This document shows, in pieces, positions 1 through 64,000 of a stretch of 64,000 bases of DNA (position 1 is the first letter of the stretch; each line of letters opens with the position of its first letter). A program made the translations under genes and the position numbers. Under the pieces are notes generated by a model. The model did not search any database. It was not told the origin of the DNA and saw nothing but the letters and a program-made list of their open reading frames with translations. This DNA is from Branchiostoma floridae (Eukaryota > Chordata > Leptocardii > Amphioxiformes > Branchiostomatidae). The stretch covers positions 21,348,888 through 21,412,887 of the forward strand of contig NC_049985.1 in the NCBI RefSeq assembly GCF_000003815.2, given 5' to 3'.

Positions 1-21
1 GGCCTTTTTTTTTAAAGGGGG

Positions 22-118
22 CAAATTAAATCCACATATGTTTTGAAAATGGGGCATGTTTTAAAAAAGGGGGCAAGTTAAATCCACATATGTTTTGAAA
101 ATAGGACATGTTTTAAAC
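22..118. repeat. Direct repeat of a ~45-bp AT-rich motif
   Basis: A motif containing AAATCCACATATGTTTTGAAAA occurs twice in tandem here and again near 7392-7436, each time after a G-rich run. It is a dispersed non-coding repeat. The G-rich stretch at 200-270 encodes only a spurious glycine-rich frame. From here to about 1280 I see no gene. Confidence 0.6.
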
Positions 119-1291
119 AAGTAAAGGTGTCTAAAAAAGACACCTATAGGCGACGCATTTTAATGTTACTGACCCGCCCCGGGGTGTATATGGTGAGCTT
201 GAGGGGGGGGGGGTATCTGCGGGGTTGGTTCCTTAGGGGGGGGGGCAAAGGTGGCCTTAAGGAGGGGCGAAAATATTCTGAATTTCTGATACTATTACAC
301 AAACAAATTTCTTATTATGACATTATTTTTGGGAGGTTATAGTCCGAATTGTCAGTCGATCGATCCTTCAATCGATTGCAACACGTGCAAACAAGATCTG
401 AAACAGAACATGTACAAAACTTAAAGACTTGTATCAAGAACTTGCCATAACAATAATATAGAGATTTAAAGCATTACAAATTAAGGACTTAAATTGCTAC
501 TGCAACTGACGGCTTCAATCTTTATATGGCCTCATTCGGTCAATATTGACCATGGCAAAATCCTAATTGATATCAGCCCTACAGCGTCGACTGTGGCTAA
601 AGAGTCCTATACGAGCATTACATTCTCTGCCACATAGGGCACATCTGTAAGCTGACTCAGGTGTTCTTTTCGCAGGATCCGCTTTTCTTCTGCCATACAC
701 ATCAGTCTGGTTTCTCCTGATTTCTCATAAAGAAGATAACCATAACAATAATGTAGAATTCCAAAGAATTAAAGATTAATAAGGACTATGTGACATTATC
801 TGACTGGTTCGGTCCATAAGAAAACGGATTATAGGATGCACAATATACATAATCTTCTGTCTTTCCTCAATATAAACGAGGGACATGATAATAAAAAGTG
901 TAGATCATCTTCAACAGTATGTTTGTACATAGTATTATTAGTACAGAGAAAAATATGGTTAATATAGTTCTGAGCCTTCGTAGTTTTCGGGTCACGCTTC
1001 CGCATACCAAATGCATGCCGGATGGTACACCCTTGGGAAGGAGGCCCAAAGATCACCCCCCCCCCCCCCCCAACAATGAAACACCTGCTTCCCCCTTCAG
1101 CTAAAATCGAACAGTCACGAGCCACCTCATGTCCTGGTAAATAACTAGAAGTGGCTTAAGATGCACGTGAGGACAAAGCCGAAAACATATGTCTACATGA
1201 ACAACAGCGGGTGGAGCCAACAGGATCTACGTTTGATGATTTGATACCACCTACAGCCAGACAGAACCTGGCTGACACATATGTTACATCA

Positions 1292-1336
1292 AGGACGTTA
1301 CATCAACGATGATCAACTGTTGATGTAACGTCCTTG
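1292..1336. repeat. Short inverted repeat (CAAGGACGTTA family)
   Basis: The 18-nt arm CAAGGACGTTACATCAAC is followed after about 9 nt by its exact reverse complement. Related palindromes lie at 1863-1883, 2432-2458 and 21965-21988, all beginning CAAGGA and ending TCCTTG. No gene is visible between 1340 and 2430. Confidence 0.75.
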
Positions 1337-1862
1337 GTTACATGTACTATGCAGTCTATACTATCCAAGTATGCACAATTGTGTACATAAGCCTAACCAT
1401 GTCTTACTCCACATATAGGGTAATTACAGACGGAAGCATGCGCTATACTACATCATATTTCATACATCATACTACTACATACAAGAGTAGCTCTCAGAGC
1501 ATTGGCAGCGTCTTGGGCAGTTCAAACTTGGCGCTCTACCAATTACTCATAGCTGTTCTCCCCAGTCATTGGTCAATGCTACATTCAAATGAACTTCCAT
1601 ATATGGTGTAGTCACGTGTTCTATTCCTAAAATAGCCTAGTTACCTAGCAACATAAACATCTGGTACAAATACTCTATACGCCTTTTATCTTACCTGTCT
1701 CAGTCTCTTCTTCCAGTGTCCGGCAAAGTAAAAAAAAATAGACTGGACATATTTTTTGAACGTGTTCGCCTTTTTCTTAGGCATTTTGGCATCAACAAAA
1801 CTGGTACCTGTGAACTTGCTAATAAGGCTACCTAAGAATGATCATGAATGTCTTATGCTACG

Positions 1863-1883
1863 CAAGGAGGTTCAACCTCCTTG
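1863..1883. repeat. Perfect palindrome (CAAGGAGGTT family)
   Basis: Ten-nt arms CAAGGAGGTT and AACCTCCTTG flank a single C. It is the shortest member of the CAAGGA...TCCTTG palindrome family seen in this window. Confidence 0.75.
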
Positions 1884-2431
1884 TGCTACGGTCACATTTC
1901 CAAACCGGAAGTTACCGGAATAAAAAAAAGCTACATTTATGAAGGATAGACATCCAAATTAAAAAGTAAAGCTGTTTATGGTCGTTTATCAGTTCACAAA
2001 TTATGGCCACTTCTTATTTTCTTTGCATTTTGTGTGTTTTAGGCCCTCTACAATTTGTTCACGAGACCTGCCCAATCGGACCCCGGGTTGGAACTGTAAC
2101 CGTAAAACTACCCCCAGCTTGAGAAGCGAAAGTTGCCTGGTCGGTTCCCGTTTGGAAATGGGACCGTAACATTACCCTTATTTTTGAGGAGCTGTTGAAG
2201 ATCTTGTTTGAGAGATTTATTACTTCTTTTGGCAAATTTCTTATCGAATATTGTGTTGACCCTTTCACCTCACCTAGTATTAGGCCACAGTAAGTAGCTA
2301 TTGTGGATGACATAAGCGCGAAAACAATGTTTTGAAAGGAATGAATGAGAGCCGACCTAAGTGACAAAAGTTTTACTCATTGCGGCGCCCCTTTGTAATC
2401 AGTGCATCTGCATAATTTATCTCAGTTCGGG

Positions 2432-2458
2432 CAAGGACGTTATATCATAACGTCCTTG
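2432..2458. repeat. Perfect palindrome (CAAGGACGTTAT family)
   Basis: Twelve-nt arms CAAGGACGTTAT and ATAACGTCCTTG flank a 3-nt loop. Same family as the elements at 1292-1336, 1863-1883 and 21965-21988. Confidence 0.8.
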
Positions 2459-3253
2459 GTTCGGGTAACGATGCTAGCCAGACCATGGCCACATGGGGTC
2501 GGTGTCATTGTCTTGGTGATGTCGGCATTTCTTAGTAATCGGGGACATCCCTAATTGATCTGAGTCGAAATGCCGCCGTGCTAATCAATGCCAAAAACAA
2601 CCCTTTGTTTATTACCGACAGAACTCCGTATGTGGCCCGGCCGCTGGCACGGCAAGGTGCCACGGTCATTACAGCAGCGCATCTCGTGGCGTTATAATGC
2701 ATCGCAGTCTTTTCGCTCTGAAATTTCTCGAGTTTTCGCTTAAGTCTTTCCTCTAACCTTGTCGGACGATTTGAACGCGCTTGTTCCTAGTTTCATCTTG
2801 CTGGCCAAGCCACCACGTATACGCCCCGTCGGAGGAAACCGCTTCCCGTTCAGCGGAGCCAGCGCGCTAAGATCCCGTAAACGTCGGCCCGTCCCCGGAG
2901 CCAGTCAGCCAGGTCTCCGTCGGATCATTCTTCGGTACCGGTCAATCACGTCCCCGTTTCGGTGTCTCCCTACAGAGCCCTTGCGAGGCCCCCAATATAG
3001 GACACAACTTTCGCGGTCTCAAGCCGGATTTCCTCCGAACTTGTTCGTACATACCCGGCGGCATTGCTTGGACAGTGCTTTGACAACGTACTCCCAGACC
3101 GTTGACTTCCTGACCCTTCTTGACCCGTCTTCAGCTTAGAGAGGCGAACATCCGGTCAACACCGATCAACTAGCCGAACCTTTCTTCAGTGACCGAACTC
3201 AACTCCACGGTGAGCTGCCATATTGTTGTATCTTGTTACAAACTTGTCCTTTC
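2459..3253 (+). other. GC-richer stretch upstream of the SGNH-like ORF
   Basis: The base composition here is more GC-rich than its surroundings, and a 126-codon open frame (2759-3139, non-ATG start) lies on the same strand as the SGNH-like ORF. Its translation is basic and serine/proline/arginine-rich with no motif I recognise. It may be 5' sequence of the same mobile element as the ORF at 3254, or non-coding. I do not call it a gene. Confidence 0.25.
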
Positions 3254-3799
3254 ATGGATACTTCAACTGCGAACATTGCCATTACCGGACACTCTTTTGT
3301 ATCCCGACTGAAGTCATTTGTTCGGCGTCGTACTACGACAGCCTCCGGACGAGCAATTTGTCCTAATTTTTGGGTATCTAACGTAGACATTCAGTTTCAT
3401 GGCGTGCCGGACTGCACCATCCCAAAATATTACGCTAGTGTGCTTCCTATTCTGCAGCAAACCAGTCCTCACATTGTGTACGTAGAGCTAGGGCACAACG
3501 ATATATGTAGACGCCAATGGGCTCCAGAAACCATAGCTCGTGATTTAGTAGCTTTGGCACGCAAAATCTCTGAAATCCATTCAGTTCGACAGGTGATTCT
3601 AGCTGAACCAACCTGGCGATTGAAATCCCCCTGTAACATGCCGGACTTCCACTCACGCATCCATGATTTCCGCCCCCTCTTCGACGCTACCCCATCCGTT
3701 CACAGATGGTACCACGCAAAGCTGTGGCAGAAAAACCCTAACTATTTCGTTTCAGATGGTATTTTTCTGAGCCATTCTCTTCAAATTGTTCCCAATTGA
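3254..3799 (+). CDS. SGNH-hydrolase-like protein, probably from a mobile element
   Basis: A 181-codon single-exon frame starting at ATG 3254, chosen because SGNH block I follows directly. Block I is G-H-S-F-V at residues 12-16, in the place of the family's GDS motif, and block III is G-H-N-D at residues 80-83. The C-terminal block, normally D-G-x-H-L, reads D-G-I-F at residues 168-171, so the usual catalytic His is replaced by Phe; another His sits three residues later. SGNH/GDSL-fold domains of this short type are often found in eukaryotic retroelements and tyrosine-recombinase transposons. No recombinase or reverse transcriptase is visible beside it here, so the parent element is not identified. 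It is likely a relic; enzyme activity is doubtful because of the altered His position. Confidence 0.6.
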   Translation: MDTSTANIAITGHSFVSRLKSFVRRRTTTASGRAICPNFWVSNVDIQFHGVPDCTIPKYYASVLPILQQTSPHIVYVELGHNDICRRQWAPETIARDLVALARKISEIHSVRQVILAEPTWRLKSPCNMPDFHSRIHDFRPLFDATPSVHRWYHAKLWQKNPNYFVSDGIFLSHSLQIVPN

Positions 3800-4199
3800 A
3801 GGCTTGTTTTGTTAACTTTTTTTTTCAATTGCTTCAATCGCGAGTTGGCTTCACATTTGGTGTATTTTTAGCCCCGGACAGAAATGTTCCAGTCAACATG
3901 ACGACAACCTTGGACTGTTTCAAAAGAAACATGGACTGGTTCGACTGACATGGACTTGCAAAATGGAGACAAATGGCCGGATGCTGAGGATTCGAGTAAC
4001 TAATCGCCTATGAGATTATGTATGAATTCCTCCTCAGGTGAGTATGCCCGCTGTGCTGCTCTGGTTTTAGTCGACTTAGTTATGTTTAGTTAAGTTAAGT
4101 AAAAGGTTATGTTGAACGGGAAGACAACGACCTTAGTGATCGGACAGGATATTTGATGGAATTTATCCCGGGATTCTAATGTCTGGCTCCCAGTCATTT
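3800..4199. other. No recognisable feature
   Basis: Stop-rich sequence after the SGNH-like ORF with no ORF, hairpin or tandem structure that I could support. Confidence 0.5.
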
Positions 4200-4885
4200 G
4201 CTCTATTGTTTCAGCACATGGAAGGCGCGACGCATTCCAGGGGGGTCCGGGGGTATGCTTCCCGGGAAAATTTTGAAATCAAGAACCTCTTAAATGCTAT
4301 TTCCTGCATTTTGGCAAATTTTGCCGACCGACTAAGCTAGGTTGATTTTCATTGAATTATGCATGGTTATACCGTTACGGTAGCTTTGGCCTCCACCCCC
4401 AGAGTCCCGACATATTTTTACCACGAGCTCGGAAGGCACGAGACGTTGCAATTTTAAAATCCGGGAAAATTTTAAAATCTGGACCGTCTGAAACGCCATT
4501 TACTATATTTTGAAGGACAGATTTTCCCGTAAGACGAAGCTAAATTAAATTAAATGATATTCTATTAGAGAGAAATTTTTTTTTTGTGCGCAAACCCAAG
4601 CCCCTAGCTAACATATTTTCGCCATGTCGTCGTGAGCGCCAAAGGTGCAAGCCGTCGCAATGGAGGTCCGGAGAAACCACATTTTCTGCATTCTAGGAAA
4701 ACTTTTTGCCCGAAAGTAAGCTATGTTTGTCACTGAAATCTGTATGACTATTGAGTGATAAAGTTTTGAGGGCGATGCTTCCGCAACATGTTTTACCATG
4801 TGCAGAGCCGAAGGCCGGGAGGCTCGGAGAAATTTTGAAATCTGGACCCTTTGAAACGCCATTTCCCTGCATTTTCAGGGGTTCT
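4200..4885. repeat. Degenerate ~200-bp tandem repeat
   Basis: Three to four diverged copies of a roughly 200-bp unit are recognisable by recurring pieces: a CGGAAGGCACGAG-like opening, GGGAAAATTTTGAAATC, a CTGAAACGCCATTT-like segment and TGCATTTT. The best-matched copies start near 4205, 4419, 4620 and 4795. Copies are strongly diverged, so this is an old array. Confidence 0.6.
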
Positions 4886-4924
4886 ATCTGGCATTTGACT
4901 TCGTGTGTATAGTATAACCTGATT

Positions 4925-5105
4925 ACGAAGAATTTCTTGGTAACGCTTAACGGTGAAATTGGGATAACAAATAACGATTAACGTTGAATTAAAACGACCA
5001 ATAACGCTTCACGAAGAATATACCGATAACGATTACCGTTGAATTAGAGCGGGTCGGTAACGATTAACGGTGAATTAAAATGGCTCGTAACGCTTAACGG
5101 AGGCA
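4925..5105. repeat. Minisatellite based on TAACGCTTAACGGTGAATTA
   Basis: Six or more imperfect ~30-bp repeats alternate TAACG(A/C)TTAACG and GTTGAATTA-type pieces. A short GT run (about 5193-5212) follows 90 bp downstream. Confidence 0.7.
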
Positions 5106-5516
5106 TGTAGACCCTCTTGCGTCCTTGTCTAAGACTTCTGCGATGCCCACTCAACAGTCCTGTCATGTATATTGTTATGGTTTATAACATTGCGTGCGTG
5201 TGTGTGTGTGTGTGTTCTCCCTCGATCCATTTACAAGCCGACCATACTTAACAAGAGCAATGATGACGATGTCCACTTGGACTCCACAACACCGCCACGC
5301 CACACACTGTGACTCATCTTTCTTTATTTGTGATATCTCAACATCAGCTCCTACAATATATCTTTAATAGCTGTGACGAGCACCCAAATAAATGTACAAC
5401 GACGATGACAAAGTTATGGGTGACTTTGGAATAAACCAAAGTATCAGTATCAGTATATTCGTTTTGTATATGAAACGGGCGATGTCATTTTTGTGTTCTC
5501 TCTCGATCCCAACAGA

Positions 5517-5759
5517 CTAACCATACAGGACAAGAGCGACAACGACGAGATGTACCTGGTACCCGTACCTGTGTCTATCAGGACGAAACAGTTCCGTCAC
5601 AAAGTCAGTCGGGTCCTTCCACTGCAAGTCGCTGAGACGAGCTGTATCGCTGAAGGGACCGGAATAGACGTCTGTGCACCTTATAAAGTCGGGAAGGAGC
5701 TACACATCACCCAGAACCGCACCGTCCACAGAAGGAAGACAACGAGAGGGCCTAAAGAA
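5517..5759 (+). other. Exon-like open segment, unknown
   Basis: After a possible splice acceptor (CCCAACAG), an open frame runs about 80 codons with unbiased composition. It contains residues LTIQDKSDNDEMYLVPVPV and a basic tail. Diverged partial copies occur at about 5215-5275 (start of the segment) and 6080-6170 (end of the segment), suggesting an exon or element that was locally duplicated. I recognise no domain. It may be a relic exon, or chance. Confidence 0.2.
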
Positions 5760-5889
5760 TGCCAGAACAGTAGCAGATCTGGAGCAGCAAATCGATTGCA
5801 CTGCCACAACCACAGAAAACCTAAAACTAGTTAGACAATTCACGGGCTGGTTTTGGCTGATTTATACCATGAATATGTATATATAATGT

Positions 5890-7741
5890 GTATATATTAT
5901 AGTAGTGGATTTTCTATGTACAACAAAGAACCGTACATAAGTTTACCTCAGCGACGACGGACCTAATCAAACCGGAGGTGTATGTACTAATGAAGAAAAC
6001 CAACATAAGAATATGCAGAAGTGGCCATCGCTGGGAGGAGCCAGAATATACATTTGTGCGGCTTGAAAATTCTGAACAGAGGGGAGCCACACAACATCCA
6101 GAACAGCGCCATCTACAGAAGGAGGGCAACATGAGGGAAGTAGAGGCCAGTAGCAGAGCCAAGACGTACAGCCGATAGATTGCGATCATACTTGTACATG
6201 TATAGATAACCTGACATGACACCAGTTATAGAATTCACGGATTGACTGATTGATTGACTGTTTATATCACGAATATGTATTTTAGTGTATACATTGTAGT
6301 AGCTGATTTTATATGTATATGAATGGACCGTAGATGAAATAACCGTTGTTTTGTGGTGTGACAAGACCTGTCTGTTTGATACGCCAAAATGTGACCACGA
6401 GATATAATGTATTTGTATGACAGAGAGTCAGAGAGTATAGTTCGGAAGAGAAAGAGAGATCCGCAGCTAAGAACGAGGTTAGCGAGGCCAGCATTACTAG
6501 TATATAGTAACGTCAAACCATCTTAACAGTCTCCCGTGCCCAGTGTACGGAAAACCTTGTCTCTGCGTCCTTCCTTTATTCTAGCTATGCTAGTCTTCAA
6601 AGCAGAATCTAAACAACTTGAAACCCATTGGTTTCATGGCTTGTTTGAAACATGTGACTTATTAACTTTTCAAAATCAGGCTTTACGTAACCTGTATCTA
6701 TATAGCCGGTATAACCTGGTATAACCGTCCTTCGGCGTAATACACCAGCTTCAATTCCAAACGACAACCACCTGAAAGCACAACATTTCATATTTCATAA
6801 AAAGATATCGACAAAAATCTGTGACACATTGGTCTTCATTATTTTTTGACCTCGTGAAGCATATTATCCCACCTTGTAAAAGCAAAGCTCAGAAGATATT
6901 GGCAAAAGTTGTGCTATATTGGTCTTGTCTTCTTTAAAACATCTTATTTTTCTATCACTCAAAATCAGGCTCTCTATGACTCCGAACGATAACTACTTGA
7001 CAGCATTTCATTCCATATTGTAAAGAGCACAGGCTTATAGAAGACATAATGGCAAAAAGCTGGGATATATTGGTTGCCATTGCAAATTCATAAAGCATGT
7101 GAAACATCGTATTAATCTGTGTGTACGGCTTATGATATGCAAGGAGCGCAGTCATTCCCGGCTATGTGAAAAGACCGTTCCCTTAAATCATTAATCCTGA
7201 CGCAAAGAATGCCTCAACAAAGAAAAAGAACAGCTAGAATAGTCTCCAATGACCACTGTATGGACGACACCCCTGCGGTTTAGCCAAAAATCAATTCCCA
7301 AGGGAATGCATTCGTGGAATTTTCAAAATTCTTTCAAAGCGATCGTAATACTGTAGAAAATGCCTCCGCCCCTGAGGCGTCGCCAAAAAAGAGGGGCAAA
7401 TTAAATCCACATATGTTTTGAAAATGGGACATGTTTTTTTTCTTATGGGTCATATCTTTTAAAACAATATGCATCTTAAAAATAACCAAAACGAGAATAT
7501 GAGACGACAAAAAAACATACCATTTTCATTTTGTACCGAGTATAAGTTTATCCCCCAATCCAGGAAACCCACCGGTTTGCAAAGTGGTGCTTTCAAAATG
7601 GTCTATCGTTTCCGATTTACCCCCCATTTTGATAGTGGTGCTTTCCAGTTACGCCGATTTCAAACTGGTCGATTTCAAACTCCAAACGGAAATGACGTAA
7701 GACTACGAAGGACCATTGGGTCAAAACGTGTTTTTGCAAAT
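5890..7741. other. AT-rich DNA without a recognisable gene
   Basis: Only short, overlapping, composition-driven frames occur here on both strands. The 3' part (7392-7436) repeats the motif at 22-118. I see nothing else I can support. Confidence 0.5.
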
Positions 7742-9174
7742 GAGCTGTGTGCTCAGAGCAAAGGGGCTGCGTGCTCGGCGAAGGAGCTGTGTGCTCACAG
7801 CGAACGAGCTGTGTGCTCACAGCAAACGAGCTGTGTGTTCGGCGAACAAGTTGTGTGCCCACGGCGAAGGGACTTTGTGATCGGCGAACGAGTTGTGTGC
7901 ACCAAGCTGAAGTTGGTCGGCGATTGGTCCGACGTAACATAGTATCCCATTCAGACGTCCATTCGAAGAAACTAAAAATTCCTAATTTCCTTTAAAAGCT
8001 TAAATGGATATCAAGAACTGCTGGATATTGTCTTTTATCACCCAGAATATGTATATACAAGCATAAATAATAACAGAAAGTATCATATCAACGATTAAGC
8101 AGAAATTATAGGCCCAATCGGCGGCAAACTTCACTGATCTAAAACCGGCTGCCATACCTCTTGTAGAGCAATCTGCTATTTATCTAGACGTGGCCCGTGA
8201 ATTTTTAAGACGAATTTAGATAGCGCATATTCTAACGTTTCCGAAACAAGTATCGAATGTTACGGGCCGGATTTAATTAATGAACTCGAGGGAATTAACT
8301 GATAGAAAATACCCGAGCAAAGGGGGGCTAAAATCGGCTGCCATACGGCTAGTGTCTAAACGTTGCCCGTGAACTTTTAAGTGCAATTCAGATAGCTCAT
8401 ACCTGTCGTATTTGATACAAATATCTAATCTTACGGGCCGGATTTAATTAATTTAACTCAGTGCCGATTTCTTATAGACCAAACTGCTTCAACTCTAGTT
8501 CATCAATTAAATCTGGTCCGTAAGAATTGATACTTGTATTGAATACGTTGGGGTATACGCTATCTAAATTCGTCTTAAAAGTTCACGGGCCGTAAGAGGC
8601 AATTTACTCCACAAGCCGTATGGCAGCCGATTTCAGCACCCCTTTGCTTGGGTATTTCCTATTTCCTATAGCTATTAGTAAATTAGTTAATTTCCCCATA
8701 GTTCATTAATCAAATCCGGCCCGTAAGATTTTATACGTTTTGAATACGTTAAGATATGCGCTATCTAAAGTCGCTTTTAGATATGCGCTATCTAAAAACC
8801 AGTCTGAAGTTGGCGGCCGATTGGGCCCATTATTTTTGCTTAATCGTTGATACAATACTTTCTGTTATTATCTTTATTTATATATATATACATATATTGG
8901 GTGGTAATAGACAATATCCAGAAGTTCTTGATATCCATTTAAGCTTATGAAGGAAATTAGAAATTTTTAGCTTCTTCGAATGGGCGTCTGAATGGGGTGC
9001 TAATTGCTATGTTATGTCTAATGACGAATCGGCGCCTGGATCGGCGGCTACCAATCGGCGACCATCTTCAGCCTGGTACACAAAGTCCCTTCGCTGTGAG
9101 CACACAGTTCCCTCGCCGAGCACGCAGCCCCTTTGCTGTGTGAACACAGCTCTTTCGTTGTGAGCACACAGCTC
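7742..9174. mobile_element. Foldback element with ~700-bp inverted arms
   Basis: The left arm (7742 to about 8465) and right arm (about 8475 to 9174) are imperfect reverse complements through their whole length. Matching landmarks include: the ~22-bp GTGTGCTC tandem repeats at both outer ends; AAGCTTAAATGGATATCAAG near 7998 against its complement near 8930; GGCCCAATCGG near 8112 against CCGATTGGGCCC near 8817; and ATTTAGATAGCGCATA near 8213 against TATGCGCTATCTAAA near 8755. Long arms carrying terminal tandem repeats are typical of foldback transposons. There is no transposase ORF; the cysteine-rich open frames at the ends are by-products of the tandem repeats. I found no clear target-site duplication. 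Confidence 0.75.
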
Positions 9175-9189
9175 AGAGCAAAGGGACAT

Positions 9190-10013
9190 TTTCTATTAAC
9201 CTCTCATATTCTATAACAAAACAGAAGATGGGAGGTGTAGATCTCCCACGCGAGACTTCGTCATGGGCTTCGGGGCAACCCCTTTTATTATTGTGCAACT
9301 TCTTATCCATACATGTTTTTATTGTTTGTTTTTCCGGCACTGGCATTGTCTACCCGGCCCCCCTCCGGTTATCAGTCGGTGAGCTGCTAGATAATTGTTA
9401 CAGGCTGTGACAAGCCACGGTGGGAGTTTCACGGTGGGCAAGCCGTAAAACGCTTTGTAACAATTAGCACGGAGGTGTCGCATTCCTCAGTACACGGTCC
9501 CGTAAACAATGCCCTCCAAGCAGAGGTTGGGTTTCGAGATGAATTTGAAGTCTTTTTATTCATTTTTGTCGGACTTTCTAATTTCTTGTATGGATACGTA
9601 TTTATCCAACTTATAAACCTGCCATGGGGGACAAATAGCTCACAAACTGGTGGTACGACCTATTCTATATTGTGTATTACTTTTGACAAAACGTCCAAAG
9701 CCAAAGCGCAGATAATATATTATGTACTGACGGCAAACTGGCCACTAGTTTGGGGAATGAACGATTGACAATTTACTATCTGATTTTAGAATAAGAACGT
9801 TAACCTGGTAATGTTAGGTCTATATCGGCGGTCTTGTGACAGCACAAAGTAAAATGCTACATTTCACAAAGGCGCCGCTTGCTTGGGTCGTTCTATCGTA
9901 CTAGTGGGTATTTTTTTACTGTCTGTTTTTCGTTTAACAATTATGTCAACACTAGCAGTCGGTTCCCCATAACTTTTTATGGTTCCGACATAAAGGTGCT
10001 ATCTATTCCCATA
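9190..10013. other. No recognisable gene
   Basis: Several open frames of 60-97 codons exist but none shows a domain, consistent codon bias or splice structure. Confidence 0.45.
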
Positions 10014-10107
10014 TTGTGTGTTTGGTGTGTGTTTGGTGTGTTTGGTGTGTGTGTGTGTGCGTGTGCGTGTGCGTGTGCGTGTGTGCGCGCGCGCGCGCGC
10101 GCGCGCG
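10014..10107. repeat. TG microsatellite passing into a (CG)n run
   Basis: A TTTGGTGTGT/TG repeat grades into (GTGTGC)n and then about eleven CG dinucleotides (10086-10107). The alternating purine-pyrimidine tract is prone to Z-DNA and to polymerase slippage. A similar CA-to-CG tract is at 48339-48392. Confidence 0.9.
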
Positions 10108-10297
10108 TTTGGCAAGAAATCCCCCTGGAGTCGAAAGCACCAGGCCTGAGTAAAAGTTCACAGGATCAGGGATATAATTTGCAGTCAAGTTTTCACGTGG
10201 GCTGTGAATATCATTCCTGTGTGTTCCCTGTTTGGACCGTCAGAGTTTTGCCGAAGTAAACTTTGTTTTCAAAATGTGAGAGTAACCCCAACCTGCC

Positions 10298-10519
10298 ATG
10301 GGTTCCAAGCACATTTCGTATCTCCAGGATGGGAACCTTGATAGAAAGTTGTTGCTTCACAGTCGCTGTCTTCTTTGTGCGGATGGTGCGCCCATGAAGC
10401 AAAACAACTTGGAGGAGCACCTCAGAAAACAACATCTAAGACCGTGGCTGTGTGGGCTTGTTTGTTTATTGTTTACAAGTATAGCAAACTACAAATTCTC
10501 TGAAGGTGACGTGAAACAT
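10298..10519 (+). other. C2H2-finger-like open segment cut by the assembly gap
   Basis: An ATG at 10298 opens a frame containing C-x2-C-x11-H-x4-H (RCLLCADGAPMKQNNLEEHL, then RKQH), the spacing of a C2H2 zinc finger. The frame runs into the N gap at 10520. It could be an exon of a zinc-finger gene or a mobile-element fragment. No other exon is identifiable, so it is a weak call. Confidence 0.3.
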
Positions 10520-10619
10520 NNNNNNNNNNNNNNNNNNNNNNNNNNNNNNNNNNNNNNNNNNNNNNNNNNNNNNNNNNNNNNNNNNNNNNNNNNNNNNNNN
10601 NNNNNNNNNNNNNNNNNNN
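10520..10619. other. Assembly gap (100 N)
   Basis: Exactly 100 N, the conventional placeholder for a gap of unknown size. It cuts the LINE in intron 4 of gene 1 and hides exons 1-4 of that gene. The 60 bp right of the gap carry indels relative to the two other LINE copies, suggesting poor sequence at the edge. Confidence 0.98.
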
Positions 10620-12003
10620 GCGGGGAGGAACGACTTCAGTGTGTACTTGTAGCGCTTGTAAGGACGTCGACTTTCTCGTGCCGGAAGCAAGCTCACAGTA
10701 GAACACTGTCTTCGGGAGTCGTGATTCGTCCATGCGCACCACATGGCCAGCCCATCTCAGCTGAGCTTTCATGATGAGCGCTTCAATGCCCATCATGTTT
10801 GCTCGACGGAGCACTTCTGTGTTGGGAACCTTGTCTGTCCAGGAGATACCCATAATTCTGCGCAGGCAGCGGAGGTGAAATCTGTCCAGAGCTTTCAGCT
10901 GCTTTTTGTACAGTGTCCAGGTTTCACAGCTGTAGAGTAGCGCTGTGATAACAACTGCTTTGTAGACTGCCAGCTTTGTCTGAAGTCTGATGCCACGTTC
11001 ACCCCACAGCCGCTTCCAGAGCCTACCAAAGGAGGAGCCGGCTTTCGCAATCCTGTTGGACACTTCCTTGTCTGTACTGCAGGATGAGGTCAGTGTACTT
11101 CCCAGGTAGGTAAAGCTCTCTACACTGTTTAGCTCTGTTCCTTCTATCATGATGTGAGGAGCTGCTAGTGACACTCCTGGCGCAGGTTGAAGCATCACTT
11201 CTGTCTTCTTCAGGCTAATTGTTAGCCCGAAGGCTTTACTGGCTGTTGACAGGCAGTTAGCGAGCTCTTGCAGATCCGGTTCGCTGAGAGCAGCAAGGGC
11301 GCAGTCATCTGCAAAGAGAAAGTCTCTCACCAGGGCCTCCAGCACCTTGGTTTTTGCTTTGAGACGCCGTAGATCAAAGACCCGCCCATCGCATCTGTAG
11401 CGGATGGTTATCCCGGCATCTGTCGCAGAGAGTGCCTTGAACAGCATGGTGGCAAACATGAGGCTGAAAAGAGTGGGTGCCATAACACAGCCCTGTTTTA
11501 CTCCATTCGTGATAGGGAATGAGTCAGATACTGTGCCGTTTCCCACAGCACGGGCCATCATCCCATCGTGGAATGACCTGATGATGCTGACAAACTTTGG
11601 GGGACAGCCCAGTTTGGACAGGATTGACCACAGGCCCTCTCGGCTGACTGTGTCGAACGCCTTGGTTAAGTCCACAAACATGATGTACAGGTTTTGATTT
11701 TGTTCGCGACACTTTTCCTGGATTTGGCGAAGTGTAAATACCATGTCTATGGTTCCTCTGTTACTTCTGAAGCCGCACTGGCTTTCTGACACCACGTCGT
11801 CCAGCAGGTGCTGTGTGATGCGATTGAGGACAATGCGGGCCATGACTTTTCCAGCAGCATTCAGCAGCGAGATTCCCCTATGGTTATCGCATGCTGCTCT
11901 GTCTTCCTTGTGCTTGTAAAGATGAATGATGTTGGCGTCCTTAAAGTCCTGCGGCACCGATCCCTCCTTCCAGAACATTTGCATCAGTTCTGTCAGTTTG
12001 GCT
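10620..12003 (-). mobile_element. Non-LTR retrotransposon (LINE), copy 1, truncated by gap
   Basis: The minus strand encodes a reverse transcriptase with fingers/palm motifs: [16 protein letters not shown], then [17 protein letters not shown], then the catalytic block [11 protein letters not shown], followed by thumb and a C-terminal connection region. The endonuclease domain is absent, so the copy is 5'-truncated, ending at 12003. Its 3' end lies in the gap. This copy keeps the residues TKA of the palm motif and lacks the premature stop seen in copies 2 and 3, so it is nearest to the ancestral sequence. Two small deletions within 60 bp of the gap shift the frame. The clade is not assigned here. 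The sequence right of it (12004-12043) is the target-site duplication that is complete at copies 2 and 3. Confidence 0.92.
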
Positions 12004-12334
12004 GTGGCTTAAATAGATTATGTACACGAATTGAATGTACATTATACATGTGTATAAATTGATGTTAAATCAGATGGGGTATATGATGATAAGGACATAA
12101 TCTTCCTAAGAAACTGTTGGTTGATTCGGCTTCCTAGGCCGAGCACGGGTCAGGTTCGGCTACCCAGCGGGCTTGGGCTATGTCATTCACCAAGAGGGGT
12201 GTGTCTGGTTGTGTTTCTGGATATTTGGCGCCAGCAAAATCCTTTTGGATAGATTGTGATTATAAAGAATGAAAATCCGGTATGAAATTAACATATTCAC
12301 CAAATAGCATGTTTACCTGTTTCATTTTCAACAG

Positions 12335-12560
12335 GAAAACCCTGAAGCTGTGCGCCGGGTGCAAGCTGACCCGCTACTGCAGCCGTGACTGTCAGAAACA
12401 ACACTGGTCTGTCGGACACAAGAAGTGCTGTGGTCATGACGCGTACACTGGCGGTCGCGAGCAAGCCGACTCCTTCACACACATGGCGTATGAAAAAGTT
12501 AATTTTACTGTGCCCACCCACATCTTAGAAGATATACAACAAAACTTTATGCGCCTGTAA
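12335..12560 (+). CDS. Gene 1 (class E), last exon only: MYND finger and C-terminal tail
   Basis: The acceptor TTTTCAACAG precedes an exon in phase 2 that encodes the second half of a MYND zinc finger (C-x2-C, then R-Y-C-S-R-D-C, H-W, G-H-K-K-C-C) and a class E tail ending in QQNFMRL. Exons 1-4 are missing because of the gap at 10520-10619. In the two complete class E genes (6 and 11) they lie 2.4 kb and more upstream, beyond the LINE. The exon is identical by eye to the last exons of genes 6 and 11. The protein would bind partner proteins through its ankyrin repeats and MYND finger. A polyadenylation signal AATAAA is at 13198-13203. It belongs to the unit preceding unit 1. Confidence 0.85.
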
Positions 12561-13530
12561 CGACAAAGCACAAATCATGAAGCATTTTAGCTCTCAATGC
12601 CGCTACAGTCATATAAAATCTTGTACAAAGTAACTGAGTAGCCAAAATAGCGATTTCTCACTACGGATATGATTCTGGTGTCTTGTAGAAATGATGTAGT
12701 CCAAAAGGTCATACCATTGCTTCATGTATCTTATAGAAAGAAGCAATCATCTTGAGTCGAATTCTTAGAAAAAAATCAGCACTACACATTCACATACTCG
12801 TGTAGTGAAAGTATGAAAATAAGAAGATGCCACAGCAACTACAAAGTATTGCACGGAAATCTTCAAAAAGAGACACTTGTCAATTTTTCCTGTACAACTG
12901 TAATCACGTATTTTGGTCTTGTGGTTTTAGTAGTTTAATTTGGTTTGTCATATAGAAGAAAAGTTTAAACAAGTTACATTCGGAATGTGACAAAGCAGCC
13001 ACCCATTTTATTTCGTATCTTTTAGATCAATAATAATTAGACTGTTGCAATGTAATTGTCATGGATACGTTTCATTTTCTTCATCAATTATGCTTCGTTT
13101 TGATAAAAGTAACATTCTACTGATCAGTGTGTTAAGTGATGTGATGAGAATGTTTTAAGGTAATGAAGCGTTAAGTTATCTGCTATTATTCCAGATGAAT
13201 AAACACAACAAGAAGAAAAGTGATCATGAACAAGGCTTGTGAAGCTTCTATAGATTTGTGTATAAGTGTAAATGAATATCATGACCACAACAGGAGGTAT
13301 CAAAACCAGAAGTTCCGCTGCAGTACAGTAAAAAGCCGCTAGGACGACCATTATGACTTGACTATTGTTTTCCAAACACCCTTCCACCTACCAAATAAGG
13401 TCCATCCGAGCAAGAGACACGCAAACAGACGACGTCGAAAACATAACCATCGTGGCAAAGGCAATAAGCACAGTCCACCTATACCTTTTCAGGAGACACA
13501 CAAATTAAACTGCTAAAATAGCCACCAATC
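12561..13530 (+). other. 3' UTR and intergenic DNA of class E gene 1
   Basis: No coding exon. An AATAAA at 13198-13203 suggests a 3' UTR of about 640 nt. The segment is almost identical to 33102-34071 and 56601-57570, with only scattered single-base differences. Confidence 0.55.
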
Positions 13531-13640
13531 TAGCCTGTGTGTACAAAATCTCTCGATGGTTGAGTTTAATGACCCCCTCCCCTCGTAGGGCGGTGGCAAT
13601 TGTAGGACTGGTCGCTAGGGGCGCGATTTTAGCCAGGCTA
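13531..13640. mobile_element. Short MITE with TAGCCTG/CAGGCTA ends
   Basis: The ends TAGCCTGTG and CCAGGCTA are inverted, and inside them lie a CTCTCG piece and GCGCGATTTTAG. It is flanked by GCCACCAATC and GCCACCATTT, a probable 9-10-bp target-site duplication with mismatches. Orthologous copies are at 34072-34181 and 57571-57680. Related elements lie at 46531-46620 and near 27668, 28690, 51230 and 52253. Confidence 0.6.
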
Positions 13641-14002
13641 GCCACCATTTCGCTTCCAGAAAGAAAATCAATGCCTTTAGCACAGCGCTGTTCCGTGTTA
13701 CATCGCTAGTTCACAGATATCCGTAGGGTAACCTATATCTGTTCATTTTAAACAAGGTATTTGGTGATATAAAGCCGACGGACGGTGGTTTTAAAATTAG
13801 ATCGCATGCTATCGATCGCAAGAAATACAGAACCATACGCGAATGATAGCATAGTTACCCTGACATACTTGTGCATGCATTATAAAAACACGACTTGCGT
13901 ATGAAAATATATCAAATTCCTGGGGAACATGTACAAAGAAAAAACAGCCTATCAGTATCAATTTTCTATATCGTTGCGTTCTCATCTCAATCCAGAGTCT
14001 CA

Positions 14003-14027
14003 GTCACGTGACAATAGCTCACGTGAC
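14003..14027 (+). promoter_or_regulatory. Pair of TCACGTGA boxes upstream of gene 2
   Basis: CACGTG cores at 14005-14010 and 14020-14025 lie 15 bp apart and end 25 bp before the ATG. The first is a full GTCACGTGAC palindrome. The same boxes precede every other complete gene start of the array. Confidence 0.65.
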
Positions 14028-14050
14028 GCGTGGAATGTGGTTCTAACAAA

Positions 14051-17000
14051 ATGGCAGAAAATGCGAACAAAGCTCTGCTGTATGCTACAGAGAATGACTC
14101 ACTTGAAGGCGTTAAAGCGGCATTGGAAGCTGGTAAGTCGAACCAAGTATTTACCTATTGTAGGAAGTTTGCTTCCGATGACAATCTGTGTGTATCTGTG
14201 ATCTACGGTAGAAATAAAACCTCGTCAGTAGTATCCTGGAGTTCACAACTTTACATTAGTCATTGTCTCCTAGACTCTACCAGGCTTCGTGGATCGGTGG
14301 TCTAATTGTAGAAATTGGAAAAATAGAATCTATAGTACGCTAGGGGAGTTAGCCGGCCAGAAGAGTACGTTTCCTCACCACGAGGTGGTGAGGATAATGA
14401 TTCTACCGATCCACGGAGCCTGGTAGAGGCTAATTGTCTCCGCCGAGGCCATTTCCATACTTCTATCTCATGAAAGGCGTCGGTTTATAGGCAACATCCG
14501 CACCGACTTTATAGACCTGGACTCAATTATTTTGTTATTTTCTTGCCTCAAATCCCCCTCCCCCCTAACTGAGTGCCCCAACGCACGCGGCTGTTAGCAT
14601 CTGTACACAGTGCATGACTATGCGTATGCGGTTCTCTCCTACCGGTACCAAGTAGCATTTGCTATAGCTAATACCTACATTAATATTTATTCTAACCGCA
14701 TTGTTTTATTTCAGAAGTACGTTTTACATTTTACCGTAGCTTCAAATGTTTTCGCTCGGAGTTGGGTTTGAAAACAGGGCTTTCGAACAGGAGGAATATT
14801 GAAATGCAAATTAGAAATAGATATTTGCATACAGTACATGAGTGACACCTTTTGATCTTTTAGGTGTTATGCAGAAATATGGTCTCTAATTGACAAGGAA
14901 AGCCCAGTATGACGCTGTGGGTGACTTAGCTTATGATCACTACTTATGTTCTAGTGATTCGTGCATATTTGATGGAGTTTCTTTTGTTGATTCTCCAAAC
15001 AGAGGGCTAGGAATTTAGAATAAGTATCATAACCTCCTTGCAGGATAGAGGGTTGTTTTCGCAAGCGGGTCCACTGTGCTTGTTCCATGAGTTTACAATC
15101 ATTAGGAGTTGCATGGAAAAGGGAAGACAATCACACACGCTTTCTATCGATATACTGTAAATGCATTTAAGTTCTCGGGGATTTAATTTCGCGGTAGCGG
15201 GAAAAAGGTCTTTTCGCGGTGGACTTAAGTTCGCGGTTACACTATAGACTGCAGTCTAATGCCACAATAGAAAAATGTTCGCGGTAAAGTGGTCACCGCG
15301 AAGACCGAGAATATTAATCCACCGCGAACATTTCTGCATTTACAGTATACGTTGAAATTGATATAGAAACGGCAACGTAAGTATGGTCTACCAAATTTGA
15401 TATTCACGTGCCGAGTTTATATTGTGCTCATCAAGTAGTGACCAGTGGTGGTCGGTAATGTGATCGCCGCTTTGACTCTTTTTTTAAACTCCTTTTGCAA
15501 ATTCATATTAACGTCCTGAAATTTCACATTTGTAACTAATCCTTACTAAATCACGGATCATCAAACGCAGGTGCAGACATTGACTACGAAGAGCCGGCCA
15601 GCAATGCCACACTCATTGGCACAGCGCTGTTCATAGCTTGTGACCTGGGGCATGTGGACATTGTGAGGCTACTGCTCCGCAAGGGGGCGTCTTTGGTGAA
15701 GAGAACGTTTAGTGCGTTCACCCCCCTCCATGGCGCAGCGTTCGAAGGTAAATTAATCAAATCAAATTCCTGTAAATAAAGAGATGCCACTCGCTATAAA
15801 CTAGAAATACATACAACTCTTATTGCCGTGCAGGCTAGGACATGCAAGTGCTAGACTAAATACTAGGGCTGAAAAAACAAAACGGTGATTGAAATAATCT
15901 ATTAGATATTCTCGACGTATGGCAAGGAATACCACTAAAGAAGACCAACGTTTGCTTGATACTATACATTTTTATTCACTTAGGATTCACCGCAGAACAA
16001 GGCTCATGGAGCCACTCAAGCGTTTTGGGTTACAATACTGTATTGTGAAGAAAGATGTCTGTTAACTTTGACTTAAACAGTTTCAAATTGTACATCGGAA
16101 GCTTATTCCATAGCGATATAGTTCTAGGAAAGATGAATTTTGTTCTTGTGTCGCAAATCCAACCCAGGGCGGACAGAAATAGTGGACTTACTGGTGCAGT
16201 ATGGTGCAACAGTAGACGTACTGGACTGGTACCAGAACACACCACTCATGACCGCTTGTGTTAACAACCATGTCGACACGGTTCGGCGACTGATCGAGCT
16301 TGGTGCAAGGCCTGATTTGGACGACGGTCATATAGCACAGAGGCAAGTATCACATTCTTCAATCAGAAATATGAACGATGGTTTCTTATGTAGACGAACT
16401 GGACTCAAGTACACATGTATCTTTCAGTGTGTGTGCTTGTGTGTGTGAGAGAGTTGTGTTTGTGTGTGCGTGCGTGTTAGGTGTGTGTATGTGCGTGAGG
16501 TGTGTGTGTGTGCGCGTGTAAGGTGTGTACATGAGTGATTGTGAGGTGTGTATGAGTTTACGTGCTTATATTGAAAATATGGTATAGCGCCGTGAGCATG
16601 GTGCATGTTTTGAAATTCCCGTTGTACTTTAAATGCATATTTTGTTATCTCATGGCCTAGCTGTTCCCTAATTGAGTCACATCTTCCTCTAGCTTAAGGG
16701 TAGAAGTCGCCGAAAATCGGTGTTCTGTGGAAGAGAGTTATAACCTAATAGAGGTGGCGAAGAAGACCAAGCTGTTGAGATGCTGCAACCCTAAGTGTGG
16801 GAAACCAAGCTACAGGTAGGTCTTTCTGATGACTGTTCCATGGTTAATTTTTTCACCAGCGTTTTGTTTTCCTATCTGCAACTGGCTTTTGGGTATATGT
16901 TAGCTAAGTGGGGTGCTAATATAAGCGCGTTATATTGAGTGCGGCGCCAAGTTACGTCGTTTTCTCATTTGATTTGTTATTGATCGTCAGAGAAAGGTAT

Positions 17001-17309
17001 GTGATGGCAAGAACATACAATTCCGTGTATTTCTGTATTTCTACAGTTCTTTGTAGTCTGAAAAAGTAAATCGAAAGACTTCTTAATTCGACGCAGTTCA
17101 TGAATAGCTTGTTTGTCTTCTACAGGAAAACCCTGAAGCTGTGTGGCCGGTGCAAGCTGACCCGCTACTGCAGCCGTGACTGTCAGAAACAACACTGGTC
17201 TGTCGGACACAAGAAGTGCTGTGGGCATGACGTGTACTCTTATGAGCAAACTGACCCGTACGAAAGGATAGTTATGTCGTTGACAAAACTCGCTTTAGAA
17301 GACGAATAA
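14051..17309 (+). CDS. Gene 2 (class A): ankyrin-repeat + MYND zinc-finger protein, complete
   Basis: Five exons: 14051-14132, 15571-15747, 16168-16342, 16693-16815, 17126-17309. The total is 741 nt, giving 246 residues, and all phases agree (1, 1, 2, 2). Ankyrin repeat 1 is in exon 1 and the start of exon 2, repeat 2 at residues 44-76, repeat 3 at about 77-107 and repeat 4 at 110-138. A linker follows, then a MYND finger at 175-218 with C175/C176, C180, C192, C195, C201, C205, H214 and C218. Intron 4 splits the finger. Intron 3 starts with GC (AG|GCAAGT), a GC-AG intron. The start ATG is in exon 1 just below paired TCACGTGA boxes. Ankyrin plus MYND proteins act as protein-interaction adaptors; ANKMY2 is the closest known type, but these are shorter and their partner is unknown. 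A likely AATAAA is at 17600-17605. First gene of unit 1, divergently related to gene 7. Confidence 0.88.
14271..14432. mobile_element. 162-bp MITE in intron 1 of gene 2, 9-bp target-site duplication
   Basis: Inverted ends of 27 bp (opening TAGACTCTACCAGGCT, closing AGCCTGGTAGAGGCTA) have two mismatches. The element is flanked on both sides by ATTGTCTCC (14262-14270 and 14433-14441). The matching sites in genes 7 and 12 have only one copy of this 9-mer and no element, so the insertion happened after the unit duplication. Confidence 0.9.
15154..15346. mobile_element. MITE with ACTGTAAATGC ends in intron 1 of gene 2
   Basis: The ends ACTGTAAATGC and GCATTTACAGT are inverted, with several TTCGCGGT pieces between them in both orientations. 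The corresponding position in gene 7 (near 35315) reads straight through without it. Confidence 0.8.
16422..16560. repeat. GT-rich microsatellite in intron 3 of gene 2
   Basis: Interrupted (GT)n with GTGTGTGTGC and GTGAG pieces, on the sense strand, about 80 bp after exon 3. Equivalent tracts are present at the same place in genes 4, 6, 7, 11, 12 and 13. Confidence 0.9.
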
Positions 17310-18476
17310 CAAACATGACTTTTATTTTTACTATATTTTACATGTTTAAATCAAGTCAACGGCGGCAGGAAATAGCTTGTCATTCTGCACAGCAATATTA
17401 AATGTACTACAAAGCAATTGGACGTTGTCAACTCATAAGATACAGTTTTAGTGACCTTGTTTAGGTTATCTAAAAAGAAAAAGTAAGTAAACGGGCTGTA
17501 AGTGTATATGTCCCAGCCGGATTTTTAGAAATGAGACTGAATACTTCACATGTACATGATCATACTTTGTTTTTAGAGGTGCGAATCACATGAAGTACGA
17601 ATAAAGAATGAAGATGTAACAGACGCTGGTTGTATTGGTGGTATCATCTATTTCCTCACTAATGTGAAATAGAAAAATCGTCAGAATTGATTTTTTTAAA
17701 ATTCTTTGAAACTGTCAGTTTGGCAAACAGCGTAATAAAGTCATTTTATGCAGGTGCACATTGCTTAGAAATCTTGCATTCAATAATGAAATTCTATTCG
17801 CGAGGAACGATATTTGTTCTTCAGAGTAATAATGATTATCATAATATCACCCTTTGGAACAGTCCATTTTAATGCTTTCTTTCACCAATTACATTCTTGG
17901 TAGGTTAGAAGAAAGTAGGGATCAGATTCACTCCTTAAAGAAAGAGGTAACAGTCAATACCCAGAAAGGTATCATTTGCAGGCAAATACATAATGTTTAC
18001 CTTGATATGACCTAGCTTAACAAACTACTATTTATCATTACTAAAAAGCCCCTTTGCCATGCCATAATATAGCAATAATATACGTAGAGTACTACGCTGA
18101 CTAAGAGTATTAAAACAACTTGCAAAATGAATAGGAGCCCAGGTTATTGCAGTGAGTTATTTCTTCATATTTAAAGCACACAACAACAAGAGAAACATAC
18201 ACGCGTTTAACGTTACATGTGCAATACTAGAGTTTGCTTTCTAAAATATTACTCCGTATGTAGACACCGTGTTAACACCGTATTTACAAAATCAAGCAAT
18301 TTAGTATAAAACTGCATGGCCATTTGGACAACATTGTTTTCTGCAAATACACCAGAATCATGTCCTTAGTGAGAATGCTTATGGTTTGGTAACATGCAGC
18401 TTGTTATTTTGTGCTACATTTGATATGGTACATAGCGGCATCGTGTGATCAATAACGCCCAGAAAGGAATGCTCAG
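17310..18476. other. Intergenic DNA between gene 2 and gene 3 (tail to tail)
   Basis: Contains the putative gene 2 polyadenylation signal at 17600-17605 and no exon. It is homologous to the shorter-diverged stretch 37225-39305, which differs by the insertion of a hairpin MITE at 39030-39168. The convergent 3' ends of genes 2 and 3 meet here. Confidence 0.5.
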
Positions 18477-19933
18477 TCATTTCGTGTCGTCGTTGACTTG
18501 AATTGAATTGAAGACCGACGTCATTATATTTTGAAAGGAGTCGGGTCGCTCGCCAGTGTACGCGTCATGCCCACAGCACTTCTTGTGTCCGACAGACCAG
18601 TGTTGTTTCTGACAGTCACGGCTGCAGTAGCGGGTCAGCTTGCACCGGCCACACAGCTTCAGGGTTCCGGTCTTCCTGTAGCAGGTACAAAAGGATGGTG
18701 TAGAGCAAAGTTTGTCACGATCCGTTTATAGACTACTAGAGTTGTATTAATCTACTTCTTCTACTTCTACATAGAAGTAATAAGTAATCTAGACCAAGTA
18801 CTACTTTCTTTGTATTGATAACAATTAAACATGCGGCAGGTGGATGGCAAAGGGCTGTAAAAATACTGGTGTAGACATCACACAATAGAAGCCAGTTAAT
18901 TGCGCACCGGATAATCGCACACTTCTGTTAATTGCACGAAATTCCCAAATCCTGTGGTAGTGCGGTCCAGCTTAATGACTTCTCTTTGTTGCATCATTCG
19001 GATAATTGTACGAAATACAGTGGCAAGTGGGGTGTGCAATTAACTGGCTTCTATTGTAATAACAAATCTCACCTATATCCTGGTTTGCCACATTTTGGGT
19101 TGCAGCATCTCAACAGCTTGGTCTTCCTTGCCTCTTCTACTATCCTCAAACTCTCTTCTTCACAATCATGTAGGCTTCCGGTCTCTCTCAGGTCAGGGTT
19201 TGCTCCAAGTTTAAGTAGTAGCCGAACTGTGTCCACATGGTCGAAGATACATGCATGAACGAGCGGTGTGTCCTGCCTGTTGTCCCGTATGTCTAATGTT
19301 GCTCCATGTTGCACCAGCAATTCCACCACTTCTGTCTCTCCTGAGTTGGATTTGCGATACAAGAAGTACATGTTAGCATGACAAAAAATGTTTACCTCGC
19401 AAAGTACTGGGTAAAGTAAAAACGAATTGACAAATGTACTTTTTGTGCCCAAGGAAATCTGATAAACGGCTTTTAAAGTTTTCTCACCGCAAAAGGCTAC
19501 ACATAGGGGTAATAAGCAGAACTGTTGTTGGAAGCTCTGACGAAGGCGTCTGAGAGACATCGCATCGAAACGTAAACAATGTAAGTACCTGCTCGTTGTG
19601 TAAAAATAATTCTCCTATATTCTACCAACCTGATGTTTTGGGGGCCTTAAAAGTTGTTCAGTTCCCTTGTATCACGGGTCTGTAGTTTCTTTTTTCCGCT
19701 GTCGTCTTTTCTTAGTACTCAATTCATCGACAAAAAATCGTTTTGAATCCACTCACCGTAGAACGCTGCTGCATGAAGAGGAGACTGCGACATTGCGGCT
19801 CTCTTCGCCACGAACGCCCCCTCGCGGAGCAGCAGTTTCACCATGTCGACATGTCCCTTGGAACAGGCGATGAACAATGCTGAGCCAGTGCTTGCCTTGT
19901 CGCCGTATCGTAGATCGTAGTCAATGTCTGCAC
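18477..19933 (-). pseudogene. Gene 3 (class B, minus strand): ankyrin + MYND gene lacking exon 1
   Basis: Exons on the minus strand: exon 2 19933-19757 (177 nt), fused exon 3/4 19340-19073 (268 nt) and last exon 18675-18477 (199 nt, ending TGA). Phases agree (1, 2) and no frame is broken. In the plus-strand classes, ankyrin repeat 4 and the first MYND cysteines are on separate exons; here they share one exon, so intron 3 has been lost in class B. Exon 1 and the promoter, present in the paralogue gene 8, are missing: 17 bp upstream of exon 2 the sequence switches to the middle of a plus-strand class C exon 2 (gene 4). Without a start codon or promoter it is probably non-functional, unless a new first exon is used. 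Confidence 0.78.
18883..19056. mobile_element. Pogo/Tigger-like MITE in the last intron of gene 3
   Basis: The inverted ends AATAGAAGCCAGTTAATTGC and GCAATTAACTGGCTTCTATT match each other. A second member with CAGT-type ends and TA flanks is at 62770-62944. The equivalent intron of gene 8 (39499-39745) lacks it. Confidence 0.75.
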
Positions 19934-20296
19934 CTGCGTTTGGTGACCTACAAGGGGCATGTTGACATCGTGAAGCTGCTGCTCCGCAAGGGGGCGTCTG
20001 TGTCGAAGAGAACCAGAAGTTCATTTGCTCCTCTTCATGGAGCAGCGACCGAAGGTACTATACTACTAGTAGTATGTTGATTCAAAACAAATGCTTGTCT
20101 GTATATCGACGGCAACGTTACATCTTGTTTTCTAGTGTCGTAACACACAATCATAAGATACTGTATGTACAGAAATTGCAAAGTATATTGAGAACTAAAG
20201 CCTTTACTATAAAAGTGCTAAACGTAACTGAAAGCGTTCTATGAACAAAGGTTCATTAGGTAAAAGAAATCACATTATCTATCAGATGTCGGCGCT

Positions 20297-20575
20297 GTGT
20301 TGTGTCTGTTCGTGTTACTTTACATACTCACTCACCGCCAAAACCTAGCTTCGATTCCCGGCGTAGAAACCACTAAAACACTGCGGGAGAGTAGAAACAG
20401 TCTCCTGGCTCCCGGGATCCGACTCCAGGCCGGCCAGTTCACAACCCAACACCATCACCACTGCACCCAAAGGTCCGGACTGTTTTGGCGCAGTGCCGAT
20501 GGTTTGGATAAGCTGGCGGGCCCGGGTTCGATTCTCGGGGGTTGGAGACTGTTTCTACTCACCCCTATCGTTTCA
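20297..20575 (+). mobile_element. tRNA-derived SINE-like element in intron 2 of gene 4
   Basis: Two RNA polymerase III B-box-like motifs (CTTCGATTCCC near 20348 and GGTTCGATTCTC near 20526) occur, the second preceded by an A-box-like TGGCGCAGTGCCG. A near-identical copy is in intron 2 of gene 9 (43832-44109), so it inserted before the unit duplication. Confidence 0.55.
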
Positions 20576-20945
20576 GATATTCACGTGAACATTTGATGTC
20601 ACACGTTTTCTTGAAAGTCGAGATGTATTTCCCGTTTCTCTTAACTAGGAAAGACAGAAGTGGTGGACTTGCTGGTGCAGCATGGTGCAACATTAGACAT
20701 ACGGGACGGCTTCCAGAACACTCCGCTCATGAGAGCCTGTAACTACAACCATGTCGACACAGTTCGGCGGCTGATTGAGCTGGGAGCAAGACCTGATTTA
20801 ACTGGTGGTCAGTTACAGGGCATGAGGTAAGCTTTGCATTCTTTGAGAACATACATTTAGCACGGACGATCGTTTGAGATTTCTTATGAAGACAAACTTT
20901 CAAATAAAGTCGGATTGAGTTGCTTGGCTATGCTCTTTCTGTTTT

Positions 20946-21055
20946 CAGTAAGTGAGTGTGTGTGTGATTGTGTGTGTCTGTGTGTGCGTCTGTTTGATTG
21001 TGTGTGTGTGTGTCCGAATGTGCGTGTGTGTGTGTTTGTGCATGTGTGGTGCATG
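20946..21055. repeat. GT-rich microsatellite in intron 3 of gene 4
   Basis: Interrupted (GT)n at the same position relative to exon 3 as in the other array genes; nearly identical to 58964-59071. Confidence 0.9.
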
Positions 21056-21964
21056 TTTTATACTGCACCGATCCACAGACAAGAACCTAAATGTCATGAA
21101 ACCATGCCTTATTTGAAATGTTCTTGGCCTAGTTCCCTAAACGAGTGAAATCTTCCACTAGGTACTACAAGCCGGGGACAGAAATCGGAAAAGGTGAAAA
21201 TGAGGAGAGTTTGAAGCTGGTAGAAGAGGCGAGGAAGTCCAAGCTGTTGAGATGCTGCAACCCTACGTGTGGCAAACCAGGATACAGGTAGGTTTTGCTA
21301 ATGATGTTTTCACCGTTGAAATACTTTTCCATCCTATTGTATGTATAAATGTTTTTATAAACGCAAACAGTGGGTAATAGGATATTTTCTTCTAAATTCA
21401 TACAAGTCTACGAAACTAAATTGAAAAACTTTTCTGAACTAGTACTGTGCACAGTCACTGAATAGCTTTTGTACCTTTCTCACATTCTACAGGTCAACTG
21501 GAACCCTGAAGCTGTGTGCCGGGTGCAAGCTGACCCGCTACTGCGTGTGTATCCGTAATTGTGATTACGCTTCCTAGAAACGTCGTCAGATTAGTTATTT
21601 TCTGACTTATACATGGGCAAATGACGTTTATAGTATACTGTACCCACTTGCCTGGACTCTATTTGTTTTGCTTTTCTTGTCTCAAATCTCACCCCAGCAC
21701 ACTATCCATCGGAACAATGAATGATTTAGATTTTCTAACATCTGTGCAGATTTATGCACAGTACAGTACGTGTTTTTGTCCAAGTATTTACAGTTGCGTT
21801 AACTTTAGTCATCTAGTGGTTCAAATCCCGTTTTCAAATCTAACTCTGAGAGAAAACGTTTATTACAAGCAAGGTCCTTGCTACAAGTCGATATTTTCTG
21901 CTGTAAACCGAAAACGTAAACAACGCGTGTAATGGAAAACAACACGTACTACATTGTGTTTGAA

Positions 21965-21988
21965 CAAGGAGGTTATATAACCTCCTTG
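21965..21988. repeat. 24-bp perfect palindrome
   Basis: CAAGGAGGTTAT followed by ATAACCTCCTTG, with no loop. Same family as the palindromes at 1292, 1863 and 2432, here inside the array. Confidence 0.85.
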
Positions 21989-22536
21989 GTTTGAAATATC
22001 CTATGTTTTACAAGCACAGTGTCTACATAATTTTTCAGTTTTCAGCAAAAACTGCAGTGTATGTTTTAGCTTCTGAGAGTTGAATTTGAAAAGAAGGTTT
22101 TTGGAGTTGTAGACGAATATTCAGATGTTAATTAACAGAAAAGGACTTGCACACAAGTGCGAAGTACAATGCGCTGGCCACACCTTTTGATCTTTTCCGT
22201 GCTATGCAGACAGATTTGCATACGAGCTGGACTGAACCCTTTATCATTTGATCATAGTAAACGGCAGTGATAACAATTCCCTGTAGTCTCATACAGAAAT
22301 TGACTGGTCAAGTTTTGTGTAAGCAAGTAAATTTTGTGGATGACATCCTCCAAACTTAGTGAGAGAGGGGAAAAACTCGGCCCATATGTGAAGATCTACT
22401 CTCAAGCCAAGGCGGAGGTTCGGCTCCAGCTTTTTTTTATCAATATGTTTTTGGCGCTTTTTGTTTGATGTTTTGTTTTGTAACGTCTTATTCATGTCCG
22501 CAAGGCAAACGGACATGGAGAAAACATTACCTGCAA

Positions 22537-22654
22537 GCAGATCCTACGGTAGCGAATATCAAAAGCTGGAAAAGGACTGTAGCTGGACTGGCCAATGCAC
22601 AGTCTTATTATCAAATCAGCTTTAGATGCTGTCTTATGCTACCGTAGGATCTGC
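22537..22654. mobile_element. Hairpin MITE with GCAGATCCTACGGTAGC ends
   Basis: Seventeen-bp perfect inverted ends, GCAGATCCTACGGTAGC at 22537-22553 and its complement at 22638-22654. Diverged relatives are near 24690-24815, 38310-38405, 46404-46490 and 48795-48965, several opening with CTCCAAGCA. Confidence 0.8.
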
Positions 22655-22844
22655 TTTGAGTTTTAAGATAAAACGGACTTAGAAAGCATGACAAAAATGC
22701 ATAAAACACGCCCAAAAGCCGTAGCCGTGCTTGGAGAGTTGTAGTATTGAAAATCGCACCCCAAATACTATTTGTCTTCCTTTTTATATAAAATCATATT
22801 GGTTCTCATTTTATTTGCTAAATCATATATCAACTCTGACGCAG

Positions 22845-25791
22845 GTGCAGACGTTGACTTTGAGCACCCTGACAACTTTGCCCCGAGCATGGGCAATGGC
22901 ACGGCATTGATCATTGCCTCCATGCTGGGGGACGTGGATATAGTGAGACTGCTGCTCCGCAAGGGGGCGTCTGTTATGAAGAGAATGGTGGGTGGCTTAA
23001 CTCCGCTTCATGCAGCCGCGTTCAAAGGTAAGCTGATCTAAAGAAATGTCACTAGTCTAGAACTCGACCAACGCATGTCCATAACTCATAATATCAAACC
23101 TTTCTAGGTTCCAGTGCAGTAACATATCAACTACATGTAGTCGCCAGGGGTCTTAAAATCTAACCACTTCAATGTTTTTTTAGTTGTTCACATTCACGTA
23201 ACGGACATTCTCAATTATAATGGTTTTGGGCATGTATGGATAAACCCGAGGTTATATCATGTTGATATGCTAACCGACCAATTACGACTCCGTTTACATG
23301 ATATATACAAGAATGGCATTCTTCTATCCAGAATAACTCAAAACTTTCCAGTTATTCTACGTTAAAGGAAAGATACGGACAAAAGAAGTATCTCTCGAAT
23401 GTACACAGTTTTTAACTTCGTAGAGCAATTACAAAGATCTGTAGTTACAAACTAAACATAGAAGCCGGAAGATATACTAAAAATCCGCGTGACCAGAGGT
23501 TTTGTCCATTCTGCCCAAACGGGATCGAAGATGAACGACACTTTGTTATGGATTGTTCTCGATATAATGATAAACGCACAGAGCTGTTCACATTACTTTC
23601 CGCTTGCTATAAAAAATTTGCTACTCTCTGTTCGATAGATAAACTCAACTACATTCTGGGAGGCGATAATCCTCATTGTGTACAAATAGGCAAATATATC
23701 CACGAATGACCGTAGAACCAATAGTGTAAATGACATGCTAGACCCTATTTGTTGATGTATCCATACCTATAGATATCCACATATGTGTGTTTAGTTGTAC
23801 TGTAAGTAGTTTTTTTTTATACATGTAACGTTAGACCTTACGAAAGTCGCTGTACTTTTGACGTGTCAAGAAAGATTATATTATATAAACACACGGACAC
23901 ATGCTACCGAAAACAATTTACTTTCTTGGTATGTCAGAATTCTGAGTCGTATAGCAAGGACATGAAAACACGATACAATGTATTTATTTACACGTCGTGT
24001 TTACATTGAATATTACTTCGTAGAAGGTAACGTTACACTTTTTTGTGTTGCAAATCCAACCCAGGGCAGACAGAAGTGGTGGAAGTGTTGGTGCAGCATG
24101 GTGCAACATTAGACATACGGGACGGCTTCCAGGACACCCCACTCATTCTGGCATGTCACAGCAAACATGTCGAAACAGTTCGGCGACTGATTGAGCTCGG
24201 AGCAAGACCTGATTTGACCGACGGTGGTACAGGCAGGAAGTAAGTGTCACATCCTTCCATCTAGCCTGGTTACCAAACCCCAGCCCGATCTCAAGTATCT
24301 ATCGTGCAGGGGTCTGGCCGGATGGGATAGGAACTCTTCTCAATTTTGCACCTTATAGTGGGCAAAAAACTCCACCAATAGAACAACACAGGATCAGCAG
24401 GAGGTAATTACACCCCTGCCATGATTGGTTAAAGACCCCCAACTGTACTTTTTGAATCCATAACGTAGCTGATTCGCTACTGTGATAGCCTGCTGACCAA
24501 CTGTGGTGTGTTGTAGCTGGCTACCTGTGGTGAGAGTGGTCATCAATCCTAGGTTCTCCTCCCACTGATCAACGGGCCTTCGAGAACCTTTCTACAGCCA
24601 TGTTGCCAGACCCCATCACGAAAGATATATCTTGAGGTTGGGGTATGGAATCCAGGCTACCTTCCATCAGGAGATAGATATTGAACGTGATCTCCAAGCA
24701 GCTCCTACGGTAGCATAAGATAGTATCAAAAGCTGCCAGAGGAGTGAAGCTGACATAGGAGTGTGTTTGGCTATTCGGAGGCTGATGACTCCCTTTGGCA
24801 TGGCCAGCTGTACTCCTTATACCCCTGTCACATTATCCACGATCTTCGGGCGCATCGATGAAAGATCGGCCATATTTAAGATCGACAGAGGGTTGCGCAT
24901 ATTTTTTGCACCTGACAACCGTCCCTGTCACATATAAACCATACTTTGTACTTTGTACAATTGTTGTGCAATTAAGTTATAATTATAAGCGAGGCTCGGG
25001 CGAATACCGCAGAATCGTCATCCGATCGATTTTCACCTTTTATTATATGTGTGCATCCACTGCATTGTGCACGTTTTATTCTTTGCCGCGATCCGCAAGC
25101 AAGAATCCTGATGTCATGAAAATGTATATCGATGGGAACGTTACAGACCATGCATGTACATGTTTGTTGTGTATTTGATATATGTATCTTATCTGGTGGC
25201 CTTGTTCCCTAAATGAGTCATATCTTCTCATAGCTTGGGGATAGCAGCCGGAAACCCGACCAGTGACGAGAGTATCAAGCTGATGCAAGAGGCTATAGAG
25301 TCCAAGCTGTTGAGATGCTGCAACCCTAAGTGTGGCAAACCAGGCTACAGGTAGGCTTTGCTGGTGATAGCTTGACTGTTTTCCGAGATAAATGCTTTAT
25401 TTTCACTTTCTAAGAAGACAGTGGTTACCATACTAGTACTTTGTCATCCATCCTATGTACAGACATTGTCTTATTTTTGCGTGCAAAGATCAGTTGAAAA
25501 GTTTCTGATACATTGTTCCTGAATAGCTGATGTGCGTGATATGTTTTCTACAGGAAGAACCTGAAGCGGTGTTCTCAGTGCAAGCTGACCCGCTACTGCA
25601 GCCGTGACTGTCAGATACAACACTGGACTGTCGGACACAAGAAGTGCTGTGGGCAAGATACGTACACTGAAGATCGTGCTTCAAAAATGCTTTGGTCGTT
25701 GGTAAACAACATCCACCAAAAACCCGTTGAAAATGTGGTTAGGTCAATGATAAACCTCTTCGACGAATATTTGGAAGCGAATAAATGTTGA
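22845..25791 (+). pseudogene. Gene 5 (class D): ankyrin + MYND gene lacking exon 1
   Basis: Exons 22845-23027, 24065-24239, 25234-25350 and 25554-25791 encode ankyrin repeats 2-4 and the whole MYND finger, ending with the class D tail (last residues DEYLEANKC). All phases agree (1, 2, 2) and all reading frames are open. The exon 1 and promoter expected by comparison with gene 10 were deleted: the sequence upstream is the 3' part of a class D intron 1 joined directly to the broken last exon of gene 4. Intron 2 contains the 3' end of a LINE (23190-23709). The gene could be expressed only by using an upstream first exon. Exon 1 of gene 2 ends in the matching phase 1 on the same strand, so a read-through transcript could in principle supply it. 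I treat it as a probable pseudogene with intact exons. Confidence 0.8.
23190..23709 (+). mobile_element. LINE 3' end with CCHC-type knuckle (relic)
   Basis: From about 23460 an open frame reads through a C-x2-C-x11-H-x5-C knuckle (FCPFCPNGIEDERHFVMDC) to a stop at 23707-23709. This is the C-terminal region of many invertebrate LINE polyproteins, downstream of the reverse transcriptase. The region from 23190 contains frame-broken upstream sequence. It lies in intron 2 of gene 5. A related fragment is on the minus strand at 27117-27432. Confidence 0.65.
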
Positions 25792-26222
25792 GTAGAAATG
25801 CCTCTACATCCGTAACAGATATACATCTACATCTAACGTTACATCTATACTTTATTGGGCAAAGCCTCCTTCAGCAATAGTAAGTAAAACATGCGTTGCG
25901 TGAACCTAACTTGGGACAGTTAGCTATTTCTTAGTATAGATCGATTTTGCGTTGTTCTCTTTATCAGTATGGAAAACAATGTGCCAAGTTTTTTTTTTTA
26001 TAGACGCATACGTAAGGTCCAAAAGGGCCAATTCTATATGATCTTGTTCGATTTACTTTGCACGGCCACGTTAAACGGATCATACGACGTATAGATGCTA
26101 TCCGCGTGCGCATCATTATTTTTTTTGTTCGATTATGATAAACCTAGTAGACATAACATGGTCTTAAAGAAAGTGAACGCACTGAGGGCTAGACTATACG
26201 TCAAGGAGTCGGATTTTTACGA

Positions 26223-26431
26223 AGCAAACTTAGCACCGCACATGCATATGGTTCAAAAAGAAAACGTATGCACATGCACATGGTTCAAAAAACAAACTTA
26301 GCACTGCATATGCACATGATTCAAAAAACAAACTTAGCACTGCACATGCACATGGTTTACAAAGCAAACTTAGCACTGCACATGTACATGCACATGGATC
26401 ACAAAGCAAACTTAGCACTGCACATGTACAT
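26223..26431. repeat. ~36-bp minisatellite 3' of gene 5
   Basis: About six copies of a unit containing TTAGCACTGCACATGCACATG followed by GTTCAAAAAACAAA or GTTCACAAAGCAAA. The open frames on both strands here are by-products of the repeat. The homologous array in unit 2 (49979-50110) has fewer copies. Confidence 0.9.
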
Positions 26432-27116
26432 GATTCATTATTGTGTACATTTGAGTATCTTAGTTTTCAGAGGTACGGATCACATTAAGTATGGAAGTAA
26501 GAAGATATAACAGAAACTGGCTTATTGCAAGTATCATTTACTTGCTAACGTTAACCATTATGAAAAAAAATGTCCGTCAAGGATATGACACCCATTTATG
26601 TCTGATTACAAGTTTTTACTGTTGTTAAAAACATCATTATTGTAACCTCCGGTTTGTTTAGATGCTTATACTATAGTACGGCAAACACGCAATGATGTTC
26701 TATACTGTCACGAAGTCCCATGATAATCTGATTTCTGGTTTTACACAGCCAGACCTACAGATGACAGTTACTGATGACTCATCAACTTTGTGTCGTGCAC
26801 GTGGTTATTAGTTATATTACCCATTTAATTAAACATTTTACCATAGACTACTGTGTGACTCTGATGATGACTGTATGTAGTAAGTACTTTTTGGCTGATA
26901 AATAGTTTTGGCTCATCTCTAAGCATCCCTGTTTTCTTTCTTTGAAACTGTCAGCTTTCTTTGAAACTGTCAATTTCACAAGTAGCAAAGTAAAGACCTT
27001 TTATGCTGTTACTTAATCCTTGGAAATCATAACATCAGTTTTCAGTGTCCTATTAACTGGGTAACAGTCCTACCGAAACAAAGAATTCTTTTGGCAAGGA
27101 AACCAGAGTCATAACA

Positions 27117-27432
27117 ATGACAATAAAGTTTATTGCATACTCATGACACGTTTGGGCTAAATGCAGTCAGTTTGATACAAAAGGTAGTAAATGAAAAATT
27201 ATACATATACTATAGTTTACATGCTTCTTCTCTCTTCTTAAAGCTTGTGTAGACGAACTTACAGAGATTTTCCAGTATAGCGGGATGATCTACATGTGTA
27301 GCATTAACGAATGGAGTGCGCATATCCTTGTACAGTGAACATTCTAGGACAAAGTGTACTTCGTTTTCTAAATGCATGTGGCTTTATCGCAAAATATACA
27401 TAGTCTATCATTAGGAGGAGTTCGGTTATACA
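27117..27432 (-). mobile_element. LINE 3' fragment, minus strand
   Basis: The minus strand reads YNRTPPNDRLCIFCDK, then after one frameshift ENEVHFVLECSLYKDMR, the same C-x2-C...H...C knuckle as in the relic at 23190-23709. The 3' end contains CAATAAACTTTATTGTC. The equivalent place in unit 2 (near 50884) reads through without it, so it inserted after the unit duplication or was removed cleanly from unit 2. Confidence 0.65.
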
Positions 27433-28019
27433 CAAGAAAACGACCCCCCCCTATTGTACGTACACTTTTGATTACGCTAGTTCACCGTTATCGCGGGTTA
27501 CCTGTATTCATTAATATATCAAAATCAAACAGTTTCAAATGTTGGGAAAGCATTGGATATAGGTTTCCTTCGGATAAACGTGAACTAAAGCTAGCATTGC
27601 ATGTATTACGTACTCTCAAAGCTCCTCCTTCTGACAAATCTCGACTTCTTTAAAATATTCGTCACATCTAGCCTGATTAAATCGCGCTCATAGCGGCCCG
27701 CCCAACATGTACATCTGCCGGCCATCGTGCAGTCTGTGTGCTTACCAACACTACATTCACATGTCGTCAAGGTAGAAGAAGGTAGCAATCTCTACGCCCA
27801 ACCCCTGCTTGTAGAGTTATCGTTTTACAACGTTCCATAAAAGATAGCAACTAAGCGCAATGAGCACGCGCTCCACGCCCCATAATGATAACAATGTTTT
27901 TGCATAGTTGTCACAAAAAGCAGGACTTGTATAGGAAAATATAAATAATAAAGGACAAACAAACTTCTGGTCTCTTTTCCCGAACCTTTATGTTCTCATT
28001 CCACTTGTGCGACCATGGC

Positions 28020-28067
28020 TCACGTGACAAAACAACAGATCACGTGACAAGACGATAGTTCACGTGA
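28020..28067 (+). promoter_or_regulatory. Three TCACGTGA boxes at exact 20-bp spacing, gene 6
   Basis: CACGTG cores at 28021-28026, 28041-28046 and 28061-28066. The last core ends 87 bp before the ATG. Between boxes and ATG lies a conserved segment (TTCTTCAGTTCAAACTCAGA, then AAGGTGTCGACAA) also present in genes 8, 9, 10 and 11. Confidence 0.7.
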
Positions 28068-28153
28068 CAAGACAAATTCTTCCCATGGTTCTTCAGTTCA
28101 AACTCAGACAGAACGCGCGCAAGGTGTCGACAAAAGTGGTTCTTTAGAACGAT

Positions 28154-31100
28154 ATGGAGGAAAGGGCAAATGAACTTCTGTTGTATGCTGCTGAGAACGG
28201 ATCGCTTGAAGGAGTTAAAACAGCCTTGAAAGCAGGTAAGCACACATCGCATCAATTATTTCCTAATATAAAGTAACATAGACTTGTGATGTTCAATCAG
28301 GCATCGAACAAAATAAAATTTGATAGGAATTTTAATTCCGAAATTATGGCAATGATATTTGGTGGAATCATGCGTTACGTAGTCAGTTTCTCCACCAAGG
28401 TTATATCCACGCTCCCCAGGGCGTAAGATAGTTTAATAAAAGAGATTTTTAAGAAACCTCAATGGTTTATACAATGTATATAGAATTTGTAGCTTTGAAT
28501 CTTCGACGCAGACAAACAGAACTTTTGATAGGCTAGCATTTGTGCACACACAGTGCGCGAATAGTTACCGTCAATTCCTTTTAGTACTGTTATTCTATTC
28601 TACATGTGTTATTTTCCTGTTTATCTTTTTACAACAGATATAGAAATACAGTTTTCGATCCGAGTTAAATCTGAAAATCTAATCAGGATATCGTCTGACT
28701 AAAATCACTCTCCTAGTGGGGGGGGGGTCAAAAAGCCAAGCCAGCGAGAGATTGACAATGTGTAAAGACCGGCTACAAGGAATAGGACCCATAGATTATT
28801 CAAATGTAAATTAGTTGTCTTGGAATTGTACACAAGTGTGAAATGAATTGAGCTTTTCCGTGTTACTAGTAACTGTTATACAGACGATTTGCATACGAAC
28901 TCGGCTTAAAAGAATAGTCTAAAACGAATGCTGTGCGCCACTATACCCTTTGTTATATCGTACAGTGGCATCACAGCATTACTGCGAACACAAGTTTATG
29001 TATACGTAGTCGTTTCTTATTGGGGTAGGTACTCTTGAGAAATACATGAATGAGACATCAAAGTCTTGGATTAAAGGCACGATTATGTGGCGAAGGTATG
29101 GGTTCATGGAACTCTAGTTTAAAATGTGATACTTTGTGAAAGTAGAGCTGACTTGAGTGTCTTGAGTGTGCCGTCACCATGTCTTGTTATTATATGATGC
29201 GATAAAAAGTAGAGTTTTTGGATTTTCTTGAAAAAGCTTATCAAAGACTGTGCAACCATATAATATTTTTTATTTCACCAAACGCATATAGGTGCGAACA
29301 TTGACTGTGACCAGCCGGACGACAGCGATATAATAAGGAGTGGCACACCATTGTATCATGCGTCTTTCAATGGACATGTAGACATCGTGAAACTGCTGCT
29401 CCGCAAGGGGGCGTCTGTGGCGAAGAGGACCAGGTTCTCGTTTGCTCCCCTCCATTCAGCAGCGACGGAGGTAGGTCAATTCATTCATTTATTCAATAAC
29501 CGTAACCAAGAAGGTCATATTTTAATGTTATTTGTCTGCCATTTGGTATTATTTGTCTGTCGTGATATGATATTTGCTATACGTACGCGTAGCTTCAGGG
29601 ATGATTTACATACTTAGATACTTATTGTGCAAATCATGATCAGGTTCAAATCTTAAGGAGAAAAAGCATAAATCACTCGAAAAGGTTAACACTCTTTGGT
29701 GAAAGTATGAAGTCGTGGAACTCTAGTTCAAAACAAATGCAAATACATGTACCGTCTATTTCATTGTGTATTACTTCGAGGAAGGATTACACATATGGTT
29801 GATGAGTATTTCTTGTGTCACAAAACCAACACAGGACGGACAGAAGTGGTGGACTTGCTGGTGCAGCATGGTGCAACGTTGGACATACGGGACGCCTGGC
29901 AGTATACACCACTCATGTGCGCCTCTATGTACAAACACGTCGACACAGTTCGGCGGCTGATAGAGTTAGGGGCAAGGGCGGATCTGACTGACGGTCCCGG
30001 CCGTTCCCTGGTAGCACAGAGGTACGTGCCATGAGGATGTAGACCGGCTTCAACTTTCAATTACTTGCTGGACTTGTGTTTCTTTCAATGTTTGTATGTG
30101 TGCGTGTGCGCGAACTCGTGGGTACGTGTGTGTGCATATTAGACTCTGACTTGCATTTTCAGCAAATGCTCATTTGCATATTCGTGACTGGACAGATGCG
30201 GCCGCAACCATTCCGATTCACAGTCATGATCATCAGTCAAAAATTATGTATGACTAAAAGCATTTTTTCTGTCAAGACCGTATATCCTACATAAAACACA
30301 CACATATACGCATATTGCAATCATGAGTGTATTGAAATTGATGTTAATATCTCCCGGCAAAACTAATCATGTATTCCACTAGGTACTGCGAGTTGGGGAT
30401 GGAAATCGGAAGACATGGAAGTGAAGAGTGTTTGAAGCTCTTAGAAAATGCAAGGAAGTCCAAACTGCTGAGATGCTGTAACCCTAAGTGTGGCAAGCAA
30501 GGCTACAGGTAAATAGACAATTTTAAAGTGCATTTTCGCGCTGTAACGCTAACGTTACCTGCAAAAATAATTCTACGATTGCGATGCTATTTTGTACATG
30601 GGTTGATGTTGTTGTGCAGGTTTCATTCTGGGCACTGCAGCTGGACCCCTTGTTTCGATGTTTTTGGCTCTAGGTATAATGCGGTCACAATTTTGTGTGA
30701 TAGGTGGATTAACGTGTAAAGAACAAGTAATCTAGGTTAGGCCCCATAGCAGCTTGCTCAGGGACTGCAGGGGCATTTTTGTTAAACTATTTCAAGGCAT
30801 GTAGGGGAAGAAAGTAATTGCGGAATTTATGTTATTTGGAATGCAGGTGGCTTAAATAGATATGTACACGAATTAAATGTACATTGTGTGTTGGATGTCC
30901 ATCGTCACTTCGATGATGACTTCAATGGCGTCTCTGGTGCGACCGAAGGCCGAGGCGCATATGCGTCCGCATGTCGGGCACACGACAGCGGTGCTGGGGA
31001 TGGGTCTTCCCTCCTTCTCTTTCTCCTTCCTGTCTTGTCGTTTCTTCTGTATTTCATTTAGTCTGTTGTTTTCAAAGTTTTGTACTCCCTGATGGACATC

Positions 31101-33101
31101 ATGACGCCATGCGCATCTGTCCATTGCAGTAGTCTCCCATTCCCGGTGTGGAATGCTGCATGCGGGGAGGAACGACTTCAGTGAGTCCTTGTAGCGCTTG
31201 TAAGGACGTCCGACTTTTCTCGTGCCGGAAGCAAGCTCACAGTAGAACACTGTCTTCGGGAGTCGTGATTCGTCCATGCGCACCACATGGCCAGCCCATC
31301 TCAGCTGAGCTTTCATGATGAGCGCTTCAATGCCCATCATGTTTGCTCGACGGAGCACTTCTGTGTTGGGAACCTTGTCTGTCCAGGAGATACCCATAAT
31401 TCTGCGCAGGCAGCGGAGGTGAAATCTGTCCAGAGCTTTCAGCTGCTTTTTGTACAGTGTCCAGGTTTCACAGCTGTAGAGTAGCGCTGTGATAACAACT
31501 GCTTTGTAGACTGCCAGCTTTGTCTGAAGTCTGATGCCACGTTCACCCCACAGCCGCTTCCAGAGCCTACCAAAGGAGGAGCCGGCTTTCGCAATCCTGT
31601 TGGACACTTCCTTGTCTGTACTGCAGGATGAGGTCAGTGTACTTCCCAGGTAGGTAAAGCTCTCTACACTGTTTAGCTCTGTTCCTTCTATCATGATGTG
31701 AGGAGCTGCTAGTGACACTCCTGGCGCAGGTTGAAGCATCACTTCTGTCTTCTTCAGGCTAATTGTTAGCCCGAAGGCTTTACTGGCTGTTGACAGGCAG
31801 TTAGCGAGCTCTTGCAGATCCGGTTCGCTGAGAGCAGCAAGGGCGCAGTCATCTGCAAAGAGAAAGTCTCTCACCAGGGCCTCCAGCACCTTGGTTTTTG
31901 CTTTGAGACGCCGTAGATCAAAGACCCGCCCATCGCATCTGTAGCGGATGGTTATCCCGGCATCTGTCGCAGAGAGTGCCTTGAACAGCATGGTGGCAAA
32001 CATGAGGCTGAAAAGAGTGGGTGCCATAACACAGCCCTGTTTTACTCCATTCGTGATAGGGAATGAGTCAGATACTGTGCCGTTTCCCACAGCACGGGCC
32101 ATCATCCCATCGTGGAATGACCTGATGATGCTGACAAACTTTGGGGGACAGCCCAGTTTGCCCAGTTTGGACAGGATTGACCACAGGCCCTCTCGGCTGA
32201 CTGTGTCGAAGTCCACAAACATGATGTACAGGTTTTAATTTTGTTCGCGACACTTTTCCTGGATTTGGCGAAGTGTAAATACCATGTCTATGGTTCCTCT
32301 GTTACTTCTGCAGCCGCACTGGCTTTCTGACACCACGTCGTCCAGCAGGTGCTGTGTGATGCGATTGAGGACAATGCGGGCCATGACTTTTCCAGCAGCA
32401 TTCAGCAGCGAGATTCCCCTATGGTTATCGCATGCTGCTCTGTCTTCCTTGTGCTTGTAAAGATGAATGATGTTGGCGTCCTTAAAGTCCTGCGGCACCG
32501 ATCCCTCCTTCCAGAACATTTGCATCAGTTCTGTCAGTTTGGCTGTGGCTTAAATAGATTATGTACACGAATTGAATGTACATTATACATGTGTATAAAT
32601 TGATGTTAAATCAGATGGGGTATATGATGATAAGGACATAATCTTCCTAAGAAACTGTTGGTTGATTCGGCTTCCTAGGCCGAGCACGGGTCAGGTTCGG
32701 CTACCCAGCGGGCTTGGGCTATGTCATTCACCAAGAGGGGTGTGTCTGGTTGTGTTTCTGGATATTTGGCGCCAGCAAAATCCTTTTGGATAGATTGTGA
32801 TTATAAAGAATGAAAATCCGGTATGAAATTAACATATTCACCAAATAGCATGTTTACCTGTTTCATTTTCAACAGGAAAACCCTGAAGCTGTGCGCCGGG
32901 TGCAAGCTGACCCGCTACTGCAGCCGTGACTGTCAGAAACAACACTGGTCTGTCGGACACAAGAAGTGCTGTGGTCATGACGCGTACACTGGCGGTCGCG
33001 AGCAAGCCGACTCCTTCACACACATGGCGTATGAAAAAGTTAATTTTACTGTGCCCACCCACATCTTAGAAGATATACAACAAAACTTTATGCGCCTGTA
33101 A
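28154..33101 (+). CDS. Gene 6 (class E): ankyrin-repeat + MYND zinc-finger protein, complete
   Basis: Five exons: 28154-28235, 29292-29474, 29835-30021, 30383-30508, 32876-33101. The total is 804 nt, 267 residues, and all phases agree. Exon 2 needs the donor after GTAG (29475); the nearer GTAGGT at 29471 would break the frame. Four ankyrin repeats are followed by a MYND finger split by intron 4, and a class E tail (ending QQNFMRL) longer than in class A. Intron 4 is 2.4 kb because it contains LINE copy 2 on the opposite strand. Three 20-bp-spaced TCACGTGA boxes lie upstream and an AATAAA at 33739-33744. Gene 11 is the near-identical unit 2 paralogue. The likely role is as a protein-interaction adaptor; no partner can be inferred. 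Confidence 0.88.
30083..30137. repeat. GT-rich tract in intron 3 of gene 6
   Basis: Short, degenerate GTGTGCGTGTGCGCG-like run at the same position after exon 3 as the longer tracts of other array genes; the paralogous tract of gene 11 is at 53546-53615. Confidence 0.7.
30847..30885. repeat. Left target-site duplication of LINE copy 2
   Basis: 39 bp beginning GTGGCTTAAATAGATATGTA. The right copy is at 32545-32584 and differs by one inserted T and one substitution. The equivalents around LINE copy 3 are 54342-54380 and 56044-56083; copy 1 keeps only the right one, 12004-12043. Confidence 0.88.
30886..32544 (-). mobile_element. Non-LTR retrotransposon (LINE), copy 2, 5'-truncated, in intron 4 of gene 6
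   Basis: 1.66 kb on the minus strand, covering reverse transcriptase (AFD-equivalent damaged, [24 protein letters not shown]), a basic C-terminal region and a terminal finger C-P-T-C-G-R-I-C. It lacks the endonuclease and 5' region. Defects: an in-frame stop (TAA, + strand 32235-32237) just upstream of the palm motif, a 12-nt deletion removing LTKA-type residues of that motif, and a 9-nt duplication (extra KLG). The stop and the 12-nt deletion are shared with copy 3 but not copy 1. Flanked by a ~40-bp target-site duplication, so it arrived by target-primed insertion and then multiplied by duplication of the host unit, not by further transposition. Confidence 0.93.
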
Positions 33102-34071
33102 CGACAAAGCACAAATCATGAAGCATTTTAGCTCTCAATGCCGCTACAGTCATATAAAATCTTGTACAAAGTAACTGAGTAGCCAAAATAGCGATTTCTC
33201 ACTACGGATATGATTCTGGTGTCTTGTAGAAATGATGTAGTCCAAAAGGTCATACCATTGCTTCATGTATCTTATAGAAAGAAGCAATCATCTTGAGTCG
33301 AATTCTTAGAAAAAAATCAGCACTACACATTCACATACTCGTGTAGTGAAAGTATGAAAATAAGAAGATGCCACAGCAACTACAAAGTATTGCACGGAAA
33401 TCTTCAAAAAGAGACACTTGTCAATTTTTCCTGTACAACTGTAATCACGTATTTTGGTCTTGTGGTTTTAGTAGTTTAATTTGGTTTGTCATATAGAAGA
33501 AAAGTTTAAACAAGTTACATTCGGAATGTGACAAAGCAGCCACCCATTTTATTTCGTATCTTTTAGATCAATAATAATTAGACTGTTGCAATGTAATTGT
33601 CATGGATACGTTTCATTTTCTTTATCAATTATGCTTCGTTTTGATAAAAGTAACATTCTACTGATCAGTGTGTTAAGTGATGTGATGAGAATGTTTTAAG
33701 GTAATGAAGCGTTAAGTTATCTGCTATTATTCCAGATGAATAAACACAACAAGAAGAAAAATGATCATGAACAAGGCTTGTGAAGCTTCTATAGATTTGT
33801 GTATAAGTGTAAATGAATATCATGACCACAACAGGAGGTATCAAAACCAGAAGTTCCGCTGCAGTACAGTAAAAAGCCGCTAGGACGACCATTATGACTT
33901 GACTATTGTTTTCCAAACACCCTTCCACCTACCAAATAAGGTCCGTCCGAGCAAGAGACACGCAAACAGACGACGTCGAAAACATAACCATCGTGGCAAA
34001 GGCAATAAGCACAGTCCACCTATACCTTTTCAGGAGACACACAAATTAAACTGCTTAAATAGCCACCAATC
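33102..34071 (+). other. 3' UTR and intergenic DNA of gene 6
   Basis: No exon. AATAAA at 33739-33744. Nearly identical to 12561-13530 and 56601-57570; the distance from the class E stop to the next class A ATG is 1491 bp in all three units. Confidence 0.55.
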
Positions 34072-34181
34072 TAGCCTGTGTGTACAAAATCTCTCGATGG
34101 TTGAGTTTAATGACCCCCTCCCCTCGTAGGGCGGTGGCAATTGTAGGACTGGTCGCTAGGGGCGCGATTTTAGTCAGGCTA
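34072..34181. mobile_element. TAGCCTG/CAGGCTA MITE (orthologue of 13531-13640)
   Basis: Same element at the same relative position between class E and class A genes. It was therefore present before the duplication. Confidence 0.6.
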
Positions 34182-34543
34182 GCCACCATTTCGCTTCCAG
34201 AAAGAAAATCAATGCCTTTAGCACAGCGCTGTTCCGTGTTACATCGCTAGTTCACAGATATCCGTAGGGTAACCTATATCTGTTCATTTTAAACAAGGTA
34301 TTTGGTGATATAAAGCCGACGGACGGTGGTTTTAAAATTAGATCGCATGCTATCGATCGCAAGAAATACAGAACCATACGCGAATGATAGCATAGTTACC
34401 CTGACATACTTGTGCATGCATTATAAAAACACGACTTGCGTATGAAAATATATCAAATTCCTGGGGAACATGTACAAAGAGAAAACAGCCTATCAGTATC
34501 AATTTTCTATATCGTTGCGTTCTTATCTCAATCCAGAGTCTCA

Positions 34544-34568
34544 GTCACGTGACAATAGCTCACGTGAC
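34544..34568 (+). promoter_or_regulatory. Pair of TCACGTGA boxes upstream of gene 7
   Basis: CACGTG cores at 34546-34551 and 34561-34566, 15 bp apart as in genes 2 and 12, ending 25 bp before the ATG. Confidence 0.65.
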
Positions 34569-34591
34569 GCGTGGAATGTGGTTCTAACAAA

Positions 34592-37224
34592 ATGGCAGAA
34601 CATGCGAATAAAGATCTGCTGTATGCTACAGAGAATGGCTCACTTGAAGGCGTTAAAGCGGCATTAGAAGCTGGTAAGTCGAACCAAGTATTTAACTATT
34701 GTAGGAATTTTGCTTCCGATTACAGCTTGTGTGTATCTATGATCTACGGTAGAAATAAAACCTCTTGAATGGTATCCTTCACAACTTTAAATTAGTCGTT
34801 GTCTCCGCCGAGGCCATTTTCATACTTCCAGGAAAGGCGTCAGTTTATGGGCAACATCCACTCCGACTTTATAGACCTGGACCAAAAATGTTACTGTATT
34901 TTCTTAACTGTACTCAATTATTTGGTTATTTCTTGCCTTAAATCCCCCTCCCCCCTAACTGAGTGCCCCAACGCACGCGGCTGTTAGCATCTGTATACAG
35001 TACGTGGCAATGCGTATTCGGTTCTCTCCTACCAACTAGCATTTTCCAATACATACATTCTAACAGTATTGTTTTATTTCAGAAGTACGGTTTACATTTT
35101 CAGTACACCGTAGGAATGCTTGAAATGTTTTCGCTCAGAGTTGGGTTTGAAAACAGAGCTTTCGACAAGGAGGAATATTGAAATGCAAATTAGAAAATAG
35201 ATATTTGCGCACATGCTTGAAGTACAGTGCACGAGCGACACCTTTTGATTTCTTCGGTGTTATGCAGACATATGGACTGACCATCGGGCATAGAGGTTAA
35301 AATAAGAATTTGATATATACGTTAGAATTGATGTAAAACAACGTAAATATGGCCTACCAAAGTTGATATTCACGTGCCGAGTTTATATCGCACTCATCAC
35401 GTAGTGATCAGTGGTGGTCGGTAATGTGATCGCCGCTTTTGACTTTTTTTACTCCATTTGCAAAATCATATCAACGTCCTGAAATCTCACATTTGTAGCT
35501 CATCTGTACTAAATCACGGATCATCAAACGCAGGTGCAGACATTGACTACGAAGAGCCGGCCAGCCATGCCACACTCATTGGTACAGCGCTGTTCATAGC
35601 TTGTGACCTTGGGCATGTGGACATTGTGAGGCTACTGCTCCGCAAGGGGGCGTCTTTGGTGAAGAGAACGTTTAGTGCATTCACCCCCCTCCATGGAGCA
35701 GCGTACGAAGGTAAATTAAACCAAATCAAATTCCTGTAAAATACGACTTTTATTGTCGTATAGGCTAGGATATGCAAGTGCTAGACTATCTACTAGGGCT
35801 GAAAAAAACGGTAATTGAAATAATCTTCAAGATATTTTCGACGTTATTGTAAGGATTACCACCAAAGAAGACCAACGTTTGCTTGATACTATACATTCTT
35901 TTATTTACTTAGGATTCACCGCAGAACAAGGCTAATGCAGCCACTCAAGCGTTTTGGGTTACAATACTGTATTGTGAAGAAAGATGTCTGTTAACCATTG
36001 ACTTGAACAGTTTCAGATTGTACCCCATGGGAAAGCAAGTCCTTGGAAACTTATTCCATAGCAATGTACGTAGTTCTATGAAAGACGAATTTTGTTCTTG
36101 TGTCGCAAATCCAACCTAGGGAGGACAGAAATAGTGGACTTACTGGTGCAGCATGGTGCAACAGTAGACGTACTGGACTGGTACCAGAACACACCACTCA
36201 TGACCGCTTGTGTCAACAACCATGTCGACACGGTTCGGCGACTGATTGAGCTTGGAGCAAGGCCTGATTTGGACGACGGCCATATAGCACAGATGCAAGT
36301 ATCACATTCTTAAATCAGAAATATGAACGATGGTTTCTTATGTAGACGAACTAGACGGAGGCTTTTGGGTTTGTGTGTAATTGTGTATGTGTGTGTGTGT
36401 GTGTGTCCGTGTGTGAGGGAGTTGTGTTTGTGCGTGCGTGTGAGGTGTTTGTGTATGTGCGTGAGGTGTGTGCGCGCGCCCGTGTATGAGGTGTGTGTGC
36501 GTGCATGTAAAGTGTGTGTGATTGTGAGGTGTGTATATTTTTGTGTGTGAGATGTGCATGAGTTTGCGTGCTTATGTTGAAAATAAGTTATAGCGCCATG
36601 AGCATGGTGAATGTTTTGAAATTCCCGTTGTATTGTAAATGCATATTTTGTTATCTCATGGCCTAGCTGTTACCTAATTGAGTCACATCTTCCACTAGCT
36701 TAAGGGTAGAAGTCGCCGAAAATCGTTGTTCTGTGGAAGAGAGTTATAACCTGATAGAAGAGGTGAGGAAGTCCAAGCTGTTGAGATGCTGCAACCCGAA
36801 GTGTGGCAAACCAGGCTACAGGTAGGTTTTCCTGATGACCGCTACACAGTAATTTTTCATCATTGTTTTCTTGTCCTACGTGCAAACGGCTTTTGGATAT
36901 AAAAGTGAGGTGCTAATACAAGTGCGTTAGGTGTGATGGCAAGAACATACAATTCCGTGTATTTCTGTATTTCTACACTTCTTTGTAGCTTGAAAACGTA
37001 AATCAAAAAGATTCCTGAATACCTTGTTTATCTTGTACAGGAAAACCCTAAAGCTGTGTGGCCGGTGCAAGCTGACCCGCTACTGCAGCCGTGACTGTCA
37101 GAAACAACACTGGACTGTCGGACACAAGAAGTGCTGTGGGCATGACGTGTACTCTTATGAAGAAACTGACCCGTTCGAAAGGATGGTTATGTCGTTGACA
37201 AAACTCGCCCTTGAAGAGGAATAA
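34592..37224 (+). CDS. Gene 7 (class A): ankyrin-repeat + MYND zinc-finger protein, complete
   Basis: Five exons: 34592-34673, 35534-35710, 36120-36294, 36699-36821, 37041-37224. The total is 741 nt, 246 residues, the same exon lengths as gene 2. Four ankyrin repeats precede a MYND finger at about residues 175-218. Intron 3 again begins with GC (AT|GCAAGT), so the GC-AG intron predates the duplication; here even the last exon bases changed from AG to AT. Gene 7 lacks both MITEs found in intron 1 of gene 2. Exon 1 matches gene 12 exactly but differs from gene 2 at several codons. First gene of unit 2, convergent with gene 8. Confidence 0.88.
36371..36555. repeat. GT-rich microsatellite in intron 3 of gene 7
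   Basis: Long interrupted (GT)n with GTGAG and GTGCG pieces on the sense strand, directly after exon 3, matching the tract in gene 2. Confidence 0.9.
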
Positions 37225-39029
37225 CAAACATGACTCTACTCATTTTTTAAAACTTTTTTGACATGTTTTTAAGTTAACGACGGCAGAAATTGACTTGTCA
37301 TTCCGTACGAAGAATTAGTGAAAATTACAGAAATATCAAATGTACTACAAATTAAATGACATGCTGTCAAACTTTAAGGCTAAGATACTGTTTGATTGAC
37401 CTTTTTTGGGCTATCTTAGAAGAAAAAAGTAAGCAAACAGGTTGTAATTGTCTATGTAGGGTGACGGCTTATTACAAATTAAACTTCACATGCACATGAT
37501 AATACTTACTTTGTAGTGCTGAACATCCATTCATTTTGTATTTATAGGTGTGAATCACATGAAGAATTATAAAGAAAGAAGATGTAACGGGCGCTGGTGA
37601 TATTATTGGTATCATCTATTTCCTCACTAATTTGAAATAGAAAAATCGTCAAGAATCGGAATCAGTTTTACAAACGGCGTAATAAAGTCATTTTATGCAG
37701 TTGCACATTGCTTGCAAATCTTGCATTCATTATGAGATTCTCTTGACGAGGAATGGTTTATGTTAGAAAGTTTCTTCAGAATAGTAATGTTACTAATGAT
37801 TATTATAGTAAAAACATTATGAGCACCCTTTGGAACAGTCCATATCAACGCTTTCAGTCACCTATTACATTATTGGTAGGTTAAAAGAAAGTAGCGATCA
37901 TATTTACTGCTTGAAGAAGAGTGTAACAGTCAATACCCAGAAAGGTATCATTGCAGGCAAATACATAATGTTTACCTTAATATGGTCTAGCTACTAATAA
38001 TATGGTCTAAACTACTGTTTATTATTACTAAAAAGCCACTTTGACCTACCAGTAATGTAGCAATAATGTACCAATGCTAGTATATTTATATATACAAAGG
38101 GCTAGACACCAGGGGCACTTTAACCATTGGATGCTGCCCTCGATACATCTGCTTGGAGATAAGCAGCCCAACATTCTGATTACAATCACTTTCAGGCCAA
38201 GTGAGAAGAAGGTGATGTCACGATTTCCGCACATCAAACTCATGTTTGAAGAGTAATATAGCGGTAGCCTGATGTCTACAGCTGATTTAAGTCTCATTTG
38301 TACTCCCTACGCATAACCTACGGTAGCATAAGTCGCTGCACACTCCTACGTAGGTTGGCTACACTCCTTTGCCAGCTTTCATACTTAAGCTACCGTATAT
38401 GATATCTTCTGCTTGGAAATTATATGTGTGTACCCTCACATTACAAAACCGCCTAAAACACGCATGTCGTAATGGACAGGGGCTTTTTTTCTTGGTCCAT
38501 TCTAACAAATGGTTCTTCGCCAACTGGATCCCGTGTCAAAGTAGAATGTTACAGCGTATGTCGTTATCCATTTTGTCAATGCAAAATTCCATCGGTAACT
38601 GCATGAATTGGCTTTATTTGACAGCTTGTGGACAGTTTCAAAGAAAGAAAACAACGATGCTAGATGGACAAAAACCATTGCATTTATGAGACCAAAGTGA
38701 TCACATTTATGTATATAATTACCATAAGTACAATAAGCACTAACATAAACAATGCGGGAGTACTACGCTGACCAAAATGAGTATTAAAAACAACTTGCAA
38801 AATAAATAGGAGCCCAGGTTATTGCAGTGAGTTCTTACTTCACATTTAAAGTACACAACAACAAGAGAAACATACACGTGTTGAACGTTACATGTGCAAT
38901 ACTAGAGTTTGCTTTCTAAAATATTACTCCGTATGTAGACACCGTGTTAACAATATTCACAAAATAAAGCAAACAATTTAGTATAAAATTGCATGGCAAT
39001 TTAGACAACATTGTTTTCTACAAACACAC
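37225..39029. other. Intergenic DNA between gene 7 and gene 8
   Basis: Tail-to-tail spacer, homologous to 17310-18476. It is longer because of inserted sequence around 38080-38700, which includes a CTACGGTAGC-type repeat near 38310-38405. No exon was found; the open frames at 38046-38689 show no domain. Confidence 0.5.
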
Positions 39030-39168
39030 TACTCTCCAAGCAGAGGTTGATGGGAAAAATCGTGACCTTTTCCTATTGTATTTTTTTTTCGACCGGAGAA
39101 GGCCGGTCGAAAAAAAATATGATAGGAAAAGGTCATGATTTTTCCCACCAACCTCTGCTTGGAGAGTA
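39030..39168. mobile_element. 139-bp hairpin MITE with 9-bp target-site duplication
   Basis: Almost the whole element is one hairpin. The left arm opens TACTCTCCAAGCAGAGGTTG and the right arm closes CCTCTGCTTGGAGAGTA; a GACCGG/CCGGTC stem lies next to a 4-nt loop. CAAACACAC flanks it on both sides (39021-39029 and 39169-39177). The unit 1 site (near 18340) has a single related 9-mer and no element. Confidence 0.92.
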
Positions 39169-39305
39169 CAAACACACCAGAATCATGCCCTTAGTGAGAA
39201 TGCTGAAGGTTTGGTAACATGTAGCGTGTTACTTTGTACTACATTTGATATGGTTGTAGCGGTATCGTGTGCTCAATAATATCCCGAAAGGAATGATCAG
39301 TCATT

Positions 39306-41831
39306 TCAACCGTCGTTGACTTGAATTGAACTGAAGACCGACGCCATGATATTTTCGAAGGAATCGGGTCGCTCGCCAGTGTACGCGTCATGCCCACAGC
39401 ACTTCTTGTGTCCGACAGACCAGTGTTGTTTCTGACAGTCACGGCTGCAGTAGCGGGTCAGCTTACACCGGCCACACAGCTTCAGGGTTCCGGTTTTCCT
39501 GTAGCAGGTACAAAAGGATGGTGTAGAGCAAAGTTTGTCAATATCCTTTTGTGGACTACTAGAGTTGTATTAGATGATATATTTGAAGTGAAGTACATAC
39601 ATGTACTAGTAATACATTGATCTAGACTACTACTTTCTTTGCATTGAGAACATTTACACGCATGCGACAGGATGGCAAACTGAGTACGGTGAAGATATTC
39701 TAATGATGTAGACATCATAGATATAGACATAACAGCAAATCTTACCTGTAGCCTGGTTTGCCACATTTGGGGTTGCAGCATCTCAACAGCTTGGTCTTCA
39801 TCGCCTCTTCTACTATCTTCAAACTCTCTTCTTCACATTCATCGAGGCTTCCGGCCTCTCTCAGGTCAGGGTTTGCTCCAAGTTTAAGTAGTAGCCGAAC
39901 TGTGTCGACGTGGTTGAAGATACATGCATGAACGAGCGGTGTGTGTTGCCTGTTGTCCCGTATGTCTAATGTTGCTCCATGTTGCACCAGCAGTTCCACC
40001 AATTCTGTCTCTCCTGAGTTGGATTTATGGTACAAGAATTACATATCAGAATGGCAAGAAAATGTTAATTGCCTTATGTTGATTGCGAAGTAATGGGTAA
40101 AGTAAAAACGAATTGACAAATGTACTTGTTTGCGTCCAAGCAAATCTGCTAAACGGCCTTAAAAGTTTTTTCATTGCAAAAGGGCCACTTACATCGGCTA
40201 CATATAGCGGTGAGAAGCAGAACTCCAGTAAGAAGCTCTCACGACGGTGTCTGAGCGACATCGCATCGAAACGTAAGCAATGTAAGTAACTGCTGGTTGT
40301 GTAAAAAAATATTCTCCAATATCGTATATTCTACCAACCTGATTTTTCGGGGGCCTTAAAAGTTGTTTAGTTCCCTTGTATCACAGGTCTGTAGACTATA
40401 GTCTCTTTTTCCGCTGTCGTCTTTTTTTAGTCAATACATCTACAAAAAATCGTTTTGAATCAACCTACCGTTGAACGCTGCAATGTGAAGAGGAGCATGA
40501 GAGAGCGCGGATCTCTTCGCCACAGACGCCCCCTCACGGAGCAGCAATTTCACTATGTCGACATGTCCCCTTTGGCAGGCGATGAACAGTGCTGTGCCAG
40601 TGCTTGCCTTGTCGCTGTATCGTAGATCGAAGTCAATGTCTGCACCTGCGTTTGGTGATCAAGGGTTACGCTTTAGCAAAACTGAAGCACGCAAACGGGA
40701 CTTCACATTGTTGATTTGATTTGCAAGGAGGTCATTTCGAAGTACATGTACACGACAACCACTTGTTCAGAACTCATATAAACGTCGACAACACAAACCA
40801 TTCCGCCGGTACGTTACCATCGAGTTACGAATTGCAAGGACTTCCAAATAAATTCCTAGTGATTAAGACTTGGACACAATCCAGCTGAGCTACATGTGAG
40901 CTAGACATTGGATATTGTTACTGCGTTGCGTGATTAGTTCGAGCAAAAGACAAAGGGAGACACAACAGTCGTGTTATACTTCTTTTTCACCAAAATTGTC
41001 TGCACACTACTGAAAAGATCAAACGGTGTGGCTATAGCTAGTGCACCGTACTTCACACTTATACGCAAATACTTTTCAACTTATTTACATGTGAATAATC
41101 TACTGCTCCAATGTAATGCCTTTTCAAATTCAAACACTGAGCGAAAGCATTTTCAGCAGTTCTGTTGAAAATGTAAACAGCTCATGTACATGTGAAATAG
41201 AAGGACAGTACTAAAATGTACATAACTGCAAATGATAAAAGAGAACCGATACAAGTGCTGTGCAAAATTCTATTACTCCCCAACCAGGTTTTGCTGCGGC
41301 TGTGTTTTTTAAGTGTTTTTGTTGTTTGTCTTCCTAATTTCTTCATGTCCTTTCATATAACGTTGTTACAATACTAAAATAAGTTAGCCCATGTCTATAA
41401 AATCGGTCCACAGAATCCACACCGTTCCCTGGGAGATTAGAAGGAACTTCGGTGGCCTGAGGCACCTACTAATAATACTTGGGAAGTTCTATTCTTGAAG
41501 ATTAGCGTCCTTCGTACCCTGGCGCTGGCGGTTATTGTTGGGAGCTAGCGGCTGATTGTTTTGCCTTGAAAATCGGTCGTGGAAGGCCGCGAAGGAGGCA
41601 TAAGAAAAGTCGCATTCAACTGTTATCTATAGATCACGGAAACAAACAACCCCACCAAATGTCATCGGAACTCAATGTCCTATAATACTTAGTTGTCGAC
41701 GTCATCCGATCTTTCGAAAAGAATTTAAATATGTGCTCACCAGCTTTCAATGCCGCTTCAACGTCTCGCAGTGATCCACGTATGGCAGCTTGCACAAGAC
41801 GTACATTCACATTTCCCTCGTTTCTCGCCAT
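39306..41831 (-). CDS. Gene 8 (class B, minus strand): ankyrin-repeat + MYND protein, complete, 4 exons
   Basis: Exons on the minus strand: 41831-41741 (91 nt), 40645-40469 (177), 40013-39746 (268) and 39498-39306 (193). The total is 729 nt, 242 residues, phases 1, 1, 2. Start at MARNEGNVNVRLVQAAIRGS. Ankyrin repeats 1 and 2 are arranged as in the other classes. Repeat 4, the linker and the first MYND cysteines are in one 268-nt exon, where the plus-strand classes have two exons and intron 3. The finger is completed by the last exon, and the tail starts DAYTGERPDSF. Head-to-head with gene 9 across a 434-bp shared promoter. This is the intact partner of the truncated gene 3. Confidence 0.87.
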
Positions 41832-42265
41832 TTTGTAAGAAACGCTGCACATATGTTGTCGCACCTTGCTCGTGTGCTGTCTGAGTTTGAACTGAAGAAG
41901 CATGAGAAAAAGTTGTCTGGTCACGTGAGCTATCGTCTTGTCACGTGAGCTGTTGTCTCGTGGATAGAATGAGAACGCAAAAGATGATGAGTTGTTTTTT
42001 CTTTCTTTAGCATATTTGTGCAGTAATTGATAAAATCAAGACTTGAAAATATCTCTCGCTAATATAAAACGCTCTTCTGAAAAATCTGTAAAAATAAAAA
42101 CTCAATATTCATTTTCTAAACTTTTTCGTTCTCATGTTACCCATACGCCAACAGCTCACGTGACCAAAAATTAGCTCACGTGACAAGACGACTTCTACCC
42201 ATGATTCTTCACTTCAAACTCAGATAGCACGAGCGGAAGGTGTCGACAACAGCGGTTCTAACAAA
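41832..42265. promoter_or_regulatory. Bidirectional promoter of genes 8 and 9 with four TCACGTGA-type boxes
   Basis: CACGTG cores at 41922-41927 and 41942-41947 (20 bp apart) serve the gene 8 side, the nearest lying about 90 bp from its ATG. Cores at 42157-42162 and 42177-42182 (20 bp apart) serve gene 9, the nearest ending 83 bp from its ATG. Both sides also carry the conserved CTTCAGTTCAAACTCAGA(C/T)AG segment in mirror orientation, so each half is a complete copy of the class promoter. Confidence 0.7.
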
Positions 42266-43602
42266 ATGGCGGTAATAATTGAGCCAAATCTGGACCTATT
42301 GTATGCTGCCATGAACGGATCACTTCGAGGCGTTAAAGAGGCTTTGAAAGCTGGTAAGCAAATATTGAATTATTCCCCAAAATGTTTATGATAATGAACG
42401 ATGTTGATTCGAGTCGTAGTTTAAAGTTGTTGAAGTTAACTATTGTAGGGAATTTGAACGACAGTAGCCCGAGTAGTGTGTTTGTGATCTATTGTGTAGT
42501 TGAAAACGACTTTTCTTTGCTCCTGAAAGTACGTGTGGTAATATCTTCATATCAAGTGGCCTCCTTTGGCTTTGCGGCCTTCCACGAGGGTTATTGTGGG
42601 GGCTACTCACTGATTCGTGATTTTAAACATATGGGCCAAGACCTTACACATCATTTGCGATAGTCTGCTTCCACTGGACATGAACTTTGCTGCAAAAGGA
42701 TCTGGCCCATATGTTGATCATGAAAATCGCCCCCTCCCCCAACATATGATAACAATTATCTTGTTGTTTCTTACCTCTACCTCGAGCTCCTAGCTCAAAA
42801 GTGTCAAAAACACAACCACGCCGCCACTGAAAGTTTATGCTTTTTCACAGTGCGTTACAGATTTCTCCTAGTATCTGCAGTCATGTACATTTTAGTGTTT
42901 TGTTTACATAATTCGTTTTACAGCAAAATTACCGTAAACACGAGCATTTGAAAAGAATTTGAAAATAGGACATTCGACCTGTAGATGCTTATTCCAACGT
43001 AAGTTATCAAATATGTGCACTAGTCACACCTTTTGATCTTTGCCATGTCACGCAGACAATTTCGGCTGAAAAGAAAAGTCTAGAACGACTGTTGTAGATC
43101 ACCTTTTGTTCTAACTAATCATGCAACACAATAAGCGATGGTGACTCATTCACAGGTGGAAACAGGTGTCAATGGATCATACTACGTGTAAATATTTTGA
43201 ACTAATTGTCAATTTTAGGATAAATGACAACAGAACCAAATTGATTCGGCATACTCGGAACCCCCATGTAGATCGTGCGGGGTATTCATTTGGCATAGGG
43301 CAAACATTTGGCGCACACTTTAAAATGTGACTTTGCAAAATCATTTCAACTATATGAAATCATAGGAAAATAGAATCAATACAATTCAGTTTTACTAAAC
43401 AGTAATCACTAATCTCCAAATGCAGGTGCAGACATTGACTTCGATATAAAGAACTCTGAGACCTTCAGCCCTGGGACAGCATTGTACATTGCTTCCTACA
43501 AGGGGCATGTTGACATAGTGAAGCTGCTGCTCCGCAAGGGGGCGTCTGTGTCGAAGAGAACCAGAAGTTCATTTGCTCCTCTCCATGGAGCAGCGACCGA
43601 AG
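42266..43602 (+). CDS. Gene 9 (class C): ankyrin + MYND gene, exons 1-2, remainder lost at gap
   Basis: Exon 1 42266-42353 (88 nt) encodes MAVIIEPNLDLLYAAMNGSL and on. Exon 2 43426-43602 (177 nt) encodes ankyrin repeat 2 and the start of repeat 3. Phases agree. Exon 3 would be expected at about 44180 by comparison with gene 4. Instead the sequence diverges near 44165 and enters the N gap at 44215, after which the promoter of gene 10 begins. Exons 3-5 are therefore in the gap or deleted. Exon 2 onward, including the intron 2 SINE, matches gene 4. Confidence 0.82.
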
Positions 43603-43831
43603 GTACTATACTACTAGTAGTATGTTGATTCAAAACAAATGCTTGTCTGTATATCGACGGCAACGTTACATCTTGTTTTCTAGTGTCGTAAGATACTGTA
43701 TTTACAGAAATTGCAAAGTATATTGAGAACTAAAGCCTTTACTATAAAAGTGCTAAACGTAACTGAAAGCGTTCTATGAACAAAGGTTCATTAGGTAAAG
43801 GAAATCACATTATCTATCAGATGTCGGCGCT

Positions 43832-44109
43832 GTGTTGTGTCTGTTCGTGTTACTTTACATACTCACTCACCGCCAAAACCTAGGTTCGATTCCCGGCGTA
43901 GAAACCACAAAAACACTGCGGGAGAGTAGAAACAGTCTCCTGGCTCCCGGGATCCGACTCCAGGCCGGCCAGTTCACAACCCAACACCATCACCACTGCA
44001 CCCAAAGGTCCGGACTGTTTTGGCGCAGTGCCGATGGTTTGGATAAGCTGGAGGGCCCGGGTTCGATTCTCGGGGATTGGAGACTGTTTCTACTCACCCC
44101 TATCGTTTC
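43832..44109 (+). mobile_element. tRNA-derived SINE-like element in intron 2 of gene 9
   Basis: Near-identical to 20297-20575. B-box-like GGTTCGATTCCC near 43883 and GGTTCGATTCTC near 44061. Confidence 0.55.
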
Positions 44110-44214
44110 AGATATTCACGTGAACTTTTGATTGTCACGCGTTTTCTTGAAAGTCGAGATGTATTTTAGACTCCCTTGCAGTCTTCGAATGGGGCTGTTT
44201 TTTTTTTTTGCAGC

Positions 44215-44314
44215 NNNNNNNNNNNNNNNNNNNNNNNNNNNNNNNNNNNNNNNNNNNNNNNNNNNNNNNNNNNNNNNNNNNNNNNNNNNNNNNNNNNNNN
44301 NNNNNNNNNNNNNN
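44215..44314. other. Assembly gap (100 N)
   Basis: Separates class C intron 2 (gene 9) from the class D promoter (gene 10). By comparison with genes 4 and 12, class C exons 3-5 and 3' flank, at least 1-2 kb, belong here. Confidence 0.98.
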
Positions 44315-44375
44315 GAGAGTACACACATACCGCATGCGCGAAGTGATAGCAATATTTGGGCATATATGTTCATCA

Positions 44376-44800
44376 ATCACGTGAGCAGCAAAGATCATAC
44401 AGGAAAACGAAATCGATCCTGAAAAGCTGTACAAGTATAAAATAGCTTTACAAATCTCACCATTTCTTTCTACACCGCTACGTTCTCATTCCTTTCACGT
44501 GACAATGGCTGACGTAAGCACGTCACCGGAACGTACTGCGCCTGTGCGAACCCTGGTGGTTTGGGGCTTGGTTTGGTCAACGTTGCATTGAAATCCCGCT
44601 TGTTGCACAGCATATGTTAGAGACATGGTTTCATGTAAAACGTACACGGGATTTCACCCCTATATACGCACGTACTTTCTTAAATGCGGCCCTTTAGTAA
44701 ACCGGGGGTTTAGCAAGGTTTAGCATGTCTATACTTTTCGCGCAGGCGCAGTACGTTCCGGTGACGTGCTGCTGACGTAGCAAAACAATGGCTCACGTGA
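44376..44800 (+). promoter_or_regulatory. TCACGTGA boxes of gene 10, split by a MITE
   Basis: CACGTG cores at 44378-44383, 44496-44501 and 44794-44799; the last ends 86 bp before the ATG, as in genes 6, 9 and 11. A MITE (44517-44770) lies between the second and third. Removing it in silico leaves a degenerate box (GACGTA) 20 bp before the third core. Confidence 0.65.
44517..44770. mobile_element. 254-bp MITE inside the gene 10 promoter, 9-bp target-site duplication
   Basis: Perfect 28-bp inverted ends, opening AGCACGTCACCGGAACGTAC, at 44517-44544 and 44743-44770. Flanked by GCTGACGTA on both sides (44508-44516 and 44771-44779). A 9-bp duplication is typical of Mutator-like elements, but no transposase is visible to confirm a family. 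Confidence 0.92.
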
Positions 44801-44885
44801 CCAAACAACTTCCCCAGACGTTTCTCTTCAGTTCAGACCGAGACAGTGCGCGTGAAAGGTGTCAGCAACGTTTCTCCTTACGAAA

Positions 44886-47800
44886 ATGGCGGAATCTGCG
44901 AATGAAGCTCTGTTGGAAGCTGCTGGCCTGCATGGGAATAGCTCACTTGAAGACGTTAAAGCGGCTTTAAAAGCTGGTAAGTCGTCAACCAAGTTAACCA
45001 TTTGAATACTAGTTGTAGGAATTGGGGTTCTGCTTACACATATTCCCGAAGCAGATGTTTCTGTTTGGGGGATAATAGTGACCTCTGTTTGGAAAATATG
45101 TTCTCATAACAATTTGCTGGGGTAACATACGTATACGTGAGTGTATTTGCGTAATTATGAGTACGTGTCCCAGGAACGTCGTCAGATTAGTTTATGTTTC
45201 AAGCAACATCCGACTTATGCACTTTACCATGAAGGACTTTACTGGACGCAATCGTTTTGCTTTTCTTGCCTCAAATCTCCCACTGCGTACCCCGGTACGC
45301 TACTCACCGAAACATCTGTGCAGATTTCCGTTGTGTACAGTACAGTACGTGTCCAGTTTTGCCATAGCATTTACAGTCACAATACGTTCATTTATTTACC
45401 TTTAAACATTTTAAAAATGTTTAAAAGTAATCATCTAGTGGTCCAAATCCCGCTTTTCAAATCTAACTCTGAGAGAAAATATTTACTACAAGTCCTTGAT
45501 TCATGCTGTACAGTGTAAACAGAAAACGTAAACAACACTTGTAAAGTGAACAACACGTACTTGAAATATCCAAGTGCTGTTTACATTTTCAGTTTACAGC
45601 AAGAACTGCAGTAATGTTTTCGCTCAGGCTGGAGCAGTAGACGATTATTCAGATGTAGATAAACAGATAAGAACTTGCAGTCTTACACACGAGTGCGAAG
45701 TACAGTGCACTGGTCACACCTTTTGATCTTTTCCGTGCTATGCAGACAGATTTGCATACGAGTTGGGGCTGAAAAGGACAGTGTGCCATGGATGTTGTTT
45801 GCTAGCCTCCACTAATCTCCAAGCAGATTCCTCTGTGGCATAAGAAAGTAATATAAGCTCGTGAAGGAGTAAGAAGGGAAATTGGAGAGGGGAGTAAGTC
45901 GATGCTATGGTTAATAATGAGAAGTTTATTTGCAAGATATGTTTCCCCTCCAGCTAGCCGGCTGCGCGGCCGACCAAGTCCTCTGGGAGCAAAACTTCCC
46001 TCGCAAATTATTCTCACAGCCAGCGTATAGTCAGTCTGGTAGAAACTAGTTATGCGCCTCTTTTGTTCATTGTAAATTGCAGTGAGAACTATTCCCTGTA
46101 GTCTCATACAGAAAATAATCATAAATTGACTGGTAGGATAGTGCCCTAGCCTTGTTAAAGTTAAGGCCACAGCAAGTAAATTTTATGGATGCCAGTCCTC
46201 TCCAGACTCCAAACTTAGTGGGAGAGGCCGAAAAATACAAGATGAGTAAAAAAAGATATCTAGATTTTCAAAATGGACACCATAAACGTTGTAGCAAGAG
46301 ATTGAAGGGACAAAGCGTGTTATCACAGCCAACAATTCTTTAATTTATGTCAGACTCTGTATTCAAGGGGTGCGCAAAGTGACACTACTGTGATAGACTT
46401 GTAATCTCCAAGCAAATCCTACGATTGGATAAGATAATATCATTAGCTTCCCGAAGGAGTGCGCATTTCAGAAGGAGATTAGTAGATTGGTATCATCATC
46501 ACGTATCAAGTTGACAAGAACAGTGATGGCTAGCCTGACTAAAATCGCGCTCCTAGCGGCCGGCCCTACGCAGCCCTCTCGGGAACTCCAGCCAGCGAGA
46601 GATTGTGTAAACACAGGCTACAGTCATAGCTATCCCATTGGTGTCACTTTTACCAAGGAGGTCCTTGCTTTTACTATCGAAATAGTTTCACTTCTACAAC
46701 TAGTCATGGCTACATGTTCCTCACAAGTGTTACTTATATAGTACAATCAAGGCTACACGATATATTGTCCCATTTTTCCATTTTTTGGTACTATCTCGTC
46801 ATGGTCACCATCTCTGTAAGGGAAATATGAAAAATCAATGAGCGCACTGATGTCATCCATAAAAGTTACATGCCGTGGGCCCGTGGCCTAACCTTCATTA
46901 TTCTCCAAGCAGAGGTTTGGGTCGGAAGACTAGGCTTAGCATGGATTCGCGATTTTCAATACATGGGTCAGGTTCTTATGCCGGGAATATCTAAGGTCGC
47001 AAATACAATATTCCCGGCATAAAAATAAAACTTGGTCCATATGCTGAAAATCTAATCTCCATCTCCAAGCAGAGGTTCGGCTACGGTTGTTTTGATGTGT
47101 TCTTTTACTCTCCAAGCAGAGGTTGGTGGGATTGCTGTGGTGTCTTTCCTGTGATGTTTTTTTTTTTTTTGTGTTCACTTGTATTGTCTCTATTCTTTTT
47201 TCGAGATCTTTTTTTTTTTTTTAGCTTTGTTTTATTTCCTGTTACTTTTTTTTTTTTAATTTGTTTTTGGTTTGATTTTTTTTTTGTTTATTTTTTTATT
47301 TTTAATTATTTGTCTTCGGTTTTTTTTTTTTTTTGTCCTTTTTTTGTTTTCTTTTTTTATTTTTTTTTACTTTTTTGTTTGCGCTTTTTTTATTTTTTGC
47401 GGTTTTTTTCTAGGTTTTTTTGAGTCCCCCCAATTTTGCCCGTTTCCTCGGGGTTTGTTTCATTGGCCGGCGGGCTTAAGAGTAAAAAAAATGGAAAGTT
47501 CGGCAAAACCGCCAAAAACCCTTCTCTCCCAACCGAGGGTGGGGGGAAAAAACCGGACCTTTTTCCTACCATATTTTTTTCGTTGGAGGGAAGCCCGGTC
47601 GAAAAAAAAATTCGTTTGTAAACAATCCCGATTTTTCCCACCAACCTCCTGCCTTTGAAGTAGTGTTTTTTGGCGTTTTTGTCGGTCTTTCTATTTTTTT
47701 CTTCTTTATGTCCGCCGGCCAATGAAACAGACACGAAGAAACGGGCAAAAATAGGAAGCCCGACAAAACGCCTAAAACACGTCCAAAGCCGCTGAACCTG

Positions 47801-48345
47801 TGGTTGGAGAGTATATAAAAATCATATAATATCATTTTTTTACCAAATCATGTATCAACACTGCCACAGGTGCAGACGTTGACTTCGAGCACCCTGACCC
47901 TGATGTCCCAAGCATGGGCAATGGCACAGCATTGTACATTGCCTGCATTCTGGGGGACGTGGACATAGTGAGACTGCTGCTCCGCAAGGGGGCGTCCATT
48001 ATGACTAGAACGGTGGGTGGCTTAACTCCCCTTCATGCAGCCGCGTTCAAAGGTAAGTTGTTTTAAAAGAAATGTTTCTCCGTAGGGATAAAAAGAAGAA
48101 GAACAACTAAAGATAGAAGAGACTTTTTATTTCGAAATGATCGAGATGCTGTAATTCACACCTCTTGAATCATGGCAATCCAAAAATGAATCTACAACAC
48201 CGGTACCCGTATTAAATAAAGGTGAGCTATGATAGGTCTATATATGCTAGGCTGTGCAATTTGTAGACTACAAACTTGGACTGTGAAAACGAAATTGCAA
48301 ATAGGGTTCAACAAGTTCACAACCACACATCCGCACGTACACACA

Positions 48346-48384
<39 letters not shown>

Positions 48385-49742
48385 GCGCGCGCGCTAGCCA
48401 AGCAACGTGTCCTTCTTGGTGAAGGGGATGATTAATGACGGTTTGTCAGACTTTCACGTCGTATGGCAAGGACGTGAAAACACATTATTTATTACATGTT
48501 ATTGTGCTGACATTGCACATTTAATACTTCGTAGAGCTAGAACGCAACGAACGCACATTTCTTGTGTTGCAAACAAAACCCAGGGCAGACAGAAGTGGTG
48601 GACTTACTGGTGCAGCATGGTGCAACAATAGACATACGGGACGGCTTCCAGGACACACCGCTCATTTTGGCATGTAACAACAAACACGTGGACACAGTTC
48701 GGCGACTGATTGAGCTCGGAGCAAGGCCCGATTTGATCGACGGTGGTATAGGCAGGAAGTAAGTGTCACATTCTTTCATCAGAATATATATATTGAACGT
48801 GATCTCCAAGCAAAAGATAGTATCAAAAGCTGCCAGAGGAGTGAAGCCGGCCTAGGAGTGTTTTTGGCTCACAGTGGTTGGTGACTCTTTGGCCAGCTAT
48901 ACTCACTCCTTAGCCAGCTTTGATACTATCTTATGCCACTGCTTAATCTGCCTGGAGATAGACTGACTTTCAAATCTGAGCTGATTCGTTGGCTTCAGTC
49001 GTTTTATGATATGTGTGCATTGTGCATGTTTTATTCGTCTTCGCCATCGGAATGCAAGGATCCTGATGTCATAAAATCGTGTATCTCTTGAAACATTATA
49101 GACCACGCATATATTTGATAAATATATATGTATCATATGTGGCCTGGTCCCCTAAATTAGTCACATCTTCCCCTAGCTTGGGGATAGCAGTCGGAAACCC
49201 GACCAGTGACGAGAGTATCAAGCTGATACAAGAGGCAATGGAGACCAAGCTGTTGAGATGCTGCAACCCTAAGTGTGGCAAACCAGGCTACAGGTAGGTT
49301 TTTCTGTTGATGGCTTTGCCGTTTTCATGCGTAAATGCTTTATTTTTACTTTGTCTGAGAAGACAACCATGATATTTTGTCATCCGTCCTATGTACAGAC
49401 ATTGGTTCCATCTAAATTCTTATTCTTGGCCGACAGATCAGTTGAAAAGATTCTGAATGATACAAAGTTCCTGAATAGCTTGTGACGTGTTATGTCGTCT
49501 ACAGGAAAACTCTGAAGCGGTGTTCCCAGTGCAAGCTGACCCGCTACTGCAGCCGTGACTGTCAGATACAACACTGGTTTGCCGGACATAAGAAGTGCTG
49601 TGGACAAGATACGTACACTGATGATCCTGTTGTAAAAGCGCTTTGGTCATTGGTGAATCACCTCGACGAAAAACCCGTTGAATACATGGTTAGGTCATTG
49701 GTAAAACTGATCGACGAGTATTTAGATGCGAAGAAGTGTTGA
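44886..49742 (+). CDS. Gene 10 (class D): ankyrin-repeat + MYND zinc-finger protein, complete
   Basis: Five exons: 44886-44976, 47870-48052, 48584-48758, 49177-49293, 49505-49742. The total is 804 nt, 267 residues, phases 1, 1, 2, 2. Four ankyrin repeats; repeat 2 has LGDVDIVRLLL in place of the LGHVDIVRLLL of class A. The MYND finger uses RCSQCKLTRYC and IQHWFAGHKKCC, and the class D tail has a long helix-like end (residues DEYLDAKKC). Intron 1 (2.9 kb) is expanded by MITEs and a T-rich hairpin element; intron 2 has a CA/CG tract. It is the intact partner of gene 5, which lacks exon 1. Confidence 0.88.
46531..46620. mobile_element. TAGCCTG/CAGGCTA MITE in intron 1 of gene 10
   Basis: Opens TAGCCTGACTAAAATCGCGC and closes ACACAGGCTA; contains the family's GCGAGAGATT piece. 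Same family as 13531-13640. Confidence 0.65.
46978..47020. repeat. Hairpin with ATGCCGGGAATAT arms
   Basis: Thirteen-bp perfect arms flank a 17-nt loop, and beyond them weaker pairing continues (GATTTTCA near 46952 with TGAAAATC near 47044). A related ATATGGGCC hairpin lies near 42615-42735. Confidence 0.7.
47106..47813. mobile_element. T-rich composite element with CTCTCCAAGCAGAGGTT end
   Basis: Opens TACTCTCCAAGCAGAGGTTGG and closes GGTTGGAGAGTA. It contains a 260-bp T-rich low-complexity run (47157-47420) and an internal hairpin (about 47535-47650) like the element at 39030-39168. The open frames of phenylalanine-rich protein are composition artefacts. The boundaries are approximate and nesting is likely. 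Confidence 0.55.
48339..48392. repeat. (CA)n/(CG)n microsatellite in intron 2 of gene 10
   Basis: About 20 CA dinucleotides followed by six CG dinucleotides; a Z-DNA-prone tract like that at 10014-10107. Confidence 0.93.
48795..48965. mobile_element. Hairpin MITE with AAGATAGTATCAAAAGCTG arms in intron 3 of gene 10
   Basis: AAGATAGTATCAAAAGCTG near 48815 pairs with AGCTTTGATACTATCTTATG near 48918. The outer end opens with ATCTCCAAGCA. A relative sits in intron 3 of gene 5 (24690-24815). Confidence 0.7.
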
Positions 49743-49978
49743 GTACACAATTCCGCTATAGCCGTAACAAATGTAGTGAGAATTCGTTGTATGAACACAA
49801 CCTGAGGTAATTGGCTATTTCTTTCTATGGATCGATTTGACGCTTGTTTCTGTATTTAGTATACTAAATAATGTGTCAAGTTTTTTAACAGACGTATTAG
49901 GTCTAAATGACACGATTCTAAGATCTTATTCGATTTACCTTCTAAGGCCACGTTGAACGGACCATATATGTATATATC

Positions 49979-50110
49979 AACTTAGCACTGCACATGCACA
50001 TGGTACACAAAGCAAATTTAGCACCGTAATTGCACATGGTACACAAAGCAAATTTAGCACCGTAAATGCACATGGTTCACAAAGCAAACTTAGCACTGCA
50101 CACGCACATT
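49979..50110. repeat. ~36-bp minisatellite 3' of gene 10
   Basis: Three to four copies of the TTAGCACTGCACATGCACATG unit also present 3' of gene 5 (26223-26431). Confidence 0.88.
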
Positions 50111-50301
50111 GTTCATTATTGTGTAGTTTTGTTTTCAGAGGTACGGATCACAATAAGTATGAAAGTAAGAAGATATAACAGACACCGGATTGTTGTATTG
50201 CAGGTATCATTAACTTGCTTACCGATATAGAAAATCAGAATGTCCGTCAAGGAAAGAACACCCGTTTATGTCTGATTACAAGTTGTTACTATTGGTCAGC
50301 G

Positions 50302-50305
50302 TACA

Positions 50306-50335
<30 letters not shown>
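50302..50335. repeat. (ATAC)n microsatellite
   Basis: Eight perfect tetranucleotide repeats. Confidence 0.95.
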
Positions 50336-50336
<1 letters not shown>

Positions 50337-51576
50337 TCATACTCATTAACAAGTCAACGTAGTTCTTCAAAACATCTTTATTTATGGCAGTGCGCTTTTT
50401 CATTTCGCCTTTAATATGTTAAATGTCTATCCTATACTACGGCAAACACGCAATGATGCTCTATACTGCTACGAAATCCCATGGTTATCTGACTTCTGCT
50501 TTTACACAGCCATACCTACAGATGACAGTTACTGATGACTCATCAACTTTGCGTGCACGTGGTTATTAGTTATATTATCTTATCGTATACCTATTCAATT
50601 AGATATTTTACCATAGACTACTGTATGTCTCTGATGATGACTGTATGTAGTAAGTACTTTTTTTTGGCTAATAAATAGTTTTTGCTCATCTCTAAGCGTC
50701 CCTGTTTTCTTCCTTTGAGACTGTCAGTTTTCTTTGAAACTGTCAGTTTTACATTCAAGTAGCCAAGTTAAGTCCTTTTATGCAGTTACTTATTTCTTGG
50801 AAATCAGTATACAGTGTCCTATTAACTGGGTATCATCCCTACCGAAACAAGGAACTTTTTTTGGCCAGGAACCCAGTGTCATAACAAGTACAAGAAAACG
50901 TACCCCCCCCCCCCAATTGCATGCACACTTTTGACTAATTACGCTAGTTCACCCTTATCCGCGGGTTACTTATATCCATTAATATATGCAAATGAAACAT
51001 TTTCAAATGTTGGAGTAACGTATAACCCTTGTTATAAAACGTTAGTTTATGTTGAAAAAAATATTGTAGTTTGAAACCACCGTCCGTCGGCTTGTGAATT
51101 CCCTGTTTGGGAAAGCAATGGATATAGGTTTCCTTCGGATAAAGATGAACTAAAGCTAGCATGTATTGCGTACTCTCAAAGACCCTTCTGACTAATCACG
51201 GCTTCGTTTAAATGTCCGTCACATCTAGCCTGATTAAATCGCGCTTATGGCAGCCTGCCCCACATCTGCCGGCCATCGTGCAGTCGTGTGCATACAAACA
51301 CTACCTTTATATCGGGGCAATGCAGAAGAAGGTAGCAATCTCTACGTCCAACCCCAACTGTAGAGTTATCGTTTTACAACCTCCCATAAAAGATAGCAAC
51401 TAAGCGCAATGAGCACGCGCCACACGCCCCATAATGATAACAATGTCTTTGCATAGTTGCGTATTAGTCACAAAAAGCAAGGCTTGTATAAGAAAATATA
51501 AATAACAAAGGACAAACAAACTTCTGGTCTCTTTTCCCGAACCTTTATGTTCTCATTCCACTTGTGCGACCATGGC

Positions 51577-51632
51577 TCACGTGACAAAACAACAGATCAC
51601 GTGACAAGACGATAGCTCACGTGCTCACGTGA
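51577..51632 (+). promoter_or_regulatory. Four TCACGTGA-type boxes upstream of gene 11
   Basis: CACGTG cores at 51578-51583, 51598-51603 and 51618-51623 keep the 20-bp spacing. A fourth at 51626-51631 arises from an 8-bp duplication not found in gene 6. Confidence 0.7.
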
Positions 51633-51720
51633 CAAGTCAAATTCTTCCCATGGTTCTTCAGTTCAAACCGTCAGACAGAACGCGCGCAAGGTGTCGACAA
51701 AAGTGGTTCTTTAGAACGAT

Positions 51721-54700
51721 ATGGAGGAAATGGCAAATGAGCTTCTGTTGTATGCTGCTGAGAATGGATCACTTGAAGGCGTTAAAGCGGCTTTGAAAGC
51801 AGGTAAGCACATGTTGCATGCAATTATTTCCTAAAGCAACATAAACTTGTGAGGTACAATCAGGCATCGAACAAAATAAAATTTGATATGAATTTTGATT
51901 CCGAATGGCAAAGATACTTGGTGGAATCATGCGTTACGTAGTCAGTTTCTCCACCAAGGTTATATCCACGCTCCCCAGGGCATAATATAGTTTAATAAAA
52001 GAGATTTAAAAAAAACTCAATGGTTTATATATAGAATTTTCAGCTTTGAATCTTCTTCGACGCAGACAAACAGAACTTTTCATAGGCTAGCATTTGTGCA
52101 CACACAGTGCGCGAATAGTTACCCAGTATTCCGTTAATTCCTTTTAGTACTGTTATTCTATTCTACACGTGTTATTATCCTGTTTATCTTTTTACAACAG
52201 ATATAGAAATACAGTTTTTGATCCGAGTTGAATTTGAAAAGAAGGAATATAGCCTGACTAAAATCGCGCTCCTAGTGGGGGGTCATCAACCCAAGCCAGC
52301 GAGAGATTGTGTAAACACCGACTACAAGGGATAGGACCCGTATACCATTCAAATGTAAATTTGTTGTCTTGGAATTGTACACAAGTATGGAATGAATTGA
52401 GCTTTTCAGTGGTACTAGTAACTGTTATACAGACGATTTGCAAACGAGCTCGGGCTGAAAAGAATAGTCTAAAATGACTGTTCTGCCCCACTTTATCCTT
52501 TGTTATATCGTATGGCGGCATCGCAGCATTTCTACAAACACAAGTTCATGTATACGTAGTCGTTTGCTATTGGGGTAGGTACTCTTTAGAAATACATGAA
52601 TGAGACCTTAAAGTCTTGATTGTGTGGCGAAGGTATGGGTTCATGGAACTCTAGTTTGATATGTGATTACTTTTTGAAACTGGAGTTTTTTACTTTCTTG
52701 AAAAATCTTATCAAAGACTGTGCAACCATAAAATCATAATCACCAAACACATGTAGGTGCGGACATTGACTGCGACCAGCCGGACGACAGCGATATAATA
52801 AGGAGTGGCACACCATTGTATCATGCGTCTTTCAATGGACATGTAGACATCGTGAAACTGCTGCTCCACAAGGGGGCGTCTGTGGCGAAGAGGACCAGGT
52901 TCTCGTTTGCTCCCCTCCATTCAGCAGCGACGGAGGTAGGTCAATTCATTCATTTATTCAATAACCGTAACCAAGAAGGTCATATTTTAATGTTATTTGT
53001 CTGCCATTTGGTATTATTTGTCTGTCGTGATATGATATTTGCTATACGTACGCGTAGCTTCAGGGATGATTTACATACTTAGATACTTATTGTGCAAATC
53101 ATGATCAGGTTCAAATCTTTGAGAAAAAGCATAAATCACTCGAAAAGGTTAACACTCTTTGGTGAAAGTATGAAGTCGTGGAACTCTAGTTCAAAACAAA
53201 TGCAAATACATGTACCGTCTATTTCATTGTGTATTACTTCGAGGAAGGATTACACATATGGTTGATGAGTATTTCTTGTGTCACAAAACCAACACAGGAC
53301 GGACAGAAGTGGTGGACTTGCTGGTGCAGCATGGTGCAACGTTGGACATACGGGACGCCTGGCAGTATACACCGCTGATGTGCGCCTCTATGTACAAACA
53401 CGTCGACACAGTTCGGCGGCTGATAGAGTTAGGGGCAAGGGCGGATCTGACTGACGGCCCCGGTCGTTCTCTGGTAGCTCAGAGGTAAGTGCCCCGAGAA
53501 TGTATACTGACTTTCAATTACTTGTTGAACTTGTGCTTCTTTCAATGTTTGTCTGTGTGCGTGCGTGCACGAACTAACGAGAACGTGCGCGTAACGGTGT
53601 GTGTGTGTGTGTGTATTGTACTCTGACTTGCATGTTCATGTCATTTGCATATCCGTGACTGGACAGATGCGGCCCCACCATTCTAATTCCAGTGACTGTC
53701 ATGATCATCAGTCATGATATAAAATAATGTATGACTATGACTAAAAGCTTTTTTTCTGTCAAGACCGAATATCCCACAGGAAAACAGACATATACGCATA
53801 TTGCATACATGAATATTGTAATGAAATTGATGTTAATATCTCTCGTCATTGTTACCAAGACTAATTATATATTTTCCACTAGGTACTGCGAGTTGGGGAT
53901 GGAAATTGGAAGACATGGAAGTGAAGAGTGTTTGAAGCTCTTAGAAGACGCAAGGAAGTCCAAACTGCTGAGATGCTGTAACCCTAAGTGTGGCAAGCAA
54001 GGCTACAGGTAAATAGATTTACAGTTTTAAAGTGCATTTTCACGCTTTGACGTTACCTCCAGAATTCATTCTGCGATTGTGATGCTATTTGGTACATGGG
54101 TTGATGTTGTTGTGCTGACGGTTAGGTTTCATTCTGGGCACTGCAACTGGACCCTTCGTTTCTATGTTTTTGGCTCTGGGCATAATGCGGTGTGATAGGT
54201 GGATTAACGTGTAAAGAACAAGTAATCTAGGTTAGGCCCCATAGCAGCTTGCTCAGGGACTGCAGGGGCATTTTTGTTAAACTATTTCAAGGCATGTAGG
54301 GGAAGAAAGTAATTGCGGAATTTATGTTATTTGGAATGCAGGTGGCTTAAATAGATATGTACACGAATTAAATGTACATTGTGTGTTGGATGTCCATCGT
54401 CACTTCGATGATGACTTCAATGGCGTCTCTGGTGCGACCGAAGGCCGAGGCGCATATGCGTCCGCATGTCGGGCACACGACAGCGGTGCTGGGGATGGGT
54501 CTTCCCTCCTTCTCTTTCTCCTTCCTGTCTTGTCGTTTCTTCTGTATTTCATTTAGTCTGTTGTTTTCAAAGTTTTGTACTCCCTGATGGACATCATGAC
54601 GCCATGCGCATCTGTCCATTGCAGTAGTCTCCCATTCCCGGTGTGGAATGCTGCATGCGGGGAGGAACGACTTCAGTGAGTCCTTGTAGCGCTTGTAAGG

Positions 54701-56600
54701 ACGTCCGACTTTTCTCGTGCCGGAAGCAAGCTCACAGTAGAACACTGTCTTCGGGAGTCGTGCTTCGTCCATGCGCACCACATGGCCAGCCCATCTCAGC
54801 TGAGCTTTCATGATGAGCGCTTCAATGCCCATCATGTTTGCTCGACGGAGCACTTCTGTGTTGGGAACCTTGTCTGTCCAGGAGATACCCATAATTCTGC
54901 GCAGGCAGCGGAGGTGAAATCTGTCCAGAGCTTTCAGCTGCTTTTTGTACAGTGTCCAGGTTTCACAGCTGTAGAGTAGCGCTGTGATAACAACTGCTTT
55001 GTAGACTGCCAGCTTTGTCTGAAGTCTGATGCCACGTTCACCCCACAGCCGCTTCCAGAGCCTACCAAAGGAGGAGCCGGCTTTCGCAATCCTGTTGGAC
55101 ACTTCCTTGTCTGTACTGCAGGATGAGGTCAGTGTACTTCCCAGGTAGGTAAAGCTCTCTACACTGTTTAGCTCTGTTCCTTCTATCATGATGTGAGGAG
55201 CTGCTAGTGACACTCCTGGCGCAGGTTGAAGCATCACTTCTGTCTTCTTCAGGCTAATTGTTAGCCCGAAGGCTTTACTGGCTGTTGACAGGCAGTTAGC
55301 GAGCTCTTGCAGATCCGGTTCGCTGAGAGCAGCAAGGGCGCAGTCATCTGCAAAGAGAAAGTCTCTCACCAGGGCCTCCAGCACCTTGGTTTTTGCTTTG
55401 AGACGCCGTAGATCAAAGACCCGCCCATCGCATCTGTAGCGGATGGTTATCCCGGCATCTGTCGCAGAGAGTGCCTTGAACAGCATGGTGGCAAACATGA
55501 GGCTGAGAAGAGTGGGTGCCATAACACAGCCCTGTTTTACTCCATTCGTGATAGGGAATGAGTCAGATACTGTGCCGTTTCCCACAGCACGGGCCATCAT
55601 CCCATCGTGGAATGACCTGATGATGCTGACAAACTTTGGGGGACAGCCCAGTTTGGACAGGATTGACCACAGGCCCTCTCGGCTGACTGTGTCGACTGAC
55701 TGTGTCGAAGTCCACAAACATGATGTACAGGTTTTAATTTTGTTCGCGACACTTTTCCTGGATTTGGCGAAGTGTAAATACCATGTCTATGGTTCCTCTG
55801 TTACTTCTGAAGCCGCACTGGCTTTCTGACACCACGTCGTCCAGCAGGTGCTGTGTGATGCGATTGAGGACAATGCGGGCCATGACTTTTCCAGCAGCAT
55901 TCAGCAGCGAGATTCCCCTATGGTTATCGCATGCTGCTCTGTCTTCCTTGTGCTTGTAAAGATGAATGATGTTGGCGTCCTTAAAGTCCTGCGGCACCGA
56001 TCCCTCCTTCCAGAACATTTGCATCAGTTCTGTCAGTTTGGCTGTGGCTTAAATAGATTATGTACACGAATTGAATGTACATTATACATGTGTATAAATT
56101 GATGTTAAATCAGATGGGGTATATGATGATAAGGACATAATCTTCCTAAGAAACTGTTGGTTGATTCGGCTTCCTAGGCCGAGCACGGGTCAGGTTCGGC
56201 TACCCAGCGGGCTTGGGCTATGTCATTCACCAAGAGGGGTGTGTCTGGTTGTGTTTCTGGATATTTGGCGCCAGCAAAATCCTTTTGGATAGATTGTGAT
56301 TATAAAGAATGAAAATCCGGTATGAAATTAACATATTCACCAAATAGCATGTTTACCTGTTTCATTTTCAACAGGAAAACCCTGAAGCTGTGCGCCGGGT
56401 GCAAGCTGACCCGCTACTGCAGCCGTGACTGTCAGAAACAACACTGGTCTGTCGGACACAAGAAGTGCTGTGGTCATGACGCGTACACTGGCGGTCGCGA
56501 GCAAGCCGACTCCTTCACACACATGGCGTATGAAAAAGTTAATTTTACTGTGCCCACCCACATCTTAGAAGATATACAACAAAACTTTATGCGCCTGTAA
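51721..56600 (+). CDS. Gene 11 (class E): ankyrin-repeat + MYND zinc-finger protein, complete
   Basis: Five exons: 51721-51802, 52757-52939, 53298-53484, 53883-54008, 56375-56600. The total is 804 nt, 267 residues, with the same exon lengths as gene 6, and all phases agree. Four ankyrin repeats, a MYND finger split by intron 4, and the class E tail ending QQNFMRL. A notable change is His for Arg in repeat 2 (LLLHKGASV; all other copies have LLLRKGAS or LLLREGA), from a single C-to-A-type change in an otherwise invariant 20-mer. Intron 4 carries LINE copy 3. AATAAA at 57238-57243. Confidence 0.88.
54381..56043 (-). mobile_element. Non-LTR retrotransposon (LINE), copy 3, 5'-truncated, in intron 4 of gene 11
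   Basis: Same element, boundaries and target-site duplication (54342-54380, 56044-56083) as copy 2. It shares with copy 2 the in-frame stop (+ strand 55734-55736) and the 12-nt deletion in the palm motif. It adds its own 12-13-nt duplication of GACTGTGTCG next to that deletion and lacks the 9-nt KLG duplication of copy 2. Reverse-transcriptase catalytic block [11 protein letters not shown] intact; the gene as a whole is dead. Confidence 0.93.
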
Positions 56601-57570
56601 CGACAAAGCACAAATCATGAAGCATTTTAGCTCTCAATGCCGCTACAGTCATATAAAATCTTGTACAAAGTAACTGAGTAGCCAAAATAGCGATTTCTCA
56701 CTACGGATATGATTCTGGTGTCTTGTAGAAATGATGTAGTCCAAAAGGTCATACCATTGCTTCATGTATCTTATAGAAAGAAGCAATCATCTTGAGTCGA
56801 ATTCTTAGAAAAAAATCAGCACTACACATTCACATACTCGTGTAGTGAAAGTATGAAAATAAGAAGATGCCACAGCAACTACAAAGTATTGCACGGAAAT
56901 CTTCAAAAAGAGACACTTGTCAATTTTTCCTGTACAACTGTAATCACGTATTTTGGTCTTGTGGTTTTAGTCGTTTAATTTGGTTTGTCATATAGAAGAA
57001 AAGTTTAAACAAGTTACATTCGGAATGTGACAAAGCAGCCACCCATTTTATTTCGTATCTTTTAGATCAATAATAATTAGACTGTTGCAATGTAATTGTC
57101 ATGGATACGTTTCATTTTCTTTATCAATTATGCTTCGTTTTGATAAAAGTAACATTCTACTGATCAGTGTGTTAAGTGATGTGATGAGAATGTTTTAAGG
57201 TAATGAAGCGTTAAGTTATCTGCTATTATTCCAGATGAATAAACACAACAAGAAGAAAAATGATCATGAACAAGGCTTGTGAAGCTTCTATAGATTTGTG
57301 TATAAGTGTAAATGAATATCATGACCACAACAGGAGGTATCAAAACCAGAAGTTCCGCTGCAGTACAGTAAAAAGCCGCTAGGACGACCATTATGACTTG
57401 ACTATTGTTTTCCAAACACCCTTCCACCTACCAAATAAGGTCCATCCGAGCAAGAGACACGCAAACAGACGACGTCGAAAACATAACCATCGTGGCAAAG
57501 GCAATAAGCACAGTCCACCTATACCTTTTCAGGAGACACACAAATTAAACTGCTAAAATAGCCACCAATC
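56601..57570 (+). other. 3' UTR and intergenic DNA of gene 11
   Basis: Nearly identical to 12561-13530 and 33102-34071. AATAAA at 57238-57243. No exon. Confidence 0.55.
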
Positions 57571-57680
57571 TAGCCTGTGTGTACAAAATCTCTCGATGGT
57601 TGAGTTTAATGACCCCCTCCCCTCGTAGGGCGGTGGCAATTGTAGGACTGGTCGCTAGGGGCGCGATTTTAGTCAGGCTA
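57571..57680. mobile_element. TAGCCTG/CAGGCTA MITE (orthologue of 13531-13640)
   Basis: Third orthologous copy, at the same distance from the class E stop codon. Confidence 0.6.
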
Positions 57681-58042
57681 GCCACCATTTCGCTTCCAGA
57701 AAGAAAATCAATGCCTTTAGCACAGCGCTGTTCCGTGTTACATCGCTAGTTCACAGATATCCGTAGGGTAACCTATATCTGTTCATTTTAAACAAGGTAT
57801 TTGGTGATATAAAGCCGACGGACGGTGGTTTTAAAATTAGATCGCATGCTATCGATCGCAAGAAATACAGAACCATACGCGAATGATAGCATAGTTACCC
57901 TGACATACTTGTGCATGCATTATAAAAACACGACTTGCGTATGAAAATATATCAAATTCCTGGGGAACATGTACAAAGAGAAAACAGCCTATCAGTATCA
58001 ATTTTCTATATCGTTGCGTTCTTATCTCAATCCAGAGTCTCA

Positions 58043-58067
58043 GTCACGTGACAATAGCTCACGTGAC
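58043..58067 (+). promoter_or_regulatory. Pair of TCACGTGA boxes upstream of gene 12
   Basis: CACGTG cores at 58045-58050 and 58060-58065, 15 bp apart as in genes 2 and 7. Confidence 0.65.
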
Positions 58068-58664
58068 GCGTGGAATGTGGTTCTAACAAAATGGCAGAAC
58101 ATGCGAATAAAGATCTGCTGTATGCTACAGAGAATGGCTCACTTGAAGGCGTTAAAGCGGCATTAGAAGCTGGTAAGTCGAACCAAGTATTTAACTATTG
58201 TAGGAATTTTGCTTCCGATTACAGCTTGTGTGTATCTATGATCTACGGTAGAAATAAAACCTCTTGAATGGTATCCTTCACAACTTTAAATTAGTCGTTG
58301 TCTCCGCCGAGGCCATTTTCATACTTCCAGGAAAGGCGTCAGTTTATGGGCAACATCCACTCCGACTTTATAGACCTGGACCAAAAATGTTACTGTATTT
58401 TCTTAACTGTACTCAATTATTTGGTTATTTCTTGCCTTAAATCCCCCTCCCCCCTAACTGAGTGCCCCAACGCACGCGGCTGTTAGCATCTGTATACAGT
58501 ACGTGGCAATGCGTATTCGGTTCTCTCCTACCAACTAGCATTTTCCAATACATACATTCTAACAGTATTGTTTTATTTCAGAAGTACGGTTTACATTTTC
58601 AGTACACCGTAGGAATGCTTGAAATGTTTTCGCTCAGAGTTGGGTTTGAAAACAGAGCTTTCGA

Positions 58665-58764
58665 NNNNNNNNNNNNNNNNNNNNNNNNNNNNNNNNNNNN
58701 NNNNNNNNNNNNNNNNNNNNNNNNNNNNNNNNNNNNNNNNNNNNNNNNNNNNNNNNNNNNNNNN
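58665..58764. other. Assembly gap (100 N)
   Basis: Sequence jumps from class A intron 1 to class C exon 3. If unit 3 has the A-B-C order of units 1 and 2, about 8-9 kb would be missing here. Confidence 0.98.
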
Positions 58765-58963
58765 CGACACAGTTCGGCGGCTGATTGAGCTCGGAGCAAG
58801 ACCTGATTTACTGGTGGTCAGTTACAGGGCATGAGGTAAGCTTTGCATTCTTTGAGAACATACATTTAGCACGGACGATCGTTTGAGATTTCTTATGAAG
58901 ACAAACTTTCAAATAAAGTCGGATTGAGTTGCTTGGCTATGCTTTTTCTGTTTTCAGTAAGTG

Positions 58964-59071
58964 AGTGTGTGTGTGATTGTGTGTGTCTGTGTGTGCGTCT
59001 GTTTGATTGTGTAATTGTGTGTGTGTGTGTCCGAATGTGCGTGTGTGTGTGTTTGTGCATGTGTGGTGCAT
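58964..59071. repeat. GT-rich microsatellite in intron 3 of gene 12
   Basis: Nearly identical to the tract in gene 4 (20946-21055), with one extra ATTGTGT-type piece. Confidence 0.9.
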
Positions 59072-59693
59072 GTTTTATACTGCACCGATCCACAGACAAG
59101 AACCTAAATGTCATGAAACCATGCCTTATTTGAAATGTTCTTGGCCTAGTTCCCTAAACGAGTGAAATCTTCCACTAGGTACTACAAGCCGGGGACAGAA
59201 ATCGGAAAAGGTGAAAATGAGGAGAGTTTGAAGCTGGTAGAAGAGGCGAGGAAGTCCAAGCTGTTGAGATGCTGCAACCCTACGTGTGGCAAACCAGGAT
59301 ACAGGTAGGTTTTGCTAATGATGTTTTCACCGTTGAAATACTTTTCCATCCTATCGTATGTATAAATGTTTTTATAAACGCAAACAGTGGTTACTAGGAT
59401 ATTTTCTTCTAAATCCATACAAGTCTACGAAACTAAATTGACAAACTTTTCTGAACTAGTACTGTGCACAGTCACTGAATAGCTTTTGTACCTTTCTCAC
59501 ATTCTACAGGTCAACTGGAACCCTGAAGCTGTGTGGCCGGTGCAAGCTGACCCGCTACTGCAGCCGTGACTGTCAGAAACAACACTGGTCTGTCGGACAC
59601 AAGAAGTGCTGTGGGCATGACGCGTACAATCACGATGAAGCTGATCCCCTCCAACAACGGATGGCTGATAAAAGCCATATGAAGCATAGTTGA

Positions 59694-60717
59694 TTACATG
59701 GTGCCATTTAATACAGACATGTACTCTGACGAAGGACCAAACCATATGGCTGTCTTTCACTGAGGATATGATTCTGGCGTTCTTGTAGAAATGACGCCCT
59801 AAATGAAGCTCATACAGTTGCACGTTTCAAATGACCTTGTTTGATTTCTCTTGTAGAAGAAAGTAAAACCGTTGAACGAGTATATGATTAGTTAGTTGGA
59901 TTTTACGACGGAAACTAAAAAAAAACTGATTACACACTTTATTACACATGTGCATGCTTGTTTGTTGTAGCAACGGACATCTTTGTGTTTTCAGACAAAG
60001 ATACGAAACACATTTGAATTGAATGTAAGAAAATTAAACACACTGAAAAGGCTTGTTGTATTACTGTTACCATTTACTTGTTCGCCATTTAAGAATATAG
60101 AGACACTCGTCAAGAAATTGTACAATATTCAGACAAAGGACACAGCAAGGAAGGTTTACTGATGTTTGCCTACAAGTTCAATGTTATTTGTCAGTTACGT
60201 ACTTCTACATCAATATTGTACATGGCATAGAATGGCTCTCTTTAGTAAATCTTTGACATGTTTTAATGTCTACCCTACATGACAAACACGCAATAATACT
60301 ATTCATTGTTGTAATATAATATGTATAGTCATTAATCCTTCAATTGTACTGTCACGGGTCTTACAGCCAATTGGCTATACATTTGTATAAGTCAAACATC
60401 ACCTTTATTCCAAGGATATATCACTTATACATATTAAATTGGACTTTATACCAATTAACTATTGTAGTTGCGTACATTTTATTGCTCATGAAAAAAAAAA
60501 CAATTTTCGCCCATCTCTGACATTTTCTCGACACTTTCATATATCTACAAGCAGACAAAGTCATTTCGTACACTTTTCGGTATAAACTCCTGTTATGGGA
60601 ATCCTGGTATTGACGAGGGACCCTACCACGGCGTATATCAAAATTTATGGATTTATTCCATTAGGTCAGGGTAATAACCATCTCCTGTTGGAGCAAATAC
60701 AGAGAAAAATGACCCCC
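59694..60717 (+). other. 3' flank of gene 12
   Basis: No exon. It is a direct repeat of 61403-62491, showing that the end of gene 12 with its flank was tandemly duplicated to create gene 13. The junction at about 60717 joins this flank to the tail of a class C exon 3. Confidence 0.6.
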
Positions 60718-61402
60718 GGTCAGTGTCAAGGCATGAGGTAAGTGTTGCATTCTTTGAGAATATACATTTACATGTATGTCGAACGATCGTTTGAGATTTC
60801 TTATGAAGAGATACTTTCAAATAAAGTCGGATTGTGTTGTGTCTGTGTGCGTCTGTTTGTTTGTGTGATTGTGTGCGTGTGATGCGTGTTTTACACTGCA
60901 CCGATTCACAGACAAAAATCCAAATGTTATGAAATCATGCCTTATTATCAAATCTTCCGCTAGGTACTACAAGGAGGGGACAGAAATCGGAAAAGGTGAC
61001 AACGAAGAGAGTTGGAAAATCATAGAAGAGGCGAGAAAGTTGTTGAGATGCTGCAACCCTAAGTGTGGCAAACCAGACCACAGGTAAGTTTTGCTGATGA
61101 TGTTTTCCGTTAAAATATTTTCCGATCCTATCGTATGTTATTTTCAGCTCAAAGAGTGATCGTGAATACAAGAATGCTTCCTTCTAGATGCATACAAGTT
61201 GACAAAACTAAATTGACAAACTTTTCTGAACTAGCACTGTACACAGTCACTGAATAGCTTTTGTACCTTTCTCACCTTCTACAGGAAAACCCTGAAGCTG
61301 TGTGGCCGGTGCAAGCTGACCCGCTACTGCAGCCGTGACTGTCAGAAACAACACTGGTCTGTCGGACACAAGAAGTGCTGTGGGCATGACGTGTACTTGT
61401 AA
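60718..61402 (+). pseudogene. Gene 13 (class C): exon 3 tail, exon 4 and exon 5 only
   Basis: Only about 20 nt of exon 3 remain (60718-60737, followed by a good donor), then exon 4 60964-61083 and exon 5 61285-61402. Exon 4 has lost two codons (SK) before the first MYND cysteine pair. Exon 5 keeps all zinc ligands, but a 4-nt insertion shortens the tail to VYL and a stop. The start of the copy is the breakpoint of a tandem duplication of the 3' half of gene 12. With no first exons it is a fragment, although its MYND-encoding frame is open. Confidence 0.8.
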
Positions 61403-62491
61403 TCACAATGAAGCTGACCCCCTCCAACAACGGATGGCTGATAAAGGCCATATGAAGCATAGTTGATTACACGATGCCATTTGATACAGGCGTGTACTCT
61501 GACAAGGGACCAAACTATGGCTGTCTTTCAGTTTCACTAAGGATATGATTCTTGCGTCCTTGTAGAAATGACGCCACAAAGCTCGTTCAGCTGCACGTTT
61601 TATATGGCATTGTTTGATTTCTCTTAGAAGAAAGTAAAAACGTTGAACGAGTATATGATGAGTTAGTTGGATTTTACGACGGAAACTAAAAAAAAGTGAA
61701 TACACATGTACACTGTATTACACATACGCATATTTGTTTATTGTAGCAATGGGCATCTTTGTGTTTTCAGACAGAGGTACGAATCACAGGAACTTTGAAA
61801 GTAAAAAAATTAAACAGACACTGAAAAGGCTTGTTGTATTACTGTTATCATTTACTTCTTCGCCATTTAAGAATATAGAGACACTCGTCAAGAAATTGTA
61901 CAATACAAATGTATTCAGACAAAAGACACAGCAAGGAAGGTTTACTGATGTTTGCCTACAAGTTCAGAGTTATTTGTCAGTTACGTACTTCTACATCAAC
62001 ATTGTACATGACATAGAAGTGCTCTCTTTAGTCAATCTTTGACATTTTTCAATGTCTACCCTACAAACACGCAATAATACTATACATTGTCGTAATATAA
62101 TATGCAAAGTCATTAGTCCTTCAATTGCACTGTCACGGGAGCCAATTGGCTATACATTTGTATAAGTCAAACATCACCTTTATTCCAAGGATATATCACT
62201 TATACATATTAAATTGGACTTTATACCAATTAACTATTGTAGTTGCGTACATTTTATTGCTCATGAAAAAAAAAACAATTTTCGCCCATCTCTGACATTT
62301 TCTCGACACTTTCATATATTTACAAGCAGACAAAGTCATTTCGTACACTTTTCGGTATAAACTCCTGTTATGGGAATCCTGGTATTGACGAGGGGCCCTG
62401 CCACGGCGTATATAAAAATTTATGGATTTAATCCATTAGGTCAGGGTAATAACCATCTCCTGTTGGAGCAAATACAGAGAAAAACAACCCC
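61403..62491 (+). repeat. Second copy of the class C 3' flank
   Basis: Direct repeat of 59694-60717, with small indels. Both copies end with the segment containing TTAGGTCAGGGTAATAACCA. No exon in this stretch. Confidence 0.8.
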
Positions 62492-62543
62492 CTTGTAAAG
62501 GTCGGTATTGTGTATTCGTCCAGCGGTTGGATGAGGAGATTGT

Positions 62544-62665
62544 TACTCTCCAAGCAGAGGTTCGGTTCCGGCTGTTAAAGAAAGCAGCACAAAGTAGAAT
62601 GTCGATAAAAAGCCTAAAACTCGTGGGAGAAAAACAATCCAAGCCGAACCTCTGGTTGAAGAGTA
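62544..62665. mobile_element. CTCTCCAAGCAGAGGTT hairpin MITE
   Basis: Opens TACTCTCCAAGCAGAGGTTC and closes GAACCTCTGGTTGAAGAGTA, so the arms are diverged. Same family ends as 39030-39168 and 47106-47813. No clear target-site duplication. Confidence 0.75.
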
Positions 62666-62769
62666 GCCGTAACTGCATCTTCATGCTCTGACCCTTCTGA
62701 CTAGCCCCCCATCTCCTCTAGCCTTTAGCTGGCTCAACAGGTCACTGAAAAATGTAAAAATACCAAATA

Positions 62770-62944
62770 CAGTGGAAGCCCGCTTAATTGCACGGCCTGT
62801 TTGCCAGCGAATTTCGTGCAATTATCCGGCTGGTGCAATTATGCGAAGTTATCTAGCTGGACCGCACCGGTTTTGGATTTGGGGATTCCGTGCAGTTAAC
62901 AGAAGTGTGCATTAATCCGTTGTGCAATTAACTGGCTTCTACTG
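62770..62944. mobile_element. Pogo/Tigger-like MITE with TA target duplication
   Basis: Opens CAGTGGAAGCCCGCTTAATT and closes AATTAACTGGCTTCTACTG, flanked by TA on each side (62768-62769 and 62945-62946). CAGT-type ends with TA duplication are typical of pogo/Tigger-derived MITEs. Second member of the family at 18883-19056. Confidence 0.8.
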
Positions 62945-62946
62945 TA

Positions 62947-64000
62947 TAGAGATATGCCAGAAGAGTTAACTATCCGAGGATACTTCTCTGTCATGCTGTA
63001 TCTCTATATTTGTATTCATCGTCTTTTGGCGTCTCTTGAAAATAACAGCAAGTGCGACAAAAATCTTACGCGAAAGCTAGAGAGGCATGGACCTTACTGT
63101 ATGACAGTATAAAAAGCTTCAGTAGTATTGTCCCGTTATTCTACATTGAAGGGATATATGGCGGTTAACAATGTAAACTAGAAAGGCCGACATTTGCTTA
63201 AGAGCAAATACAGCATATTTCAGCCATACCCTTTCCCACGCAACATTGGACTGTTCCAAATCACCCCTGCGCAAAAATGGAACATCCTCTTAATAGTACC
63301 TGTACATTATCCCCCAAAGTGGACTGGTATTGTGAATTGATTCCAGGTAAAAACAGAGCTTGCTTCTATTTTTCAGAAAATGACAATAATCACACCTTCC
63401 ATTCAGAAAATTTTCATCATGACTGAAAATTGTTGAATGACTTCATGTAATGTCATTAACAATTTTCAGTACGATAACTAGGTGTAAGTTTAAAAAAGTA
63501 TAAGCTCCTTGTGATGTGGGTACATTTATTATTGCAGTGAACTTTTTTTATTCAAGTAGGGCATACGATTTAATAGTTATCAAGCAGGTGCAGGTACTGT
63601 AGGAGCGTTTGTTAAAGTTTGTTTTTAGTTGCCTTTGACGGTTTGACCTGAAATAGTGTTACGCTAAACTCCTGAAGAGAAGTTAAGTGACTGCTGCGAT
63701 TATCATAGATATGCCCCTAAGAACTGATACAATATAAAGCCTTCTGAATAGTCTAAAATGCGAGAGCCTTAGGCGGGCTTCGCTCCCCCTGGCGGGAACA
63801 CTGCTATATACGGGATCATGAGGCCCCGCTTATGAATATTAATTAGCCTTTGGCCTCCTCTTCGCTGATTGGCTAGGTCTTTGATTCAATTAACTCTCCG
63901 GCTGACGCGCACAGGTGTGGCTCTGTGCGGGGTCACGGAAGGTCACGTCAGAAGGCCAAAAGAAAACAAATTTCCCCTCAGAAAAGTGCCAAAATTAATC
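62947..64000. other. Right flank without a recognisable gene
   Basis: No exon of the ankyrin-MYND family and no other domain seen. The only structure is a hairpin at 63422-63470. The array appears to end at about 62.5 kb. Confidence 0.5.
63422..63470. repeat. Short hairpin, ~20-bp arms
   Basis: ACTGAAAATTGTTGAATGAC pairs with GTCATTAACAATTTTCAGT across a 10-nt loop, with one unpaired base. Function unknown; arms are short for a microRNA precursor. Confidence 0.6.

Follow-up and report, generated by a model that had tools for sequence, protein, structure and literature searches.

Animal proteins that unite ankyrin repeats with a MYND zinc finger are known as the ANKMY2/ANKMY1 type, which is encoded by single-copy genes in vertebrates. 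In the MYND finger of DEAF-1, Gln529 and Trp533 grip a proline-rich ligand, and a Thr/Ser helps corepressor binding in DEAF-1/ETO (PMC3555993, excerpt), while the ankyrin residues randomised in designed DARPin libraries include 46, 48, 56, 57, 78, 79, 81 and 89 (PMC3602593, excerpt). A full-text literature search, judged at title level, returned no ankyrin-MYND family of the kind described below, and none appeared in the excerpt of PMC3499355.

The window (i.e., the whole stretch of 64,000 nucleotides of Branchiostoma floridae DNA analysed here) contains a series of related genes, in five exons (four in class B), for proteins with about four ankyrin repeats and a C-terminal MYND zinc finger. 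The A2 protein scored 31.6 bits against zf-MYND (PF01753; curated cut-off 22.7) and 86.4 bits, in three stretches, against PF00023 (cut-off 21.1), and its Pfam search yielded no domain beyond Ank types and MYND. The clusters of the family hold 76 candidate zf-MYND matches. An earlier note had claimed thirteen gene copies; we counted 14 gene pieces (Table 1), six of which are complete from start to stop (A1, A2, B2, D2, E1 and E2) and two of which, among the eight incomplete ones, are the halves of one C gene. For E1 and E2, completeness requires that the exon 2 donor be shifted (in E1 by 4 nt with respect to E17, and likewise in E2), and A1 has a GC donor in intron 3. Exons 1–4 of E0 were not found in the 20.5 kb scanned upstream, nor were the first exons of B1 and D1 in unit 1, and in C1 exon 1 is absent, exon 2 halved and the MYND exon mostly missing. 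The reverse-transcriptase insertion in intron 4 of E1 also occurs in E0 (10620-12008) and E2 (54368-56048). At the homologous last-exon acceptor site, B4 reads GG and C17 reads AA, so that these copies may be impaired. Known structured RNAs gave no Rfam match at gathering score in the whole window.

Table 1. Gene pieces, promoter, insertion and assembly gaps in window coordinates.
Feature	Position	Strand	Details
100-N assembly gap	10520..10619		contig c1 starts at 10620, inside the E0 intron 4 reverse-transcriptase insertion
E0, class E exon 5 only	12335..12560	+	MYND and tail
A1, complete	14051..17309	+	exons 14051-14132, 15571-15747, 16168-16342, 16693-16815, 17126-17309
B1, exons 2, fused 3+4, 5	18477..19933	-	without exon 1 and promoter, junction at 19946|19947
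C1, broken copy	19947..21577	+	half of exon 2, exons 3 and 4, MYND exon cut at 21544
D1, exons 2-5	22845..25791	+	
E1, five exons	28154..33101	+	28154-28235, 29292-29474, 29835-30021, 30383-30508, 32876-33101
Reverse-transcriptase (RVT_1) remnant in E1 intron 4	30873..32549	-	
A2, complete, 246 aa	34592..37224	+	34592-34673, 35534-35710, 36120-36294, 36699-36821, 37041-37224
B2, complete, no intron 3	39306..41831	-	41741-41831, 40469-40645, 39746-40013, 39306-39498
Head-to-head promoter common to B2(-) and C2(+), 434 bp	41832..42265		four CACGTG, two per side, 20-bp spacing
C2 5′ half, exons 1 and 2	42266..43602	+	gene resumes at 58765
100-N gap c1/c2	44215..44314		adjacency contradicted
D2, complete, on interleaved c2	44886..49742	+	44886-44976, 47870-48052, 48584-48758, 49177-49293, 49505-49742
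E2, five exons, on c2	51721..56600	+	51721-51802, 52757-52939, 53298-53484, 53883-54008, 56375-56600
A3 exon 1, end of c2	58091..58172	+	exons 2-5 beyond window, 69342-73664
100-N gap c2/c3	58665..58764		adjacency contradicted
C2 3′ half	58765..59693	+	part of exon 3, exon 4 (59179-59304), exon 5 (59510-59693)
C′, partial copy, exons 4-5 only	60964..61402	+	

The three class A starts and the three class E last-exon acceptors that the earlier note had given proved exact, with splice sites and open frames in place, and the distance of 1491 bp from E stop to A start recurred in all three cases. Class B indeed lies on the opposite strand, and the classes can be told apart by sequence. In a tree of exons 2 and 3 from 22 genes, A, B, D, E and F each formed a clade across units with 100 UFBoot (class C, with only one member having both exons, provides no clade test), by which the classes are shown to be distinct and older than the units. 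On this clustering, simple one-gene tandem duplication was dropped. Moreover, self-similarity of the window comprises blocks of 3.6–6 kb at 96.7–98.8%, far above chance, and the block E(+)-A(+)-B(-)-C(+) was found again, inverted, 4.3 Mb away at C7:17.06-17.08 Mb. Judged from these sequence comparisons, the repeated multi-gene block is real, and its spread would reflect segmental duplication and unequal exchange.

The exact order of the block is another matter, since the tandem order A(+) B(-) C(+) D(+) E(+) proposed before is contradicted by contig homology in unit 2. Contig c2 (44315-58664), carrying D2, E2 and A3 exon 1, lies between c1 (10620-44214) and c3 (from 58765), and the one C gene is split around it, its halves ending c1 and beginning c3. 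Positions 35352-44206 of c1 match 69160-80711 at 99.2–99.9% identity, and positions 58765-63185 of c3 match 80951-85371 at 99.4%. The tail of c2 equals A2 at 301 of 301 positions, up to 35165, while the head of c4 picks up at 35352. Both C1 and the second locus (R17, 17.04-17.10 Mb) span the c1-c3 junction gap-free, with ~76 missing bases predicted. On this homology, the placement of c2 inside a C gene is a scaffold-order error, A3 exon 1 goes with the exons at 69342-73664, and the supported order after C is C′ and then F, not D. No other place in the two searched regions matches the last 300 bases of contig c0.

The apparent A-B-C-D-E order in unit 2 thus arose because c2 was put inside a C gene; within one contig, this order occurs once, and with broken B1, C1 and D1. 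While an exact five-gene repeat was dropped on contig homology, the part of the earlier proposal that stands is that a block of paralogues including one inverted gene was multiplied, running C-C′-F instead of C-D-E; where sequence continues, C′ and F follow the E-A-B-C block. The period of 20,541 bp likewise holds, as it lies inside a single contig, but that of 23,499 bp crosses the 100-N gap between c1 and c2, which is of nominal size, and is therefore no measured length. With one contig sitting inside a gene, the order of genes that this assembly gives for clusters of this kind should not be taken at face value.

From E to C′, each gene of c1+c3 has its counterpart in parallel order on c2+c4, as would be expected of two uncollapsed haplotypes of one locus, in which case the array would be real but have fewer units. 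The history of the assembly makes this quite possible, as separately assembled haplotypes of B. floridae were merged by HaploMerger2 before HiRise (PMC7269912, excerpt), and as BACs revealed allelic swaps, inversions and fragmentation at another amphioxus cluster in the first assembly (PMC2632668, excerpt). The divergence pattern nevertheless fits poorly with published heterozygosity of 3.2–4.2% (PMC12500494, excerpt): the A2-B2-C2 and A3/4-B4-C4 copies are 99.2–99.9% identical over A-B-C, and their shared tract diverges by only 0.15–0.39%, far below that range, whereas outside A-B-C they are 2–37% apart per 500 bp (2–27% on the D-E side and 5–37% on the F side, where the highest values may include misalignment), mostly far above it. 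The dS of 0.21 between D1 and D2 also speaks against haplotypes. Since VCBP haplotypes show that alleles of amphioxus can differ strongly (PMC2632668, excerpt), this argument falls short of decisive.

A pure artefact, in which one set of reads yielded two assemblies of a single sequence, would account for the low divergence of the shared tract, but not for flanks that differ so strongly, nor for an insertion of 2.6 kb that bears terminal inverted repeats and lies in A intron 3 of the c4 copy but is absent from c1; this very improbable explanation was dropped on the insertion difference. Near-identical tracts beside strongly diverged ones could instead have been left by duplication and unequal exchange. 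With regard to R17, its genes share 77–98% DNA identity with those of the window, and no match of at least 300 bp links the 8 kb upstream of E17 to the window region (the next 10 kb were scanned for exons only). R17 was consequently dropped as a plain second haplotype of the window, and is left as a putative paralogous or misplaced block.

The MYND end of these proteins barely varies. Of the zinc ligands, which are encoded in exons 4 and 5, the count covers those of exon 5: all seven Cys/His columns are retained in 33 of the 34 ungapped cores of full length, the remaining one having a stop at one Cys, and the Gln and Trp of the peptide groove are present in 34/34, as in DEAF-1, ETO and BS69. 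In contrast, the position equivalent to DEAF-1 T516 / ETO S673 (located by counting back 13 from the Gln), where DEAF-1/ETO have the Thr/Ser for corepressor binding, is Gly in 23 cores, Ala in nine and Ser in two, i.e., Gly or Ala in 32/34. The MYND exon also shows low silent divergence, which may reflect constraint rather than exchange. The near-invariant finger would recruit a common partner with a proline-rich (PxLxP-like) peptide.

CLEAR promoter elements are associated with TFEB/MITF. In the present family, 58 occurrences of TCACGTGA were seen against 3.4 expected, and 51 of the 58 fall within the 250 bp before one of 27 start codons of the family, which are spread over three clusters. 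Pairs of CACGTG spaced by 15 or 20 bp are present in 19 of the 22 promoters examined (near-identical or shared promoters entering this count more than once), the exceptions being D2, Cq and U3, and 28 such pairs compare with 0 in 50 Markov shuffles. We take the paired CACGTG to be the target of a bHLH-ZIP factor of the MITF/TFE, USF or MYC/MAX type, and the sites would put most of the genes under one such factor. As in CLEAR elements, TCACGTGA-like sites are paired in tandem near the start codon, and class A carries the complete GTCACGTGAC; the difference is that most sites here read CTCACGTGAC. If true, this simple promoter code predicts co-expression of the ankyrin-MYND genes.

Variation is concentrated instead on the ankyrin repeats. 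In exon 3, pN was 0.452 at contact codons vs. 0.109 elsewhere, a level reached by 23 of 100,000 randomly drawn site sets (32 with another seed), and in exon 2 it was 0.556 vs. 0.141, a level reached by none of 100,000; exon 3 positions 0 and 27 and exon 2 position 33 were as variable outside the chosen contact set. The contact test comprised 12 codons and 14 genes and was not blind, the idea having arisen from viewing exon 3 sequences. One representative stood for near-identical class members, V3 was left out in exon 2 (length difference), as was U0 (whose read stretch contains no exon 2), and only 2/5 contact positions of the first repeat of exon 2 were used because loop length varies. A codon model gave an omega of 2.26 for contact vs. 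0.296 for framework codons. From these data, we infer that the target-binding ankyrin surface has probably been driven apart between classes while the MYND end remained almost constant.

Weaker constraint is to be expected at contact residues in any case, and omega can be inflated by recombination between paralogues. It is conceivable, if somewhat doubtful, that the contact-residue variation stems from constraint relaxed in redundant copies and not from diversifying selection: broken copies exist (B1, C1, D1 and C′), C1 has a dN/dS of 0.84, the last-exon acceptors of B4 and C17 are altered, and for the window cluster exon 2 gave a contact pN of 0.503 vs. a contact pS of 0.543 (ratio 0.93). However, contact pN was 1.2–1.5 times whole-exon pS in all six sets tested, an omega of 1 fitted the contact codons worse than 2.5 by about 4.6 lnL units (–498.53 vs. 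–493.97, kappa 2 in both), and dN/dS within classes was 0.10–0.45 where dS exceeded 0.05, with broken C1 as the exception.

Taken together, the locus probably represents a large tandem family of small intracellular ankyrin-MYND adaptors that are co-regulated and share an output while differing in target, combined with a scaffold-order error at c2. Each class would bind its own target via the ankyrin concave face. If true, B. floridae possesses an extensive set of intracellular adaptors whose variation falls largely on the positions that are randomised in engineered DARPins. A more speculative and rather unlikely extension is that dozens of such genes, with one promoter code, class-specific selected faces, a constant MYND output and diversity via block duplication and exchange, might form a germline recognition repertoire in amphioxus cells, which would liken the family to the arrays of plant NLRs or of VCBPs, except that the binder would be a natural counterpart of DARPins.

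The ANKMY2/ANKMY1 proteins likewise combine a MYND finger with ankyrin repeats, and the present ones differ in their length of about 250 aa, their MYND near the C-terminus and their tandem arrays. The amphioxus VCBP cluster shares the complexity in copy number and haplotype and the misassembly (PMC2632668, excerpt), although VCBPs combine V-type Ig with chitin-binding domains, a fold unrelated to ankyrin-MYND. Finally, many of the variable residues are the very positions randomised in DARPin libraries (PMC3602593, excerpt), with a few other positions equally variable, but the present family is natural, genomic and fused to MYND.

The window spans C7:21348888-21412887. Its contigs c1, c2 and c3 are separated by 100-N gaps, and the array of ankyrin-MYND genes extends past the window end, into contig c4. 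A single class C gene is split between the end of c1 and the start of c3; its two parts are bridged without a gap both in C1 (the unit 1 copy) and in the cluster at 17 Mb (R17), with ca. 76 bases predicted to be missing. Moreover, the tail of c2 is identical to the A2 gene over 301 of 301 bases, ending at 35165, while the head of c4 picks up at 35352. Together with the homologies of c1 and c3 to c4, these bridges and matches indicate that c1 is followed by c3 and c2 by c4. On this sequence evidence, c2 (containing D2, E2 and A3 exon 1) is interleaved in the scaffold. The published 19-chromosome assembly was built with ARACHNE from Sanger shotgun reads (contig L50 of 52 kb), its two haplotypes being assembled apart, merged with HaploMerger2 and scaffolded with HiRise; long reads are unmentioned in the available part of its description (PMC7269912).

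Coordinates of contig matches, repeats and gene features (positions beyond the window ends are in extended window coordinates)
Feature	Position	Remark
100-N gaps, three in window	start 10520, 44215, 58665	
c1 = c4	35352-44206 = 69160-80711	99.2-99.9%
c3 = c4	58765-63185 = 80951-85371	99.4%
Gapless bridges, c1 tail to c3 head	C1, 20630 to 20755; R17, 20591 to 20466	
Window self-matches	10620-14270 vs. 31162-34806 / 54657-58305	98.4% and 98.8%
Window self-match	29206-35165 vs. 52677-58664	96.7%
Class F gene	65542-69059	
Class A models	14051-17309, 34592-37224, plus two more	GC donor of intron 3 in 4/4 models
E1, E2 exon 2	29292-29474, 52757-52939	in-frame donor 4 nt off the site used by E17
Reverse-transcriptase insertion	10620-12008, 30873-32549, 54368-56048	the same one in each of the three E copies (intron 4)
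2.6-kb insertion, terminal inverted repeats	70246-72875	intron 3 of A4 (c4); missing from A2 (c1) at 36436/36437
Nested transposons (1-9174)	116-4204, 5116-7390	numerous matches, mostly at 87-97%
GDSL-lipase-like ORF	3140-3799	within the nested transposons; under Pfam cut-off
1.8-kb element	7385-9174	adjoins the nested transposons; inverted self-similarity; near full length at five other places (98-99%), partial at two more
Satellite-like tandem arrays, two	-3884 to -102, 92885 to 94258	units of ~220 and ~84 bp; one on each side of the stretch of gene array that was read

The earlier note had claimed that class C is followed by class D, which is not supported: the re-ordered contigs run from C via a partial C' to class F. 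In unit 1, C adjoins D solely via a junction at 21544 that truncates the C1 MYND exon and leaves D1 without exon 1. At another junction (19946/19947), 2.8 kb are absent, a stretch which in unit 2 comprises the first exons of B and C, the promoter between them and half of exon 2 of C. Both junctions may be genuine deletions or contig errors. The class A starts and class E last exons, in turn, were borne out by gene models. From E stop to A start, the spacing is 1491 bp in all three units (1566 bp in the 17-Mb cluster). Complete genes account for 6 of the 14 gene pieces in the window; the A2 protein (246 aa) scores above the Pfam cut-offs for both Ank and zf-MYND. Class B lacks intron 3. In B4 and C17, the acceptor of the last exon is not AG at the homologous site. 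Remaining window self-matches of at least 500 bp are 78-89% identical, apart from two short ones (96.5 and 97.7%).

The proposed grouping of classes across units was recovered in a maximum-likelihood tree of exons 2 and 3 (22 genes), in which 100 UFBoot supports each of the clades A, B, D, E and F, and class C has a single member. A tree of exon 3 alone (26 genes) supported E, A and B at 100, F at 99 and D at 93, with no resolved clade for C. At C7:17.04-17.09 Mb, a second cluster contains E, A, B and C as an inverted block that keeps their order and relative orientation, with 77-98% DNA identity to genes of the window region. Intron 4 of its E copy (E17) is ca. 0.7 kb and lacks the reverse-transcriptase insertion found in the three E copies, so that this insertion may date the spread of the E version carrying it.

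Divergence between copies is mosaic. Contigs c1 and c4 differ by 0.39% (8556 sites) and units 2 and 3 by 0.15% (3995 sites), whereas on the D-E side the flanks (c1 vs. c2) diverge by 2-27% per 500 bp before dropping to 0-0.4%, and on the F side (c3 vs. c4) by 5-37%, top values on both sides possibly including misalignment. Units 1 and 2 differ by at most 1.4% across 3.5 kb and by 8-20% beyond it. Since the 2.6-kb insertion is present in c4 but not in c1, these copies are distinct molecules. Heterozygosity has been published as 3.2-4.2% (PMC12500494), and plain alleles do not fit 0.15-0.39% in the shared tract next to 2-37% in the flanks; nor does an old tandem pair fit this pattern. Recent exchange between units or strongly divergent haplotypes may account for the mosaic. 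In the stretch C199:220001-260000, part of a 360-kb contig dense in this family, two near-duplicate genes (at 18007 and 20783 of the stretch) with a gap between them are perhaps another unmerged haplotype.

Within 400 bp of the ATG, CACGTG occurred in 20 of the 22 promoters read, and was paired at 15- or 20-bp spacing in 19, although these promoters are not independent (B and C share one, and class copies are near-identical). Beyond the window, some of the ATGs were assigned by eye. In three clusters with 27 family ATGs altogether, 51 of 58 occurrences of TCACGTGA (32/37, 8/10 and 11/11 by cluster) and all 26 of AGCTCACGTGAC lay at most 250 bp upstream of such an ATG. Against these 58 occurrences, the Markov expectation averages 3.4, with a maximum of 8; pairs spaced exactly 15 or 20 bp numbered 28, and none arose in 50 shuffles. 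TCACGTGA was not found in the 20.5-kb left flank, where CACGTG occurs five times. In the fourth cluster (15.48-15.50 Mb), such pairs precede two of three ATGs. The head-to-head B and C genes are 434 bp apart (448 bp at 17 Mb), and C199 carries two head-to-head pairs with ca. 300 bp between partners.

In the selection tests, which used a single representative for each class, target-contact positions were modelled on DARPins. They were later matched to named randomised DARPin residues (PMC3602593). In exon 3 (16 genes), pN and pS were 0.452 and 0.215 at contact positions vs. 0.109 and 0.323 elsewhere, with 23 per 100,000 random site sets as high (32 with another seed; 15 for the window cluster alone and 65 for the other clusters alone), although this test was not blind because the hypothesis arose from viewing exon 3 sequences. 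In exon 2 (15 genes), the values were 0.556 and 0.472 vs. 0.141 and 0.407, and no random set in 100,000 was as high (one for the window cluster alone, where contact pN of 0.503 was below contact pS of 0.543; none for the other clusters alone). Three positions outside the contact set (0 and 27 in exon 3, 33 in exon 2) are just as variable. A codon model (14 genes) put omega at 2.26 in the 12 contact codons and at 0.296 in the remaining 77, with lnL at kappa 2 of -498.53 for omega 1 and -493.97 for omega 2.5. Within classes, dN/dS was 0.10-0.45 for dS > 0.05, except for C1 (0.84); for A2 it was 0.63 against A3/4 and A17, where silent changes numbered 2 and 5, and two replacement but no silent changes separate B2 from B4. 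Silent divergence of the MYND core was one third of that of exon 3 (pS 0.125 vs. 0.367; 45 pairs).

Genome-wide (513,431,437 bp, 431 contigs), at least 116 zf-MYND matches were found with 150 of 156 candidates scored, 50 of them on C7 at 15.47-21.65 Mb and 26 on small contigs (23 on C199, 3 on C198), as counted from the match list by MYND match alone. Reading covered 40 kb in C199 and 20 kb in the 15.5-Mb cluster; one C199 MYND core contained a stop codon. Family members share their architecture, mostly carry promoter pairs, diverge at contact sites and keep constant MYND residues; a single bHLH-ZIP regulator would drive the family, each class would have its specific targets, and a partner with a proline motif would be shared. 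Correspondence with the DEAF-1/ETO corepressor mode is only partial, because glycine or alanine occupies the Thr/Ser position of that system in 32 of 34 cores of the ankyrin-MYND family.
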